The position numbers were made by a program, and so were the translations under genes. From positions 1 to 55,447 of the forward strand of contig CADBFO010000008.1 of NCBI GenBank assembly GCA_902794005.1: a DNA stretch of 55,447 nucleotides, written 5' to 3'. Numbering within the stretch: position 1 is the first letter of the stretch; every line of letters begins with the position of its first letter. A model generated the notes under the pieces. That model saw nothing but the letters and a program-made list of their open reading frames with translations. It was not told where the DNA came from and made no database searches. Of the stretch, positions 1-55,447 are shown one piece after another. This DNA comes from an uncultured Bacteroidia bacterium. GTDB lineage: Bacteria; Bacteroidota; Bacteroidia; Bacteroidales; UBA932.

Positions 1-84
1 GGCTAACCGCAAAATGTGGTTGGAATTCTTGAATTAGTGAAGAGAGAGATAAGGTCCCATACTGCAATATCTGGTTGGAAATAG

Positions 85-313
85 ATATGTATTCCTACCT
101 CTCCGGAACAGGGGGTATGGTTGGAATTAAGGGACGCCGTTGAGAATCTCTGTGACTGGTTTCATCTTGACAGGGACCAAATCAAATTGACCCGGCCTTT
201 CCTTCCGCAAAGGATGGAAAGCTATGATTGTCAGTGACCAACAACGGGAAGAAAACTACGAAGAGTATCTCCGATTACTTAAAGACTCTAATTTAAGTTT
301 CGCAAGTAGCTAA
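85..313 (+). pseudogene. Probable gene remnant with overlapping 29-codon frame
   Basis: One forward frame is open from 85 to the TGA at 235-237 and looks coding (amphipathic, with a segment reading RDAVENLCDWFHLDRDQIK). The same frame upstream is interrupted by a TAG at 82-84 and a TAA at 4-6. A second frame starts with ATG at 224 inside its end and gives 29 residues (MIVSDQQREENYEEYLRLL...), stopping at 311-313. The two are arranged like overlapping operon genes or like one gene broken by a frameshift. I do not recognise a family. Together with the AT-rich context this suggests the decayed end of an accessory gene, but chance open frames cannot be excluded. Confidence 0.25.
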
Positions 314-330
314 AAACGAAAAATATTTTT

Positions 331-338
331 TAACTTTG
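331..338 (+). promoter_or_regulatory. Bacteroidota -7 promoter box
   Basis: TAACTTTG fits the TAnnTTTG element and lies 28 bases before the start codon of the lipoprotein at 367, within an A/T-rich stretch. No clear TTTG -33 element was found. Confidence 0.5.
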
Positions 339-366
339 TCCTGGTTATTTAGTAGATACGAAGTAT

Positions 367-2247
367 ATGAAACGACTTGATACCCTTCTCCTTCCCCTGG
401 CCGCCATGCTGGCCATCCTGTCCTGTTCCAAGAAGCAGGAAACCACACTCGAAAACGTTCCCGAAGGTCCCCGCATCGTGCTGAATACGGCGGCGAAATG
501 GAACCAATTCAATCTGCCGGCCTATATCGGCGACCTCTCTGCCTATCCCGCCGACCTGCAGACCGTCATCGACGAATTTTTCCCGCGCCGCTGCGCCATG
601 GAGGATGCCAAGGTCCTGTTCGTCGGCACGGGGGAAATGGCTGCGAACGCCGCTGCCCTGGTTGAGGCCGCCGACAAGGGCGCCTTTGTCGTGTTCCCGG
701 GCAGCGTGGATGCCGCCCCGGCAGGTCTCTCCCCGGTCGTTGCCACCTTTGAGGAGGCGAGCGCTTATACCCCGCTGTTCCATTGCCACAGCAACTGGGG
801 GCAGGGCGTTACATATACGCTCTGGGCAGAGCCGGAAGTCGAAGAGCCCGAGGACGTGACGCCCAGCATGACCGAGGCCCAGTGGAAAGAACTGGTGAAA
901 CGCAACCAGTCTTCGGCCCCGGAAAGCGGTGTGGTCCTTTCCGACTATGACAACGAACCTGATTTCAACAAGAATTACTACCAGACCCGCATGCATGTGT
1001 TTGTGGAATGGCTGGAGAATGCCCTGCTGGAGCAGACCCTGACCAAGGCGGAATCCTATGAGAACATAAAGGCCAGCATCGAGAACCTCGGGCAGCGCCT
1101 GACCCACAACTTTCCCTATTCCCTCAGCAAGACCATCGACAAGGGGACATTGTGCGACCCGGACGTCCTGTCCAAGAGCGGCAGTCTGGACGTGGAATTT
1201 CGGATCTACCCCTGCTACCTCCAGTCCTCCAATGGCGACAAGGCCGGTGATTACTATGCGGTGGTGTCCACAGTCACACCGCACAACGCCAGCATGTGGG
1301 GACCCTTCGTCGGCAGCCACGGCGGCTGCCGCAACCGAGTCTATGGATTCTGGTTCAACAAGATGGTGATGTCGACCAGCCTGGTGAACAGCGACAATAC
1401 GCCCATCAGCGGTCTGGAGTACTATGACCGGCCCATACCGGAGAACAAGAACAGCTCCAAGCAGTATTCCAACGGCAAGAGCGTCTCGGTGACCGGAACC
1501 TTGAGCGGCGGATACGGCGGGAAGCAGGCCGGTGGCGTGGGCAGCGCCAGCCTCTCGGTCGGCGGCACCTGGACCAGTTCCACCAACTACACGCTCGAAA
1601 CCATCGACTATTCGCTGGATTCCTCCACCCCCACCGTCAAGTACAGTTATTCGACGAACAATGTGAAACTGACGGACGATTACGACAACTGGGACAAGAT
1701 CAACAATGAGGATTTCCCGGCGCCTGTCCGCACAGAGTTCTCCTCCCATGCCATGTGGACCTGGCACGTCCCCGGCAGCACGGTCCGGGACGGCAGCCTC
1801 GATGCTTTCCGCCTCAAAACCAAGATCACCATCAACTATGCCTCCTGGTACCATTGGCGCGGGTCGGCCGAATTTGACGGCAACAAGAAGGATTACGACA
1901 TCGACCTGCCGGAAATCAGTTGGAACCTGAAGTCACCGGACCGCACGCCCTGGGGATTCATCCGGCTCCGCAATGCGTCCACTTATGAGATGGCCCACGT
2001 CTCCTTCTATCGCGCCGGCGAGGAAAGCGGCACGCCGGTGGCCACGCTCTCCTACTCCTACAGCAAGGGGGATGATGCCCGGATGGCCCTTGCCGAAGGT
2101 ACCTACTCCATCAAATGGGACCTTCTCGACGGCACGACGCAAGAAAAATACGGCTCGTACATCTACCGCAATGTCAAGGTCCATCAAGGAGCCAACGCCG
2201 ATGCCGCCACCGTCAGCATCTCCTCGGTGGACGCCGAGAAACTGTAG
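367..2247 (+). CDS. Lipoprotein with leukocidin-like pore-forming fold (inferred)
   Basis: The 626-residue product starts with a lipoprotein signal peptide (lipobox ending SC at about residues 19-20), so it should be an outer-membrane or surface lipoprotein. Residues ~25-160 form an unassigned N-terminal domain. Residues ~190-525 follow the plan of leukocidin/hemolysin beta-pore-forming toxins: a Gly/Ser/Thr-rich amphipathic hairpin at ~365-425 (GTLSGGYGGKQAGGVGSASL, then alternating polar strands) matches the stem, a segment with FPAPVRTEFSSHAMWTW follows, and a strand ending EISWNLKS resembles the family's VNW end. Residues ~525-626 look like an extra beta domain. It stands alone, with its own -7 box. 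The family call rests on pattern, not alignment; another beta-sandwich surface protein is the alternative. Confidence 0.5.
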   Translation: MKRLDTLLLPLAAMLAILSCSKKQETTLENVPEGPRIVLNTAAKWNQFNLPAYIGDLSAYPADLQTVIDEFFPRRCAMEDAKVLFVGTGEMAANAAALVEAADKGAFVVFPGSVDAAPAGLSPVVATFEEASAYTPLFHCHSNWGQGVTYTLWAEPEVEEPEDVTPSMTEAQWKELVKRNQSSAPESGVVLSDYDNEPDFNKNYYQTRMHVFVEWLENALLEQTLTKAESYENIKASIENLGQRLTHNFPYSLSKTIDKGTLCDPDVLSKSGSLDVEFRIYPCYLQSSNGDKAGDYYAVVSTVTPHNASMWGPFVGSHGGCRNRVYGFWFNKMVMSTSLVNSDNTPISGLEYYDRPIPENKNSSKQYSNGKSVSVTGTLSGGYGGKQAGGVGSASLSVGGTWTSSTNYTLETIDYSLDSSTPTVKYSYSTNNVKLTDDYDNWDKINNEDFPAPVRTEFSSHAMWTWHVPGSTVRDGSLDAFRLKTKITINYASWYHWRGSAEFDGNKKDYDIDLPEISWNLKSPDRTPWGFIRLRNASTYEMAHVSFYRAGEESGTPVATLSYSYSKGDDARMALAEGTYSIKWDLLDGTTQEKYGSYIYRNVKVHQGANADAATVSISSVDAEKL

Positions 2248-2452
2248 TTCGGCCTTTTCCTCAGATACTCCGCTACAGGCAGATATCGCTCATGCCGGCT
2301 CCGGACCGTCTGGTGGGAGAAGGTCCAGTATGCCGCTCCCGCGCTGCCGGACAGCTCCGAAGAAGCGGTCCGGCGCCGCCTCGCCTTTTTCGTGCGTGTC
2401 TCTCTTTCACCTATTTCCAACCACAAATTGCAGTCAGACACCTTGACTCAAA

Positions 2453-2491
2453 AAAGGAGGGGATGGTCATTTCTAACCAAACCCCTCCTTT
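2453..2491. terminator. 10-bp perfect inverted repeat, possible terminator
   Basis: AAAGGAGGGG (2453-2462) pairs perfectly with CCCCTCCTTT (2482-2491) around a 19-base loop that contains a small GGT/ACC stem. There is no T-run on the + side, while the A-run before it would give a short U-run on the - strand. It lies about 205 bases after the lipoprotein; nothing coding was recognised between them. Confidence 0.4.
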
Positions 2492-2564
2492 CAGAGACTG
2501 TCTCTACTGAGATAAATTCAACCTAAAATTTCGGATACCCTAAAAAATACACAGAACGATAGGG

Positions 2565-2733
2565 AACGTTTCTTTTTCGCAAAACGGATATTCCGCTGAT
2601 AGTCAGATGATTACGAAAGCGTTTAAACAAAAAATCAGCGATTTTTTGTCAATTATCCGTTTAGGAACCACCATAATCAATTGATATACAGCGAGTTGTA
2701 AGTTAAACGTTTCTTTTTGTGATGAAACGGATA
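2565..2733. repeat. Duplicated motif and small palindromes in AT-rich intergenic region
   Basis: The motif AACGTTTCTTTTT followed 5-6 bases later by AAACGGATA occurs twice, at 2565-2590 and 2706-2733. An inverted copy of its end (TTATCCGTTT) lies at 2653-2662. Between them are GTTTAAAC (2621-2628) and an 8-bp perfect hairpin AAAAAATC-agc-GATTTTTT (2629-2647). The stretch 2248-2810 holds no gene I can support. The second motif copy sits just upstream of the phosphoribosyltransferase gene and may belong to its control region. Confidence 0.45.
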
Positions 2734-2810
2734 ATTTGTTATTTATTTGTAGCTCCGAAGGAGACGGATGGCCGATGTTGGCCGGGCGTATATCCCCTTC
2801 GGGAGCTGTT

Positions 2811-3647
2811 ATGAGTTCTGGCAATTGGATATCCACCGCCGCAGAGCTGCTGGCGCTGGCGATGTATGTATTTCTAGCTTACTGGCTGTTGATGAAGTTG
2901 GTCGAATGGCTGGCAAGGAAGACGGCGCGGAAGAAAAGGAACAAGCCGAAAGAGGATGAGTCGGCTCCCCACCATCGGAATTACGGGACGAGACGGGATG
3001 ACATGAAGAGCGGCAGGCAGTTCTGGCGGCGTGGCTGGTATGAAAGACGGTATCCTGAGTGGGAGCGGTGGAACGGGAAACAGACGGATTATGTGGGTGG
3101 AATGTTCCATGAGATTGGCATCGGGGGCTTTCGGGCAGTGTATTGCATGGACTATTACCCAAAGAATAAGTACCCGGTTACGGCATTGTCAGCTGAGAAG
3201 GTGCGGGCGCGGGAGTTTCTGCTTGGGATGAAGGATGGGAGGTTCTGGGAGAAATCGGCCGATATTCTGGAACATTACCTGCTGGGGCATTTCTGGAAGG
3301 ATGAGCTTTCCGCATGGGCGGTGTGCTACATTCCGGCGTCATCGGCCGAGAAGACGCGGCAACGCTTTGCGCGGCTGGATTCCCATGTGCGGATGCGGAC
3401 GGGAATCCGTGGCGGGCTGGACCTCATACGCATAACGCGGGACAGGAGTCCGTCGCGGGAAGGTGCGAAACAGGACGACACGACTTGGAATCTGTACTTC
3501 GACGCTGAGAAGATTCGCGGGCGGCGGATTGTGCTGGTGGATGACATCACTACGCGCGGGATGTCGTTTGTGCAATGCGCAAGGAAACTGATGGATTTCG
3601 GAGCCGTGGAGGTGGTGGGGTTTTTCTTTGGGAAGAGTGTTCGTTAA
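2811..3647 (+). CDS. Membrane-anchored ComF-like phosphoribosyltransferase
   Basis: The C-terminal half is a PRTase domain of the ComF type: WAVCYIPAS strand, an Arg-rich stretch (TRQRFARL), and the PRPP loop IVLVDDITTRGMSF near the end. The N-terminus has a single hydrophobic helix (LLALAMYVFLAYWLLMKLVEW) followed by a Lys/Arg-rich segment, a signal-anchor with the enzyme domain predicted in the cytoplasm. I chose ATG 2811 because it puts the helix at the N-terminus; in-frame ATGs at 2775 and 2736 are alternatives. Unlike comF proteins it lacks the two N-terminal CxxC pairs. Substrate unknown. G-rich, unusual codon use compared with the genome's core genes fits an accessory origin. Confidence 0.6.
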   Translation: MSSGNWISTAAELLALAMYVFLAYWLLMKLVEWLARKTARKKRNKPKEDESAPHHRNYGTRRDDMKSGRQFWRRGWYERRYPEWERWNGKQTDYVGGMFHEIGIGGFRAVYCMDYYPKNKYPVTALSAEKVRAREFLLGMKDGRFWEKSADILEHYLLGHFWKDELSAWAVCYIPASSAEKTRQRFARLDSHVRMRTGIRGGLDLIRITRDRSPSREGAKQDDTTWNLYFDAEKIRGRRIVLVDDITTRGMSFVQCARKLMDFGAVEVVGFFFGKSVR

Positions 3648-3665
3648 TTTTCAAGAAGACAAACA

Positions 3666-4079
3666 ATGAAGGTAAACAATTGGATAGCATTTTTCTGTGG
3701 AATTGTTGTAGGTGCAACAATAGTGTTAGCAGCCACTTATTACTTGGGGGAAAAGCCGCCTGCCTTAAATAGCAACTTTGGAATTGAACTATTTGAAGAG
3801 CCTGGGCAAAAGTTGGAAGGTATGGAGGAATTTCTGGTTCTTCAAGTTCTTCCGGATGGGTATGCCATCGCAATGGGCGATTTATTTCGTTCAGTTCTGA
3901 TTCCTCCTCTTAAAAATGGGAAATACTACGATTTCCAGAATGTCAAATTGCCGAAGGGCAAATGCGTCAGGCAAATAGGTGTTTATCGCTACGTGAACGA
4001 TGATGATTTTATCAAAACAATTCCTGTAATAGGTTTTTATCCTGATGTGGAGAATCAACTAGTGAAAAAGAAACGCTAA
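3666..4079 (+). CDS. Small membrane-anchored hypothetical protein
   Basis: The 137-residue product has one N-terminal hydrophobic segment (IAFFCGIVVGATIVLAATYY) and a soluble remainder ending in a basic KKKR tail. It starts 18 bases after the phosphoribosyltransferase and is probably cotranscribed with it. Its DNA is clearly more AT-rich than the rest of the window, which suggests recent acquisition. I recognise no family; the soluble part (residues ~30-137) contains a run of short hydrophobic strands (EFLVLQVLPDGYAIAMG) that could form a small beta domain. Confidence 0.6.
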   Translation: MKVNNWIAFFCGIVVGATIVLAATYYLGEKPPALNSNFGIELFEEPGQKLEGMEEFLVLQVLPDGYAIAMGDLFRSVLIPPLKNGKYYDFQNVKLPKGKCVRQIGVYRYVNDDDFIKTIPVIGFYPDVENQLVKKKR

Positions 4080-4162
4080 TCAAATATTGCCGAGCAGGGT
4101 TATTCAATGGTGACGGGCTCTGTGGGTGCGCGGCCCGAGGGACAGTCTGGTGCCGGCTAAAA

Positions 4163-4577
4163 CCTTGCCACGTTGACAGAAAAACAGCCCCCTGCGCCAC
4201 TCCAAGTGTCAACGCAGCAGCAAAACAGCCCGATTCCGGGAAAAACCTTGCCACGTTGACAGAAAAACGCCCCCCAGCGCAGCTCCAGGTGTCAACGCGG
4301 CAGCAAAACAGCCCGATTCCGGGAAGAACCTTGCCACGTTGACAGAAAAACGCCCCCTAACGCCCCTCCAAGTGTCAACGCGGCAGCAAAACACCCCGAT
4401 TCCGGTAAAAACCTTGCCACGTTGACAGAAAAACGCCCCCTGCGCCACTCCAGATGTCTACGCGGCAAGGAAGCCCCCCGAAATACCCGTTAAAGCTGCC
4501 ACGTTGACACAAAATCACCATTCCACGGCACTCCGGGCGTCAACGCGGCAGCAAAACAGCCCGGGCAGCCGCTCGAT
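4163..4577. repeat. Five tandem 83-bp repeats, each with an internal inverted repeat
   Basis: The sequence (C)CTTGCCACGTTGACA recurs at 4163, 4246, 4329, 4412 and (as GCTGCCACGTTGACAC) 4495, exactly 83 bases apart each time. In each unit CGTTGACA is followed about 28 bases later by TGTCAACG, so each transcript unit could form a hairpin flanked by AAAACAGCCCGATTCCGG-type sequence. Copies 4 and 5 carry changes in the right arm. Because 83 is not a multiple of three, the array cannot encode a repeat protein in one frame. It fills the space between the small membrane protein and the convergent phosphoesterase gene. Confidence 0.9.
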
Positions 4578-4598
4578 TCCTGCCGCAAAGCCAAAGGC

Positions 4599-6062
4599 TC
4601 AGTAGCCGAAGCGGTAGTCGTAATCGGCCCCGCCGGCACCGATGCGGAAGGTGTGCACCTCGCGGGTGGCAGGCTTGACGGCCACCACATCGATGCAGAG
4701 GGTTTGCCTGTAGTCAAAGTAGGCGTGTTTCTGTCCGGGCATCATCACGTCCGGACTCACCCAGCCGTAACCCTGTGAGACATAGTAGTTCACACCGTCG
4801 GCCACCTCATGGAAGTTCACATGGGTGTCTCCCGTGAACAGGCCCACCAGGTTCACCTTGTCTTTGTAGGAGGCCAGGAAATCCATCATCTTGGACGACT
4901 GCTCCTTCTTCACGGGGTTCATGGAAACCATGTTCCAGACACCCAGCGGATGGGGCATCCAGTGGGAGAGCAGCAGCACGTGCATGTCAGAAGGTGTCCG
5001 GTCCAGCACGCCGGAGAGCCATTCCAGCTGAGGGTCTCCGTAGGAATAATAGTAATCGCCCTTGGTGGCGCTGGATTCGCTGTTCAGGAAAATCACCCGG
5101 AAATTTTTCCCGGGGATGTCCAGATAACCGTAGGTTTTCCCCGGAGTGAGATGGAGATTCCCTCCCGCACGGGCCTCCCAGGGCTTCTGGAAGAAATCGG
5201 ACAGATACTCTTCCGTGAGCCATTTTCCGGCGCCGCCGTCCCAGTCATGGTTGCCGGGCGCGTAAACCCAAAGGCCGTCGTATTTAAGCATCCCTTCCTT
5301 GATTTTGTCCAGGATAAAACGGGCATAGGTGGAATCCACCGTTGCGGGATAGGCGTTGAGGCCGATATCGCCGAGGTTCGCCATGAAGTCGGCCCCGAAC
5401 ATCTTGGCGGCCTTGGCGGCATACCCCACGTGCTTGTAGGTGAAATTGCCGGCGGTATGGACGTCGGTGATGATGGGGAACACCACCGTCTCGTCCTTTC
5501 CCTTCCACTCCCGGAAACGCTTCAGGGCCTCGCGCACCTGCGGTTTCACAAAGCGCTTCCGGCTGGTGAGCTTGTCTTCCAACTGGAAAACCCGGTCGTT
5601 GTATTCCCGTTCCGCGATGGTGGGGGTGGAATACTTGAAGGACAGGGTCTGCCCCTTGTCAAAGTCGAAGAATTCGATTTTAATCCGGTGCAGTCCTTTC
5701 CCCAGCGTCTTTTCGGCCTTCTTCTCGATGGGGCCGTGGGCACCGTCGTTTTCGATGAGAAGTTCATCGTCCACATACAGTTTGCTGCCGTCGTCCGTGG
5801 CGAGGGTGAAGGAATAGGGTTCTTCCTTCTTCACGTTCAGGGGAGCTTCGAACAAGACGCAGAAATGGTTCTTGGTGTCGTCAATGTCCACCAGGTCCAG
5901 GTTCCATTTGGTTCCCTGTATGTCGGGCTCTCCCAGCGTGGAGAAATCCGGCAGATGTCTCTGTGGCCAGTCATGCCAGATTTTGAAACTGACCTCGGGT
6001 TTTGGGGAGCAGGCGGCCAAGGCAAGCAGGGCTCCCAGCGCAAAGAGGTTTTTTCTTTTCAT
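4599..6062 (-). CDS. PA14-like / calcineurin-type metallophosphoesterase lipoprotein
   Basis: The 487-residue product has a lipoprotein signal (lipobox LAAC at ~15-18). Residues ~25-165 look like a PA14-type beta domain (FTLATDDGSKLYVDDELLIEN), typically a carbohydrate-binding module. Residues ~190-470 are a calcineurin-like phosphoesterase with the metal-binding blocks ITDVH, NLGDIG, APGNHDWD, LSHWMPH and FTGDTHVN. It is probably exported to the cell envelope. It lies 4 bases downstream of a GH3 glycosidase gene on the same strand, so the pair may act on a phosphorylated or glycosylated substrate; the substrate itself cannot be read from the sequence. Confidence 0.85.
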   Translation of the reverse strand: MKRKNLFALGALLALAACSPKPEVSFKIWHDWPQRHLPDFSTLGEPDIQGTKWNLDLVDIDDTKNHFCVLFEAPLNVKKEEPYSFTLATDDGSKLYVDDELLIENDGAHGPIEKKAEKTLGKGLHRIKIEFFDFDKGQTLSFKYSTPTIAEREYNDRVFQLEDKLTSRKRFVKPQVREALKRFREWKGKDETVVFPIITDVHTAGNFTYKHVGYAAKAAKMFGADFMANLGDIGLNAYPATVDSTYARFILDKIKEGMLKYDGLWVYAPGNHDWDGGAGKWLTEEYLSDFFQKPWEARAGGNLHLTPGKTYGYLDIPGKNFRVIFLNSESSATKGDYYYSYGDPQLEWLSGVLDRTPSDMHVLLLSHWMPHPLGVWNMVSMNPVKKEQSSKMMDFLASYKDKVNLVGLFTGDTHVNFHEVADGVNYYVSQGYGWVSPDVMMPGQKHAYFDYRQTLCIDVVAVKPATREVHTFRIGAGGADYDYRFGY

Positions 6063-6066
6063 GGGG

Positions 6067-8316
6067 TTATCGTTTAGAGGTGTAGTTCTTGCCTTTGCTC
6101 AGTTTGAGGGGAAGCGATGCGGCGGGGGCCTGGCAGTTTGCCCCGAAATAGACGGTGTAGCTTCCCTTGGCGGTTTCCCAGCGGGAAAGCGCCTCGTTGT
6201 AAGAGGCCAGGTCCCTCAGCGGGAAGGAGCATTCCACCACCTGGCTTTCTCCGGGCTGCAGGAGACGGGTTTTCCCGAAGGCCCTCAGCTCCCTTTCGGG
6301 CTTGTGGGCAAAACTGCCCAGGGGGGCGTGGACATAGATGCCGACGGCCTCCTTGCCGGCCACGGCGCCCGTGTTGGTGACGGTTATGGAGGCGGTCACC
6401 CGCTGGCCCGACAGCTTTACCGTCGGCCGGGAATAGGCGAATGTGGTATAGCTGAGGCCGAATCCGAAAGGATAGGAAACCGCCTGGCCGCGCGTCACGA
6501 AATGACGGTAGCCCACATAGATTCCTTCGGTGTAGTCTGTGTAGCTGATGTTTTTGGGATCCATTCCGCGCCTTTCCGGGTGAACAGCGCTTTCATTGGC
6601 CTTCTCGCTGACAAAGTTGTACGGGAAGTCTTCGGCTCCGGCGATGTCGAAATAATCCAGGGGGAAGGTCATGGGCAGCCTTCCCGAAGGATTTACCCGG
6701 CCCGTGAGGACATCGGCAATGGCGTTTCCGCCCTCCTCTCCGGGAAGCCAGGCGCAGAGGATAGCGTCCGGCAGGTCTTTCCAGGAGGCGGTTTCCACCA
6801 CGCCGCATACGTTCAAGACCACCACCACCTTCTTGCCGGCGGCATGGAACAGCTCGCAGACGTTTTCCAGAAGGTTCACCTCCTCTTCCTGCAGCAGGAA
6901 ATCCTTCCCCAGAATGCGGTCCCGGGCCTCTCCGGAAACGCGTCCCAGCGTGATGACGGCCACATCGGCCTCTTTTTCCACCCGCTCCAGCAGGCTGCGG
7001 GTTATTTCCAGTTCCGGTTTCTGCGGCCGGCCCACGTGTACGTTCACCTTGTGGTTCAGGGTGAGATCCGCTTCGGCGAAGGCGGCATAGCCCTTGTACA
7101 GTTTCTCCAGGCCGGGGTCTGTCGAGAAGCCGGCGCCCTTCAGCGCTTCGTTCACCTGGACCACGTAGGGGCAGTTCACAAACGCGGCGCCGTTTCCGCC
7201 GGGGAGGAGGTCGTAGGAATAAACCCCGAACAGGGCGACCTTGGAGGGGGAGAGCGGAAGGGCGCCTTCATTTTTGAGCAGCACCATTCCTTCGGCCGCC
7301 GTAGCGCGTGCCAGGGCGGCATGGGCCTCCAGGTCGGTCTTCAGCGGGGCCTTGAAGTCTTTCTTCCGGAAAGAGACGGACTTCGTAACCAGTTCCAGGA
7401 CCTTCGTTGCGGCGAAGTCCAGGTCTTCCATAGCAAGGCTTCCGTCCTCCAGGCTGGCCAGGATGTGCTCTGTCTGGCTGTACGTGCCTCCCATCAGCAG
7501 ATTGGAGCCTGCGTGCAGCTGCAAGGGCGTGTTCCTTTTCCCCGTCCAGTCCGTGACCACCAGGCCTTCGTAGCCGAAGTCTTTCCTGAGGATGCCGGTA
7601 AGAAGGCCATAGCTCTCCTGGGTATATTCTCCGTTCAGGTAATTGTAGGAGGCCATCACCGTCCAGGGGGCCGATTCCCTCAGGCAAATCTCGAAGCCCC
7701 GGGTATAGAGCTCCCGCAGCGTACGGGTGTCCATCCGGGCGTCTCCGTCCAGGCGGTTGGTCTCCTGGTTGTTGGCGGCAAAATGTTTGGCCGATGTGCC
7801 GATGCCCGTTTCCTGGACACCGTTGATATAGGCGGCGGCAATGGAACCGCTCAGGAGCGGATCTTCGGAGAAATACTCAAAATTCCTTCCGTTCAAAGGG
7901 TTGCGAAGCAGATTCATGCCCGGGGCCAGGATCACGTCACCTCCCATATCCAGGGTTTCCTGGCCGATTCCCCGGCCCACGCGGGCGGCGGTTTCCCGGT
8001 CCCAGGACGCGGCCACCAGCAGGCCGGTGGGGAAACAGGTGGTGAAACGGTCCTCCAGCCTTACGCCGACCGGACCGTCCATCATCACCACGGAAGGAAT
8101 CCCGTACTGCGGGAAGGGATGCGTAAGGCCGGCGGTTCCCGGAAGCCCCGGGGAATATCCCTCGCAGGCGTTGTTGAACCCCACTACCAGCAGGGCTTTT
8201 TCCCGGGGGCTCATGGCCTTTACCACTTCGGGGATGTTCTTTTCGTTCAGTTTGGGCTGGGCCGCAAGGCTTGTCGCCATCAACAGGCAGGACAGGAGTA
8301 AGAGTTTCGTTTTCAT
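6067..8316 (-). CDS. Glycoside hydrolase family 3 beta-glucosidase-like enzyme
   Basis: 749 residues with an N-terminal signal peptide ending TSLAAQ. The GH3 (alpha/beta)8 domain contains KHFAANNQETNR (~177-188) and the nucleophile motif GLVVTDW with Asp at ~256. The (alpha/beta)6 sandwich follows (TAAEGMVLLKNEGALPL, AWLPGEEGGNAIADVL, NPSGRLPMTFP), then a C-terminal fibronectin-III-like domain. Length and order are those of the beta-glucosidase/xylosidase branch. Probably periplasmic, cleaving terminal beta-linked sugars from oligosaccharides. It lies between radA (6 bases upstream) and the phosphoesterase (4 bases downstream), so all three may share a transcript starting at the radA promoter. 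Confidence 0.92.
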   Translation of the reverse strand: MKTKLLLLSCLLMATSLAAQPKLNEKNIPEVVKAMSPREKALLVVGFNNACEGYSPGLPGTAGLTHPFPQYGIPSVVMMDGPVGVRLEDRFTTCFPTGLLVAASWDRETAARVGRGIGQETLDMGGDVILAPGMNLLRNPLNGRNFEYFSEDPLLSGSIAAAYINGVQETGIGTSAKHFAANNQETNRLDGDARMDTRTLRELYTRGFEICLRESAPWTVMASYNYLNGEYTQESYGLLTGILRKDFGYEGLVVTDWTGKRNTPLQLHAGSNLLMGGTYSQTEHILASLEDGSLAMEDLDFAATKVLELVTKSVSFRKKDFKAPLKTDLEAHAALARATAAEGMVLLKNEGALPLSPSKVALFGVYSYDLLPGGNGAAFVNCPYVVQVNEALKGAGFSTDPGLEKLYKGYAAFAEADLTLNHKVNVHVGRPQKPELEITRSLLERVEKEADVAVITLGRVSGEARDRILGKDFLLQEEEVNLLENVCELFHAAGKKVVVVLNVCGVVETASWKDLPDAILCAWLPGEEGGNAIADVLTGRVNPSGRLPMTFPLDYFDIAGAEDFPYNFVSEKANESAVHPERRGMDPKNISYTDYTEGIYVGYRHFVTRGQAVSYPFGFGLSYTTFAYSRPTVKLSGQRVTASITVTNTGAVAGKEAVGIYVHAPLGSFAHKPERELRAFGKTRLLQPGESQVVECSFPLRDLASYNEALSRWETAKGSYTVYFGANCQAPAASLPLKLSKGKNYTSKR

Positions 8317-8321
8317 ATCGC

Positions 8322-9692
8322 TTATTTGAACAGGGCCCTTACCAGGGCGGGGATGTCGGCCACTTTCACCACCTCGATACCTTCCGGCCGGGTGTCAAAG
8401 TGGGTATAGGAACTTACAAAAATGCGTTTGAAGCCCACGCGGGCGGCTTCGGTGGCGCGGCGGGCGGCCTGGGAAACGGGGCGGATTTCGCCACTGAGAC
8501 CCACTTCGCCGGCGAAGCACACATCGGCCGGAATGGGATAATCGAAGTTGGAGGAGAGCACGGCGCAGATGACGGCGAGGTCGCAGGCGGGGTCGGTGAT
8601 GCGCAGGCCGCCGGCCATGTTCAGGAACACGTCCTTCTGGCCCAGCTTGAAGCCGGCGCGGCGTTCCAGCACCGCCAGCAGCATGTTCAGGCGCCTTACG
8701 TCAAAGCCCGTCGCGCTGCGCTGGGCGGTGCCGTACACGGCGCTGGACACCAAGGCCTGCACCTCGAAGAGGAACGGCCGGTTTCCGTCCAGCATGGCAC
8801 TGATGGCCGTGCCGCTGAGGCCTTCCCCGTGCATGGGGATGAGCATTTCCGAGGGGTTGGCCACCTCCCGGAGGCCGGTGCCCGTCATCTCGAACACCGC
8901 CAGTTCGCTGGTGGAGCCAAAACGGTTCTTGATGCTCCTTAACACGCGGTACGCGCCGCGGTTCTCGCCTTCGAACTGCAGCACCACATCCACGATATGC
9001 TCCAGAATCTTGGGGCCCGCAATGGTCCCTTCCTTGGTGATGTGGCCGATCAGGATCACCGGAATGCCGCTGCTTTTGGAAAAGCGCAGCAGCTGGGCCG
9101 CCACCTCCTTGATCTGGCTCACGCTGCCGGCCGTGGAATCCACATGCTGGCAGTACATGGTTTGCACGGAGTCCACAATCATCAGGTCCGGGGCCGATTC
9201 TTCGGCCTGCCGGAGGACTTCGCCCATGTCCGTTTCGCTGTAGATGAGGATGCCGGAGGCGTCTCCGCCCAGACGGTCGGCCCGCATTTTCACCTGCTTC
9301 ACGCTTTCCTCGCCCGTGACGTAGAGCGTCTTGAGTTCCGGCCGATGCAGCGGCAGTTGCAGCGAAAGGGTACTCTTGCCGATCCCGGGCTCACCGCCCA
9401 TCAGCACCAGCGAGCCCTTCACGATGCCGCCGCCCAGGAGGCGGTCCACCTCGGCGCTGCCCAGGGACACGCGGTCCTCCTGCGTGGTGGACACATCCTT
9501 CAGCGCCTGCGGCTTCCGGGAACCGCCGGGCACGGTCATGGCCGCAGCCTTGCCGCCGCCGGTCACCACTTCCTTCTCCACCATGGTGTTCCACTCCCCG
9601 CACGCGGGGCATCGGCCCATCCATTTGCTGTATTCATTGCCGCAGTGGCTGCAAAACCACACGGACTTGGTTTTCTTCACAGTTGTTGCCAT
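8322..9692 (-). CDS. radA: DNA repair and recombination protein RadA
   Basis: 456 residues in the standard RadA layout: N-terminal C4 zinc finger (CSHCGNEY...CPACGEW), RecA-like ATPase with Walker A GEPGIGKST, the RadA-specific KNRFG motif (SIKNRFGSTSE), and a C-terminal Lon-protease-like domain (FLNMAGGLRITDPACDLAV). RadA is a DnaB-type branch-migration helicase that processes recombination intermediates. A TATCTTTG box ends 7 bases before the ATG, so the mRNA probably has almost no leader. The gene heads a run of three same-strand genes with gaps of 4-6 bases. Confidence 0.97.
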   Translation of the reverse strand: MATTVKKTKSVWFCSHCGNEYSKWMGRCPACGEWNTMVEKEVVTGGGKAAAMTVPGGSRKPQALKDVSTTQEDRVSLGSAEVDRLLGGGIVKGSLVLMGGEPGIGKSTLSLQLPLHRPELKTLYVTGEESVKQVKMRADRLGGDASGILIYSETDMGEVLRQAEESAPDLMIVDSVQTMYCQHVDSTAGSVSQIKEVAAQLLRFSKSSGIPVILIGHITKEGTIAGPKILEHIVDVVLQFEGENRGAYRVLRSIKNRFGSTSELAVFEMTGTGLREVANPSEMLIPMHGEGLSGTAISAMLDGNRPFLFEVQALVSSAVYGTAQRSATGFDVRRLNMLLAVLERRAGFKLGQKDVFLNMAGGLRITDPACDLAVICAVLSSNFDYPIPADVCFAGEVGLSGEIRPVSQAARRATEAARVGFKRIFVSSYTHFDTRPEGIEVVKVADIPALVRALFK

Positions 9693-9699
9693 ACTTTTA

Positions 9700-9707
9700 C
9701 AAAGATA
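9700..9707 (-). promoter_or_regulatory. -7 promoter box of radA
   Basis: TATCTTTG on the minus strand with 7 bases between box and ATG. Transcription starting at the usual short distance would give a leaderless or nearly leaderless mRNA. Confidence 0.55.
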
Positions 9708-9786
9708 CGAAAAATCCCGGTATTATATTGTTGGTTGGTGGTAGTGGTGGTTGTCCCCTTTGGTAGTTTCCCTCACAGGCCTCGCT

Positions 9787-9893
9787 CGTGACATGTAATG
9801 TTTTAACTGTCAATCACTTGCGTAAAATCCTCTGCGCAAAAAGCGCAGAGGATTTTACGCAAGCGGCTAATAATCAGCATGTTAATAGCCACT
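9787..9893 (-). repeat. 107-bp palindromic element, copy A
   Basis: Centred on a perfect 21-bp stem (9817-9837 with 9843-9863) and an AAAAA loop, the best-preserved hairpin of the five copies. Ends are CGTGAC and GCCACT. By its outer arms it lies opposite to copies B, C and E. It fills most of the space between radA and the divergent metal ATPase gene. Confidence 0.85.
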
Positions 9894-9940
9894 GTGGCGC
9901 GGGCGGAATAGTTTGCAACCGGGTTGCGGGGCGGGTGCGG

Positions 9941-9948
9941 TATCTTTG
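9941..9948 (+). promoter_or_regulatory. -7 promoter box of the metal ATPase
   Basis: TATCTTTG, 22 bases before ATG 9971. It lies downstream of repeat copy A and supports choosing 9971 rather than the in-frame start at 9788. Confidence 0.6.
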
Positions 9949-9970
9949 CAGAAACAAATTCTGCAATACT

Positions 9971-11989
9971 ATGGAAGAAAAACATATCGCCGAGCACGAG
10001 CATGAACATACGTGCGAATGCTGTCACACCCATGCCCAGCACCACAACCACCACCACGATCATGAAGAACACGACCACGGGCACGGAAACCACCACCACG
10101 ATCACGGAGAACACGACCACCATCACCATCATCATGGAGAGGGTGGCAATCGGATGGTGAAAATCCTCCTTGCGGCGGCGCTGCTGGCAGCCGCGGTGAT
10201 TGTCGAGAAAAAGACCGACTGGACCACTTGGCAGTACCTTCTCCTCTATCTCATCCCCTATCTGGTGGTAGGCTGGGACACGCTGAAGGAAGCGGCCGAA
10301 GGGCTCTTCCACGGCGAAGCCCTCAGCGAAGATTTCCTCATGAGCGTGGCCACCATCGGCGCACTCTGCATCGGCTTTTTGCCCGGGGCAGAAACGCAAT
10401 TCCCTGAGGCTGTTTTTGTTATGCTGTTTTTCCAGCTGGGAGAATGGTTTGAGGAAAAGGCCGAGGGCAATAGCCGCCGCAGCATCTCGCACCTGATGGA
10501 TATTCGGCCCGACAGCGCCCATGTGGAACGGGGCAAAGAACTGCAAACCGTTCATCCCGAGGAAGTTAATCCCGGGGAAGTGATTGTGGTCCAGCCCGGG
10601 GAAAAGGTGCCGATGGACGGTGTTGTCCTGGAGGGCCAGTCCAGCCTGGACACCGTGGCCCTCACCGGTGAAAGCGTGCCCCGGAGCGTCCGCGAGGGCG
10701 ACGAGATTCTCTCTGGCTGCGTGAACCAGAGCGGCGTCCTGCGCGTGAAGACCACCAAGGCCTTTGGCGAATCCACCGCTTCCAAGATTCTGGACCTGGT
10801 GGAGAACGCCGCCGGAAACAAGTCCAGAAGCGAGCGTTTCATCACACGCTTTGCACGCATCTATACCCCCATCGTCGTGGTGCTGGCCGTGCTGGTAGCC
10901 GTCGGTCCGGGCCTGATTACCGGACAGTGGGCTACCTGGATTTACCGCGGGCTGCTTTTCCTGGTGGTTTCCTGCCCCTGCGCCCTGGTGATTTCCGTGC
11001 CGCTCACCTTCTTCGGCGGCCTGGGCGGCGCCTCCAAGAAAGGAATCCTCATCAAGGGCGCCAACCTCATGGACAAGCTTGCCAAGCTGCAGACAGTGGT
11101 TTTTGACAAGACCGGCACGCTCACCGAGGGCGTTTTCGAAGTAAGCGCCGTGCACCCGGAAGTGATTGACCAGCAAGAGCTTCTGCATCTGGCCGCCCAC
11201 GTGGAGCGCCATTCCACCCATCCCATTGCCGTGGCCCTGAGGAATGCCTATCCCCGGGAACAGGACGCTTGCACCATCGGCAATGTCGAAGAAACCGCCG
11301 GGCACGGCATCATCGCCACGGTAAACGGTAAAAAAGTGGCCGTGGGCAACGCCAAACTGATGGAAAAGGTGGGCGCCGCCTGGCATCCCTGCCATCAGGA
11401 AGGCACCATCATCCATGTGGCCATCGACGGGGTCTATGCCGGCCACATCGTCATCAGCGACCGCATCAAGGCCGATGCCGCCCCGGCCCTGGAGGCCCTG
11501 AAAGCCGCCGGCGTCAAAAAGACTGTCATGCTCACCGGCGACCAGGAAAGCGTAGCCGCCACCGTAGCCAAGCAGCTGCAGCTGGACGAGTGCCACGCCC
11601 AGCTTCTCCCGGCCGACAAGGTGACCGAGGTGGAGAGGCTCCTCCGGGAAGGCACGCTGGCCTTCGTGGGAGACGGGATCAACGACGCCCCCGTCCTCAC
11701 CCGGGCCGATGTAGGCATCGCCATGGGCGCCCTGGGCTCCGACGCCGCCATCGAAGCCGCCGACGTGGTGCTCATGGACGACAAGCCGTCCAAGATTGCC
11801 GCCGCCGTGCGCATCGCCCGCCGGACCCTCCGCATCGCCAAGGAGAATATCTGGCTGGCCGTCGGCATCAAAGTGGCCGTGCTGGTGCTGGCCACGCTGG
11901 GCCTGGCCACCATGTGGATGGCCGTATTTGCCGATGTCGGCGTCACCGTTCTTGCCGTCCTCAACGCCATGCGCGCGTTGAAGGCCTAA
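9971..11989 (+). CDS. P1B-type heavy-metal ATPase (Zn/Cd/Pb class) with His-rich N-terminus
   Basis: 672 residues. The first ~65 are extremely His-rich (runs such as HHNHHHDHEEHDHGHG) with a CxxC (CECC), a metal-binding tail in place of a canonical HMA domain. Membrane segments then frame the actuator loop (LTGESVP), the metal-site motif SCPCALV (Cys335 and Cys337), the phosphorylation motif DKTGTLTEG (Asp379), an HP motif (HSTHPIA), and GDGINDAPVL. The CPC motif with a C-terminal ADVGVTVLAVLNAMR segment is typical of ZntA/CadA-like exporters of Zn2+, Cd2+ or Pb2+ at the inner membrane. ATG 9971 follows a TATCTTTG box; the upstream extension would read through a repeat element. Its end overlaps comF by 4 bases, tail to tail. 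Confidence 0.93.
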   Translation: MEEKHIAEHEHEHTCECCHTHAQHHNHHHDHEEHDHGHGNHHHDHGEHDHHHHHHGEGGNRMVKILLAAALLAAAVIVEKKTDWTTWQYLLLYLIPYLVVGWDTLKEAAEGLFHGEALSEDFLMSVATIGALCIGFLPGAETQFPEAVFVMLFFQLGEWFEEKAEGNSRRSISHLMDIRPDSAHVERGKELQTVHPEEVNPGEVIVVQPGEKVPMDGVVLEGQSSLDTVALTGESVPRSVREGDEILSGCVNQSGVLRVKTTKAFGESTASKILDLVENAAGNKSRSERFITRFARIYTPIVVVLAVLVAVGPGLITGQWATWIYRGLLFLVVSCPCALVISVPLTFFGGLGGASKKGILIKGANLMDKLAKLQTVVFDKTGTLTEGVFEVSAVHPEVIDQQELLHLAAHVERHSTHPIAVALRNAYPREQDACTIGNVEETAGHGIIATVNGKKVAVGNAKLMEKVGAAWHPCHQEGTIIHVAIDGVYAGHIVISDRIKADAAPALEALKAAGVKKTVMLTGDQESVAATVAKQLQLDECHAQLLPADKVTEVERLLREGTLAFVGDGINDAPVLTRADVGIAMGALGSDAAIEAADVVLMDDKPSKIAAAVRIARRTLRIAKENIWLAVGIKVAVLVLATLGLATMWMAVFADVGVTVLAVLNAMRALKA

Positions 11990-12699
11990 GCCTGAACCAC
12001 CGCCAATGTGGCGACTGAAATGCGTACGGAGGGTCCCAGGGCCTTCCGTACGGCATTGTAGCAGGCCAGCAGGGTGGCACCGGTGGTAAAGGTGTCATCG
12101 ACCAGCAGTACGTGCCGGGCCGGGAAGCCGTGCCGCAGGCGGAACACGCCCTCCGTGTTCTTCAGGCGCGCCTCGGCCCTGAGGCGAGTCTGGCTGCGCG
12201 TGCGGCGGACGCGCACCAGGGCATCGGCCCGCAGGCGGGCGTGCAAGGCCTTGGCCAGCGCCGCGGCAATCACCTCCGCCTGGTTATACCCGCGCCGCCA
12301 TTTTCGCCACCAGTGCAGCGGAACGGGAATCACCGTATCCACATCGGCAAAATGGCCGGCCGATGAGAGGAGCGCCCCCAACTTTCCGGCAAAATATCGG
12401 CCTGCAGAGAGGTTAAAGCCATATTTCAGGGCCTGCGGGATGCGCTTGTAGGGATTCTCGTGGTGGTAAAAGAGAAAGGCGGCGGCATAGGCGTATGGCA
12501 GCAGTTCGCCATCGGCCCGGAAACGCTCCAGCAGTGCATTGAACTGGTCTGCCATGGGGTTGTGCTTCCGCTCCCAATAGAAGGTGCAGGGAAGGTCTGC
12601 CGCACACCAGATGCACAAGTGTTCCTCCTGCGCCGCCAACCGCCGCCCGCACACCAGACACTCCCGCGGCATCATCAAATCCATCATCTCCCGTATCAT
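11986..12699 (-). CDS. comF: ComF family phosphoribosyltransferase-like protein
   Basis: 237 residues with the ComF pattern: N-terminal zinc-ribbon cysteines (CLVCGRR...CIWCAADLP), YGFNLSAGRYFAGKLG, VIPVPLHWWRKWRRGYNQAE, RTRSQTRLRAEARLKN, and the PRPP-like loop HVLLVDDTFTTGATL. ComF proteins act in natural DNA uptake or replication-linked repair; the exact reaction is unsettled. A TATCTTTG box ends only 4 bases before the annotated ATG, so either the mRNA is leaderless or translation starts at one of the in-frame ATGs 12-27 bases downstream (for example 12675, before PRECLVCG). Confidence 0.9.
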   Translation of the reverse strand: MIREMMDLMMPRECLVCGRRLAAQEEHLCIWCAADLPCTFYWERKHNPMADQFNALLERFRADGELLPYAYAAAFLFYHHENPYKRIPQALKYGFNLSAGRYFAGKLGALLSSAGHFADVDTVIPVPLHWWRKWRRGYNQAEVIAAALAKALHARLRADALVRVRRTRSQTRLRAEARLKNTEGVFRLRHGFPARHVLLVDDTFTTGATLLACYNAVRKALGPSVRISVATLAVVQA

Positions 12700-12703
12700 G
12701 CCC

Positions 12704-12711
12704 CAAAGATA
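12704..12711 (-). promoter_or_regulatory. -7 promoter box of comF
   Basis: TATCTTTG on the minus strand, 4 bases before ATG 12699. Confidence 0.5.
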
Positions 12712-12739
12712 CAGCTTTTTATCGACCCCCTTTCTCTGG

Positions 12740-12846
12740 GGTGGCAGCTAAACTCCTAATTATCAGCAATATACGTATAATCCTCTGCACTTTTGGCGCA
12801 GAGGATTTCACAAAAATCGCTGTGATTCAATTTGTTACGAGCCACC
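12740..12846 (+). repeat. 107-bp palindromic element, copy B
   Basis: Begins GGTGGC and ends GCCACC. The central hairpin pairs AATCCTCTGCAC (12779-12790) with GCGCAGAGGATT (12796-12807) around TTTTG, with one mismatch. The left arm carries CTAATTATCAGCAATATACG, the signature used to orient the element. It lies between the comF promoter and the 3' end of fabG. Confidence 0.85.
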
Positions 12847-12889
12847 GAGAAGCCGCCGCAAAGCCGGAAGCCGCGGGAAAAGCGCCCCG

Positions 12890-13636
12890 CTAGCAATACA
12901 TGCCGCCGTTGACGGCGATGACCTGCCCGGTTACATAGGAGGCAAGGTCGGAGGCAAGGAAGAGAGCCACGGAAGCCACTTCTTCCACGGAGGCGCCGCG
13001 CCCCAGCGGAATCATTTTGATGAATTCATCCTTGACCGCCTGGGGCAGGCTTTCGGTCATTTCAGAAAGCACGTAGCCCGGAGCGATGGCGTTGGCCCGG
13101 ATGCCGCGGGCGCCCATTTCCTTGGCCACGGACTTGGCCATGGCGATGAGGCCGCCCTTGGAGGCGGCATAGTTCACCTGACCGGGATTGCCCGTCTGGC
13201 CGGCGATGGAAGCCATGTTGATGATGCTTCCGCTCCTCTGCCGGGCCATCACAGGCACCACGGCGTGCAAGAAATTGAAGGCCGATTTCATATTCACGTC
13301 GATGACGGCGTCCCACTGCTGCTCGCTCATGCGCATCACCAGGCCGTCCTTGGTGATGCCGGCGTTGTTCACAAGGATGTCGATGCGGCCGAAATCGGCG
13401 ACAACCCGCTGCACAACCTCCTGCGTCGCATCAAAATCGGCCGCATTGGAGGCATAGGCCTTTACGCGAACGCCGAAGGCTTCGAGTTGGGCGACGGTTT
13501 CCTCCGCCGCTTCGTTGATGACCAGGTCGGTGAAGGCGACATCGGCCCCTTCAGCGGCATATTTGAGCGCGATGGCTTTGCCGATTCCGCGCGCTGCGCC
13601 CGTAATGAGCGCTGTTTTTCCGGTTAGTAATCCCAT
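12890..13636 (-). CDS. fabG: 3-oxoacyl-[acyl-carrier-protein] reductase
   Basis: 248-residue short-chain dehydrogenase/reductase: NADP(H)-binding TGAARGIGKAIA at the N-terminus, NNAGIT, the catalytic Ser of NMASIAGQTGNPGQ, and Tyr/Lys in VNYAASKGGLIAMAK. The C-terminus SYVTGQVIAVNGGMYC is the FabG form. It would reduce 3-oxoacyl-ACP in fatty-acid elongation in the cytoplasm. SDR relatives with other substrates are hard to exclude because no other fab gene is next to it. The gap to nhaA is 47 bases and contains one unit of a TCAGAATGACA-type repeat. Confidence 0.88.
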   Translation of the reverse strand: MGLLTGKTALITGAARGIGKAIALKYAAEGADVAFTDLVINEAAEETVAQLEAFGVRVKAYASNAADFDATQEVVQRVVADFGRIDILVNNAGITKDGLVMRMSEQQWDAVIDVNMKSAFNFLHAVVPVMARQRSGSIINMASIAGQTGNPGQVNYAASKGGLIAMAKSVAKEMGARGIRANAIAPGYVLSEMTESLPQAVKDEFIKMIPLGRGASVEEVASVALFLASDLASYVTGQVIAVNGGMYC

Positions 13637-13653
13637 ATTTCAGTGTTTTTTTC

Positions 13654-13683
13654 AGATTCTTCGCTTCGCTCAGAATGACAGGG
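13654..13683. repeat. Short dispersed repeat (TTCGCTTCGCTCAGAATGACA type)
   Basis: One unit between fabG and nhaA, matching the cluster at 15116-15230 and, in diverged form, 53569-53597. Such units are common between genes in Bacteroidota. Confidence 0.6.
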
Positions 13684-15105
13684 TTAATGCTTTTTTCTTT
13701 TCAGTTTGGATACGAGGGTGATCAGCAGGGAACCCAGGACGCCGGAGCACAGGGACCCCAGCAAGACGGCGATTTTACCGGCGTCACGCAACTGCTGCGT
13801 CACTTCCGGGGCGATGTCCGGCCCGGCAAAGGAAAGGGTGTCCACGAAAATGCTCATCGTGAAGCCGATACCGCCCAGGCAGGCCACGGCGAAGAGCATC
13901 GGCCAGCTTGCCCTGTCCGGCATGGCGCCCACCTTGAAGCGGATGGCCAGCCAGGAGGCCAGAGTGATGCCCACGGGCTTGCCCAGCAGCAGACCCAGGA
14001 AAATGCCCAGCCCTACGCTGCCCAGCACCGGATCGATCGCCTTGAACACATTGAAATAGGACACGTCCGTAATCTCCACGCCGGCATTGGCCAGGGCGAA
14101 GATGGGCATGATGGCAAAATTCACGATGGGGTTCAGCTTGTGTTCCAGCCGATAGGACGGCGGAATGGTCTTCTTGGTGAGACTCGACAGCCGGCGCAGG
14201 TGGTAACGCTCCGGCCCGTTGGGGAACGGCTCGCCGGAGTGGACGGCCTCGGCCTCGGTAAGGCCATCCCAGAGGATGCGCGCCCGGCGGTGGAACTTGG
14301 CCTTGTTGTAGCGGGCCTCCATGGGGATGAACAGGGCCATCACCACGCCCGTCATGGTGGCGTGGATGCCGCTGTAATAGAACAGGAACCACACGATGAT
14401 GGCCGGCACCATATAGAAGCCGATGCGCTTTTCTCCGAGTTTTTTCATCAGCGCCACGAAGAGGATGACCGCCAGGGCGACGGCCAGCAGCGGCAGGTTG
14501 ATGGTGCCGCCATAGAACAGCGCCACCACCAGGATGGCGATGAGGTCATCGGCAATGGCCAGGGCGGTGAGGAAAACCTTCAGGGAAACGGGCACTTTGT
14601 CTCCCAGGATGGACAGGATGCCCACCGCGAAGGCGATATCGGTTGCCGTAGGGATTCCCCAGCCGGAAGCCGCATGCGTTCCGTAGTTGACGACGGTGAA
14701 AATGAGCGCAGGAACCGCCACGCCGCCGAAAGCGGCGATGACCGGGAGGATGGCTTTCTTGAATGAAGACAACTCCCCGCAAACGATTTCCCGCTTGATT
14801 TCCAGGCCCACCGTGAAGAAGAAAATCACCATCAGGATATCGTTGATGAATTTTTCCATGGTCATTCCGCGGGGGAAGAACCAGTTTACCATGCCGTCCG
14901 GCGAGGCGATATGCATGGTGAATTCGGTGTGCAGGAAACTGTGATAAACGCCTTTTGTAAAGGGAAGGTTGGCCAGGAGCATGGCTACGGCCACACAGGA
15001 GAGCAGCACCACGCCGTTGGCCCAGGGCTGCTTTTTGAACTTGTTCTGGGATATCTGGAAAGAGTGGACTTCCTTGGTCCACCATTTAACAGGAATCAGT
15101 GCCAT
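13684..15105 (-). CDS. nhaA: Na+/H+ antiporter NhaA
   Basis: 473 residues with about 11-12 hydrophobic segments. The paired aspartates of the ion site are visible in ALAIADDLIAIL, along with GLEIKREI, GWGIPTATDIAFA and GGIGFTMSIFVDTLSF. NhaA exchanges cytoplasmic Na+ (or Li+) for external H+ in the inner membrane. An insertion at ~260-320 (EAVHSGEPFPNGPERYHLRR) makes it longer than the E. coli form, as in other Bacteroidota. It is flanked on both sides by TCAGAATGACA-type repeats. Confidence 0.96.
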   Translation of the reverse strand: MALIPVKWWTKEVHSFQISQNKFKKQPWANGVVLLSCVAVAMLLANLPFTKGVYHSFLHTEFTMHIASPDGMVNWFFPRGMTMEKFINDILMVIFFFTVGLEIKREIVCGELSSFKKAILPVIAAFGGVAVPALIFTVVNYGTHAASGWGIPTATDIAFAVGILSILGDKVPVSLKVFLTALAIADDLIAILVVALFYGGTINLPLLAVALAVILFVALMKKLGEKRIGFYMVPAIIVWFLFYYSGIHATMTGVVMALFIPMEARYNKAKFHRRARILWDGLTEAEAVHSGEPFPNGPERYHLRRLSSLTKKTIPPSYRLEHKLNPIVNFAIMPIFALANAGVEITDVSYFNVFKAIDPVLGSVGLGIFLGLLLGKPVGITLASWLAIRFKVGAMPDRASWPMLFAVACLGGIGFTMSIFVDTLSFAGPDIAPEVTQQLRDAGKIAVLLGSLCSGVLGSLLITLVSKLKRKKH

Positions 15106-15115
15106 CGTTTAAAAT

Positions 15116-15230
15116 AGATTCTTCGCTGCGCTCAGAATGACAAACCACGCTCAAAATGACAAGCTGCGCTCAGAATGACAAGCTGCGCCCGGAATGACAA
15201 GCTGTCATCCTGAACGAAGTGAAGGATCTG
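15116..15230. repeat. Cluster of TCAGAATGACA-type repeats ending in an inverted copy
   Basis: Four imperfect 19-bp units (GCGCTCAGAATGACAAGCT and variants) run in tandem, followed by GTCATCCTGAACGAAGTG in opposite orientation. The opposing copies could form a long hairpin between nhaA and ahcY. Confidence 0.75.
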
Positions 15231-16469
15231 TTATCCATAAATATATTTATATTGTTTTGTAGTGAGGGTGTCTATCTTCACGCCCCGGGTTTCCAGTTTG
15301 CGGAGGGCCACATCCCGGTCTATCTCACGGGGAACATTGTTGAGACGGGTTTCGAGCCGGCCCCGGTTCTGCACCAGATAACGGGCGCTGAGCGCCTGGA
15401 TGGCAAAGGACATGTCCATGATCTCGGCGGGATGCCCGTCGCCGGCGGCAAGATTCACCAGTCGGCCTTCGGCAATGATATTTACCGTCCGGCCGTTCTC
15501 CAGCGTATAGGCCTCGATATTGCTGCGGGCGGGCCGATGCGAAACCGCCATGGCCTTGAGGCTCGCCACGGCCACCTCCACGTCGAAGTGCCCGGCGTTG
15601 CAGCAGATGGCCCCGTCCTTCATTTTCAGGAAAGCCTCCGGGCCGATGACGTCTTCGCAGCCCGTGACCGTAATGAAGAAATCTCCCAGCGGAGCGGCCT
15701 CCAGCATGGGCATTACCGTGAAACCGTCCATGACGGCCTCCAGGGCTTTCACCGGATCCACTTCCGTCACAATCACCTCGGCACCCAGGCCTTTGGCCCG
15801 CATGGCCACCCCCTTGCCGCACCAGCCGTAACCGGCCACCACCACGTTCTTGCCGGCCACGATGAGGTTGGTGGTGCGGTTGATGCCGTCCCACACACTC
15901 TGGCCCGTGCCGTAGCGGTTGTCAAACAGGTGCTTGCAGTCGGCATCGTTCACCAGCATCATGGGGAACTTGAGTTCGCCGGCGGCATCCATCGCACGGA
16001 GGCGGAGGATGCCGGTGGTGGTTTCCTCACAGCCGCCGATCACGCCCGGAACCAGCTCCGGAAACTCCCTGTGCAGGGTGGTCACGAGGTCTCCCCCGTC
16101 GTCGATGATGATGTTGGGACCCACTTCCAGCACCCGGCGGATGTTCGCGAAGTATTCCTCTTCCGTGCATCCGTGGATGGCAAAGACGTTGAGGCCTTCG
16201 TGAACCAGCGCGGCGGCTACGTCGTCCTGGGTGCTCAGCGGATTGGAGCCGGTGATGTACATATCGGCCCCGCCGGCGGACAGCACCTCGCAAAGATGGG
16301 CCGTCTTGGCCTCCAGATGCACGCTCAGGGCCACCTTCAGGCCCTTGAAGGGCTGTGTTTTCTCAAAGTCTTTTTGGATGCCTTCCAGAAGGGGCATGTG
16401 GGAGCGTACCCAGCTCAGTTTGAGTTCACCGCTTTCCCACAGGTTGCTATCTTTGATATGACTTGCCAT
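15231..16469 (-). CDS. ahcY: Adenosylhomocysteinase, short type
   Basis: 412 residues. It splits S-adenosylhomocysteine into adenosine and homocysteine in the methyl cycle. Seen: NAD-binding VVAGYGWCGKGVAMRAKGLG, DGGDLVTTLH, EETTTGILRL, VNDADCKHLFDN, and CCNAGHFDVE. It ends at DTLTTKQYKYIYG, so it lacks the last stretch of the common long form, whose Lys and Tyr reach into the NAD site of the partner subunit. It also lacks the long insert of plant/proteobacterial enzymes. This resembles the short archaeal/Thermotoga type. It has its own -7 box 20 bases upstream. Confidence 0.95.
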   Translation of the reverse strand: MASHIKDSNLWESGELKLSWVRSHMPLLEGIQKDFEKTQPFKGLKVALSVHLEAKTAHLCEVLSAGGADMYITGSNPLSTQDDVAAALVHEGLNVFAIHGCTEEEYFANIRRVLEVGPNIIIDDGGDLVTTLHREFPELVPGVIGGCEETTTGILRLRAMDAAGELKFPMMLVNDADCKHLFDNRYGTGQSVWDGINRTTNLIVAGKNVVVAGYGWCGKGVAMRAKGLGAEVIVTEVDPVKALEAVMDGFTVMPMLEAAPLGDFFITVTGCEDVIGPEAFLKMKDGAICCNAGHFDVEVAVASLKAMAVSHRPARSNIEAYTLENGRTVNIIAEGRLVNLAAGDGHPAEIMDMSFAIQALSARYLVQNRGRLETRLNNVPREIDRDVALRKLETRGVKIDTLTTKQYKYIYG

Positions 16470-16489
16470 AATAACTTGACTTGAGCCTG

Positions 16490-16497
16490 CAAAGATA
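16490..16497 (-). promoter_or_regulatory. -7 promoter box of ahcY
   Basis: TATCTTTG on the minus strand, 20 bases before the ahcY start. Confidence 0.6.
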
Positions 16498-16522
16498 GCA
16501 AAAACCTATGGTTTTTCCTAAA

Positions 16523-16651
16523 TCACAGGAAAGAGGCGATGAGCCGCCCCACCATGCCGTACATGCCCAACCCGATGGAGCCCACCTTGGCCCCCAGGTA
16601 AATCATGGCCAGTACGACGGCGAGCTCCAGGAAAAGCAGAAATGTAGACAT
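16523..16651 (-). pseudogene. N-terminal remnant resembling a C4-dicarboxylate transporter (DcuB-like)
   Basis: A 42-codon frame begins ATG at 16651 and stops at 16523-16525. Its peptide (FLELAVVLAMIYLGAKVGSI, then GLGMYGMVG) matches the first membrane helix and glycine-rich turn of DcuA/DcuB anaerobic dicarboxylate transporters, normally about 430-450 residues. The rest of the gene is missing. It starts 5 bases after the lipoprotein remnant, as in an operon. A free-standing small membrane protein is the alternative. Confidence 0.5.
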
Positions 16652-16656
16652 AGCGG

Positions 16657-16892
16657 CTACGGCACCTGAACGTAGAAGGAGAACATGGCAGCGGGGTAGG
16701 AGTCCGATGCGGGTGCTGGGTAGGTTTCACCGTACTGATGACAAGTTCATTGTAGCCATCACCCACCATACCGGTGGCGGTAGCGAAGATGACGGTGAGG
16801 TCCTTGCCGGCCCCTTCCGGATTGTCTTTTTTCTGACAAGCCGGCAGGAAAACCGCCAGGGCAAGAAGCCATATCCCAAATCTCTTTTTCAT
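16657..16892 (-). pseudogene. Frameshifted lipoprotein remnant
   Basis: From ATG 16892 the frame encodes a good lipoprotein signal (FGIWLLALAVFLPACQKK) and about 40 further residues (LTVIFATATGMVGDGYNELV), then turns into low-complexity Pro/His/Arg sequence. Another frame of the same strand picks up at QYGETYPAPASDSYPAAMF and ends SFYVQVP with a TAG at 16657-16659. A single frameshift or short deletion near 16710-16720 explains both. If repaired the product would be only ~78 residues, so internal sequence may also be lost. Confidence 0.5.
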
Positions 16893-16966
16893 GGTTATTC
16901 CTGTGGTAAATTTGTGCAATATAGTGATTTATGTATACCCCAACAACTATAGAAGCCAAAAATTGA

Positions 16967-17008
16967 CGCAGAATCAAGAAAAGAGAGTAAAAATTTACGC
17001 AGAATCAA
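16967..17008. repeat. Two direct repeats CGCAGAATCAA at the AbiE 3' side
   Basis: CGCAGAATCAA occurs at 16967-16977 and 16998-17008, the second overlapping the stop codon of the AbiEii gene. A third copy lies at 18563-18573, beyond the other end of the AbiE pair, overlapping the stop codon of the AraC remnant. All three are in the same orientation and followed or preceded by AT-rich sequence. Confidence 0.7.
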
Positions 17009-17841
17009 TTATACCCTATAACTACCTTGTCGACTAACATTAGAAAATACTCATTGGACCAAATGTCAAGATCTCTTTGCTGGTTCGGGACAATATACGG
17101 AATTACATCCTGCTTGACATTTTCTATATCTGTCTCCACAATTTTTTTGCGAAGTTGGTCCATAAATTCTTCCGGACTTACAATTGCCCCGTTGAATTCC
17201 CGAATCCGTTCCTGCAGGTGCCAGAAAGAGAGCGGAACACCATTGCGAACATACCACTCAAAGTCAAACCAGTCACGTCCTTTTACCCGGCGTTGCCAGG
17301 CGCGATAAACAAGCGCATGCATTTTCCCGGCATACAGGTCCGGAAGGGTAAAACATCGGACCATAAAAGAATAAGGTTGCATCAGAAGCTTCTGTTCTGT
17401 GTTGAACAGAAGGGGAGGATCCGTATCCAGTTCAATCTTCACCTTTACGGTTTTTTTAGTCTGGAACTTGATGTCATAGGCCTCGGTATTCTCTTTTAAG
17501 AATGCCGACTCCACCTTGCCGAAGGCCTTTTTCTCCTTCTTCGTAATGGTAATGTCAAATCCGGCAAGGTTGAATTCTTCACGGATAGCATCAAAGTAGT
17601 TTTCCAGATGGATATCGTCCCGCTTTTGGGTAAGGGAGAAATCCATATCCTCGGAAAACCTGGGGAGGCCGTAAAACATACGCAGACAAGTGCCGCCATA
17701 AAATGCGGCGTGGTCAAAAAAGCCGCCCCGATGCAGACCGGCCAGTGCAATCTTCTGGCACACCTCCTGCTCGGCGTTCTTTGTTGCCGTGCTGCCGCTA
17801 TCATTTCTATAAGCGGCCAGCATTGACTCGTATGTTGTCAT
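17005..17841 (-). CDS. abiEii: AbiEii-type nucleotidyltransferase toxin
   Basis: 278 residues from ATG 17841, chosen because that ATG overlaps the TGA of the preceding gene (ATGA). Nucleotidyltransferase motifs of the AbiEii/MenT family are visible: YGGTCLR then RFSEDMDFSL (~48-70), VKVKIELDTDPP, and the C-terminal block LYAGKMHALVYRAWQRRVKG followed by RDWFDFEWYV. The family transfers nucleotides to RNA (tRNA in MenT relatives), stopping growth during phage infection. All expected catalytic residues appear to be present. It forms a type IV toxin-antitoxin pair with the gene upstream. Confidence 0.9.
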   Translation of the reverse strand: MTTYESMLAAYRNDSGSTATKNAEQEVCQKIALAGLHRGGFFDHAAFYGGTCLRMFYGLPRFSEDMDFSLTQKRDDIHLENYFDAIREEFNLAGFDITITKKEKKAFGKVESAFLKENTEAYDIKFQTKKTVKVKIELDTDPPLLFNTEQKLLMQPYSFMVRCFTLPDLYAGKMHALVYRAWQRRVKGRDWFDFEWYVRNGVPLSFWHLQERIREFNGAIVSPEEFMDQLRKKIVETDIENVKQDVIPYIVPNQQRDLDIWSNEYFLMLVDKVVIGYN

Positions 17842-18473
17842 TGCCTTATTAGCTTTATCAGATTCTTGAATATTTGTGTCTTTCGTCCGGCTTGGGCGCA
17901 CTGTTGGACAATATCGGCATCCAATTCTGAAAGGATATCCATATCCAGCCTCATATCCTCTTCAAGGTACACGGCCAAAGATTTCACAGACTGGTGGGGA
18001 ACAAAGTTGTCCAGTAAAATGGTGTCACACAGGGCCTTCTCCCGGCTGGCCATAAGGAAGCCGATACCCTCTTCCTGTCTGCTTTCTACGCCGATGGGGA
18101 AGTATTTTGTAGTGACCTGGACATAACTGAAGTTCCCGATAGGGGTTTCAAACATACGGGAACGCTTGGTGGTTGCCGATGTCATCAGGAAGACCTGTTC
18201 CGGAATCATTCCATAATAGCGAAGCGCCCATTGGAAGGAAACGTAAGATGGGCCGTATAGGTGATTGGCACAGAGTCTCACGTCCGTAACCATTCCGCTA
18301 AGCTCCTCATTGACAATATAGAGGTCTCGCTTAAGTCGGACCAGTTCGCCGCTTTTCTCCAGCGCTTGTATCTTCTTTTCCGGTGACGCGAGGTTTTGGA
18401 AGCAGGACTTGATGTCTGCTCCCGATACGGGGATACCGGTAAATTGCAATAATGGATTCTTCTGGTACATCAC
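17838..18473 (-). CDS. abiEi: AbiEi-type antitoxin / transcriptional regulator
   Basis: 211 residues, with an N-terminal winged-helix-like part (SGADIKSCFQNLASPEKKIQ) followed by LVRLKRDLYIV and the AbiEi C-terminal region (YGPSYVSFQWALRYYGMIPE, then SREKALCDTILLDN). AbiEi proteins repress their own promoter and neutralise AbiEii. A TATCTTTG box lies 17 bases upstream. Two successive ATGs (18473 and 18470) are possible starts. The AT content is higher than in neighbouring core genes, consistent with a mobile defence cassette. Confidence 0.88.
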   Translation of the reverse strand: MMYQKNPLLQFTGIPVSGADIKSCFQNLASPEKKIQALEKSGELVRLKRDLYIVNEELSGMVTDVRLCANHLYGPSYVSFQWALRYYGMIPEQVFLMTSATTKRSRMFETPIGNFSYVQVTTKYFPIGVESRQEEGIGFLMASREKALCDTILLDNFVPHQSVKSLAVYLEEDMRLDMDILSELDADIVQQCAQAGRKTQIFKNLIKLIRQ

Positions 18474-18490
18474 TATTATTTAATGCCGTA

Positions 18491-18498
18491 CAAAGATA
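18491..18498 (-). promoter_or_regulatory. -7 promoter box of the AbiE operon
   Basis: TATCTTTG on the minus strand, 17 bases before the abiEi start. Confidence 0.6.
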
Positions 18499-18562
18499 GC
18501 AATATTTTCACAGAAAAGGAAGAATTTCTTCTTTTTCATCGTAAAAATAGTTAGATATTTCC

Positions 18563-18573
18563 CGCAGAATCAA
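18563..18573. repeat. Third CGCAGAATCAA copy, at the AbiE 5' side
   Basis: Same orientation as the two copies at 16967 and 16998, and like the second it contains the TGA of a minus-strand gene end. The three copies bracket the ~1.5-kb AbiE pair. Confidence 0.7.
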
Positions 18574-18693
18574 ATTTTTCCCCATTCGCTGGGCGACTGG
18601 CCGGCGATGGAGGTGAAGGTGCGGCTGAAGACGGAGGGCGACGAGGATGACGGCGAACCGGATCTCAGCCTTATAATGGGTGAAGACGTTCAT
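18570..18693 (-). pseudogene. C-terminal remnant of an AraC-family regulator
   Basis: The last part of an AraC/XylS DNA-binding domain is readable on the minus strand: SPSVFSRTFTSIAGQSPSEW followed by GKI and a TGA (18570-18572). The upstream part of the same helix-turn-helix (THYKAEIRFAV) is in another frame, so a small deletion near 18645 separates the two. Everything further upstream is gone, because the fragment abuts the pepP-like gene's stop codon. It is probably the scar of a regulator gene lost when the neighbouring island arrived or decayed. Confidence 0.55.
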
Positions 18694-20069
18694 TTCATGA
18701 CTGCTTCAACGTCGTCGGGGGCGATGGGCAGGCGGCGGGGACCCAGGCGGCGGGCGCCATCGGCCGTTACCAGGACGTCGTCCTCGAGGCGGATGCCGCC
18801 GAAGTCGTAGTAGCCTTCCAGCTTGGCGTAGTTCACAAAGTCATAGCCCAGACCTTCCTTCTTGAACTTTTCGATGAGGGCGGGGATGAAGTAGATACCG
18901 GGCTCGTCCGTAATCACATGGCCGGGAACCAGGCGGCGGGCCATACGCAAAGACCTCAGTCCCAACTGCGTGGCGCGGGTCTGGTCGGGGTCGTAGCCCA
19001 CCAGGTTTTCTCCCAGGTCTTCCATGTCGTGCACATCCAGGCCCATGTTGTGGCCCAGACCGTGCGGCTGGAACAGGCCCGCGATGCCTTTGGCTACCAT
19101 TTCGTCCAGATCGCCCTTCACCAGCCCCAGGGCCGACAAGCCCTCCAGCATCCTGCGGGCCGTGGCCAGATGCACCTCCCGGTAGGTAATCCCGGGGCGC
19201 GTGAGGCTGAAAGCCAGCTCATTGCAGTCGTACACAATCTGGTAAATTTCCCGCTGCTTCTGCGTGAATTTTCCGGAGGTGGGATAGGTGCGGGTGAAGT
19301 CCGAGGCATAGTGCTCGTTGCTCTCCACGCCGGCATCGATGACCATCAGTTTGCCGGGCTCGATAACCGCGGCATGTCCGTGATTGTGAAGCGTTTCCCC
19401 ATGCTGGGTAAGAATGGTGGGGAAAGATACGCCCCAGCCTTTGGCCAGCGCCACGCCCTCCATCTTGCCCACAATCTCCTGCTCCACCAGGCCGACGGCA
19501 ATGGAATCCCGGGCCACGGAGTGCATCTCGAAGCCCAGGGCGCAGGCGGCGTCAATAGCCTCTATCTCAATGTCTTCCTTGATTAGCCGCATGGAAATGA
19601 CGGCCTTCACCAGCGCCTCGGAAGGCTGACTTCCCGGCAGCAGGGAGGCCAGCTGCATGGTATTGTAGTAGCGGGAAGGCGGCAGGAAATGCACCTTTCG
19701 GCCTTTTGTGCGCTCCTGCAGCCAGCCGGCCAGCGCTCCATAGGGCCGATGACCGGCCACTCCCACCGAAGCCGCCTTGGATGCGACGCTGGGCTGGGGA
19801 CCCATCCAGATGATGTCGTCGATGTCCACATCGTCGGCAAAGAGGATTTCCTCTCCGGAGTCGATACAGATCACGGCGGCCATCAGGGGCTCGTCCAGGC
19901 CCCAATAATAGAGCCAGGAGCTGTCCTGACGCCATTTATAGCAATTGTCCTTGTACTGTGCCGGAGCATCGGCATTTCCCACAAAAAGGATAAGGCCGGA
20001 CTGTCCGGCTTCTCGCATCTTGGCGAGCAGGGTCTGACGGCGGCGGATATATACGTCTTTCGAAAACAT
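18690..20069 (-). CDS. pepP: Xaa-Pro aminopeptidase (M24B, PepP type)
   Basis: 459 residues. The N-terminal creatinase-like domain (~1-175) includes WRQDSSWLYYWGLDEPLMAA. The C-terminal pita-bread domain carries the five metal ligands: Asp in VIDAGVES, Asp in ASDFTRTYP, His in QPHGLGHNMGLDVHD, Glu in ITDEPGIYF and Glu in IRLEDDVLVT. It would remove N-terminal residues that precede proline, in the cytoplasm (no signal peptide). It is monocistronic, with a -7 box 22 bases upstream, divergent from the DUF456 gene. Confidence 0.93.
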   Translation of the reverse strand: MFSKDVYIRRRQTLLAKMREAGQSGLILFVGNADAPAQYKDNCYKWRQDSSWLYYWGLDEPLMAAVICIDSGEEILFADDVDIDDIIWMGPQPSVASKAASVGVAGHRPYGALAGWLQERTKGRKVHFLPPSRYYNTMQLASLLPGSQPSEALVKAVISMRLIKEDIEIEAIDAACALGFEMHSVARDSIAVGLVEQEIVGKMEGVALAKGWGVSFPTILTQHGETLHNHGHAAVIEPGKLMVIDAGVESNEHYASDFTRTYPTSGKFTQKQREIYQIVYDCNELAFSLTRPGITYREVHLATARRMLEGLSALGLVKGDLDEMVAKGIAGLFQPHGLGHNMGLDVHDMEDLGENLVGYDPDQTRATQLGLRSLRMARRLVPGHVITDEPGIYFIPALIEKFKKEGLGYDFVNYAKLEGYYDFGGIRLEDDVLVTADGARRLGPRRLPIAPDDVEAVMK

Positions 20070-20091
20070 TTTGGTATGGCTTTTGTTTCCT

Positions 20092-20099
20092 CAAAGATA
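20092..20099 (-). promoter_or_regulatory. -7 promoter box of the aminopeptidase gene
   Basis: TATCTTTG on the minus strand, 22 bases before its start codon. Confidence 0.6.
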
Positions 20100-20116
20100 A
20101 ACAATTTTTTTGTAGC

Positions 20117-20611
20117 ATGGAAACTTTTGTGGCGATCGTCGCCATCATCCTGGGCGTGCTCGGAATCATCGGCTCCGTAGCGCCGGCCCTTCCCGGGCCA
20201 CCCTTAGGCTGGGTGGGGCTGCTGTGCCTGTATATCTGGGGAAGCGGCACCAATGGGGCCGGAGAACCCATGAGCACCACCGTCCTCCTGGTCTGGCTGG
20301 GAATCGTGATTGTGGTGAGCGTCCTGGACTACATTGTGCCGGCCTGGTTCACCAAACTCACGGGCGGGAGCAAATACGGCAGTTTAGGGGCCATGATCGG
20401 CCTGTTTGTCGGGCTCATCCTTCCTCCGCTGGGCATGATTCTGGGTTCCTTGCTGGGAGCGCTCGTCGGAGAGCTGGTGTTTGCGAAAATGCCCCCGGAG
20501 AAATCCGTGAAATCGGCCTTCGGCGCTTTCCTGGGCTTTATGTTCGGCACCGGCATCAAGCTCATCTGCGCCGCGGTGATGCTCTTCTACATCATCGTTT
20601 ACGCCTTCTAG
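20117..20611 (+). CDS. DUF456 family membrane protein
   Basis: 164 residues, mostly hydrophobic, with about four membrane segments: the N-terminal helix (VAIVAIILGVLGIIGSVAPA), WVGLLCLYIWG, VLLVWLGIVIVVSVLDYIVP and a C-terminal Gly-rich block (GLILPPLGMILGSLLGALVG) plus a last helix. The LPGPPLGWVGL turn and the glycine-rich hairpin are typical of DUF456. Function is unknown. It is divergent from the aminopeptidase and 263 bases before the arginine operon's first gene, from which a promoter separates it. Confidence 0.85.
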   Translation: METFVAIVAIILGVLGIIGSVAPALPGPPLGWVGLLCLYIWGSGTNGAGEPMSTTVLLVWLGIVIVVSVLDYIVPAWFTKLTGGSKYGSLGAMIGLFVGLILPPLGMILGSLLGALVGELVFAKMPPEKSVKSAFGAFLGFMFGTGIKLICAAVMLFYIIVYAF

Positions 20612-20652
20612 GCATGGGCCCTTTCTCCCCCGGAAAGCCACTTCCGGAGCAT

Positions 20653-20703
20653 TTTCTGCAATATAATTTGAGATTTTAAAAATTTTAATTATATTTGCAG
20701 AAA
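20653..20703. promoter_or_regulatory. Long inverted repeat over the arginine operon promoter (operator candidate)
   Basis: TTTCTGCAATATAATT (20653-20668) is repeated in inverted form as AATTATATTTGCAGAAA (20687-20703) with a single extra T. The right arm contains the -7 box TATATTTG. As most of it lies before the expected transcription start, it is better placed to act as DNA, for example as an operator for an ArgR-like or other repressor. It could also serve as a terminator for the DUF456 gene. Confidence 0.5.
20690..20697 (+). promoter_or_regulatory. -7 promoter box of the arginine operon
   Basis: TATATTTG, about 178 bases before the first structural gene and only 8 bases before the leader-peptide ATG at 20706. 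This arrangement leaves a long leader between leader peptide and operon. Confidence 0.6.
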
Positions 20704-20705
20704 TT

Positions 20706-20750
20706 ATGTCATTCGTGAGCCGCTCATACTCCAGACGAGTCCGAAGATAG
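20706..20750 (+). CDS. Arginine-rich leader peptide (candidate attenuator)
   Basis: A 14-codon frame, ATG 20706 to TAG 20748-20750, encodes MSFVSRSYSRRVRR. Five of 14 residues are Arg, four of them in the last five codons (AGA CGA GTC CGA AGA), using codons that are uncommon in this GC-rich genome. It is the first ATG after the promoter box. It precedes the arginine biosynthesis genes, as expected of a ribosome-mediated attenuator that senses charged tRNA-Arg. The Arg codons form part of the 5' arm of the next hairpin. Seen directly: the frame, its composition and position; the regulatory role is inferred. Confidence 0.62.
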   Translation: MSFVSRSYSRRVRR

Positions 20751-20874
20751 GAGGCGTAGAACCCTCCCACATCTCCGGAAATTCAGCGTGCTGTCCCCAT
20801 TTTTGAATTTTCGCCCGACAATAGCAATTGACAATCTCGGTTTGTCTTGCCGTTAGGGGCCTTATTGTATACCT
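20740..20874 (+). promoter_or_regulatory. Structured leader between leader peptide and first arg gene
   Basis: TCCGaAGAT (20740-20748, overlapping the last Arg codons) can pair with ATCTcCGGA (20771-20779), enclosing a second stem GGAGG (20750-20754) with CCTCC (20763-20767). A competing stem, GAAATTCA (20778-20785) with TGAATTTTC (20804-20812), shares bases with the first. A third, GACAA-N7-TTGTC, lies at 20830-20845. A ribosome held on the Arg codons would cover the first 5' arm and free the second. No GC stem followed by a clear U-run is evident, so control could be on transcription (CCCCATTTTT) or on translation. Confidence 0.45.
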
Positions 20875-21435
20875 ATGAACATCCATGTCATGGTGGCCGA
20901 TGCAAGTCACACCCGTTATAACGAAGAAATCTGCCGGGAAATCTACATTTCCTCGCTTGAACGCAAAACCGGTATCGCCAACCGTACCCCGCAGTACATC
21001 GACGAGAAGATTCTCGCCGGCAAAGCGGTGATTGCCCTGTCCGACGAGGGAGAGTTCGCCGGTTTTTCCTACATCGAGTCCTGGGGCGGAAAGAGTTTCG
21101 TCGCCAATTCCGGCCTGATTGTCGCGCACGAATTCCGCGGCATGGGCATCGCCAAACGCATCAAGGAGCAGACTTTCATCCTCTCGCGCAAACTTTTCCC
21201 GGATGCCAAGATCTTCTCCATCACCACGGGTGCCGCCGTGATGAAGATGAACTATGAATTCGGCTTCCGGCCGGTCCCCTTCACCGAACTCACGGACGAT
21301 CCGGAGTTCTGGAAGGGCTGCGAGGGCTGCCGCCACTTCGACATCCTGCAGGGCCACGACTACAAGATGTGCATCTGCACCGGATTGCTGTACGACCCCA
21401 AGGAACATCTGACCATCCATCATCCGGAAATATGA
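20875..21435 (+). CDS. GNAT acyltransferase heading the arginine operon (glutamate N-acyltransferase candidate)
   Basis: 186 residues with a GNAT fold: the acetyl-CoA pocket is seen in SGLIVAHEFRGMGIAKRIKEQ, followed by AAVMKMNYEFGFRP. The C-terminus is Cys-rich (GCEGCRHFDILQ, YKMCICTGLLYDP), which is unusual for simple GNATs. By position it should provide the first step, N-acylation of glutamate. Because the carbamoyltransferase here is of the succinylornithine type, the acyl donor may be succinyl-CoA rather than acetyl-CoA; that is inference. Its TGA overlaps the argC ATG (ATGA). Confidence 0.75.
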   Translation: MNIHVMVADASHTRYNEEICREIYISSLERKTGIANRTPQYIDEKILAGKAVIALSDEGEFAGFSYIESWGGKSFVANSGLIVAHEFRGMGIAKRIKEQTFILSRKLFPDAKIFSITTGAAVMKMNYEFGFRPVPFTELTDDPEFWKGCEGCRHFDILQGHDYKMCICTGLLYDPKEHLTIHHPEI

Positions 21436-22379
21436 AAAAGAGAATCGGCATTATCGGCGGCGCCGGGTACACGGCGGGAGAACTGATCCGCATCCTGGTG
21501 AACCACCCCGGGGTGGAAATCGGCTTCGTCCATTCCACCAGCAACGCGGGAAACTACCTCTGGGAGGTCCACAGCGGCCTTTTCGGAGACACGCAGATGC
21601 GCTTCTGCGAAAGTTATGATCTCTCTTCCGTGGACCTGCTCTTCCTTTGCTCGGCCCACGGAAAGAGCCGGGAGTTCTGGGCGCAGAACAGCTGCCCGGC
21701 AGGCCTGAAGGTGGTGGACCTGGCGCAGGACTTCCGCGACGGGTCCGGGGGCTACGTCTATGGCCTTCCCGAGTGGCGGCGCGAGGAAATCCGCTCCGCG
21801 CAGAAGCTGGCCAATCCGGGCTGCTTCGCCACGGCCATCCAACTGGGCCTGCTGCCCCTGGCGGCCGCCGGATGGCTGAAGGAAAGCGTCCATGTGACAG
21901 CCATCACCGGCTCCACGGGCGCCGGCGTAAAGCCGTCCGCCACAACGCATTTCAGCTGGCGAACAGGCAATCTTTCCGCCTACAAAGTATTTGAGCACCA
22001 GCACCTTCTGGAGATCCGCCGCAACCTGGGCTTTGAGGACATCCGCTTTGTCCCCATGCGGGGCGACTTTGCCCGCGGCATCTTCGCTTCCATCACCCTG
22101 GACTGTCCGCTGGACGGCGGGGCGGTCCTGAAGCTCTACCGGGATTACTACGCCGATGCGGCGTTCACCTTCGTTTCCGACCGCCCGGTAGACCTCAAAC
22201 AGGTGATCAACACCAACAAATGCATCGTATTCCCGGAAAAGCACGGCGACACGCTGGTGATTTCCTCCGTAATTGACAACCTGCTCAAGGGAGCGTCCGG
22301 ACAGGCGGTTCAGAACATGAACCTGATGACCGGCTTTCCCGAGACGGCAGGCCTCAGGCTGAAGGCATCGGCATTTTAA
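21432..22379 (+). CDS. argC: N-acyl-gamma-glutamyl-phosphate reductase
   Basis: 315 residues from ATG 21432, selected because it overlaps the previous stop and begins directly with the NADP-binding sequence KKRIGIIGGAGYTAGELIRI. The catalytic Cys is in ANPGCFATAIQLGLLPL; GSTGAGVKPS and FVPMRGDFARGIFASITL are also characteristic. It reduces N-acylglutamyl-phosphate to the semialdehyde, the third step of arginine synthesis. An in-frame extension back to 21369 would run inside the GNAT gene and is rejected. argD starts 8 bases downstream. Confidence 0.95.
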   Translation: MKKRIGIIGGAGYTAGELIRILVNHPGVEIGFVHSTSNAGNYLWEVHSGLFGDTQMRFCESYDLSSVDLLFLCSAHGKSREFWAQNSCPAGLKVVDLAQDFRDGSGGYVYGLPEWRREEIRSAQKLANPGCFATAIQLGLLPLAAAGWLKESVHVTAITGSTGAGVKPSATTHFSWRTGNLSAYKVFEHQHLLEIRRNLGFEDIRFVPMRGDFARGIFASITLDCPLDGGAVLKLYRDYYADAAFTFVSDRPVDLKQVINTNKCIVFPEKHGDTLVISSVIDNLLKGASGQAVQNMNLMTGFPETAGLRLKASAF

Positions 22380-22387
22380 CAGACTGT

Positions 22388-23512
22388 ATGGACCTTTTTG
22401 ACGTATATTCCCTCTTCGATGTTACGCCCGTACGGGCGCAGGGCTGCACGGTGTGGGACGACAAAGGACAGGAATACCTGGACCTTTACGGCGGCCATGC
22501 GGTTATCTCCGTCGGGCATTCGCATCCCCGCTATGTCGCCGCGCTCAAGGAGCAGCTGGACAGGATCGGATTCTACTCCAACAGCGTGCGCAATCCGCTC
22601 CAGGAGGAACTGGCACGCCGCATCGGGGAAGCCAGCGGCTACGGGGACTATTCCCTTTTTCTGGACAACAGCGGGGCCGAGTCCAACGAGAACGCCGTCA
22701 AGCTGGCCTCCTTCCACAGCGGAAAGGACCGCATCATCGCCTTCCGCCGGAGCTTCCACGGCCGCACCTCCGGTGCCGTGGCGCTGACCGACAACCCCAC
22801 CATCGTCTCCCCTTTCAACGCGCACCACAAGGTAAGGTTCTGCGAGCTCAATGACGCCGCGGCCGTGGAGGCGGAGCTCGCCCTGGGCGATGTCGCCGGC
22901 GTCATCGTGGAGGGCATCCAGGGCTGCGGGGGCATCCACATTCCCGCGCAGGACTTCCTCCGGGACCTTTCCGGGCTGTGCAGCCGCTACGGGGCCGTGC
23001 TCATCCTCGACGAGGTGCAGAGTGGCTACGGCCGGACGGGAAAGTTCTTCGCGCACCAGTGGGCGGGCATCCGGCCGGGCATCATCACCCTGGGCAAGGG
23101 CATCGCCAACGGCTTCCCCTGCGGCGGCATCCTGATCGCCCCGGAGCTCAAGGCCCGCAAGGGAATGCTGGGCACCACCTTCGGCGGCAACTACCTCGCC
23201 TGCGCCGCCGCACTGGCCGTTCTGGACATCCTCGAGCAGGAAGACCTGATGGCCAACGCCCTCGCCGTCGGCAGGCATATCATGGAATCGCTGCCCCGGA
23301 GCCCCCATATCAAAGAAGTGCGCGGCAAGGGACTGATGATCGGCATCGAAATGGCCGAATCGGTGGCTCCCCTGCGCCGGGCACTGCTGTATGACAACCA
23401 CATCTTCACCGGGGTCGCCGGTCAGAATATGATCCGGCTTCTTCCGCCCCTGTGCCTGACAAAGGCCCAGGCAGACCATTTCCTCAGAACATTCAACAAA
23501 CTACTCGTATGA
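22388..23512 (+). CDS. argD: Acylornithine aminotransferase
   Basis: 374-residue class III PLP aminotransferase. Seen: LDLYGGHAVISVGHSHPRY, the PLP-phosphate region NSGAESNENAVKLA, RRSFHGRTSGAVALT, the cofactor Asp in LILDEVQSGYGRTGKFFAHQ, and the Schiff-base Lys in TLGKGIANGFPCGG. It converts the N-acylglutamate semialdehyde to N-acylornithine. The order argC-argD-argF'-argB follows Bacteroidota arginine clusters. It overlaps the next start by ATGA. Confidence 0.94.
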   Translation: MDLFDVYSLFDVTPVRAQGCTVWDDKGQEYLDLYGGHAVISVGHSHPRYVAALKEQLDRIGFYSNSVRNPLQEELARRIGEASGYGDYSLFLDNSGAESNENAVKLASFHSGKDRIIAFRRSFHGRTSGAVALTDNPTIVSPFNAHHKVRFCELNDAAAVEAELALGDVAGVIVEGIQGCGGIHIPAQDFLRDLSGLCSRYGAVLILDEVQSGYGRTGKFFAHQWAGIRPGIITLGKGIANGFPCGGILIAPELKARKGMLGTTFGGNYLACAAALAVLDILEQEDLMANALAVGRHIMESLPRSPHIKEVRGKGLMIGIEMAESVAPLRRALLYDNHIFTGVAGQNMIRLLPPLCLTKAQADHFLRTFNKLLV

Positions 23513-24471
23513 AAACATTCTTTCACGTCAACGACATCGGCGACCTGGGCGCAGCGCTTGAGGAAGCCCGGCAGGTGAAGGCCACACCTTTTGCCTGGAA
23601 ACATCTGGGACTGGACAAGACCATTATGCTGGTCTTTTTCAACAGCAGCCTCCGTACGCGCCTGAGCAGCCAGAAGGCGGCGCTCAACCTGGGGATGAAC
23701 CCCATCGTGCTCAACATCGGCCAGGACAGCTGGAAGCTTGAAACCGAAATGGGCGTGGTGATGGACGGTGACAAATCCGAGCACCTGCGCGAGGCCATCC
23801 CCGTGATGACCAGCTACTGCGACCTGATCGGCATCCGCTCCTTTGCCGGCCTGAAGGACCGCGAGTTCGACTACAACGAGAGCGTGCTCCACCAGTTCAT
23901 CGAATACGGCGGGAAGCCCGTCATCAGCCTGGAGTCGGCCACGGTGCATCCCTGCCAGGCTTTCGCCGACCTCATCACCATCGAAGAATACAAGGAAAAG
24001 AAGCGGCCGAAGGTGGTGATGACCTGGGCCCCGCATCCGAATTCCCTGCCCCAGGCCGTGCCCAATTCCTTCGCCGAATGGATGAACGCGGCCGATGTCG
24101 ATTTTGTCATCACGCACCCCCGCGGGTATGAACTGGATCCGGCTTTCGTCGGCAACGCCCGTGTCGAATACGACCAGATGAAGGCCCTGGAGGGAGCCGA
24201 CTTTGTCTATGCCAAGAACTGGAGCTGCCCCGGCATCACGGATCCCGCGCAGTACGGAAAGGTGCTGAGCAAGGACAGGAGCTGGACCGTGGATGAGCGC
24301 CACATGGCGGTGACCGACAATGCTTTCTTCATGCACTGCCTGCCGGTTCGCCGCAACATGATTGTCTCGGACGCGGTCATCGACTCGCCCCGGAGCATCG
24401 TAATCCCCGAGGCGGCCAACCGCACCGTGTCGGCACAGGTGGTGATGAAACGGATGCTGGAGAGCCTATGA
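23509..24471 (+). CDS. argF': N-succinylornithine carbamoyltransferase
   Basis: 320 residues from ATG 23509 (ATGA overlap with argD). The carbamoyl-phosphate site reads FFNSSLRTRLSSQKAALNLG; other blocks are EYKEKKRPKVVMTWAPHP, THPRGYELDPAFVGNARVEY and AFFMHCLPVRRNM. These closely follow the Bacteroides fragilis N-succinylornithine transcarbamylase. The residue that sets substrate choice (Pro90 there, Glu92 in the N-acetylornithine enzyme of Xanthomonas) is Ser90 here, in DGDKSEHLREA. Published substitutions of that Glu by Pro, Ser, Val or Ala gave succinylornithine activity, so Ser is compatible with the succinyl substrate. Citrulline is thus made as an N-acyl derivative. Confidence 0.92.
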   Translation: MKTFFHVNDIGDLGAALEEARQVKATPFAWKHLGLDKTIMLVFFNSSLRTRLSSQKAALNLGMNPIVLNIGQDSWKLETEMGVVMDGDKSEHLREAIPVMTSYCDLIGIRSFAGLKDREFDYNESVLHQFIEYGGKPVISLESATVHPCQAFADLITIEEYKEKKRPKVVMTWAPHPNSLPQAVPNSFAEWMNAADVDFVITHPRGYELDPAFVGNARVEYDQMKALEGADFVYAKNWSCPGITDPAQYGKVLSKDRSWTVDERHMAVTDNAFFMHCLPVRRNMIVSDAVIDSPRSIVIPEAANRTVSAQVVMKRMLESL

Positions 24472-25253
24472 TCCGCCTCTACAAGATAGGAGGCAAGGTC
24501 GTGGACGATCCGGCGGCCCTGGAGCGCTTCTGCGCCGAATTCGCAGCCCTGGACGGGCCGAAGCTCCTGGTCCACGGCGGCGGCGTCCGCGCCAGCCAGG
24601 TGCAGAAGGCGCTGGGCGTGGAGCCCGTCCGGATCGAGGGACGCCGCGTCACGGACGCGAAGACCCTGGAGGTGGTGACGATGGTCTATGCCGGCTGGTG
24701 CAACAAGGACATCGTGGCCCGGCTGCAGCGCCACGGCTGCAACGCCATCGGCCTGTCGGGCTGCGACGGCGGCGTGATTACGGCCCGCAGACGGCCGCCC
24801 GTCACCCTCTCCGACGGCGTGACGGAAGTGGATTTCGGCTTTGTGGGAGACGTTACGGCCGCTTCCGTCCGGGTTCCGCTGGTCCGGCAGCTGCTGGATC
24901 AGGGCCTCACCCCGGTCTTCTGCGCCATCAACCACGACGGCGACGGGCAGCTGCTCAACACCAACGCCGACACGATGGCGGCCGCGATTTCCGTCGCCCT
25001 GGGCGCCCGGCTCTTCTATTGTTTCGAAATGGGCGGCGTGCTCCATGACCGGAATGACGCCGGCAGCGTCATCCCCTCCCTCGACCCGGACGGATATGCC
25101 CGTCTGAAGGCCGAAGGCCGCGTAGCGGACGGGATGATTCCCAAACTGGACAACGCGTTCGCAGCCCTGCGCGACGGGGCGGCCGGGGTCGTTATCCGCA
25201 GCGCCGAAGGCCTTGCCGTCCCCGGCGGCACAGCATTGAAAACAGTCAGATAA
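24468..25253 (+). CDS. argB: N-acylglutamate kinase
   Basis: 261-residue amino-acid-kinase family protein. The N-terminal Lys/Gly phosphate loop is in YKIGGKVVDD, with LLVHGGGVRASQ and GLSGCDGGVITARR; the C-terminal half has LNTNADTMAAAISVALGA and GMIPKLDNAFAALRDGA. It phosphorylates N-acylglutamate, the second step of the pathway. The ATG overlaps the argF' stop (ATGA), so argC to argB are tightly coupled. It is followed 6 bases later by the truncated carA. Confidence 0.92.
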   Translation: MIRLYKIGGKVVDDPAALERFCAEFAALDGPKLLVHGGGVRASQVQKALGVEPVRIEGRRVTDAKTLEVVTMVYAGWCNKDIVARLQRHGCNAIGLSGCDGGVITARRRPPVTLSDGVTEVDFGFVGDVTAASVRVPLVRQLLDQGLTPVFCAINHDGDGQLLNTNADTMAAAISVALGARLFYCFEMGGVLHDRNDAGSVIPSLDPDGYARLKAEGRVADGMIPKLDNAFAALRDGAAGVVIRSAEGLAVPGGTALKTVR

Positions 25254-25259
25254 AATCCT

Positions 25260-25482
25260 ATGTCAGCACGTAAAAAAGCAACGCTTGTCCTGCAGAACGG
25301 ATGCAAAATGGAGGGCTGGAGCTTCGGCTTTGACGGCTCGTGCGAAGGCGAAGTGGTCTTCTCCACGGCCATGGCAGGCTACACCGAGAGCCTCACGGAC
25401 CCCTCCTTCTCCGGCCAGATCCTCTGTGCCAGTTACCCGCTCATCGGCAATTATGGCATTCCGCCGATGGAGACCGACGGGG
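25260..25482 (+). pseudogene. carA: 5' fragment of carbamoyl-phosphate synthase small subunit
   Basis: From ATG 25260 the frame encodes a clear CarA N-terminus: KATLVLQNGCKMEGWSFGFD, GEVVFSTAMAGYTESLTDPS, FSGQILCASYPLIGNYGIPP. Similarity stops after METDG, about codon 74 of an expected ~360. The next base or two belong to the 3' end of the opposite-strand guaA gene, through which the frame runs to a stop near 25520. carA is the expected next gene in this operon because it supplies carbamoyl phosphate. The lost part, including the glutaminase active site, means the fragment cannot work. Confidence 0.85.
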
Positions 25483-26466
25483 CTACTCCCACTCGATGGT
25501 GCCGGTGGGCTTGGGGGTGAGGTCGTACAGGACGCGGTTCACGCCCGGCACTTCGGTCACGATGCGCTGTGTGATATGATGCAGGAGCGCGTAGGGGATT
25601 TCCTCGATGGTGGCGGTCATGGCGTCGCGCGTGTTGACGGCACGGATGATGACCGGCCAGTCCCAACTGCGCTTGTCGTCCTTCACGCCGGTTGACTTAT
25701 AATCCGGGACGATGGTGAAATACTGCCACACCTTGCCTTCCAGGCCGTTTTTGGCAAATTCCTCGCGCAGGATGGCATCGCTTTCGCGGAGGGCCTCCAG
25801 GCGGTCGCGGGTGATGGCGCCGGTGCAACGAACGCCCAGGCCGGGGCCGGGGAAGGGCTGACGGAACACCATGTTGTCGGGCAGGCCCAGCTCCTTGCCC
25901 ACGACGCGCACTTCGTCCTTGAACAGAAGTTTGACGGGTTCTACCAGCTCGAACTGCAGGTCTTCGGGCAGGCCGCCTACGTTGTGGTGGGACTTGACGG
26001 GGCCGGATTCCACGATGTCGGGATAGATGGTTCCCTGCGCCAGGAAGCTGATGCCGGAAAGTTTCCGGGCTTCCTCTTCGAAGACACGGATAAACTCGGC
26101 GCCGATGATCTTGCGCTTCTGTTCAGGGTCGGCAACGCCGGCCAGTTTGTCCAGGAAGCGGTCGGTGGCATCCACATAAACCAGGTTGGCATCCAGTTCA
26201 TCCCGGAATACGCGGACAACCTGTTCGGGCTCGCCTTTGCGCAGGAGACCGTGGTTCACATGAACCGACACCAGCTGCTTGCCCACGGCCTTGATGAGCA
26301 GGGCGGCCACCACGGATGAATCCACGCCGCCGGAGAGGGCCAGCAGCACTTTCTTGTCTCCAATCTGGGCACGGAGCTCCTTGATTTGTCCTTCGATGAA
26401 TTTCCGGGCCAGTTCCGGAGTGGTAATGCGCTCCATGTTTGCGGGGCGGACGTTTGATGTACTCAT
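25483..26466 (-). CDS. guaA: GMP synthase, ATP-pyrophosphatase and dimerisation domains only
   Basis: 327 residues. The ATP-pyrophosphatase P-loop [17 protein letters not shown] and the GMP synthase C-terminal domain are complete ([34 protein letters not shown], ending in the canonical PTGTIEWE). The ~190-residue glutamine amidotransferase domain of normal GuaA is absent; the protein starts only ~40 residues before the P-loop. It would aminate XMP using ammonia, either free or from a separate amidotransferase subunit as in archaea. Start MSTSNV is at 26466, with a later candidate at METhionine 11 (MERITTP). It follows guaB by 21 bases on the same strand. Confidence 0.92.
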
Positions 26467-26487
26467 AATTCTGATGGTGTTAAGTCC

Positions 26488-28471
<1,984 letters not shown>

Positions 28472-28485
<14 letters not shown>

Positions 28486-29050
28486 CGTGGATGAGGGACT
28501 TCACCGGGGCAATGTCTTCCAGACGCTTGCGGCCGGGGAGGTCGTCAATCTCTACCAAAAACACAAAATCCTTCACTTTTACCGGATATTCCTTCCCGTC
28601 GATGGTCACCCGCTGGGCGTTCAGTCCCAGGGCCAGGCCGCGGGCCGTACCGCCGGTGGCAAGGATGTCGTCGAAGAATGTAATTTCCACAACGTCTCCG
28701 ACGGGCTTGCTGGCCGCGATGTCGGAGCGGCGGAAGTACACATGGTCGGGACCGTATTCCTTCATGATTTCCACCTGAATCAAATCTCCCTCGGCAAAGG
28801 GCAGCTTGCCTTTCTTGCGCAACGGAATCACGTTCTCCACGGGGATGTCCTTGTCGTAGAGCATGGGGGTGGAAAACAGGAATCCACGGGCCTCCGGGGC
28901 GGCGATGTTGGACGCGCAGCACATGGCGGCAAGGTCCTTCGTGAGCTGCCGGAACAATTCCTTGTCCTGAATGAGCGGAATGATATCTACGAAATTGACT
29001 CCCTTGATGGGAAAGTCGGGATAAAAGTTGAGGTACTTTTTGTAATTCAT
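28472..29050 (-). CDS. apt: Adenine phosphoribosyltransferase-like enzyme
   Basis: 192 residues. The PRPP-binding loop is EITFFDDILATGGTARGLAL; upstream blocks FPIKGVNFVDIIPLIQDKEL and APEARGFLFSTPML match Apt (which usually reads PDFPKPGIxFRD and xEARGF). It would salvage adenine to AMP. The C-terminal part (TIDGKEYPVKVKDFVFLVEI) carries a longer loop than E. coli Apt, so a related purine phosphoribosyltransferase is possible. It starts 2 bases after the LuxR-type gene and ends the hemerythrin operon. Confidence 0.85.
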
Positions 29051-29052
29051 GG

Positions 29053-29646
29053 TTATTCTACTGCGTTCATGTCTATCAGGTTGTTCAGGAGGGCATATAC
29101 CGTGAGTCCGGCCACGGTCTTGATGCCGGTCTTGCGGGTGATGTTCTTGCGGTGGGTGATGACCGTGTAGATGGAGAGGTTGTACAGGTCGGCAATTTCT
29201 TTGTTGAGCATGCCCTTGGCCACGCAGATGAGGATTTCCTTCTCCCGCTGGGAGAGTTCTTCCCCTTCGGCCCTGGGGGTTTCGCTGCGCTCTTCCAGGG
29301 CGGCGCGCACTTTCCGGATCACGGCCGTGGGGGCGTCCATGAGGCCGATGCTACCGTCGAACTGCTTCAGCTGATCTTCCTCCGCGGGCTGGATGACGAA
29401 GGCGACGATGGCGGCGTCCGTGTATTCCGACAGGCGTGATTTGATGTTGCCGCGGGAGGCGAAATCGAAAATGGAAGGGTCCACGATGACCACGTCCGGG
29501 GCCAGGGTGCGGAGCTGGACTTCCACGGAACCGGACAGGTCCTGCAGGATGCCGCACACTTCAAACTCCCCGAGGTCGCCGAACACTTGCTCCAGGCCTT
29601 TCGCCGCAATGACGGAAGGAACGACTATGAGGATGCGCCTACTCAT
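29053..29646 (-). CDS. LuxR-type response regulator
   Basis: 197 residues. The N-terminal ~120 residues resemble a receiver domain (RILIVVPSVIAAKGLEQVFG; possible phospho-acceptor in DVVIVDPS), but the acidic pair normally near the start is missing (VVPS), so it may not be phosphorylated. The C-terminal LuxR helix-turn-helix is clear: LSQREKEILICVAKGMLNKE followed by SIYTVITHRKNITRKTGI. Its ATG overlaps the end of the hemerythrin gene by 8 bases, which makes it a likely partner in oxygen, NO or iron-sulfur stress control. Confidence 0.85.
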   Translation of the reverse strand: MSRRILIVVPSVIAAKGLEQVFGDLGEFEVCGILQDLSGSVEVQLRTLAPDVVIVDPSIFDFASRGNIKSRLSEYTDAAIVAFVIQPAEEDQLKQFDGSIGLMDAPTAVIRKVRAALEERSETPRAEGEELSQREKEILICVAKGMLNKEIADLYNLSIYTVITHRKNITRKTGIKTVAGLTVYALLNNLIDMNAVE

Positions 29647-30340
29647 GTCCTTCCATCCTTCCTACCATGGGGACCAGGATTCCGTCCTCGATGAATGTGT
29701 GCTTGCCAAGGTCCTCCTCCAGCGTGTAAATATAAAACAGGACCCGGTACACGTCCTGCTGACCGCACTGGTGCGGAATGTATTTCATGATGAGGTTTTT
29801 GAGGTCGTCCAGCTTTTCCTCCACGTTGGAGTGGTTTTCCTCGTATTCGCCGATGGTAAACTGCCTGTCCGTGTGCGCCCCCAGCACGGCCTCCACATAG
29901 GGGAACACCTTCCCTTCTTCGTAGGCGAAGTGCTTGGCCAGCTCTTCCTTGTAGTCGGCAAAGAATTTCCAGATAACCTTTTTCTGCCGCTCTTCGCAGG
30001 GCTCGATAGTCTGTTCCAGGGCATGGGCCAGTTCCGGAACCACCACCTCCATGTAATAGGAATGCGACTGGTGCAGGTATTTGACAATGTCGTGCAGATT
30101 GGCGTTTTCGAGCGTTTCCCGGGTGGGCCGGTAGCCGTCCAGGGCATAGACGCGGCAGATGAGCAGGAACGTCTCGGGGTCGATGCCCCTTTTTCCGCAT
30201 TCTTCGGCCACGGTGGCTTCTCCGAACCCGAAACCGAGGCCCATGCGGGTAGCGACGCCCAGCAGGGAAAAGTCCAGGTCCATGAGGTCCGCCATCTTCA
30301 TGGCAGGACTCATCAGATGATGGTTGGCGCTGTTACTCAT
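29639..30340 (-). CDS. Hemerythrin-domain iron-sulfur repair-like protein
   Basis: 233 residues from ATG 30340, chosen because a TAACTTTG box lies 9 bases before it. The N-terminal part (MDLDFSLLGVATRMGLGFGF, then GEATVAEECGKRGIDPETFL) resembles the ScdA/RIC N-domain. The rest is a hemerythrin-like four-helix bundle with the metal ligands in HQSHSYYMEVVVPELAH, AKHFAYEEGKVFPYV, YEENHSNVEEKL and LGKHTFIEDGILVPM. Relatives hold a di-iron centre and repair Fe-S clusters after NO or oxidative damage. It leads an operon with a LuxR regulator and apt. Confidence 0.87.
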   Translation of the reverse strand: MSNSANHHLMSPAMKMADLMDLDFSLLGVATRMGLGFGFGEATVAEECGKRGIDPETFLLICRVYALDGYRPTRETLENANLHDIVKYLHQSHSYYMEVVVPELAHALEQTIEPCEERQKKVIWKFFADYKEELAKHFAYEEGKVFPYVEAVLGAHTDRQFTIGEYEENHSNVEEKLDDLKNLIMKYIPHQCGQQDVYRVLFYIYTLEEDLGKHTFIEDGILVPMVGRMEGHE

Positions 30341-30349
30341 ATTGGGAAA

Positions 30350-30357
30350 CAAAGTTA
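30350..30357 (-). promoter_or_regulatory. -7 promoter box of the hemerythrin operon
   Basis: TAACTTTG on the minus strand, 9 bases before ATG 30340 and directly downstream of the candidate small RNA's terminator. Confidence 0.55.
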
Positions 30358-30381
30358 ATGATTTTTTGTCATACTCTCAAT

Positions 30382-30459
30382 AAAAAAACTTCCGGGCTTC
30401 TCAGCCGGGAAGTTTCAACAACAATAAAAGGATCTAACTATATGGCTTGTGTGTTTTTC
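30382..30459 (-). ncRNA. Candidate ~80-nt small RNA with intrinsic terminator
   Basis: A TATCTTTG box at 30472-30465 is followed by about 45 unstructured bases and then by a 12-bp stem (30404-30415 with 30386-30397, one mismatch, loop of six) running straight into a T-run on the minus strand (A-run 30382-30388). This is the clearest intrinsic terminator in the window. Because a separate -7 box follows for the hemerythrin gene, the short transcript looks independent rather than a normal 5' leader. It could also be a conditional leader of that operon. No family recognised; exact ends are estimates. Confidence 0.5.
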
Positions 30460-30464
30460 CGATG

Positions 30465-30472
30465 CAAAGATA
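30465..30472 (-). promoter_or_regulatory. -7 promoter box of the candidate small RNA
   Basis: TATCTTTG on the minus strand, about 50 bases upstream of the terminator hairpin. Confidence 0.5.
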
Positions 30473-30561
30473 GGGGGTTTGCACGGGGCCGTCAATCCCA
30501 ACTTGTTGGTAGTGCAACGCTTTCCGCTAACCACTTGTTTGAGAGCCCGTTTCGGCCCGGG

Positions 30562-31887
30562 TCAGGAATATTTCCGGGGAAAGCGCAGGACGATGGACAG
30601 GAAGGCCACGATGCCCAGGGCGAAAGGATAGTAGAGGTTGCTGATGATGGCGATGGCCGAAACGCCGGCCAGACCGCAGGCCATCAGCATTTGCGCGCCG
30701 TAGGGAATGATGCCCTGCACCAGGCAGGAGAAGGTGTCCAGGATGGAGGCGACTTTCCGCGGATCCAGGCCGAAGCGCTCGGTGATGTCCTTGGCCAGGG
30801 GGCCCACCGTAATGATGGCGATGGTGTTGTTGGCCGTGCAGAGGTTCACCAGCGAGACCAGGCCGGCGATGGAAAGGGCGGCGGCCCTTCGGCCTGCAAT
30901 GCGGCGGGTGAGACCGTCGATGATAAACTGGAGGCCGCCGTTGTAGCGGATGATTTCCAGCATGCCGCCGGCCAGCAGCGACACGATGATGAGCTCGCCC
31001 ATGGAGCCGATGCCGCCACCGATGGACGCCATCCAACCTACAAAGTCGTAAGCGCCTGTGCACCAGCCGATAACCCCATTCACGCCGATGCCTATCGCCA
31101 GCACCGTCACCACATTCACCCCGGCCAGCGCCAGGCCGATGACCATCAGGTAGGGCACAAGCCCCAGCCATTGCACCGGGTCGGCCGAAGGAGCCGCCTG
31201 CACCGAGAGGCCCAGCACCACATACAGCACCGTGACCAGGATGGCGGCCGGAGCGGCAATCCACAGGTTCACCCGGAACTTGTCCCGCATGGAGCACCCC
31301 TGGCTCTTGGTGGCGGCCACGGTGGTGTCGGAAATGAAGGAGAGATTGTCCCCGAAGAAAGCGCCGCCCACGATGATGGCCGTCATGAAAGGAACGCCCA
31401 CGCCCGCCTCGGCCGCAATGCCCGAAGCGATGGGAACCAGCGCCACAATCGTGCCCACAGAGGTGCCGATAGCCATGGAGATGAAGCAGGCGGCCAGGAA
31501 AAGACCGGCATAGAGGAGGTTTTCGGGCAGAATCTGGAGCGTGGCATTCACCGTTGCATCAATGGCGCCGATGTCCTTGGCCGTGGCGGCAAAAGCCCCC
31601 GCCAGCACAAAAATCCAAATCATCAGCAGCACATTCTTGTTGCCGGCCCCCTCGGAGAAAATGGCAATCTTGTCGTCTGTCTTTTCCACATTCCGGGTGA
31701 TGAGCAGGGCATAGGCCGATGCGATGATGAAGGCTGCCGCCACCGGCACTTTATAAAAATCGTGTGCAACCAGGGATCCGGCCAGATAGACGACCAGGAA
31801 GACGAATAGCGGACTCAGGGCCAGCCAGCCGTTCGTTTTTCGTGCAGCCGGTGCCCGATGTTCTGTCTTTTCTGTGTGAATGGCCAT
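30562..31887 (-). CDS. nhaC: NhaC-family Na+/H+ antiporter
   Basis: 441 residues from ATG 31887, preferred over 31962 because a TATCTTTG box lies between them. About eleven hydrophobic segments. Family blocks: SMAIGTSVGTIVALVPIASG, GGAFFGDNLSFISDTTVAAT, GGMLEIIRYNGGLQF, ANNTIAIITVGPLAKDI and CLVQGIIPYGAQML. The GDNLSPISDTT-like loop is the mark of NhaC/MleN antiporters, which exchange Na+ for H+ (or couple it to organic acids). It is monocistronic and divergent from queH. Confidence 0.92.
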   Translation of the reverse strand: MAIHTEKTEHRAPAARKTNGWLALSPLFVFLVVYLAGSLVAHDFYKVPVAAAFIIASAYALLITRNVEKTDDKIAIFSEGAGNKNVLLMIWIFVLAGAFAATAKDIGAIDATVNATLQILPENLLYAGLFLAACFISMAIGTSVGTIVALVPIASGIAAEAGVGVPFMTAIIVGGAFFGDNLSFISDTTVAATKSQGCSMRDKFRVNLWIAAPAAILVTVLYVVLGLSVQAAPSADPVQWLGLVPYLMVIGLALAGVNVVTVLAIGIGVNGVIGWCTGAYDFVGWMASIGGGIGSMGELIIVSLLAGGMLEIIRYNGGLQFIIDGLTRRIAGRRAAALSIAGLVSLVNLCTANNTIAIITVGPLAKDITERFGLDPRKVASILDTFSCLVQGIIPYGAQMLMACGLAGVSAIAIISNLYYPFALGIVAFLSIVLRFPRKYS

Positions 31888-31910
31888 ACGCAAGATTGTT
31901 CGGGAGACTG

Positions 31911-31918
31911 CAAAGATA
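31911..31918 (-). promoter_or_regulatory. -7 promoter box of nhaC
   Basis: TATCTTTG on the minus strand, 23 bases before ATG 31887. It lies inside the longer possible frame and so decides the start. Confidence 0.6.
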
Positions 31919-32037
31919 CGTATTTCCTGCCAAAACCCTACCTCCTTTGGCGAAAACGCCACCGCGCTTCAGGAGTTTCACCCATTGAGAGCGAAAAACT
32001 TTCCCGGGGGGCACAAACAAGTGTGGGGGAATTTGCC

Positions 32038-32045
32038 TAACTTTG
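32038..32045 (+). promoter_or_regulatory. -7 promoter box of queH
   Basis: TAACTTTG with 7 bases to ATG 32053, suggesting a leaderless or nearly leaderless mRNA. Confidence 0.55.
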
Positions 32046-32052
32046 CGGGGTG

Positions 32053-32631
32053 ATGAAAACGAACCTGCATATCCAGGTGCCGGGCAATGCGGAGAAGATT
32101 CTGCTTCATGCCTGCTGCGCCCCCTGCTCCAGCGCCATCGTGGAATGCCTGATGGAGCGCGGAATCACCCCCGTCATCTTCTACTCCAACTCCAACATCT
32201 TTCCGCGGGAAGAGTACGACCACCGGCTGGGCGAGTGCATCCGCTATGCCCGGAAATGGGGCGTCGAGATTGTGGACGATGTGTATGACCACGAGGAGTG
32301 GCGCCTCTGCGCGAAGGGGCTGGAACAGGAACCCGAACGCGGGAAGCGCTGCCTGAACTGCTTCAGACAGCGGCTGCTGCGCGCGGCGCAGTATGCATCG
32401 GCCCATGGATTCACCGTACTTTCCACCACCCTGGCCGCTTCCCGCTGGAAAAGCCTGGAGCAGGTGGACGAGGCGGGTCGATGGGCCTGCAGCCAGGTGG
32501 AAGGCGTCACCTGGTGGGCGCAGAACTGGCGCAAAGGCGGCCTGCAGGAGCGCCGCAACCAGATTATCCGGGAAGAAGACTTCTACAACCAGCTCTTCTG
32601 CGGCTGCGAGTATTCCCGGCGTGGCAAATAA
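32053..32631 (+). CDS. queH: Epoxyqueuosine reductase QueH
   Basis: 192 residues. The family's cysteine motifs are all present: LLHACCAPCSSAIVE at the N-terminus, RCLNCFRQRLLRAA in the middle and FCGCEYSRRGK at the C-terminus, along with FTVLSTTLAASRWKS. QueH (DUF208) reduces epoxyqueuosine to queuosine in tRNA wobble positions, the last step of the pathway, using an Fe-S cluster and metal bound by these cysteines. A GTG 3 bases earlier is a possible alternative start. The last four codons (Arg-Gly-Lys-stop) lie in repeat copy C. Confidence 0.94.
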   Translation: MKTNLHIQVPGNAEKILLHACCAPCSSAIVECLMERGITPVIFYSNSNIFPREEYDHRLGECIRYARKWGVEIVDDVYDHEEWRLCAKGLEQEPERGKRCLNCFRQRLLRAAQYASAHGFTVLSTTLAASRWKSLEQVDEAGRWACSQVEGVTWWAQNWRKGGLQERRNQIIREEDFYNQLFCGCEYSRRGK

Positions 32632-32726
32632 ACAGCTGATTATCAGCAATATAATGAAAATCCTCTGCGCAAAAAGCGCAGAGGATTATACGTAAACGAC
32701 TGAGCAGCAGCCTGTTGGCGGCCACC
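32620..32726 (+). repeat. 107-bp palindromic element, copy C
   Basis: Begins CGTGGC and ends GCCACC. The central stem AATCCTCTGCGC (32659-32670) pairs perfectly with GCGCAGAGGATT (32676-32687) around AAAAA. The left arm (CTGATTATCAGCAATAT) matches copy B. Its first 12 bases form the end of queH including the TAA. Confidence 0.88.
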
Positions 32727-32734
32727 CCCGAAGG

Positions 32735-33406
32735 TTAGAAGGCGAAGTTGATGCCGGCTTTGATCTGGTGACGGCCAACCTTGTAACCGTCAATCTTGCT
32801 TACATTCATGAGGGTGTGGTCGTAGCCCACAAGGAACTGGAGGTCTCCGATTTCCACTCCGACGCCACCGCCCAGAAGGATGTTGAACGGTTTGCCGTCA
32901 CCGTCTTTTCCATAGTGGTTGTAGGAGTCTCCCTTGGAATAATGGATGACTCCGACGGAAGCGGCCGTATTGAAGGTGGAACGGGCCATCACACCATACT
33001 GGAAGGTGGGACCGGCGAAAGCGAAGAAATCGACATTGTCGCTGATGGGCATGTTGAGGGTGAGGTTTACGGGCAGGTTGAGGGCCACTTCCGTATAGTT
33101 ATAGGAAACGGAACCACTGAGCAGAATACCGCCGAAATTGCCGCCTTCCGCATTGTTCATGCTCTGGAAAAGCATGTTCACATAGAAGCCGGGAGCAACG
33201 CCGAAATAGTCGCTGAAGCGGATGTTATAGCTGGCGCCCAGATAGAAACCGTTCATGTGGTCAGGTTTTCCGACCGCCTTGCCTTCGGTGGCCTTGGTGT
33301 TTTCAATGGTGTGCAGATAGCCGGCGCCCACGACGAGCTGGGCATAGGCCTGCGTTCCCAGAAGCATCAGGGAAGCTGCAAGAATACAGGCAAGAAACTT
33401 TTTCAT
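32735..33406 (-). CDS. Outer-membrane beta-barrel protein
   Basis: 223 residues with a signal peptide ending AYAQ. The mature part alternates short amphipathic strands (VVGAGYLHTIENTK, GFYLGASYNIRFSDYFGVAP, YNYTEVALNLPVNLTLNMP) and ends in a C-terminal strand finishing in Phe (HQIKAGINFAF), as usual for Bacteroidota outer-membrane barrels of ~8-10 strands. No enzymatic motif seen. It lies 12 bases downstream of a paralogue with the same layout; both probably share a transcript. Confidence 0.8.
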   Translation of the reverse strand: MKKFLACILAASLMLLGTQAYAQLVVGAGYLHTIENTKATEGKAVGKPDHMNGFYLGASYNIRFSDYFGVAPGFYVNMLFQSMNNAEGGNFGGILLSGSVSYNYTEVALNLPVNLTLNMPISDNVDFFAFAGPTFQYGVMARSTFNTAASVGVIHYSKGDSYNHYGKDGDGKPFNILLGGGVGVEIGDLQFLVGYDHTLMNVSKIDGYKVGRHQIKAGINFAF

Positions 33407-33418
33407 AATTCGTATGGT

Positions 33419-34036
33419 TTAAAAGATATATCCGACTCCGATTTTGAGGACGTTGCGGTGCAGGGATGCGTTGGTAGCGGTTGTAAGATTGAGAAGGCCG
33501 AAGTCGAAGCCCAGGTTCACCCGGATCATCTGTGCTACCTCGAGACCGGCACCCAGACCCAGATAGAGGTTGAACGGGGTGCGGGCAGATCCCAGCAGGG
33601 TTTCCCGGTACATGTTATGCGTGGTGGTGGCGTTGTTGGAACGGTCCACGATGTTGTTCAGAAGGCCCAGCTGCAGGGTGGGACCGGCCAGGAACCGGAC
33701 TTTGACGTCGGACATGATATCCAGGCTGTAAACGGCATGAATGGGAACGTTGATGGCAATCTCACGGCCTTTCAAATTGTCGGCGAAGCGGGTCCAGAGG
33801 AAAGAGACATTGGCGCCGGGGTCAACGGAAAAACCGTCCAGAACATTGTCCAGGCCGATGGTATAACGGGCTCCGGCATAAAAGCCGTCCCAGCCACGGG
33901 AGTTGGAGACAGACATATTCAGGACGGAACCTTTGCTGTTCTCAAAAGCGTGCATGTAACCGCCCTCGGCGGCCAGCTGTGCGTGGGCCTGCATACCCAG
34001 GAGCAGGGAAGCCACGATAAGAAGAACTTTTTTCAT
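33419..34036 (-). CDS. Outer-membrane beta-barrel protein, paralogue of its neighbour
   Basis: 205 residues from ATG 34036, chosen because a signal peptide (KVLLIVASLLLGMQAHAQ) begins there; the longer frame adds only polar sequence. The strand order parallels the downstream gene: LAAEGGYMHAFENSK against LVVGAGYLHTIENTK, and GFYAGARYTIGLDNV against GFYLGASYNIRFSDY. It ends KIGVGYIF. Tandem duplication is the simplest explanation. Function unknown; neither protein shows an OmpA peptidoglycan-binding domain. Confidence 0.8.
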   Translation of the reverse strand: MKKVLLIVASLLLGMQAHAQLAAEGGYMHAFENSKGSVLNMSVSNSRGWDGFYAGARYTIGLDNVLDGFSVDPGANVSFLWTRFADNLKGREIAINVPIHAVYSLDIMSDVKVRFLAGPTLQLGLLNNIVDRSNNATTTHNMYRETLLGSARTPFNLYLGLGAGLEVAQMIRVNLGFDFGLLNLTTATNASLHRNVLKIGVGYIF

Positions 34037-34489
34037 ATTACGTAGAGTGTTTTTTTCCGCCGCAAATTTACGCATTATTTCCACAAAATACAATTTTGGG
34101 GGGCAAACTTCTTTTGCGCAATCAAGTTTGGCAAAAGAAATAACAGCCTCCTTTTTGCCTTGAACGATGCCTTTAGAAGCTGTTTTGAAATGGTTGCCGA
34201 AGTTTGTTATATGGATTTTCGAGACAGTTTCACCTTTGGAAGAGGGAGCGTAGCAGTAGCTACGTGACCGATGAGAAAGGTGAAAATGGCCGGAAAGGTC
34301 GTGTAAATAACAAGAGCAATTATTTCACTGAACGGCATTGCCCAGCCGGAACGGGATAACGGCGTGAATGGCTTGCCGATGCGCAGCAAGGCTGACGGAT
34401 TCACAGGCCACACCATCTTCCGGCTTCCGGGTCGGCGAAATCTGAAAGAATACCAATAAATAGGGATTGACAAACGACGCAAAGCACCG
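34037..34489. other. Intergenic region with a nested inverted repeat
   Basis: About 450 bases without a supportable gene, between the divergent barrel and feoAB genes. TTTCACCTTT (34228-34237) pairs with AAAGGTGAAA (34275-34284), and inside it CGTAGC pairs with GCTACG around AGTA (34249-34264). The sequence around this (CGTAGCAGTAGCTACGTGAC) has the look of a mobile-element or repeat fragment, but no transposase frame could be read. No iron-box consensus was recognised. Confidence 0.4.
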
Positions 34490-34497
34490 TACCTTTG
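34490..34497 (+). promoter_or_regulatory. -7 promoter box of feoAB
   Basis: TACCTTTG, 24 bases before ATG 34522; a TTGAC at 34467-34471 sits about 20 bases further upstream, a plausible -33 element. The box overlaps the earlier possible start at 34495 and so rules it out. Confidence 0.6.
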
Positions 34498-34521
34498 CGC
34501 CAAGCGCAAAACAAACAGACT

Positions 34522-36918
34522 ATGATACTTTCGGATTTGGCGACGGGAGAAAAAGCCGTCATCGAACGCGTTCACGGCCATGGAAGTTTCCGTAAACGCC
34601 TCATTGAGATGGGGTTCATACAGGGAAAAGAAGTGAAAGTGGTGCTGAACGCGCCGCTCAAGGATCCCATCGAATATGAGATTATCGGCTATAAAGTCTC
34701 TCTCCGCAGGGAGGAGGCCCGGCAGATAGAGGTGGTCACCGAAGCGGAGGCCCGCGAGGCCCTGGTGAGCGACGAGCATCTGCAGGCCCTTCCCGGAGAC
34801 CTGGAAGAAAAACAGCGCCTGGACCGCGCCCTGGCCCATGTGGCCGAGGAGCGTCATCACAATATCCGGGTGGCCCTGGTGGGAAACCCCAACTGCGGAA
34901 AAACCTCCCTGTTCAACATCGCCTCCGGCAGCCACGAACACGTGGGCAACTATTCCGGCGTTACGGTGGATGCCAAGGAAGGGCATTTCCGCTTCAAGGA
35001 CTATGACATCACCCTGGTGGATCTTCCGGGCACCTATTCCCTCAGCGCTTATTCTCCGGAGGAGCTCTATGTGAGGAAAAACCTCCTGGAAGCCATGCCG
35101 GACGTAGTGGTGAACGTGGTGGATGCTTCCAATATCGAGCGCAACCTTTATCTCACCACCCAGCTCATCGACATGAACTTGCGCACCGTAATGGCCCTGA
35201 ATATGTACGATGAGCTGCAAAGCAAGGGTGACAATCTGGATACCAAGCAGTTAGGCTATCTTCTGGGCATGCCGGTATGCCCCACGGTGAGCCGTGACGG
35301 CCAGGGCATTCCGGAACTCTTCGACACCGTCATCAAGATTTACGAACAGGCCGATCCCAAACTGGCCCGGCATATCCACATCAACCACGGGACCGAACTG
35401 GAAAAGAGCATCAAACGCATCCAGGAAGTGATTTACGGAAACGACGACGTCCGCTCCCGCTACTCTACCCGCTACCTGGCCATCAAATACCTGGAGACCG
35501 ACAAGGAGGTGGAAGGCATCCTGGCCCGGGTTCCTGAGGCCGATATGCTGCAGAAAGTCCGCCGGGAAGAAGAAGAGCGCATCCGGCAGCTGCTGGGAAC
35601 ATCGGCCGAAAGCGCCGTCGTAGATGCCAAATATGCCTTCATCCAGGGCGCCCTGGCCGAAACCTACGAAAAATACCGGGAAGAGCGTCCGAGGCGCACC
35701 CTGACCGACCGCTTCGACGCCGTTGTCACCAACCAGTGGGCGGCCTTCCCCATCTTTATCCTGCTGCTCTGGTTCGTGTTCTGGGCCACCTTCACCATCG
35801 GCCAGTATCCCATGGACTGGATTGACTGGCTGGTCGCGAAATTCGGCGAATGGGCGGGCGGAATGATGGCCGACGGCTGGTTCAGGGACCTCATGGTGGA
35901 CGGCGTGATTGCCGGGGTGGGCAGCGTGCTGGTGTTCCTGCCCAACATCATGATCCTGTATTTCTTCATCTCCATCATGGAGGACAGCGGATACATGGCC
36001 CGTGCCGCGTTTATCGTGGACAAACTGATGCACAGAATCGGCCTGCACGGGAAAAGTTTCATCCCCATGGTGATGGGGTTCGGCTGCAATGTGCCGGCCA
36101 TCATGGCCACCCGCAGCATCGAAAGCCGCAAGAGCCGGCTCATCACCATCGCCATCATCCCGTTCATGTCCTGCGCGGGCCGATTGCCCATTTTCGTGCT
36201 CTTCGCGGGAGCCTTTTTCCCGAAAAACCCCGCCACAGCACTGCTGGGCATCTATCTGCTGGGAATTGTGCTGGCTATTTTATCGGCCATGGTGCTGTCC
36301 AAATTCGTCAAGGACGATGACTTGCCGTTTGTGATGGAACTGCCGCCGTACCGCGTCCCTACCGGAAAAGCCATCTGGCGCCATACCTGGGAAAAAGGCA
36401 AGCAGTATCTGGAAAAGATGGCTACCACCATCCTCCTGTTCTCGGTGGCCATCTGGTTCCTCGGGTACTTCCCGCGCCACGAAGGCGCCACCACGGCCTA
36501 TCAGCAGGAGCATTCCTATATCGGCACGCTGGGCAAATTCATCGAGCCGGTGAATGAGCCGCTGGGCTTCAACTGGAAAATGGACGTGGGACTGCTGGCC
36601 GGCGTCGGAGCCAAAGAACTGGTTATCAGCACTATGGGCGTGATGTACGCCCAGGACGGCGAGGAATATGAAGGTCTGGGAGACGCTGAGGACACCGCCC
36701 TGCAGAGCGCCCTCAAGGCCACGGTTCCTACGGCGGCGGCCCTGGCGTTCATGGTGTTCGTGCTGCTGTACTTCCCCTGCATCGCCACCTTCGTGGCCAC
36801 CAAGAACGAGACCGGAAAGTGGCGCTGGGCCATCCTCCTGGCACTGTACACCATCCTGGTGGCCTGGGTCTGCGCCTTTGCCGCCTACCGGGTGGGCCTC
36901 CTCCTCTGGCCGATGTAA
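34522..36918 (+). CDS. feoB: FeoA-FeoB fusion ferrous iron transporter
   Basis: 798 residues. An FeoA SH3-like domain comes first (~1-75: SDLATGEKAVIERVHGHGSF, RLIEMGFIQGKEV). FeoB follows: G domain with VALVGNPNCGKTSLFNIASG, switch region GVTVDAKEGHF, VDLPGTYSLSAYSPEE and a G4-like position NMYDE instead of NKxD; then the membrane domain with two Gate motifs and the Cys-containing PFMSCAGRLPIFVLF and FGCNVPAIMATRS. It imports Fe2+ across the inner membrane. The FeoA-FeoB fusion is usual in Bacteroidota. Monocistronic; repeat copy D starts 5 bases after its stop. Confidence 0.95.
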   Translation: MILSDLATGEKAVIERVHGHGSFRKRLIEMGFIQGKEVKVVLNAPLKDPIEYEIIGYKVSLRREEARQIEVVTEAEAREALVSDEHLQALPGDLEEKQRLDRALAHVAEERHHNIRVALVGNPNCGKTSLFNIASGSHEHVGNYSGVTVDAKEGHFRFKDYDITLVDLPGTYSLSAYSPEELYVRKNLLEAMPDVVVNVVDASNIERNLYLTTQLIDMNLRTVMALNMYDELQSKGDNLDTKQLGYLLGMPVCPTVSRDGQGIPELFDTVIKIYEQADPKLARHIHINHGTELEKSIKRIQEVIYGNDDVRSRYSTRYLAIKYLETDKEVEGILARVPEADMLQKVRREEEERIRQLLGTSAESAVVDAKYAFIQGALAETYEKYREERPRRTLTDRFDAVVTNQWAAFPIFILLLWFVFWATFTIGQYPMDWIDWLVAKFGEWAGGMMADGWFRDLMVDGVIAGVGSVLVFLPNIMILYFFISIMEDSGYMARAAFIVDKLMHRIGLHGKSFIPMVMGFGCNVPAIMATRSIESRKSRLITIAIIPFMSCAGRLPIFVLFAGAFFPKNPATALLGIYLLGIVLAILSAMVLSKFVKDDDLPFVMELPPYRVPTGKAIWRHTWEKGKQYLEKMATTILLFSVAIWFLGYFPRHEGATTAYQQEHSYIGTLGKFIEPVNEPLGFNWKMDVGLLAGVGAKELVISTMGVMYAQDGEEYEGLGDAEDTALQSALKATVPTAAALAFMVFVLLYFPCIATFVATKNETGKWRWAILLALYTILVAWVCAFAAYRVGLLLWPM

Positions 36919-36923
36919 AATCG

Positions 36924-37030
36924 GGTGGCCCATAACTCGTTATGTAACAATCACTTATGCATAATCCTCTGCACTTTTTGCGCAGAGGATTATCGGCAAT
37001 TGTTTGAATTTCAGCCGGTTACCTGCCACC
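36924..37030 (-). repeat. 107-bp palindromic element, copy D
   Basis: Begins GGTGGC and ends GCCACC; the stem ATAATCCTCTGCAC (36961-36974) pairs with GCGCAGAGGATTAT (36980-36993) around TTTTT, with one mismatch. Outer arms place it in the same orientation as copy A. It begins 5 bases after the feoB stop. Confidence 0.88.
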
Positions 37031-37154
37031 TCCATCTATTCCTCCCCGGGGCACCGCCGCCGGAATAAACGCCCTCCGGCGGCTACAGACCGGGCGCTGC
37101 GGGGGCAACGTGGACTAAGCCACGAAGTGAGAGCTTTGCGCCGATAGGGTGGCA

Positions 37155-37179
37155 AAAAGTCCCTCCCCCGAGGGGAGGG
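37155..37179 (-). terminator. Intrinsic terminator after hppA
   Basis: On the minus strand CCCTCCCC-tcg-GGGGAGGG forms an 8-bp GC stem followed by ACTTTTT, about 40-60 bases after the hppA stop. The rest of 37031-37217 is GC-rich and shows only two short repeats of GGGGGCAACGTGG. Confidence 0.6.
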
Positions 37180-37217
37180 GTTTCGGGTGGGGGCAACGTG
37201 GGCAATAACGCTGCACG

Positions 37218-39404
37218 TTAGTGCAGCATCACGGTGAGGCCGGCCATGACGATGGAGACCATGCTCATGAGTTTGATGAGGATGTTCAGCGAAGGGCCGG
37301 AGGTGTCTTTGAAGGGGTCGCCCACGGTGTCCCCCACGATGGTGGCCTTGTGGGCCGGGGAGTTCTTGCCGCCGTGGTGGCCTTCTTCCACAAACTTCTT
37401 GGCGTTGTCCCAGGAGCCGCCGGAATTGGCCAGGAAGATGGCCAGCACGAAGCCGGCTCCCAGTCCGCCGGAGAGCAGGCCGATTACGCCGGCCGGGCCC
37501 AGCAGCAGTCCCACCACCATCGGCGCGATGATGGCCAGCAGCGAGGGATAAATCATTTCCTGCTGGGCCGCCCTGGTGGAGATGCGGACGCAGGAGGTGT
37601 AGTCCGGACGCTGCTTCCCATGCAGGATGCCGGCAATTTCGCGGAACTGGCGGCGCACTTCCACCACCATCTTGGAGGCGGCGCGGCCCACGGCGTTCAT
37701 GGTGAGGCCGCAGAACAGGAAGGCCATCATGGAGCCGACAAAAATGCCCACCAGCACCTTGGGATTCATGAGGGTGATGTCGTAAAGGGATACGATGTCC
37801 GTTATGGACGCACTCACCGTTTCCACGCTGCGGTCTCCAATCTGGAGCACGGTCCGGCCCACATGGCCCAGGCCGATTTTAAGCTCTTCGATGTACGAAG
37901 CCAGCAGGGCCAGGGCGGTGAGGGCGGCCGAGCCGATGGCGAAGCCCTTGCCGGTGGCAGCCGTGGTGTTGCCCAGGGCGTCCAGCACGTCGGTCTTCTC
38001 ACGGACGGAAGGGTCCAGCCCGCTCATCTGGGCGTTGCCGCCGGCATTGTCGGCGATGGGCCCGTAAGCGTCTGTGGCCAAGGTGATTCCAAGGGTGGAA
38101 AGCATTCCGACCGCCGCAATGGAAACGCCGTACAGGCCCAGGCTCAGCGTCTGGGCGGAGAACACGAAGTCCGTGGCGAAGCCATAGGCCAGGAGGATGG
38201 CGATGCAGATGGTTATCACGGGAACGGCCGTGGAACGCATGCCCAGCCCCACGCCGTTGATGATCACGGTGGCGGAGCCGGTGGTGGCCGCTTCGGCCAG
38301 TTTCTGGACGGGCCGGTAGGAATGCGAGGTGTAGTATTCGGTGACCTTGCCGATGATTACGCCGGCGAGCAGGCCGCTGAGAACGCTCAGGGCCAGTTTC
38401 CACCAATTCGGGAAGCCCAGGAGGTAAAAGACCCCGAAGGAAAGGACGGCAATGAGGACGGCGGCCAGGTTGGTGCCCACGGACAGGGATTTAAGCAGGT
38501 CTTGAAGATGGGCCCCTTCCTTGGTCCGGACCATGTAAATGCCGATGATGGAAAGCACTACGCCGATGGCGGCAATCACCATCGGGGCCAGAATGGCACG
38601 CATCTGGACGGCGGTGCCGTCGGCAAAGAAGGCCGATGCGCCGAGGGCCATGGTGGCGAGGATGGAGCCGCAGTAACTTTCGTACAGGTCGGCGCCCATG
38701 CCGGCCACGTCGCCCACGTTGTCACCCACGTTGTCGGCGATGGTGGCGGGGTTGCGGGGGTCGTCCTCCGGGATGTCCTGCTCCACCTTGCCCACGATAT
38801 CGGCCCCCACGTCGGCCGCCTTGGTATAGATGCCGCCGCCCACGCGGGCGAAGAGAGCCTGCGTAGAGGCACCCATGCCGAAGGTGAGCATGGTGGTGGT
38901 GATGATGACCAGGTTCTGTGCGTCGCTGGGGTCATAGAACAATTTGAGGACGCTCCACCAAATGGCGATGTCCAGCAGGCCGAGGCCTACCACCGTGAGG
39001 CCCATGACGGCGCCGCTGCGGAAGGCAATCTTGAGGCCGGAATTGAGGCTGCGCATGGTGGCGTTGGTGGTGCGGGCACTGGCGTATGTGGCCGTTTTCA
39101 TGCCCACGAAACCGGCCAGGCCGCTGAAGAAGCCGCCGGTGAGGAAAGCAAACGGAACCCAGGGGTTCTGCACGCCGAACCCGTAGGCCAGAACGGCAAA
39201 CAGGGCGGCCAGAATCAGGAATACGACAATGACAACTTTGTACTGTTGCCGGAGGTACGCCATGGCGCCTTCGCGCACATACTGCGCAATCTCTTTCATC
39301 GTGGGAGTGCCTTCGCTTTCCTTCATCATCTGACGGAAGAAAATCCAGGCGAAAAGCAGGGCGATGACCGCTGCAACGGGCACCAGATAGAACAGGGAGG
39401 TCAT
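37218..39404 (-). CDS. hppA: Membrane-bound ion-pumping pyrophosphatase
   Basis: 728 residues with about 16 membrane helices. The pyrophosphate site is in KAADVGADIVGKVEQDIPED followed by DNVGDNVGDVAGMGADLYES; a second acidic cluster is near SGGSWDNAKKFVEEG and GDTVGDPFKDTSGPS. The sequence GNTTAATGKGFAIGSAAL has Ala where K+-independent enzymes have Lys, so it belongs to the K+-dependent class, which in Bacteroides includes pumps for Na+ or both Na+ and H+. It uses cytoplasmic PPi to energise the inner membrane. It is last in an operon behind pheS. Confidence 0.95.
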   Translation of the reverse strand: MTSLFYLVPVAAVIALLFAWIFFRQMMKESEGTPTMKEIAQYVREGAMAYLRQQYKVVIVVFLILAALFAVLAYGFGVQNPWVPFAFLTGGFFSGLAGFVGMKTATYASARTTNATMRSLNSGLKIAFRSGAVMGLTVVGLGLLDIAIWWSVLKLFYDPSDAQNLVIITTTMLTFGMGASTQALFARVGGGIYTKAADVGADIVGKVEQDIPEDDPRNPATIADNVGDNVGDVAGMGADLYESYCGSILATMALGASAFFADGTAVQMRAILAPMVIAAIGVVLSIIGIYMVRTKEGAHLQDLLKSLSVGTNLAAVLIAVLSFGVFYLLGFPNWWKLALSVLSGLLAGVIIGKVTEYYTSHSYRPVQKLAEAATTGSATVIINGVGLGMRSTAVPVITICIAILLAYGFATDFVFSAQTLSLGLYGVSIAAVGMLSTLGITLATDAYGPIADNAGGNAQMSGLDPSVREKTDVLDALGNTTAATGKGFAIGSAALTALALLASYIEELKIGLGHVGRTVLQIGDRSVETVSASITDIVSLYDITLMNPKVLVGIFVGSMMAFLFCGLTMNAVGRAASKMVVEVRRQFREIAGILHGKQRPDYTSCVRISTRAAQQEMIYPSLLAIIAPMVVGLLLGPAGVIGLLSGGLGAGFVLAIFLANSGGSWDNAKKFVEEGHHGGKNSPAHKATIVGDTVGDPFKDTSGPSLNILIKLMSMVSIVMAGLTVMLH

Positions 39405-39443
39405 GGTTAATGGTTAAGTTATCTGTGGTTGGCCGCCACCGGG

Positions 39444-40478
39444 CTAAACCTCGGTGGCGGTGGCGAATTCGCTGAGGAAGCGCATGTCGTTCTCGAAGTA
39501 GTGGCGGAGGTCGTTCACCTGCCACTTGAGCATGGCGATACGCTCTACGCCCATGCCGAAGGCGAAGCCGCTGTACTTTTCAGGGTCTATGCCGCTGGCC
39601 TTGAGGACGTTGGGGTCCACCATGCCGCAGCCCATGATTTCCAGCCAGCCGGTGCCCTTGCAGATGTTGCAGCCCTTGCCGTGGCAGATGTTGCAGCTGA
39701 CGTCCACCTCGGCGGACGGCTCCGTGAAGGGGAAATAGGAGGGACGCATGCGGATTTCGGTCTCCGGGCCGAACATTTCGCGGGCGAAGAGCAGGATGGC
39801 TTGTTTGAGGTCGGCGAAAGTGACGTCCTTGTCAATGTACAGACCCTCCACCTGATGGAAAATGCAATGGGCGCGGGCCGATATGGCTTCGTTGCGGAAA
39901 ACGCGTCCCGGGCACACCACGCGGATGGGCAGGGGCTGGGTTTCCATGGTGCGCACCTGCACGGAAGAGGTGTGGGTGCGGAGAAGAAGCGGGTTCAGGT
40001 GGCCGGTGCTTACGAAGAAGGTGTCCTGCATCTCGCGGGCGGGATGGTTGGGCGGGAAGTTCAAGGCTTCGAAGACATGGTAGTCATCCTCGATTTCCGG
40101 ACCTTCTGCCACGTCGTAACCGAATTTCCGGAAAATGTCCACAATCTGCTGGCGCACGATGGAAACCGGATGACGGGAACCCAGCGGAAAGGCGTCTCCG
40201 GGCATGGAGAGGTCTTCCTTGGGGGCATCGGCCTGGGCGCTTTCCTCCACGGAAAACTTGAGTTCCTCGATGCGGGCGTTGGCGGCCTTCTTGAGTTCGT
40301 TCAGCTTCTGGCCGTACTCGCGCTTGAGCTCGGGGGCCACGCTGCGGAACTGCTCCATGAGGGCCGTGATTTCACCTTTCTTGCCCAGAAAACGGATGCG
40401 GGCCTCCTCGGCCTCCTTGGCGGTGGTGGCTTTGAGTTCGCCCAGTTCCTTGAAAATTTGTTCGATCGCTTCTTTCAT
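39444..40478 (-). CDS. pheS: Phenylalanine--tRNA ligase alpha subunit
   Basis: 344 residues: N-terminal coiled coil (~1-90), then the class II core with motif 2 (VCPGRVFRNEAISARAHCIF), HQVEGLYIDKDVTFADLK and motif 3 (GFAFGMGVERIAMLKW). A four-Cys insert (CNICHGKGCNICKGTGW) is seen in the Bacteroidota-type enzyme and could bind zinc. It charges tRNA-Phe together with PheT, whose gene is not in this window. It lies 3 bases after a small secreted-protein gene and 39 bases before hppA. Confidence 0.96.
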   Translation of the reverse strand: MKEAIEQIFKELGELKATTAKEAEEARIRFLGKKGEITALMEQFRSVAPELKREYGQKLNELKKAANARIEELKFSVEESAQADAPKEDLSMPGDAFPLGSRHPVSIVRQQIVDIFRKFGYDVAEGPEIEDDYHVFEALNFPPNHPAREMQDTFFVSTGHLNPLLLRTHTSSVQVRTMETQPLPIRVVCPGRVFRNEAISARAHCIFHQVEGLYIDKDVTFADLKQAILLFAREMFGPETEIRMRPSYFPFTEPSAEVDVSCNICHGKGCNICKGTGWLEIMGCGMVDPNVLKASGIDPEKYSGFAFGMGVERIAMLKWQVNDLRHYFENDMRFLSEFATATEV

Positions 40479-40481
40479 ATC

Positions 40482-40898
40482 TTATTTTTTCTTTTTGTTC
40501 CTTTTGTCACGGGCTTCCTGGGCGCGACGGGCGCCGCTTTTCCAGTATTTGGCCCACTGCTCCTTCGTGAAGAACCGCTTGTAGGAGTCGTCGATGGCCT
40601 GCATCCACTTGTCCTGCACATTGACATACAGGTCCCGGTTTTCCACCATGGCCTTCTGCATGGATTCCATCTCCTCGGTCATGGCGCGGAAGTCATGCGT
40701 GAGGGTGGAGTCCACGTAAAACTCCTGCCAGTACTCCAAATCCAGCAGATGGCTCAGGCGCTGGACTTCCTTATCGACGAACTCCAGCAGCTGTTTTTCC
40801 TTTTCTTCCGCTGTCTGGGGCGGTTGATTTTGCGCTCCCGCAACAAAAACCGACAGGCAAAGGGCCGCTATTACGTTCAATAAACGATAAATTTTCAT
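40482..40898 (-). CDS. Small periplasmic coiled-coil protein
   Basis: 138 residues with a signal peptide (LLNVIAALCLSVFVAGAQ). The remainder is highly charged and helical (TAEEKEKQLLEFVDKEVQRL, MTEEMESMQKAMVENRDLYV) and ends in a basic tail KRNKKKK. No known family recognised, though the conserved place just upstream of pheS suggests a cotranscribed housekeeping protein. Promoter box TAATTTTG lies 25 bases upstream, within a divergent control region. Confidence 0.75.
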   Translation of the reverse strand: MKIYRLLNVIAALCLSVFVAGAQNQPPQTAEEKEKQLLEFVDKEVQRLSHLLDLEYWQEFYVDSTLTHDFRAMTEEMESMQKAMVENRDLYVNVQDKWMQAIDDSYKRFFTKEQWAKYWKSGARRAQEARDKRNKKKK

Positions 40899-40931
40899 AC
40901 CTTTGTAATCTGTTGTCAGATGACAAAATTA
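40898..40931. promoter_or_regulatory. Overlapping divergent promoters with a palindrome between the boxes
   Basis: TACCTTTG (40898-40905, plus strand) faces TAATTTTG (40931-40924, minus strand). Between and over them lie TTGTCA-GA-TGACAA (40913-40926) and an overlapping ATCTG-TTGT-CAGAT (40908-40921). A protein bound here could control the pheS operon and the C69 peptidase gene together. Confidence 0.45.
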
Positions 40932-40960
40932 CGCAATAAATCGAAAAAGCCCAAAATACG

Positions 40961-42754
40961 ATGAGAAAATCGCTCCTTTATCTGCTCGTAACCGCCGCGT
41001 TCCTGCTTCTTTCCGGTACGGAAGGCAACACCTGCACCAATGTCATCGTCACCCGCGGCGCCAGCCGGGACGGGTCGGTGATGGTCTCTTACTCCGCAGA
41101 CTCGCACACCCTTTTCGGAGAATTGTACTTCAAGCCTGCGGCCGACTGGAAACCCGGCACCATGCTTCCCATCTACGACTGGGATACCCACCGTTACCTG
41201 GGTGAAATCGAACAGGTTCCCCACACCTACCAGACAGTGGGCAACATGAATGAGTTCCAGGTGATTATCACGGAAACCACCTGGGGCGGAAGGCCCGAAC
41301 TGGAAGACCGGAAAGGCGGAATCGACTATGGCAGCCTCATCTATGTGGCCCTGCAGCGTTCCCGCACCGCCCGGGAGGCCATCGAGGTCATCGTGAGCCT
41401 GGCCAACGAGTACGGCTACGCCTCCGGAGGCGAAACCTTCTCCATCGCCGACAAGAACGAAGCCTGGATCATGGAACTCATCGGCAAGGGAACCAATATC
41501 AAGAACGGCGTCAATGTGAACAGGGGCATCGTCTGGGTGGCCATGCGCGTGCCGGACGGCGCCATCTGCGCCCATGCCAACCAGGCCCGTATCGGCAAGT
41601 TCCCCCTGAACGACCCCGACAACTGCCTCTACGCCCCGGACGTGATTTCGTTCGCCCGCAAAAAAGGATATTTCGACGGCCTGGACAGCGATTTCAGCTT
41701 CAAAAAGGCCTACAATCCCATTGACTTCGGAACCGTGCGCGGCTGCGACGCCCGCGCCTGGAGCGCCTTCAACATCCTCACCGAGGGCTGGTTCTCCTTC
41801 TACGATGAAGAAGGCAACGCCGTCACCCGCGATGCCTTTTCCTACCTGGACTATGTGATGGGAAACAACCTGGAGGGAGACTTCCCCCTGTTCGTATTCC
41901 CCCGCAAGAAGGCCGGCGTGAAGGAGGTGGCCGATGTCATGAGGGACCACTTCGAGGGAACGCCCATGGATATGACCCAGGATATCGGCGCCGGCGGAAA
42001 CGCCCTCCCGTACCGCTGGAGGCCCATGGAATTCCAGGATGCCGAAGGAAACACCTATGTGAACGAGCGCGCCATCGCCACCCAGCAGACGGGATTCTGG
42101 ATGGTGGGACAAGCCCGCAATTACGTGCCCGACGTGGTGGGCGGCATCCTGTGGTTCGGCACCGACGACGCCGCCACCTCCTACCTTACTCCCATCTATA
42201 CGGCTACCACGGAGGTGCCCGACTGTTTCCGCGAGGGGAACGGAGACATGCTGCATTACTCCCCCACGTCCTCCTTCTGGATCAACAACCGCATCTCCAA
42301 CGCCTGCTATAAGATGTATAACGTCATGGCTCCTTACGTGAGGGCCAAGGTGGATTTGTTCGAAATCGAGCAGATGGAGCAGCGCACCCATTCGGTGGAC
42401 AGCATGGCCGTGGTGATGTACAACCAGGTGGCCGTGAAGCTGCAGAAAAAACTCTCCTCCAGGGGAGACGTGATGGTGCAGCGGAAACCTTTCGCCAAGG
42501 TGGTGGAATACGTAACCGATTATACCGTGAACACGGCCCAGCAGCAGTTTGCCGCCTGGCAGAACCTGGAAGTGGAGCTGCTGGTGAAGTTCATGGACGG
42601 AAATGTGAAGCCCCAGGATGAAAACGGCCGGTTCAAGCATTCGAAGTATTCCGAGCAGATGCCGGAGAACGTGGAATGGCCCGGCTACACCCAGCTTTGG
42701 AAAGAAACGGTGGCCCAGGAGCACGGTCACACCATCAAAGTCCCCCAAAACTGA
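40961..42754 (+). CDS. Peptidase family C69 dipeptidase
   Basis: 597 residues with a signal peptide. Right after it comes the N-terminal nucleophile Cys in GNTCTNVIVTRGASRDGSVM, as in C69/U34 dipeptidases, which mature by exposing that Cys. Further family blocks are EVIVSLANEYGYASGGETFS, WVAMRVPDGAICAHANQARI and NYVPDVVGGILWFGTDDAAT. It probably degrades dipeptides in the periplasm or outside. Length is typical for the longer Bacteroidota form. It is coupled to the phosphatase gene, which starts 2 bases after its stop. Confidence 0.92.
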   Translation: MRKSLLYLLVTAAFLLLSGTEGNTCTNVIVTRGASRDGSVMVSYSADSHTLFGELYFKPAADWKPGTMLPIYDWDTHRYLGEIEQVPHTYQTVGNMNEFQVIITETTWGGRPELEDRKGGIDYGSLIYVALQRSRTAREAIEVIVSLANEYGYASGGETFSIADKNEAWIMELIGKGTNIKNGVNVNRGIVWVAMRVPDGAICAHANQARIGKFPLNDPDNCLYAPDVISFARKKGYFDGLDSDFSFKKAYNPIDFGTVRGCDARAWSAFNILTEGWFSFYDEEGNAVTRDAFSYLDYVMGNNLEGDFPLFVFPRKKAGVKEVADVMRDHFEGTPMDMTQDIGAGGNALPYRWRPMEFQDAEGNTYVNERAIATQQTGFWMVGQARNYVPDVVGGILWFGTDDAATSYLTPIYTATTEVPDCFREGNGDMLHYSPTSSFWINNRISNACYKMYNVMAPYVRAKVDLFEIEQMEQRTHSVDSMAVVMYNQVAVKLQKKLSSRGDVMVQRKPFAKVVEYVTDYTVNTAQQQFAAWQNLEVELLVKFMDGNVKPQDENGRFKHSKYSEQMPENVEWPGYTQLWKETVAQEHGHTIKVPQN

Positions 42755-42756
42755 TT

Positions 42757-43995
42757 ATGGGAAAGAACCTTGTCCTTCTCCTCGCGGCAGCCCTTTCCGT
42801 CCTGCCCCTGGCCGCCCAGCGCAACACCCGGGAAGAAATATCGGCCGATATCGAGCGCACCGGCGGCGTGCATTTCCTTTACCCGACGGACCAGCCTGTC
42901 CCCGCAGCGGCCCCAAAAGGCTATAAGCCCTTCTATGTGAGCCATGTGGGCCGGCACGGCTCCCGCTACGCCCTGGGCAGCACGGTGTATGAAGACCTGC
43001 TGGCCGTATGGAACAAGGCGTCCGAACAAGGGCTCCTCACCCCGGAGGGACAGCAGTTCTACAAAGACTATCTGGCCATCTACCCGGTCCTTTGCCGCCG
43101 CGAAGGCATTCTCACGGAGAAAGGCCAGGCGCAGCACCGCTACATCGCCTCCCGGATTTACAGGAACTACCCCGAGGTGTTCAAGGGAAAAACGCACGCC
43201 GAGGCCGTCTCCACGGTTTCCCACCGCGTGATTGCGAGCATGTTCTCCTTCCTGAGCGAACTGGACAACCTGGACAAGGACTTCACCTTCCACGCCGACT
43301 ACGGCCACCCCTACCAGGCCTACCTCCTTCCGGACATCATCGACTCTTCCGAGGAGCGCGGCGGAGAGGCCGAGGTGAAGTTCAAGCGCTTCCGCGACAA
43401 CGTCCTGGACCTGGACGCCATGCTGGCGCGATGGTTCAAGAGGACCCGCGGCCTGGTGGACAACAAATACAAGTTCTGCTTTGACCTTCACACCATGCTG
43501 TCCACCCTGGACAACCTGGACGTGCCCGTTCCGGAGCAGCTGTACAAGCTTTACACGCCCGAGGAGCGCTATGCCCTGTGGCGCGTGAACAATTTCCGCG
43601 ACTACCAGATCGCGGGCCCGTCGCCCGATACGCAGAATCTCCGCGTCAAGGCCATGAAGGCCCTCTACGAGGACTTGGTGACCAAGGCCGATGAAGACAT
43701 CGCCGGCGGACGCGTCCGGCTGCGCCTGCGTTTCGCCCACGATTCCACCCTGATGCCGCTGCTGTCCCTTCTGGGCGTGAACGGCATGAACGAGGCGGTG
43801 GAAAATCCCTTCGAGGTGGAAAACTACTGGCGCAGTTACGACGTCCCCATGGCCTGCAACCTGCAGCTGGTCTTTTTCAAAAGCAAAAAGAATCCGGAAA
43901 TACTGTTCCAGATTCTTTTGAACGGCAGGGAAGCCACGCTTCCCCTTGAGATGGCCGCTCCCGGCTCCTTCTACCGCTGGGAGGACTTCAAAACA

Positions 43996-44013
<18 letters not shown>
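42757..44013 (+). CDS. Secreted histidine acid phosphatase (MINPP-like)
   Basis: 418 residues from ATG 42757, which begins a signal peptide (NLVLLLAAALSVLPLAAQ). The catalytic RHG motif is in SHVGRHGSRYALGS and the proton-donor HD in LRFAHDSTLMPLLSLLG. The overall layout matches clade-2 histidine phosphatases such as multiple inositol polyphosphate phosphatase and glucose-1-phosphatase, so phytate-type substrates are plausible but unproven. The final 18 bases overlap the 3' end of the convergent clpB gene. Confidence 0.85.
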
Positions 44014-46164
<2,151 letters not shown>

Positions 46165-46220
46165 AGTTCTTTTCTCCTTTTTCCCGAACTATGGCAATCT
46201 CCGTTCCTGAACCCGTTTTC

Positions 46221-46235
46221 CTGCCAAATTGGCAG
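46221..46235. promoter_or_regulatory. Palindrome upstream of clpB (heat-shock operator candidate)
   Basis: CTGCCAAATTGGCAG is a perfect 15-base palindrome 57 bases before the clpB ATG, followed by a further ATTGGCA. Its place suits a stress-response operator; no matching TAnnTTTG box or GG-N10-GC sigma-54 site was found with it. Confidence 0.4.
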
Positions 46236-46315
46236 ATTGGCAAAACAACTACCGCCCCGACAAACAGAATAATCTCTCTGTCGAGGTGGCAGGTAAAATG
46301 CGAAAAAACAGGGTT

Positions 46316-46687
46316 TTAGTTTGCCGGTGTCTCGGCAGGGGCCTCCTCCTCGGGGTTCTCCTGGGAGATGGGGAAAGCGGGAGCCTCGCTGGCGGCCTGC
46401 TCGGCCTGGTTGACGATTTCCGTGCTCACGGCCTCGTTGGAACCGGCGCTGGTGCTGCCGCGGCCTACGAAAACGGTGATGATGGAAACAACCAGGATGA
46501 AGGCGACCAGATACCAGGTGGCCTTTTCAAGGATGGTGGCCGTCTGGCGTACGCCGAGGGTCTGGTTGGCGGAAGTGAAATTGGTTGCCAGGCCGCCGTC
46601 CTTTCCGTTCTGCAGGAGGACGACCGCAATCAGGAGAATGGCCGCGATGATGATGAGAACGACCAAAACTGTAAACGCTGCGTTCAT
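46316..46687 (-). CDS. secG: Preprotein translocase subunit SecG
   Basis: 123 residues. Two membrane helices (FTVLVVLIIIAAILLIAVVL and WYLVAFILVVSIITVFV) flank the conserved loop LLQNGKDGGLATNFTSANQT, then an acidic, Ala/Glu/Pro-rich tail (ENPEEEAPAETPAN) common in Bacteroidota. It is the auxiliary subunit of the SecYEG channel. It lies 12 bases after the TPR gene, at the end of the sigma-54 regulator/lptE operon. Confidence 0.94.
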   Translation of the reverse strand: MNAAFTVLVVLIIIAAILLIAVVLLQNGKDGGLATNFTSANQTLGVRQTATILEKATWYLVAFILVVSIITVFVGRGSTSAGSNEAVSTEIVNQAEQAASEAPAFPISQENPEEEAPAETPAN

Positions 46688-46699
46688 ATGGTTTTATCT

Positions 46700-47293
46700 T
46701 TATTTGTCCAAATTTTCGATAAGGGATGCAAAGTAAGCACTTTTTTCCGGGATTTCCAAAATCAGGCGCGAATAAATGCGCCGGGCCTCCTCTGTCCGGC
46801 CCTGTTCCTCGAAGATGCGGGCCAGGGTTTCGGTCGCGAAACGCTGCGCCATCTCGGCGCCGCTCATATCCTCCGGAGAAGTGCTCCGGGCGGCTTTTCC
46901 GGCAAAGCGGGAGAAGATGTTGTCTCCGCTCTGGCGCACATTGTCGTACTGGGTCTGGGAGAAATAATCGCCGCCCACCACGCGGACTTCCCGCATCGGC
47001 GTTTCCGGGGCCTCTGCGGCCGAGGGTTCCAGATACGAGGAAAGGAGCGTGGTGAGGTCTTTGTCGGAGCAGTCCACCGTGCGGGCCTTGCGCACCAGGA
47101 CGGCCAGCTTGCCGCGGTCCGGGACGTACAGGGCCTCGGCCGCATACTGCTCTTCTCCCCAGTCTTCCCCCATGCGGGCCATCCGGCGGCACAGTTCCAC
47201 GCGGGCGGCTCCGTACCAGGGGTACAGGTTCACCACGCCGGCCAGTTCGTCCAGCGTGAGGGTGTGAATGTCTATATAAGAGGAACCTACCAT
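46700..47293 (-). CDS. TPR-like hypothetical protein of the lptE-secG cluster
   Basis: 197 residues from ATG 47293, picked because it overlaps the end of lptE by 7 bases. The N-terminal part (DIHTLTLDELAGVVNLYPWY, ARVELCRRMARMGEDW) and C-terminal part (AETMAQRF-like EMAQRFATETLARIFEEQGR, TEEARRIYSRLILEIPEKSA) look like tetratricopeptide helices; the middle is low-complexity. No signal peptide, so cytoplasmic. The position between lptE and secG is shared with other Bacteroidales, which suggests a role linked to envelope biogenesis. Confidence 0.75.
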   Translation of the reverse strand: MVGSSYIDIHTLTLDELAGVVNLYPWYGAARVELCRRMARMGEDWGEEQYAAEALYVPDRGKLAVLVRKARTVDCSDKDLTTLLSSYLEPSAAEAPETPMREVRVVGGDYFSQTQYDNVRQSGDNIFSRFAGKAARSTSPEDMSGAEMAQRFATETLARIFEEQGRTEEARRIYSRLILEIPEKSAYFASLIENLDK

Positions 47294-47793
47294 TGCGCTA
47301 CGGTTGCGTTGAAGATGTCTTCGACCAGTTTGTCCACGATGCTTTCGCACAGACCACCTTCCACGGAGTCCAGCGTGAGGGTGGCGTCAAAGTCCTCGTA
47401 GGCGCTGAAACTCTTGTTCTCCACGTTGTCTTCGGGATACTTGTTGTTGGTGAAATTCACCTTTACCGTAACCGTGAGACGGTTCTGGGAGGCCAGTTCA
47501 TCGGCCGTGACGGCGGTGGCCTTCACGTCGTAACCGGTGATTTCGCACACCAGTTCCAGGTCTCCGTCCACATCTACCTGTTCCAGGCGGGTGAGGCGGC
47601 GGAACTTCTCCTGCAGGGCCTCGGTCATCTGGTTGGACAGGGCCGGATTCACGCGGAGGGCCCGGTACTCCACATAGGGGATGGTGATGGTGTTCACATC
47701 GGGCTGGATGGAGGTTCCGGTGAAGGAATAGATGCCGCAGGCCGCCGCCAGACTGCCGGCCAGAAGCATGGATATGAGGGCCTTCAGTTTCAT
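47287..47793 (-). CDS. lptE: LPS-assembly lipoprotein LptE-like
   Basis: 168 residues from ATG 47793, which overlaps the TGA of the upstream regulator (ATGA). Lipobox LAAAC with Cys at ~19, followed by GIYSFTGTSIQPDVNTITIP, the signature start of Bacteroidota LptE. The rest is alpha/beta (SNQMTEALQEKFRRLTRLEQ, LVCEITGYDVKATAV, VTVKVNFTNNK). LptE plugs the LptD barrel that inserts lipopolysaccharide in the outer membrane. A longer reading through the regulator gene in another frame is spurious. Confidence 0.85.
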   Translation of the reverse strand: MKLKALISMLLAGSLAAACGIYSFTGTSIQPDVNTITIPYVEYRALRVNPALSNQMTEALQEKFRRLTRLEQVDVDGDLELVCEITGYDVKATAVTADELASQNRLTVTVKVNFTNNKYPEDNVENKSFSAYEDFDATLTLDSVEGGLCESIVDKLVEDIFNATVAQW

Positions 47794-49001
47794 TTCTTGC
47801 GGTATTCGGGCGGGAGTTTGCGGTAGAGGGTGCGCTCGCTCATCCCCAGTTGCTCGGCCGCTTTTTTGCGGTTGCCGTGGTATTTTTCCAGGGCCTGGCG
47901 GATGAGGTCTTCCTCCTTGCGGCGCACGCTGAGGCTTTCCTCCTGGGCCGGGGTTTCCGGGGATTCCATGTGGAAGATGGGGCCGTGGCTGGGAATCTCC
48001 TCCTGGCCCTGCCACTCGGCTTCTTCCTCCACGGGGGCCGACGGAGCGGGAAGGGAACGGCGGTCCAGGCGGGCCTTCAGGGCATCCACCTCCTGCTTGA
48101 GGTCGAAAATAGCCTTGAAGATCGCCTGCCGCTCGTCGGTTTGGAAGGCCGATGACGGTTGCGGCCCTTCGTAGAGCGCCGGGATGGGTTCTCCCTCTTC
48201 GAGGGGCATGAACGGAATCAGGTCCTGGGCCCCCATCTCGATGCGCTGGAGGGTGGGGGTCACCTTCACGGAAACCTGGGCGGTGAGGCTCTGGGTGAAG
48301 CCCTGGAGCTGGCGGATGTTGCCCGGCCAGCGGTACTGTTCCAGCAGGCGGATCGCATCCGGACGGAGGCTGATCTTGCACATGCCGTTCACTTCCGAGA
48401 AGTCCGAAGTGAACTTGCGGAAGAGGAGGTAAATATCTGATTTGCGGTCCCTTAGCGGGGGGATGCGGATTTGCGCGGCAGAGAGGCGGAAGTAGAGATC
48501 TTCACGGAATTTCCCGCGCTTGACGGCCTCGTACAGATGGACATTGGTGGCCGCCACGACGCGGACATCCGTATGGTCCACCTTGTTGGAACCCACCTTG
48601 CGGTATTCTCCGCTTTGCAGCACGCGCAGCAGGAGCGCCTGGCTCTCCAGCGGAAGCTCGGCAATCTCGTCCAGGAAAAGGGTGCCGCCGTCGGCCTCTT
48701 CGAAATAGCCCTTGCGGGTTTCCACGGCGCCGGTGAACGAGCCCTTGACGTGGCCGAAGAGCTCGGAGTTCACGAGTTCCCGGGGCAGGGCACCGCAGTT
48801 CACCGCGAAAAAGGAGTTCTGCCGGCGGGTGCTGAACTGATGGATGATGCGGGCGAAACTTTCCTTGCCCACACCGCTCTCTCCCTGGATGAGGACGCTG
48901 AGGCCGGTAGGGGCGAATTTCACCGCCGTCTCCAGTGCTTCGTTCAGCGCCGGATCGTTGCCGATGATGTCGTATTTATTCTTTAGTGCCTGTAAGTCCA
49001 T
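47790..49001 (-). CDS. Sigma-54 interacting transcription activator
   Basis: 403 residues. The AAA+ domain starts almost at the N-terminus, with no receiver domain: Walker A LIQGESGVGKESFARIIH, sigma-54 contact loop GSFTGA (GAFTGA variant), Walker B GGTLFLDEIAELP, and YRWPGNIRQLQ. A Fis-type HTH is at the C-terminus (LEKYHGNRKKAAEQLGMSER). It would activate sigma-54 promoters, apparently without phosphorylation control. It heads the operon with lptE, the TPR gene and secG; a TATCTTTG box lies 11 bases upstream. Confidence 0.93.
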   Translation of the reverse strand: MDLQALKNKYDIIGNDPALNEALETAVKFAPTGLSVLIQGESGVGKESFARIIHQFSTRRQNSFFAVNCGALPRELVNSELFGHVKGSFTGAVETRKGYFEEADGGTLFLDEIAELPLESQALLLRVLQSGEYRKVGSNKVDHTDVRVVAATNVHLYEAVKRGKFREDLYFRLSAAQIRIPPLRDRKSDIYLLFRKFTSDFSEVNGMCKISLRPDAIRLLEQYRWPGNIRQLQGFTQSLTAQVSVKVTPTLQRIEMGAQDLIPFMPLEEGEPIPALYEGPQPSSAFQTDERQAIFKAIFDLKQEVDALKARLDRRSLPAPSAPVEEEAEWQGQEEIPSHGPIFHMESPETPAQEESLSVRRKEEDLIRQALEKYHGNRKKAAEQLGMSERTLYRKLPPEYRKK

Positions 49002-49012
49002 AATTGTTCTTG

Positions 49013-49050
49013 CAAAGATACTTATTTTTTAAATAAAATGTGTATATTTG
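49013..49050. promoter_or_regulatory. Divergent -7 boxes for the sigma-54 regulator and the OmpA-like/TPR lipoprotein
   Basis: TATCTTTG on the minus strand (49020-49013) and TATATTTG on the plus strand (49043-49050), separated by 22 A/T-rich bases. Both fit TAnnTTTG; transcription diverges from here. Confidence 0.6.
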
Positions 49051-49088
49051 TAGGACTGGCGACATGCTTAATCTACAATATGCATTAT

Positions 49089-50726
49089 ATGAAAAGATTT
49101 TTTGTATTTCTTGCAGCCGCAGCCCTCACCGTAGCCTGCGCATCCCCTGAAAAGATGGCCAAACTGGCCGAAAATGTGAAAGTCGAGTGCCAGCCCGCCG
49201 TCCTGGAAGTGGTGGCCGGTTCCATCGACGCTACCGTCAATGTTACCTACCCCAAGGATTATTTCAATCCGAACGTGGTGGTAGAAGTTACGCCCGTACT
49301 TGTCTATCAGGGTGGCGAAGCCGCCATGAAGCCCTTCAAGTATCAGGGAGAAAAGGTCCGCAACAATTACAAGGTGGTCTCCAAAGACGGCCAGAAAGTG
49401 ACCGAAAAGATTCATTTCGACTATGTGGAAGGCATGGAGAAGAGCTACCTGGAGCTCCGCGGAAAGGTGATTGCCGGCTCCAAGAGCATCAACCTTCCCA
49501 CCCGGAAGGTGGCCGACGGCGCCAACACCACCTACATGCTGGTAAAGAACGCCGGCAACGTCTCCTTCAAGGCCGACAACTACCAGGAAGTGATTTCCAG
49601 CACCACCGAGGGCCAGATCAAGTACCTGGTGAACAGCGCCGAGGTTCGCGGCTCCGAGCTCAAGGGCAATTCCGTGAAGGAATTCCTGGCCGCCCTTGAC
49701 AAGATTGCCCAGGACGAGCGCACCACCGTCAAGAGCACCGAGATTGTGGCTTATGCTTCTCCGGAAGGTTCTGTGGACAAGAACAACAAACTGTCCGACA
49801 ACCGTTCCAAGTCGGCCACCAAGGCCTGGGACAAGGTGACCAAGGGCTACGAAGCCGTCGATCCCACCGTCCGCAGCGTCGGTGAAGACTGGGAAGGCTT
49901 CCAGCAGCTGGTTTCCCAGAGCAACCTGGAAGACAAGGACCTTATCCTGAGGGTTCTTTCCATGTACAGCGACCCGGCCGTCCGTGAAAACGAAATCCGC
50001 AACATGTCCCAGGTTTACACCGCCCTCAAGGGCGAGGTCCTGCCGGAACTGCGCCGCGCCCGCCTCATCGCCAACGTGGAGTTCAAGAACTACAGCAACG
50101 AAGAGCTCCTGGACCTCCTGGAGAACAATGAAAGCCTCCTGGACGAAGAAGCCCTCCTGAGAGTGGCCTCCCTTGTGCGCAAACCCGCCCAGAAGGAAGA
50201 AATCTTCAAGAAAGCCATCAATAAATTCAACAGCGAGCGCGCCAAGTTCAACCTGGCCGCCCTCTACCTGAACCAGGGCAAGGACGAAAAGGCCCAGGCC
50301 GGCCTCAATGAACTCAACGCCAACGATCCCGACGTGATCAACGCCAAGGGTGTGCTGGCCCTCCACAAACAGGACTACACGGCCGCCGAGACCGCTTTCC
50401 GCAAAGCCGGCACCGATGATGCCAAGGCCAACCTGGGCATCGTTCTCATCGAGACCGGCCGCTATGACGAGGCCGCCCAGGTGCTCAAGGACGTGGACGG
50501 CTGCTGCAACAACACCGTCCTGGCCTACATCCTCACCGACCAGCTGGACAAGGCCAAGGCCACCGTCCACTGCCGCGACCCCAGAGTCCACTACCTGAAA
50601 GCCATCATCAGCGCCCGCGAGGGTGATGCGGAAGGCGTGAAGACCAACCTGGAGAACGCATTCAAGAACAAGGCTTTCAAGGAGCGCGCAGCCACCGACA
50701 TCGAGTTCGCCGGTTATACGCTCTAA
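49089..50726 (+). CDS. OmpA-like and TPR lipoprotein
   Basis: 545 residues from ATG 49089; the signal peptide RFFVFLAAAALTVACAS carries a lipobox. Residues ~20-170 are beta-rich. Residues ~190-330 show an OmpA-like arrangement (VKSTEIVAYASPEGSVDKNN, LSDNRSKSATKAWDKV), and from ~370 short TPR-type repeats follow (ERAKFNLAALYLNQGKDEKA, TDDAKANLGIVLIETGRYDE). Similar outer-membrane lipoproteins occur throughout Bacteroidales; the role is probably structural. It is followed 4 bases later by a LytTR regulator. The coding sequence has strong codon bias (high expression likely). Confidence 0.8.
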   Translation: MKRFFVFLAAAALTVACASPEKMAKLAENVKVECQPAVLEVVAGSIDATVNVTYPKDYFNPNVVVEVTPVLVYQGGEAAMKPFKYQGEKVRNNYKVVSKDGQKVTEKIHFDYVEGMEKSYLELRGKVIAGSKSINLPTRKVADGANTTYMLVKNAGNVSFKADNYQEVISSTTEGQIKYLVNSAEVRGSELKGNSVKEFLAALDKIAQDERTTVKSTEIVAYASPEGSVDKNNKLSDNRSKSATKAWDKVTKGYEAVDPTVRSVGEDWEGFQQLVSQSNLEDKDLILRVLSMYSDPAVRENEIRNMSQVYTALKGEVLPELRRARLIANVEFKNYSNEELLDLLENNESLLDEEALLRVASLVRKPAQKEEIFKKAINKFNSERAKFNLAALYLNQGKDEKAQAGLNELNANDPDVINAKGVLALHKQDYTAAETAFRKAGTDDAKANLGIVLIETGRYDEAAQVLKDVDGCCNNTVLAYILTDQLDKAKATVHCRDPRVHYLKAIISAREGDAEGVKTNLENAFKNKAFKERAATDIEFAGYTL

Positions 50727-50730
50727 AACC

Positions 50731-51516
50731 GTGAAAAACGGCCTTACCATCCTGGACATCATCTTCTGCATCTTCCTGCTGCCGGGGATGATGTTCCTTT
50801 TCCCCATCGGGGACTGGATTCTCTGGCACCCCAGCTATGTAGCAGTCTTCGCCGTATGGCTATACGGTGTCTGGGGTCTGTGCCGGTATGCGCTGGGGCC
50901 GCTTCTGCGCCAGCAGTGGAGGGGCATCATCACCGTGGCGTGCCTCCTGTTCCTGCTGGGGGTCGTCAACTTCCTGATGACCCTTACCCACGTGGATTTC
51001 CCGGAAGCGGCCGATGAGGTGGAGAAAATGAACCTTCACATCCGTGCCATGTGGGTGCTTCTGATAGCCGTCGTGGGCAACGGCCTCCCCGTGGGCATGC
51101 TCAGCTCCTACATCAAGGATCTGGAGGCCGAAAAGGAAGCCCGCATCGTCGCGGTCGAAGCGACCCGCGCGCTGGAAACCCGCCGGGCAGAGGCCGATAC
51201 CGGCGAGGAAATCCAGATAAAATCCGGTTACAGGACCGTCCACATTCCCCTGTCGGCCATCCAGTATATCGAAGGCCGCAACAACTACGCCTGCTTCCAC
51301 CTGGACCACCGCGACGACGTGGTTTCGCAGATTCCCCTCAAGGATGTGCTGGAACTGATGCCCCCGGGAACCTTTGTGCGCATCCACCGGTCCTACATCG
51401 TGCCCGTCTGGCGCATCGAAAAGCGAAAGAGCACCGAGGTCCGGCTGATGGGAATTGACAAAACGCTACCGGTGGGCCGGTCCTACAAAGACAATTTGAA
51501 CAACACGAATGGCTAA
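50731..51516 (+). CDS. Membrane-bound LytTR-domain regulator
   Basis: 261 residues, starting at GTG 50731, 4 bases after the lipoprotein's stop. Four membrane helices occupy ~5-135 (IIFCIFLLPGMMFLFPIGDW, VACLLFLLGVVNFLMTL). A short coiled coil leads to a C-terminal LytTR DNA-binding domain (IQIKSGYRTVHIPLSAIQYI, FVRIHRSYIVPVWRIE). This is a membrane-tethered, phosphorylation-independent LytTR regulator. It overlaps the following symporter gene by 8 bases, so the two proteins may work together, for example the symporter as sensor. Confidence 0.85.
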   Translation: MKNGLTILDIIFCIFLLPGMMFLFPIGDWILWHPSYVAVFAVWLYGVWGLCRYALGPLLRQQWRGIITVACLLFLLGVVNFLMTLTHVDFPEAADEVEKMNLHIRAMWVLLIAVVGNGLPVGMLSSYIKDLEAEKEARIVAVEATRALETRRAEADTGEEIQIKSGYRTVHIPLSAIQYIEGRNNYACFHLDHRDDVVSQIPLKDVLELMPPGTFVRIHRSYIVPVWRIEKRKSTEVRLMGIDKTLPVGRSYKDNLNNTNG

Positions 51517-52837
51517 AGATTTTTACGCAACCCGCTCCACGGCCTGGTGGAAGGTGGCGATCGCCATGATCGGCTCCTGCCTCTCGGGCGTTACGTTCGT
51601 TTCCGTTCCGGGCATGGTGGGAACGGTGGGCTTCGGCTACCTCCAGATGTGCGTGGGGTTCTTCCTGGGCTATCTGGTCATCGCTTTTGTGCTCACGCCC
51701 CTGTATTTCCGGCTCAATGTGGTTTCGGTGTACCAGTATCTCGAAGAGCGTTTCGGGGCGGCCTCGCACAAGACCGGCGCCTGGTTTTTCTTCATCTCCA
51801 AAATGCTGGGGGCCTCCGTGCGGCTGTTCCTGATGATTGCCACCCTTCAGCTGCTGGTGGCGGGGCCTGCGGGCATTCCCTTCTGGGCGACCACCCTGGT
51901 GGTGGTGGCCCTGGAATGGCTTTATACCGTGCGCGGCGGGGTGAAGGCGGTCATCGGCCTGGATATCGTGAAAACGGCGGCCATGCTGGTTGCGGTGATT
52001 TTGTGCCTGGTGCTCATCGCCCGCGAGGTGGGGAAGCCGGACACGTCGCTGATGCGGGTGTTCTATTTTGACGACGTGAACCATCCGCAGTACTTCTGGA
52101 AACAGCTCATGGGCGGTCTGTTCACCGTGGTGGCGGCCACCGGACTGGACCAGGACATGATGCAGCGCACCCTGGCCTGCAAGAGCGTCCGGGATTCCCA
52201 GAAAAACCTGATTGTGAGCGTGTTGCTGCAAATCGTAAGCATTGCGCTGTTCCTGTTTCTGGGCGTGTACCTGTATCAGTTCGCCGCCCTGCACGGAATT
52301 GACGCCGGCGGGGACGCCCTGTTCCCGGCGGTTAGCTGGAGCGGCCTGCTGCCGGCCTCGGGCCTGGTGGCCACCCTCTTTATCGTGGGCCTGGTGATGG
52401 CCGGCTTCCCCGCCGGAGGCAGCGCCCTCACCGCCCTCACGACCTCTTTCACCATCGACATTCTGGGCGGAAAGGAGGAAAAACGCACCCGGGTTCACAC
52501 GGGAATGGCCGCCCTGATGGCCGTCTGCATTCTGGTTTTCAACGCCCTCAACAACACCAGCGTGATCGACGCCGTGTACCGGCTGGCCAGCTACACTTAC
52601 GGGCCCATCCTGGGGCTGTTCGCCTTCGGCCTGTGCTGCAAGAAGCCGGTGCGGGACCGCTGGGTGCCCGTGGTGGCCGTGGCGGCGCCCCTGCTGTGCC
52701 TGATGCTGGACCTCAATTCCGTCCGCTGGTTCGGCGGGTACCACTTCAGCTATGAACTGCTGGCCATGAACGCCGCCTTCACCGTCATCGGCCTGTGCTG
52801 CCTCATTCGCCGTGGCCGACAAACGCCTGACTATTAA
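51509..52837 (+). CDS. Sodium:solute symporter, shortened at the N-terminus
   Basis: 442 residues of the SSS family: MIGSCLSGVTFVSVPGMVGT, LTPLYFRLNVVSVYQYLEER, WLYTVRGGVKAVIGLDIVKT and ATGLDQDMMQRTLACKSV are typical. The protein begins directly before the second canonical helix; the first membrane helix of the usual ~490-residue form is missing, and none is encoded upstream because the LytTR gene occupies that DNA. The last eight codons and stop are within repeat copy E. Substrate not predictable. Whether it still transports is uncertain. Confidence 0.85.
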   Translation: MAKDFYATRSTAWWKVAIAMIGSCLSGVTFVSVPGMVGTVGFGYLQMCVGFFLGYLVIAFVLTPLYFRLNVVSVYQYLEERFGAASHKTGAWFFFISKMLGASVRLFLMIATLQLLVAGPAGIPFWATTLVVVALEWLYTVRGGVKAVIGLDIVKTAAMLVAVILCLVLIAREVGKPDTSLMRVFYFDDVNHPQYFWKQLMGGLFTVVAATGLDQDMMQRTLACKSVRDSQKNLIVSVLLQIVSIALFLFLGVYLYQFAALHGIDAGGDALFPAVSWSGLLPASGLVATLFIVGLVMAGFPAGGSALTALTTSFTIDILGGKEEKRTRVHTGMAALMAVCILVFNALNNTSVIDAVYRLASYTYGPILGLFAFGLCCKKPVRDRWVPVVAVAAPLLCLMLDLNSVRWFGGYHFSYELLAMNAAFTVIGLCCLIRRGRQTPDY

Positions 52838-52917
52838 CAACCTACGCATAATCCTCTGCGCTTTTTGCGCAGAGAAATATACACAAACAACTCACAATTA
52901 ATAAATTAACAATCACA
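52811..52917 (+). repeat. 107-bp palindromic element, copy E
   Basis: Begins CGTGGC inside the symporter gene. The core stem CTCTGCGC (52854-52861) pairs with GCGCAGAG (52867-52874) around TTTTT; the right arm has decayed (AGAAATATACAC instead of AGGATTATACG) and the right end is ATCACA. Left arm (CTGACTATTAACAA) matches copies B and C. It ends at the A of the next gene's ATG. Confidence 0.78.
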
Positions 52918-53405
52918 TGAAAGCCTTCAAACACCTTGTGGCCGCTGTGGCCGCCCTCTCTCTCTTCACTTCCTGCGGCATTCTTGGCGGCGGCGGTCTT
53001 TCCACCGGCACCACCGCTTCGACCGGCAGCACTACCGGATCGGCCCTGGCCACGATTTTCAACGTGCTCAAGAACACCGGCACCCTGGATCTGGGGAACC
53101 TGACCAACCTCATCAACCTGGGCCAGATTCTCACCGGCGCCAATTCGCTGGTGGATGCCGGCAAGTCCTACACCGACCAGTTTGCGGCAGACCTGATCAA
53201 AAGTTCCAACAACATGATCACCTCCGCCAATGTGAACAAGGTCATCGACGGGCTCAAGAAACTGGCCGGGACGGATACATCGGCCCTTACCAAGGCCACG
53301 ACGGCCGCCTTTGCCGGCAACCTGGTCCCTGTTTCGTCCTCGGACAAGAACGTGAAGGCCAACCTTGCCGCCATCGATACCATCATGAAGGCGATGAAGA
53401 AATAA
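52917..53405 (+). CDS. Small lipoprotein, helical
   Basis: 162 residues with a lipoprotein signal (AAVAALSLFTSCGILGGGGL). A Gly/Ser/Thr linker is followed by hydrophobic helices (ALATIFNVLKNTGTLDLGNL, INLGQILTGANSLVDAGKSY) and ends KAMKK. It resembles a short uncharacterised lipoprotein type found across Bacteroidales. All of its immediate upstream sequence is repeat copy E, whose right arm is AT-rich and so may provide its leader. Confidence 0.75.
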   Translation: MKAFKHLVAAVAALSLFTSCGILGGGGLSTGTTASTGSTTGSALATIFNVLKNTGTLDLGNLTNLINLGQILTGANSLVDAGKSYTDQFAADLIKSSNNMITSANVNKVIDGLKKLAGTDTSALTKATTAAFAGNLVPVSSSDKNVKANLAAIDTIMKAMKK

Positions 53406-53444
53406 GGTCCGGGCAGCCTTGAGGATCATATAACCAATCGTTCC

Positions 53445-53518
53445 GACGGAGTAATTCCAATTTCTCCGTCCGTTTTGGTATATGGATTTGGCAGCCGGTC
53501 CGACAGGAATGTCCTGTC
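53445..53518. terminator. Two hairpins after the small lipoprotein gene
   Basis: GACGGAG (53445-53451) pairs with CTCCGTC (53464-53470), followed by CGTTTTGG, a weak terminator. GACAGGA (53502-53508) pairs perfectly with TCCTGTC (53512-53518) around ATG. Both lie between the convergent lipoprotein genes. Confidence 0.4.
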
Positions 53519-53568
53519 AACGGCATTGCAGAGCGAAATAAGCGCTTCACGATCTGGAAAAATGTTTC

Positions 53569-53597
53569 TTTGTCATCCCGAGGCGAAGCCGAAGGAT
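53569..53597. repeat. Diverged copy of the TCAGAATGACA-type repeat (inverted)
   Basis: TTGTCATCCCGAGGCGAAGCC is the reverse-oriented form of the short repeat seen at 13654 and 15116, here at the 3' end of the lipoprotein gene on the minus strand. Confidence 0.5.
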
Positions 53598-54100
53598 CAC
53601 TTCGTATAAAGCCCCATCCTCCGGAACGTCACATCGCCTTCAATCAGATTCGGCCCGTCCACATTCACCTCTTCGCGCGAGAGCACCAGCTTGTCCTTGC
53701 TGCACTCTTTCACATAGTACCGTGCTGCTGGCGTATAGGCCGCTTTCCTGTCCTCTTGCATGAAATCGTGGTCCAACTCAAAAAGGTAAATTTCCGGCGT
53801 GGAACTGCCTACGCCAGGATAGCCGTTCTGATGTTGCTGGTAGATATATTTCTCCTCCGAATCACCGGTAAACACATCTGAGACATAGATGCTTAGAATC
53901 CACGTTTGAGGATCAGCGTCGCCAGCTTTAAAATCCCATATCACCAGCCCCGCATCCTGCACCCCTTCCGGATACACCTTCTCCCAACTGCCCTCCAGGT
54001 TGTTAGCTAAGTCAATCTCAGGAAACAGATTCTTCTCACAGCCGCACAGTCCTGCCATCAGCAGCGACGCACACACAAAATACAAAATCTTTCTCATCAT
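53597..54100 (-). CDS. Lipoprotein of unknown function
   Basis: 167 residues from ATG 54100 (a second ATG follows at once). The signal peptide ends in a lipobox (LLMAGLCGC). The mature part is a likely beta-rich domain of the lipocalin-like kind seen in many Bacteroidota lipoproteins: NNLEGSWEKVYPEG, WILSIYVSDVF, PEIYLFELDHDF, KDKLVLSREEVNVDG. It has its own TATATTTG box. It lies between convergent genes on the right side of the window and has no link to the permease upstream apart from shared strand. Confidence 0.7.
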   Translation of the reverse strand: MMRKILYFVCASLLMAGLCGCEKNLFPEIDLANNLEGSWEKVYPEGVQDAGLVIWDFKAGDADPQTWILSIYVSDVFTGDSEEKYIYQQHQNGYPGVGSSTPEIYLFELDHDFMQEDRKAAYTPAARYYVKECSKDKLVLSREEVNVDGPNLIEGDVTFRRMGLYTK

Positions 54101-54118
54101 ATCATTCAAATTGTTGTA

Positions 54119-54126
54119 CAAATATA
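54119..54126 (-). promoter_or_regulatory. -7 promoter box of the lipoprotein gene
   Basis: TATATTTG on the minus strand, 18 bases before ATG 54100. Confidence 0.55.
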
Positions 54127-54162
54127 ATCCCAAAAACGCAATTCCTTGCATCCGAATGGCGA

Positions 54163-55447
54163 TTATTCATTCTTCAGCGTCTCCGCTGGATTCATCCTGG
54201 CGGTCTTGAGGTAGTGATACAGCACCACGGCCGAACACAGCACCCCCACAATCACCAGCGCCAGCAGGAACACCGACGGCATGAAGCCCACCCAGTGCGC
54301 GAACTGCTGCAGGTAATACCTCACCACCAGCCAGCCCACGGGCGCCGCAATCACGTAACAGATGGCCACCGTCCTCAGATACAGCATCAGGCCCTCCGAC
54401 GTGATCTGCCCCATATCGGCCCCGAACACCCGCTTTACGGAAATCTCCATCCGCATGTACTGCACGTCCATCAGCACCTGGCCCCAGATGCCCACCAGCG
54501 AGAGCAGTACCGCCAACAGGGAGAACAGCCACACGGCCAGCCGCAGGCGCTCCTCGCCGCTGTACAAGTTCTTGCCGATGGCATCGTAGAACTGCACCTC
54601 GAACGCCATCGTCGGGTCCATATCCGCCAAAACTGTCCTAATCTTATCAACGGCTGCAATACGGTCAGAACCTTCGGACAAACGTATATAGGCAAAGGGA
54701 AGCGTATATCCCCGTTCCGGGGTCACCACTTGGAAGCCTACCGGCGCATCGGCTTTTCTCATCGATGTGATATTCACTTCTTTTACAAAACCGACCACTG
54801 GAGCCCCTTCACCAAATTCTTCCGCATACACCTTCATCTCTGCGCCACGCGCCTTCAAATCCTGAGTCAGCAGAATAGGACCGTAGTCACCTTCGTTGAA
54901 TCTGCGGCCCTCCACCACTTCCAATCCCAGAACCTGCGGCAGGTTCCAACTACAATACATTTGGCTAAACGATACTGTCCCGTCTCCAAAATCGCATCCT
55001 TCTGTGGAATAGGCATCCGCGCCACCGATGAGTTCCATCGCATACGCGACATCTTCTACCTCCGGATGCTTTCGCAGCTCTTCTCTCAGCCAATTTGACT
55101 TATCACGACTGTTATCCCCACCGATATCAACAACGGCCAGGTTATTTTTGTCGTAGCCGCAGGGGTACTCTTGCATAAATTTGCTCTGCCGCTGGACGAA
55201 CAGCACGAAGATGAGCAGCGCCGTGGAAATCACGAACTGCACGCCTACCAGGATGGTCCGCAGGTTCTTACCGGAGGCCGACAGGCCATAGTTGCCCCGC
55301 AGGATCATCGCCGGCTGGCCACTCGTGGAATAGATGCCCGGCCAGATACCGGCAATAATACCGGTTGCTACGGCAACCGTACCGACGAACAGCAGCAGGC
55401 CCCAATGCTTCCCGAAGGTAAAAGACTGCATCAGCACGCCCCGGGTC
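54163..55447 (-). CDS. MacB/FtsX-type ABC transporter permease, 5' end beyond the window
   Basis: The frame is open to the right edge; 428 codons are visible, about the C-terminal half of the ~780-800-residue double-FtsX permeases of Bacteroidota. Seen: membrane helices at WGLLLFVGTVAVATGIIAGI and TILVGVQFVISTALLIFVLF, a periplasmic MacB-like domain (~95-290), and the final FtsX block with ERLRLAVWLFSLLAVLLSLV, SVKRVFGADMGQITSEGLML and ARMNPAETLKNE. It would work with an ABC ATPase in efflux or mechanotransmission; that partner is outside the window. No internal start is proposed. Confidence 0.88.
   Translation of the reverse strand, partial: TRGVLMQSFTFGKHWGLLLFVGTVAVATGIIAGIWPGIYSTSGQPAMILRGNYGLSASGKNLRTILVGVQFVISTALLIFVLFVQRQSKFMQEYPCGYDKNNLAVVDIGGDNSRDKSNWLREELRKHPEVEDVAYAMELIGGADAYSTEGCDFGDGTVSFSQMYCSWNLPQVLGLEVVEGRRFNEGDYGPILLTQDLKARGAEMKVYAEEFGEGAPVVGFVKEVNITSMRKADAPVGFQVVTPERGYTLPFAYIRLSEGSDRIAAVDKIRTVLADMDPTMAFEVQFYDAIGKNLYSGEERLRLAVWLFSLLAVLLSLVGIWGQVLMDVQYMRMEISVKRVFGADMGQITSEGLMLYLRTVAICYVIAAPVGWLVVRYYLQQFAHWVGFMPSVFLLALVIVGVLCSAVVLYHYLKTARMNPAETLKNE

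Follow-up and report, generated by a model that had tools for sequence, protein, structure and literature searches.

Five palindromic segments are dispersed along a 55,447-nucleotide stretch (the window, i.e., the whole stretch of DNA analyzed) of the genome of an uncultured Bacteroidales bacterium, and they raise the question of what kind of element they represent and how such an element spreads, is kept and changes (Table 1). A sequence-only reading of the window assigned the copies orientations (B, C, and E forward; A and D reverse) and proposed a MITE or a REP-type element moved in trans by a RAYT transposase. The palindromes are genuine, all five aligning without gaps, and the orientations are the same as those of the best covariance-model hits. 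Comparison of the copies with the rest of their genome and with relatives makes it likely that these are REP/RAYT-type elements that are rewritten in place, half by half, within an uncultured Bacteroidales genus, by a mechanism that we infer below.

Table 1. Copies of the element in the window; symmetry is the number of positions per 107 that are self-reverse-complementary.
Copy	Position	Strand	Length	Core	Symmetry	Context
A	9787..9893	-	107 bp	9828-9852	70	flanked by radA/sms (8322-9692, -) and a heavy-metal P-type ATPase gene (+)
B	12740..12846	+	107 bp	12781-12805	64	flanked by a comF-like gene (-) and fabG (-)
C	32620..32726	+	107 bp	32661-32685	64	two convergent genes around it
D	36924..37030	-	107 bp	36965-36989	64	flanked by convergent feoB and H+-pyrophosphatase genes
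E	52811..52917	+	107 bp	52852-52876	50	degenerate right end; overlaps 3' end of a sodium:solute symporter gene

Anatomy and distribution of the element

To check the element's wider spread, it had been suggested that the genome and its relatives be searched with a covariance model of the five window copies. In the 2.06-Mb genome it recovers at least 79 full-length places, each of exactly 107 bp, together with one fragment at a contig edge; this count is a lower bound, since 150 of the 304 candidates were scored, and an extra copy (C11:8298) is picked up by the core pattern alone. That pattern, with two mismatches or fewer, occurs at 82 forward places in the genome versus 0 for a reversed-pattern control, which, together with the model places, excludes chance. 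The genome total is about 80 copies, of which the window holds five; the statistics below refer to a set of 80 copies cut as 107-bp segments. The same check gave element matches in 23 of the 37 genomes searched within the genus, and 1 of 24 genomes outside it has them (G051; two weak matches, best E 6e-4). The sequence-only reading had matched the core to no named family in Bacteroidales, and a search of the whole window at Rfam gathering thresholds gave 0 matches; phage and plasmid searches with copy A as the only query returned no match. The exact core was found in 46 stretches of a named genome collection that may omit the window's own genome, namely 34 in RGIG3283 (a Bacteroidales MAG from goat reticulum and a close named relative), 10 in RUG487, 1 in Paenibacillus, and 1 in a planctomycete.

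The element consists of two 51-bp arms arranged as a symmetric doublet around an A/T5 loop. Each arm carries an end motif (GGTGGC), a spaced motif (YAA, YTGA, TCAG, TTACG), and half of a near-invariant core stem; the consensus of the 160 pooled halves reads gGTGGC-N3-tAA-N4-cTga-N3-tcAg-N4-TTacg-N-AtAATCCTCTGCGC, followed by the A5/T5 loop. The core is almost invariant and the ends are strongly conserved, with near-random positions at constant spacing between the motifs, and average pairwise identity among copies is 0.67; what the copies have in common is a core of close to 28 bp and, at the element end, only about 6 bp. Columns i and 108-i have mirror-image composition, yet pairing within a copy stays at the level of independent columns (mirrored pairing in arm positions 7-31, 0.443 observed versus 0.470 expected; 80 copies), so each arm is an instance of one common motif and the two do not form a covarying stem. 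The compensating changes that had been read from the five window copies are thus absent within the genome, as judged by mirrored arm pairing in the 80 copies; between species, matched two-sided changes do occur in core stems and ends.

Two further structural explanations were rejected. Maintenance of the arms by mutual base pairing fails on the lack of co-variation among the copies of this genome and on the presence of only two outstanding pairs each in RGIG3283 and in a second relative, G005; hairpins inside each arm fail on pairing at chance level in all three genomes. Elements of RUG487 (12 copies, from loci retrieved via the exact core) do have arm-internal hairpins. A reading of the spacers between elements as integron-like gene arrays was likewise rejected, the five clusters viewed by eye being repeat mosaics.

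The RAYT gene and related systems

The elements were described as unlinked to any visible transposase, which is correct for the window and incorrect for the genome: a gene with a Y1 transposase domain, for which a search had been advised on the expectation of one copy at its edge, lies on contig C15 with copies at both edges (C15:28224 and C15:29966), and these two copies carry the same rare loop variant. Its product scores just over the cut-off for Pfam Y1_Tnp (23.6 bits; cut-off 23), reaches 47 bits (E=2.3e-12) against the NCBIfam model of REP-associated tyrosine transposases (NF047646; below the curated cut-off of 80), and has TnpArep 4er8 as its best PDB sequence match, a weak one (E=0.015). 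All 30 aligned homologues retain the HuH histidines and the tyrosine, and a long, conserved C-terminal region follows the catalytic part; the middle residue of the HuH motif in this genome is T, not a hydrophobic residue. Judged from these sequence features, the enzyme is a divergent RAYT (HuH/Y1). Most homologues start in the vicinity of MKKRRVY, from where the product in this genome would be about 308 aa long, and the longer frame of the gene in this genome is probably not all translated; the ORF upstream of it gave nothing above cut-off in Pfam or NCBIfam. A dead RAYT was considered as the reason why elements of RUG487 lack ends, and was discarded because the stop codons there lie only upstream of the start MKKRRVY and the enzyme frame is open.

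RAYT homologues were found in 23 of the 61 genomes searched, all 23 within the genus. Element and RAYT co-occur across the 37 genus genomes (20 with both, 3 with the element only, 3 with RAYT only, 11 with neither; p=1.1e-4), the discordant genomes being G030, with 18 element matches and no RAYT homologue detected, G001 and G011, also without a detected homologue and with few element matches, and G015, G035, and G036, with RAYT homologues and no matches to the element (R1). Of 45 RAYT matches, 30 loci were surveyed: at 20 of them an element match (E<=0.01) lies no more than 250 bp from the RAYT match, and 13 have elements on both sides at some distance; flanking inverted repeats that are also dispersed in the genome, a feature of RAYT genes, are thus seen in this genome and at 20 of 30 loci in the genus. 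RAYT-adjacent elements across the genus combine the common arm motif with their own ends (e.g., CGTGGAGGATAAC, CCTGGTACGG, CGTTTTT) and their own core stems; ends in other species include CTGG, GTGA, and CGTTTTT. RGIG3283, whose RAYT is 77% identical to that of this genome, has the same core. From the association we infer that the RAYT would catalyze movement or exchange of the element.

The system resembles REPIN-RAYT (Pseudomonas fluorescens; BIME/TnpAREP in E. coli) in being an intergenic inverted doublet in many copies with a cognate RAYT flanked by copies. REPIN/BIME doublets are given as 71-89 bp and form tandem clusters that include flanks (PMC3116915; PMC2817692), and for REPINs frequent compensatory changes have been reported (PMC3116915). 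In a REPIN the conserved parts are the ends, formed by two inverted REPs, and the spacer between them is less conserved; the element described here is likewise an inverted doublet, but its center is the most conserved part, exceeding both arms and ends, and its arms behave as exchangeable halves without compensatory change. It also differs from a canonical REP, in which a stem of 7-20 nt, paired throughout, starts 0-2 nt after GT[AG]G: here GTGG is terminal, no local hairpin follows it in this genome, where pairing within the arms is at chance, and many species lack the GTGG head altogether.

In the literature searched, of which the sources cited here were seen in part, the published systems that come closest are TIRtrons (Di Nocera et al., 2013, PMC3733652) and TnpAREP subclass 2.6 (Quentin et al., 2018, PMC6006769). 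TIRtrons (TIRYT) are RAYT-like genes between long, partly self-complementary inverted repeats, which form moderately abundant families in some species; they differ in the GGGGWSAS of some TIRs, which is absent from the consensus here, and in that the present element has about 80 copies of constant length, and the TIRtron section of PMC3733652 contains no description of evolution in place. Subclass 2.6, which is mostly from Bacteroidetes, also places a RAYT beside atypical structures that recur at other genomic sites; its members have a median length of 179 aa and the motifs NH[LIV]H, WQ, and YIH[QN]NP (PMC6006769), as against about 300 aa, DHTH, YNYNNP, and a long C-terminal region in the RAYT of this genome. 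The W before the tyrosine motif, conserved in the published TnpAREP subclasses (PMC6006769, Table 1), occurs in 1 of 30 homologues (G028_L137) and is missing in 29, most of which have F.

Orthologous sites in related genomes

From 105 flank matches, 26 copies of this genome were selected for which both flanks match one locus of a relative and an element lies about where it is expected; 25 of the matching loci are in RGIG3283 and one is in RUG487. B is the only window copy among the 26, and the distance limits dropped near-misses (left and right identities in brackets) at C4:157636 (22, 19), C31:5637 (27, 34), C33:6583 (29, 34), and C18:18818 (31, 32). The comparison is between separate MAGs, and because its loci were reached via the exact core, it captures too few of the sites that lost the element. 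With halves classed as retained at 28/39 or more, as replaced (background) at 25 or fewer, and as ambiguous in between, 26 of the 52 halves are retained, 22 replaced, and 4 ambiguous, classes that depend on the cut-offs because half identities span broadly (16-39). By site, where the two halves are not independent, both are retained at 9, both replaced at 8, one replaced at 5, and 4 are ambiguous. The chance of a half at 25 or fewer is 0.01 at an assumed per-base identity of 0.81 and 0.086 at 0.75. Retained halves average 32.5/39. In gapped alignment, replaced halves agree at 25.2/39 versus 25.0 for random halves, and the adjoining 39-base flanks average 28.6 versus 19.8 for random ones. The adjoining flank reaches 28/39 beside 14 of the 22 replaced halves; beside the other 8 it is lower, and replacement there could take in some flank.

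In the clearest case, C24:9149, the flanks are 97% and 94.5% identical, the left half is at 25/39, and the right half is at 38/39. Copy B shows the same pattern against RGIG3283, with its left half kept (32/39) and its right half at background (24/39). Counting against this reading, C9:21007_L is identical at 39/39 despite a flank of only 22/39. Overall, the comparison shows elements that stay at one place in the chromosome, unchanged in length, as single halves or entire elements give way to unrelated halves of their own type. Targeted hypermutation of the arms would account for sites where the arms are at background and the flanks are 80-97% identical; it is nevertheless very unlikely, since at C24:9149 a conserved half and a background half share one element, and some replaced halves have sister halves elsewhere in the genome (C2:25652_R and C39:3456_L, 36/39; C6:74493_L and C11:13796_L, 35/39). 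Flipping of elements in place was tried and rejected, left-versus-right comparisons being at background.

Addresses are also shared with G005, where 44 elements (one partly masked) were found by pattern, with another core, AATCCTCGGC, and other ends, near GCTGGTC. Among the flanks of the copies in this genome, 37 match G005 loci, which were selected for containing G005 elements, and 18 of these flanks align within 65 bp of the copy; 8 of the 18 (8 copies of this genome, 7 G005 elements) have a G005 element no more than 10 bp from the expected place, and 5 sit in G005 loci without a pattern-found element. Copy C2:25652 lies after the same stop codon in three species. Taken together, the alignments suggest that many copies keep a fixed address and that their halves are overwritten from other copies.

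Shared addresses could instead reflect target choice, if elements were excised and new ones reinserted at the same preferred sites. The comparison of empty and filled sites that had been proposed for testing mobility does give one clear instance: G019 has no element at the site of copy C, and its two convergent genes overlap there at their stop codons; G005 has the same left gene with no element after it. Other sites in relatives that seem to lack the element show remnants or different structures and do not represent clean exchange. HuH enzymes of this kind are not known to leave target duplications, and in agreement no target-site duplication was found around the copies (flank statistics excluding C9:65951), so that copy C presents the empty site without target duplication that is characteristic of MITE and IS200-IS605 elements. 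The flanks, however, show only a weak G beside the element and no target motif, and where both halves are kept (9 sites) or exactly one is (5 sites) the element itself must be orthologous. Repeated excision and reinsertion is therefore an unlikely source of the shared addresses. The original proposal of a MITE or REP-type element with a trans-acting RAYT is upheld in its second part, by the RAYT with copies at both edges and by matches across the genus; a dispersing MITE alone does not describe the dominant pattern of conserved addresses, half-wise replacement, and duplication of flank plus half.

Probable exchange of halves and gene context

Within the genome, halves behave as separate modules. 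Two random halves agree at 21.9 ± 3.1 of 39 positions (ungapped), and 60 pairs of halves agree at 33 or more of the 39 outer bases versus 0.2 such pairs after column shuffling. By a gapped test (ungapped scoring misses shifted flanks), 28 of the 60 pairs have flank similarity, 29 have none, and 3 offer too little flank for comparison. Agreement in the other half is 26/39 or lower for 21 of the 28 pairs with similar flanks, so the duplicated segment stops inside the element, consistent with junctions in the core; a flank plus one half is thus also duplicated, with the other half differing. At the locus of copy D, RGIG3283 has three elements, the outer pair 1,852 bp apart with a 462-aa frame between them, and the inner element matches D in its right half and right flank and differs in its left half and left neighbor. 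In the flank-free pairs similarity begins at the element end; the 29 pairs form 10 connected groups, with 19 pairs within one family of ten related halves. The two halves of copy C18:19896 have different partners, the left being shared with one copy and the right with another.

The strongest rival, a real though lesser possibility, is that ordinary gene conversion of the RecA type, or template switching from one repeat to another, accounts for half replacement, the RAYT having only seeded the copies long ago. The common core of close to 28 bp and the frequent duplication of flank plus half fit such conversion, and gene conversion of REP sequences was reportedly already raised, as a question, in a title of 1988. 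Against it, flank-free shared halves start at the element end, where only the ~6 bp are common to copies, they make up ten separate groups, and element types follow the RAYT.

If the RAYT itself drives replacement, it would cleave element ends in single-stranded DNA, as on the lagging-strand template, and join or exchange element strands; an excised single-stranded element, or a core-joined half, would then pair with another copy via the shared core and ends, and arm-by-arm repair would determine which half survives. Core and ends would in this way be homogenized within a genome and shift jointly with RAYT specificity, and arms and addresses would persist or turn over separately. E. coli TnpAREP is reported to cleave and recombine single-stranded REP in vitro, and the mechanism of REP dissemination is described as still to be elucidated (PMC8266576). 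We hold more tentatively, at slightly below even confidence, the broader view that the RAYT is an in-place rewriter rather than mainly a disperser, that core and ends co-evolve genome-wide with the enzyme, and that addresses outlast the sequence occupying them. Half-wise replacement in place was not found described in the literature searched, which comprises few subscription papers and includes the portions seen of PMC3116915, PMC2817692, PMC8049555, and PMC8266576. The genus offers many orthologous sites where single-half replacement is directly readable, and its various RAYTs combine a common arm scaffold with ends and a core specific to each, which opens both the mechanism of exchange and the recognition code of the RAYTs to testing.

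The positions of the elements relative to genes bear on another explanation, that they are bidirectional transcription terminators maintained at gene ends, with mobility incidental. Gene context was examined for 80 copies with a purpose-built gene finder trained on family-supported genes (6 unclassified, 1 intragenic). Of the 73 classified copies, 30 are convergent, 38 tandem, and 5 divergent, versus 8, 30, and 7 of 45 in the window baseline, and distances of 60 bp or less were found for 57 of 100 gene 3' ends versus 11 of 52 gene starts. This excess of convergent positions and closeness to 3' ends make terminator function plausible as a second role. As the primary explanation it is rather unlikely: a terminator has no need of a constant 107 bp or of RAYT-specific ends, the arms lack stem co-variation within the genome, and copy A lies between divergent genes. 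Intrinsic terminators combine a GC-rich stem with a trailing T run at the 3' ends of genes; a scan for them over positions 25000-44900, which covers copies C and D, is divided, the core of C being flagged as terminator-like on one strand and the core of D not being listed. Termination may be a second role of the elements, not an alternative to their rewriting in place. Copy C also provides the stop codon of the gene to its left.

Elements and transposase genes in related genomes

In the relative RUG487, the elements carry the same core as those of the genome that contains the window, and the GTGGC ends are absent (loci L098, L101, L104, L107–L109, L114, and L127–L129). In most of the 12 RUG487 elements seen, each arm folds on itself, with positions 13–16 paired with positions 28–31, and these elements therefore consist of three hairpins in a row. 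The gene for the single-strand transposase (RAYT) of RUG487 has an open frame from MKKRRVY onward. Another genome of the genus, G030, listed as 97% complete, contains 18 matches to the element, and a search of it for a RAYT homologue found none.

Possible rearrangement and arm conservation at single sites

One element of a further genus genome, G005 (locus L227), is abutted by two genes: the left neighbour of the element at C24:9149 in the window's genome, and the gene that lies there between two elements (C24:9149–9904), which is inverted at the G005 element; an inversion between elements is possible. Where the element at C9:21007 was compared with its counterpart in another species (L124:2033), the left arm was identical at 39 of 39 outer bases, yet the adjoining flank matched at just 22 of 39.

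RAYT neighbourhood and additional repeats

Family searches with the open reading frame beside RAYT gave no match above the cut-off; its close homologues adjoin RAYT in both G005 and G019. None of the listed elements lies near the two additional Y1-like matches.

Coordinates of additional features in the window and its genome
Feature	Position	Remark
ORF, up to 229 aa	C15, about 29374–30060 (L083)	between RAYT and second element
Y1-like match, additional	G000:C6:105585–105740	
Y1-like match, additional	G000:C10:28519–28647	below cut-off
Tandem array	window 4142–4563	83-bp repeats
Short tandem repeat	window 15125–15200	19-bp

The 83-bp array is akin to arrays at other intergenic sites in the genome (C33, C20, C19, and C2). 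Beside elements on C12, C39, and C19 (L174, L194, and L185, respectively) are intergenic mosaics of additional repeats, which include palindromic GTGCTTCAAGAGTTGAAGCAC-like units.
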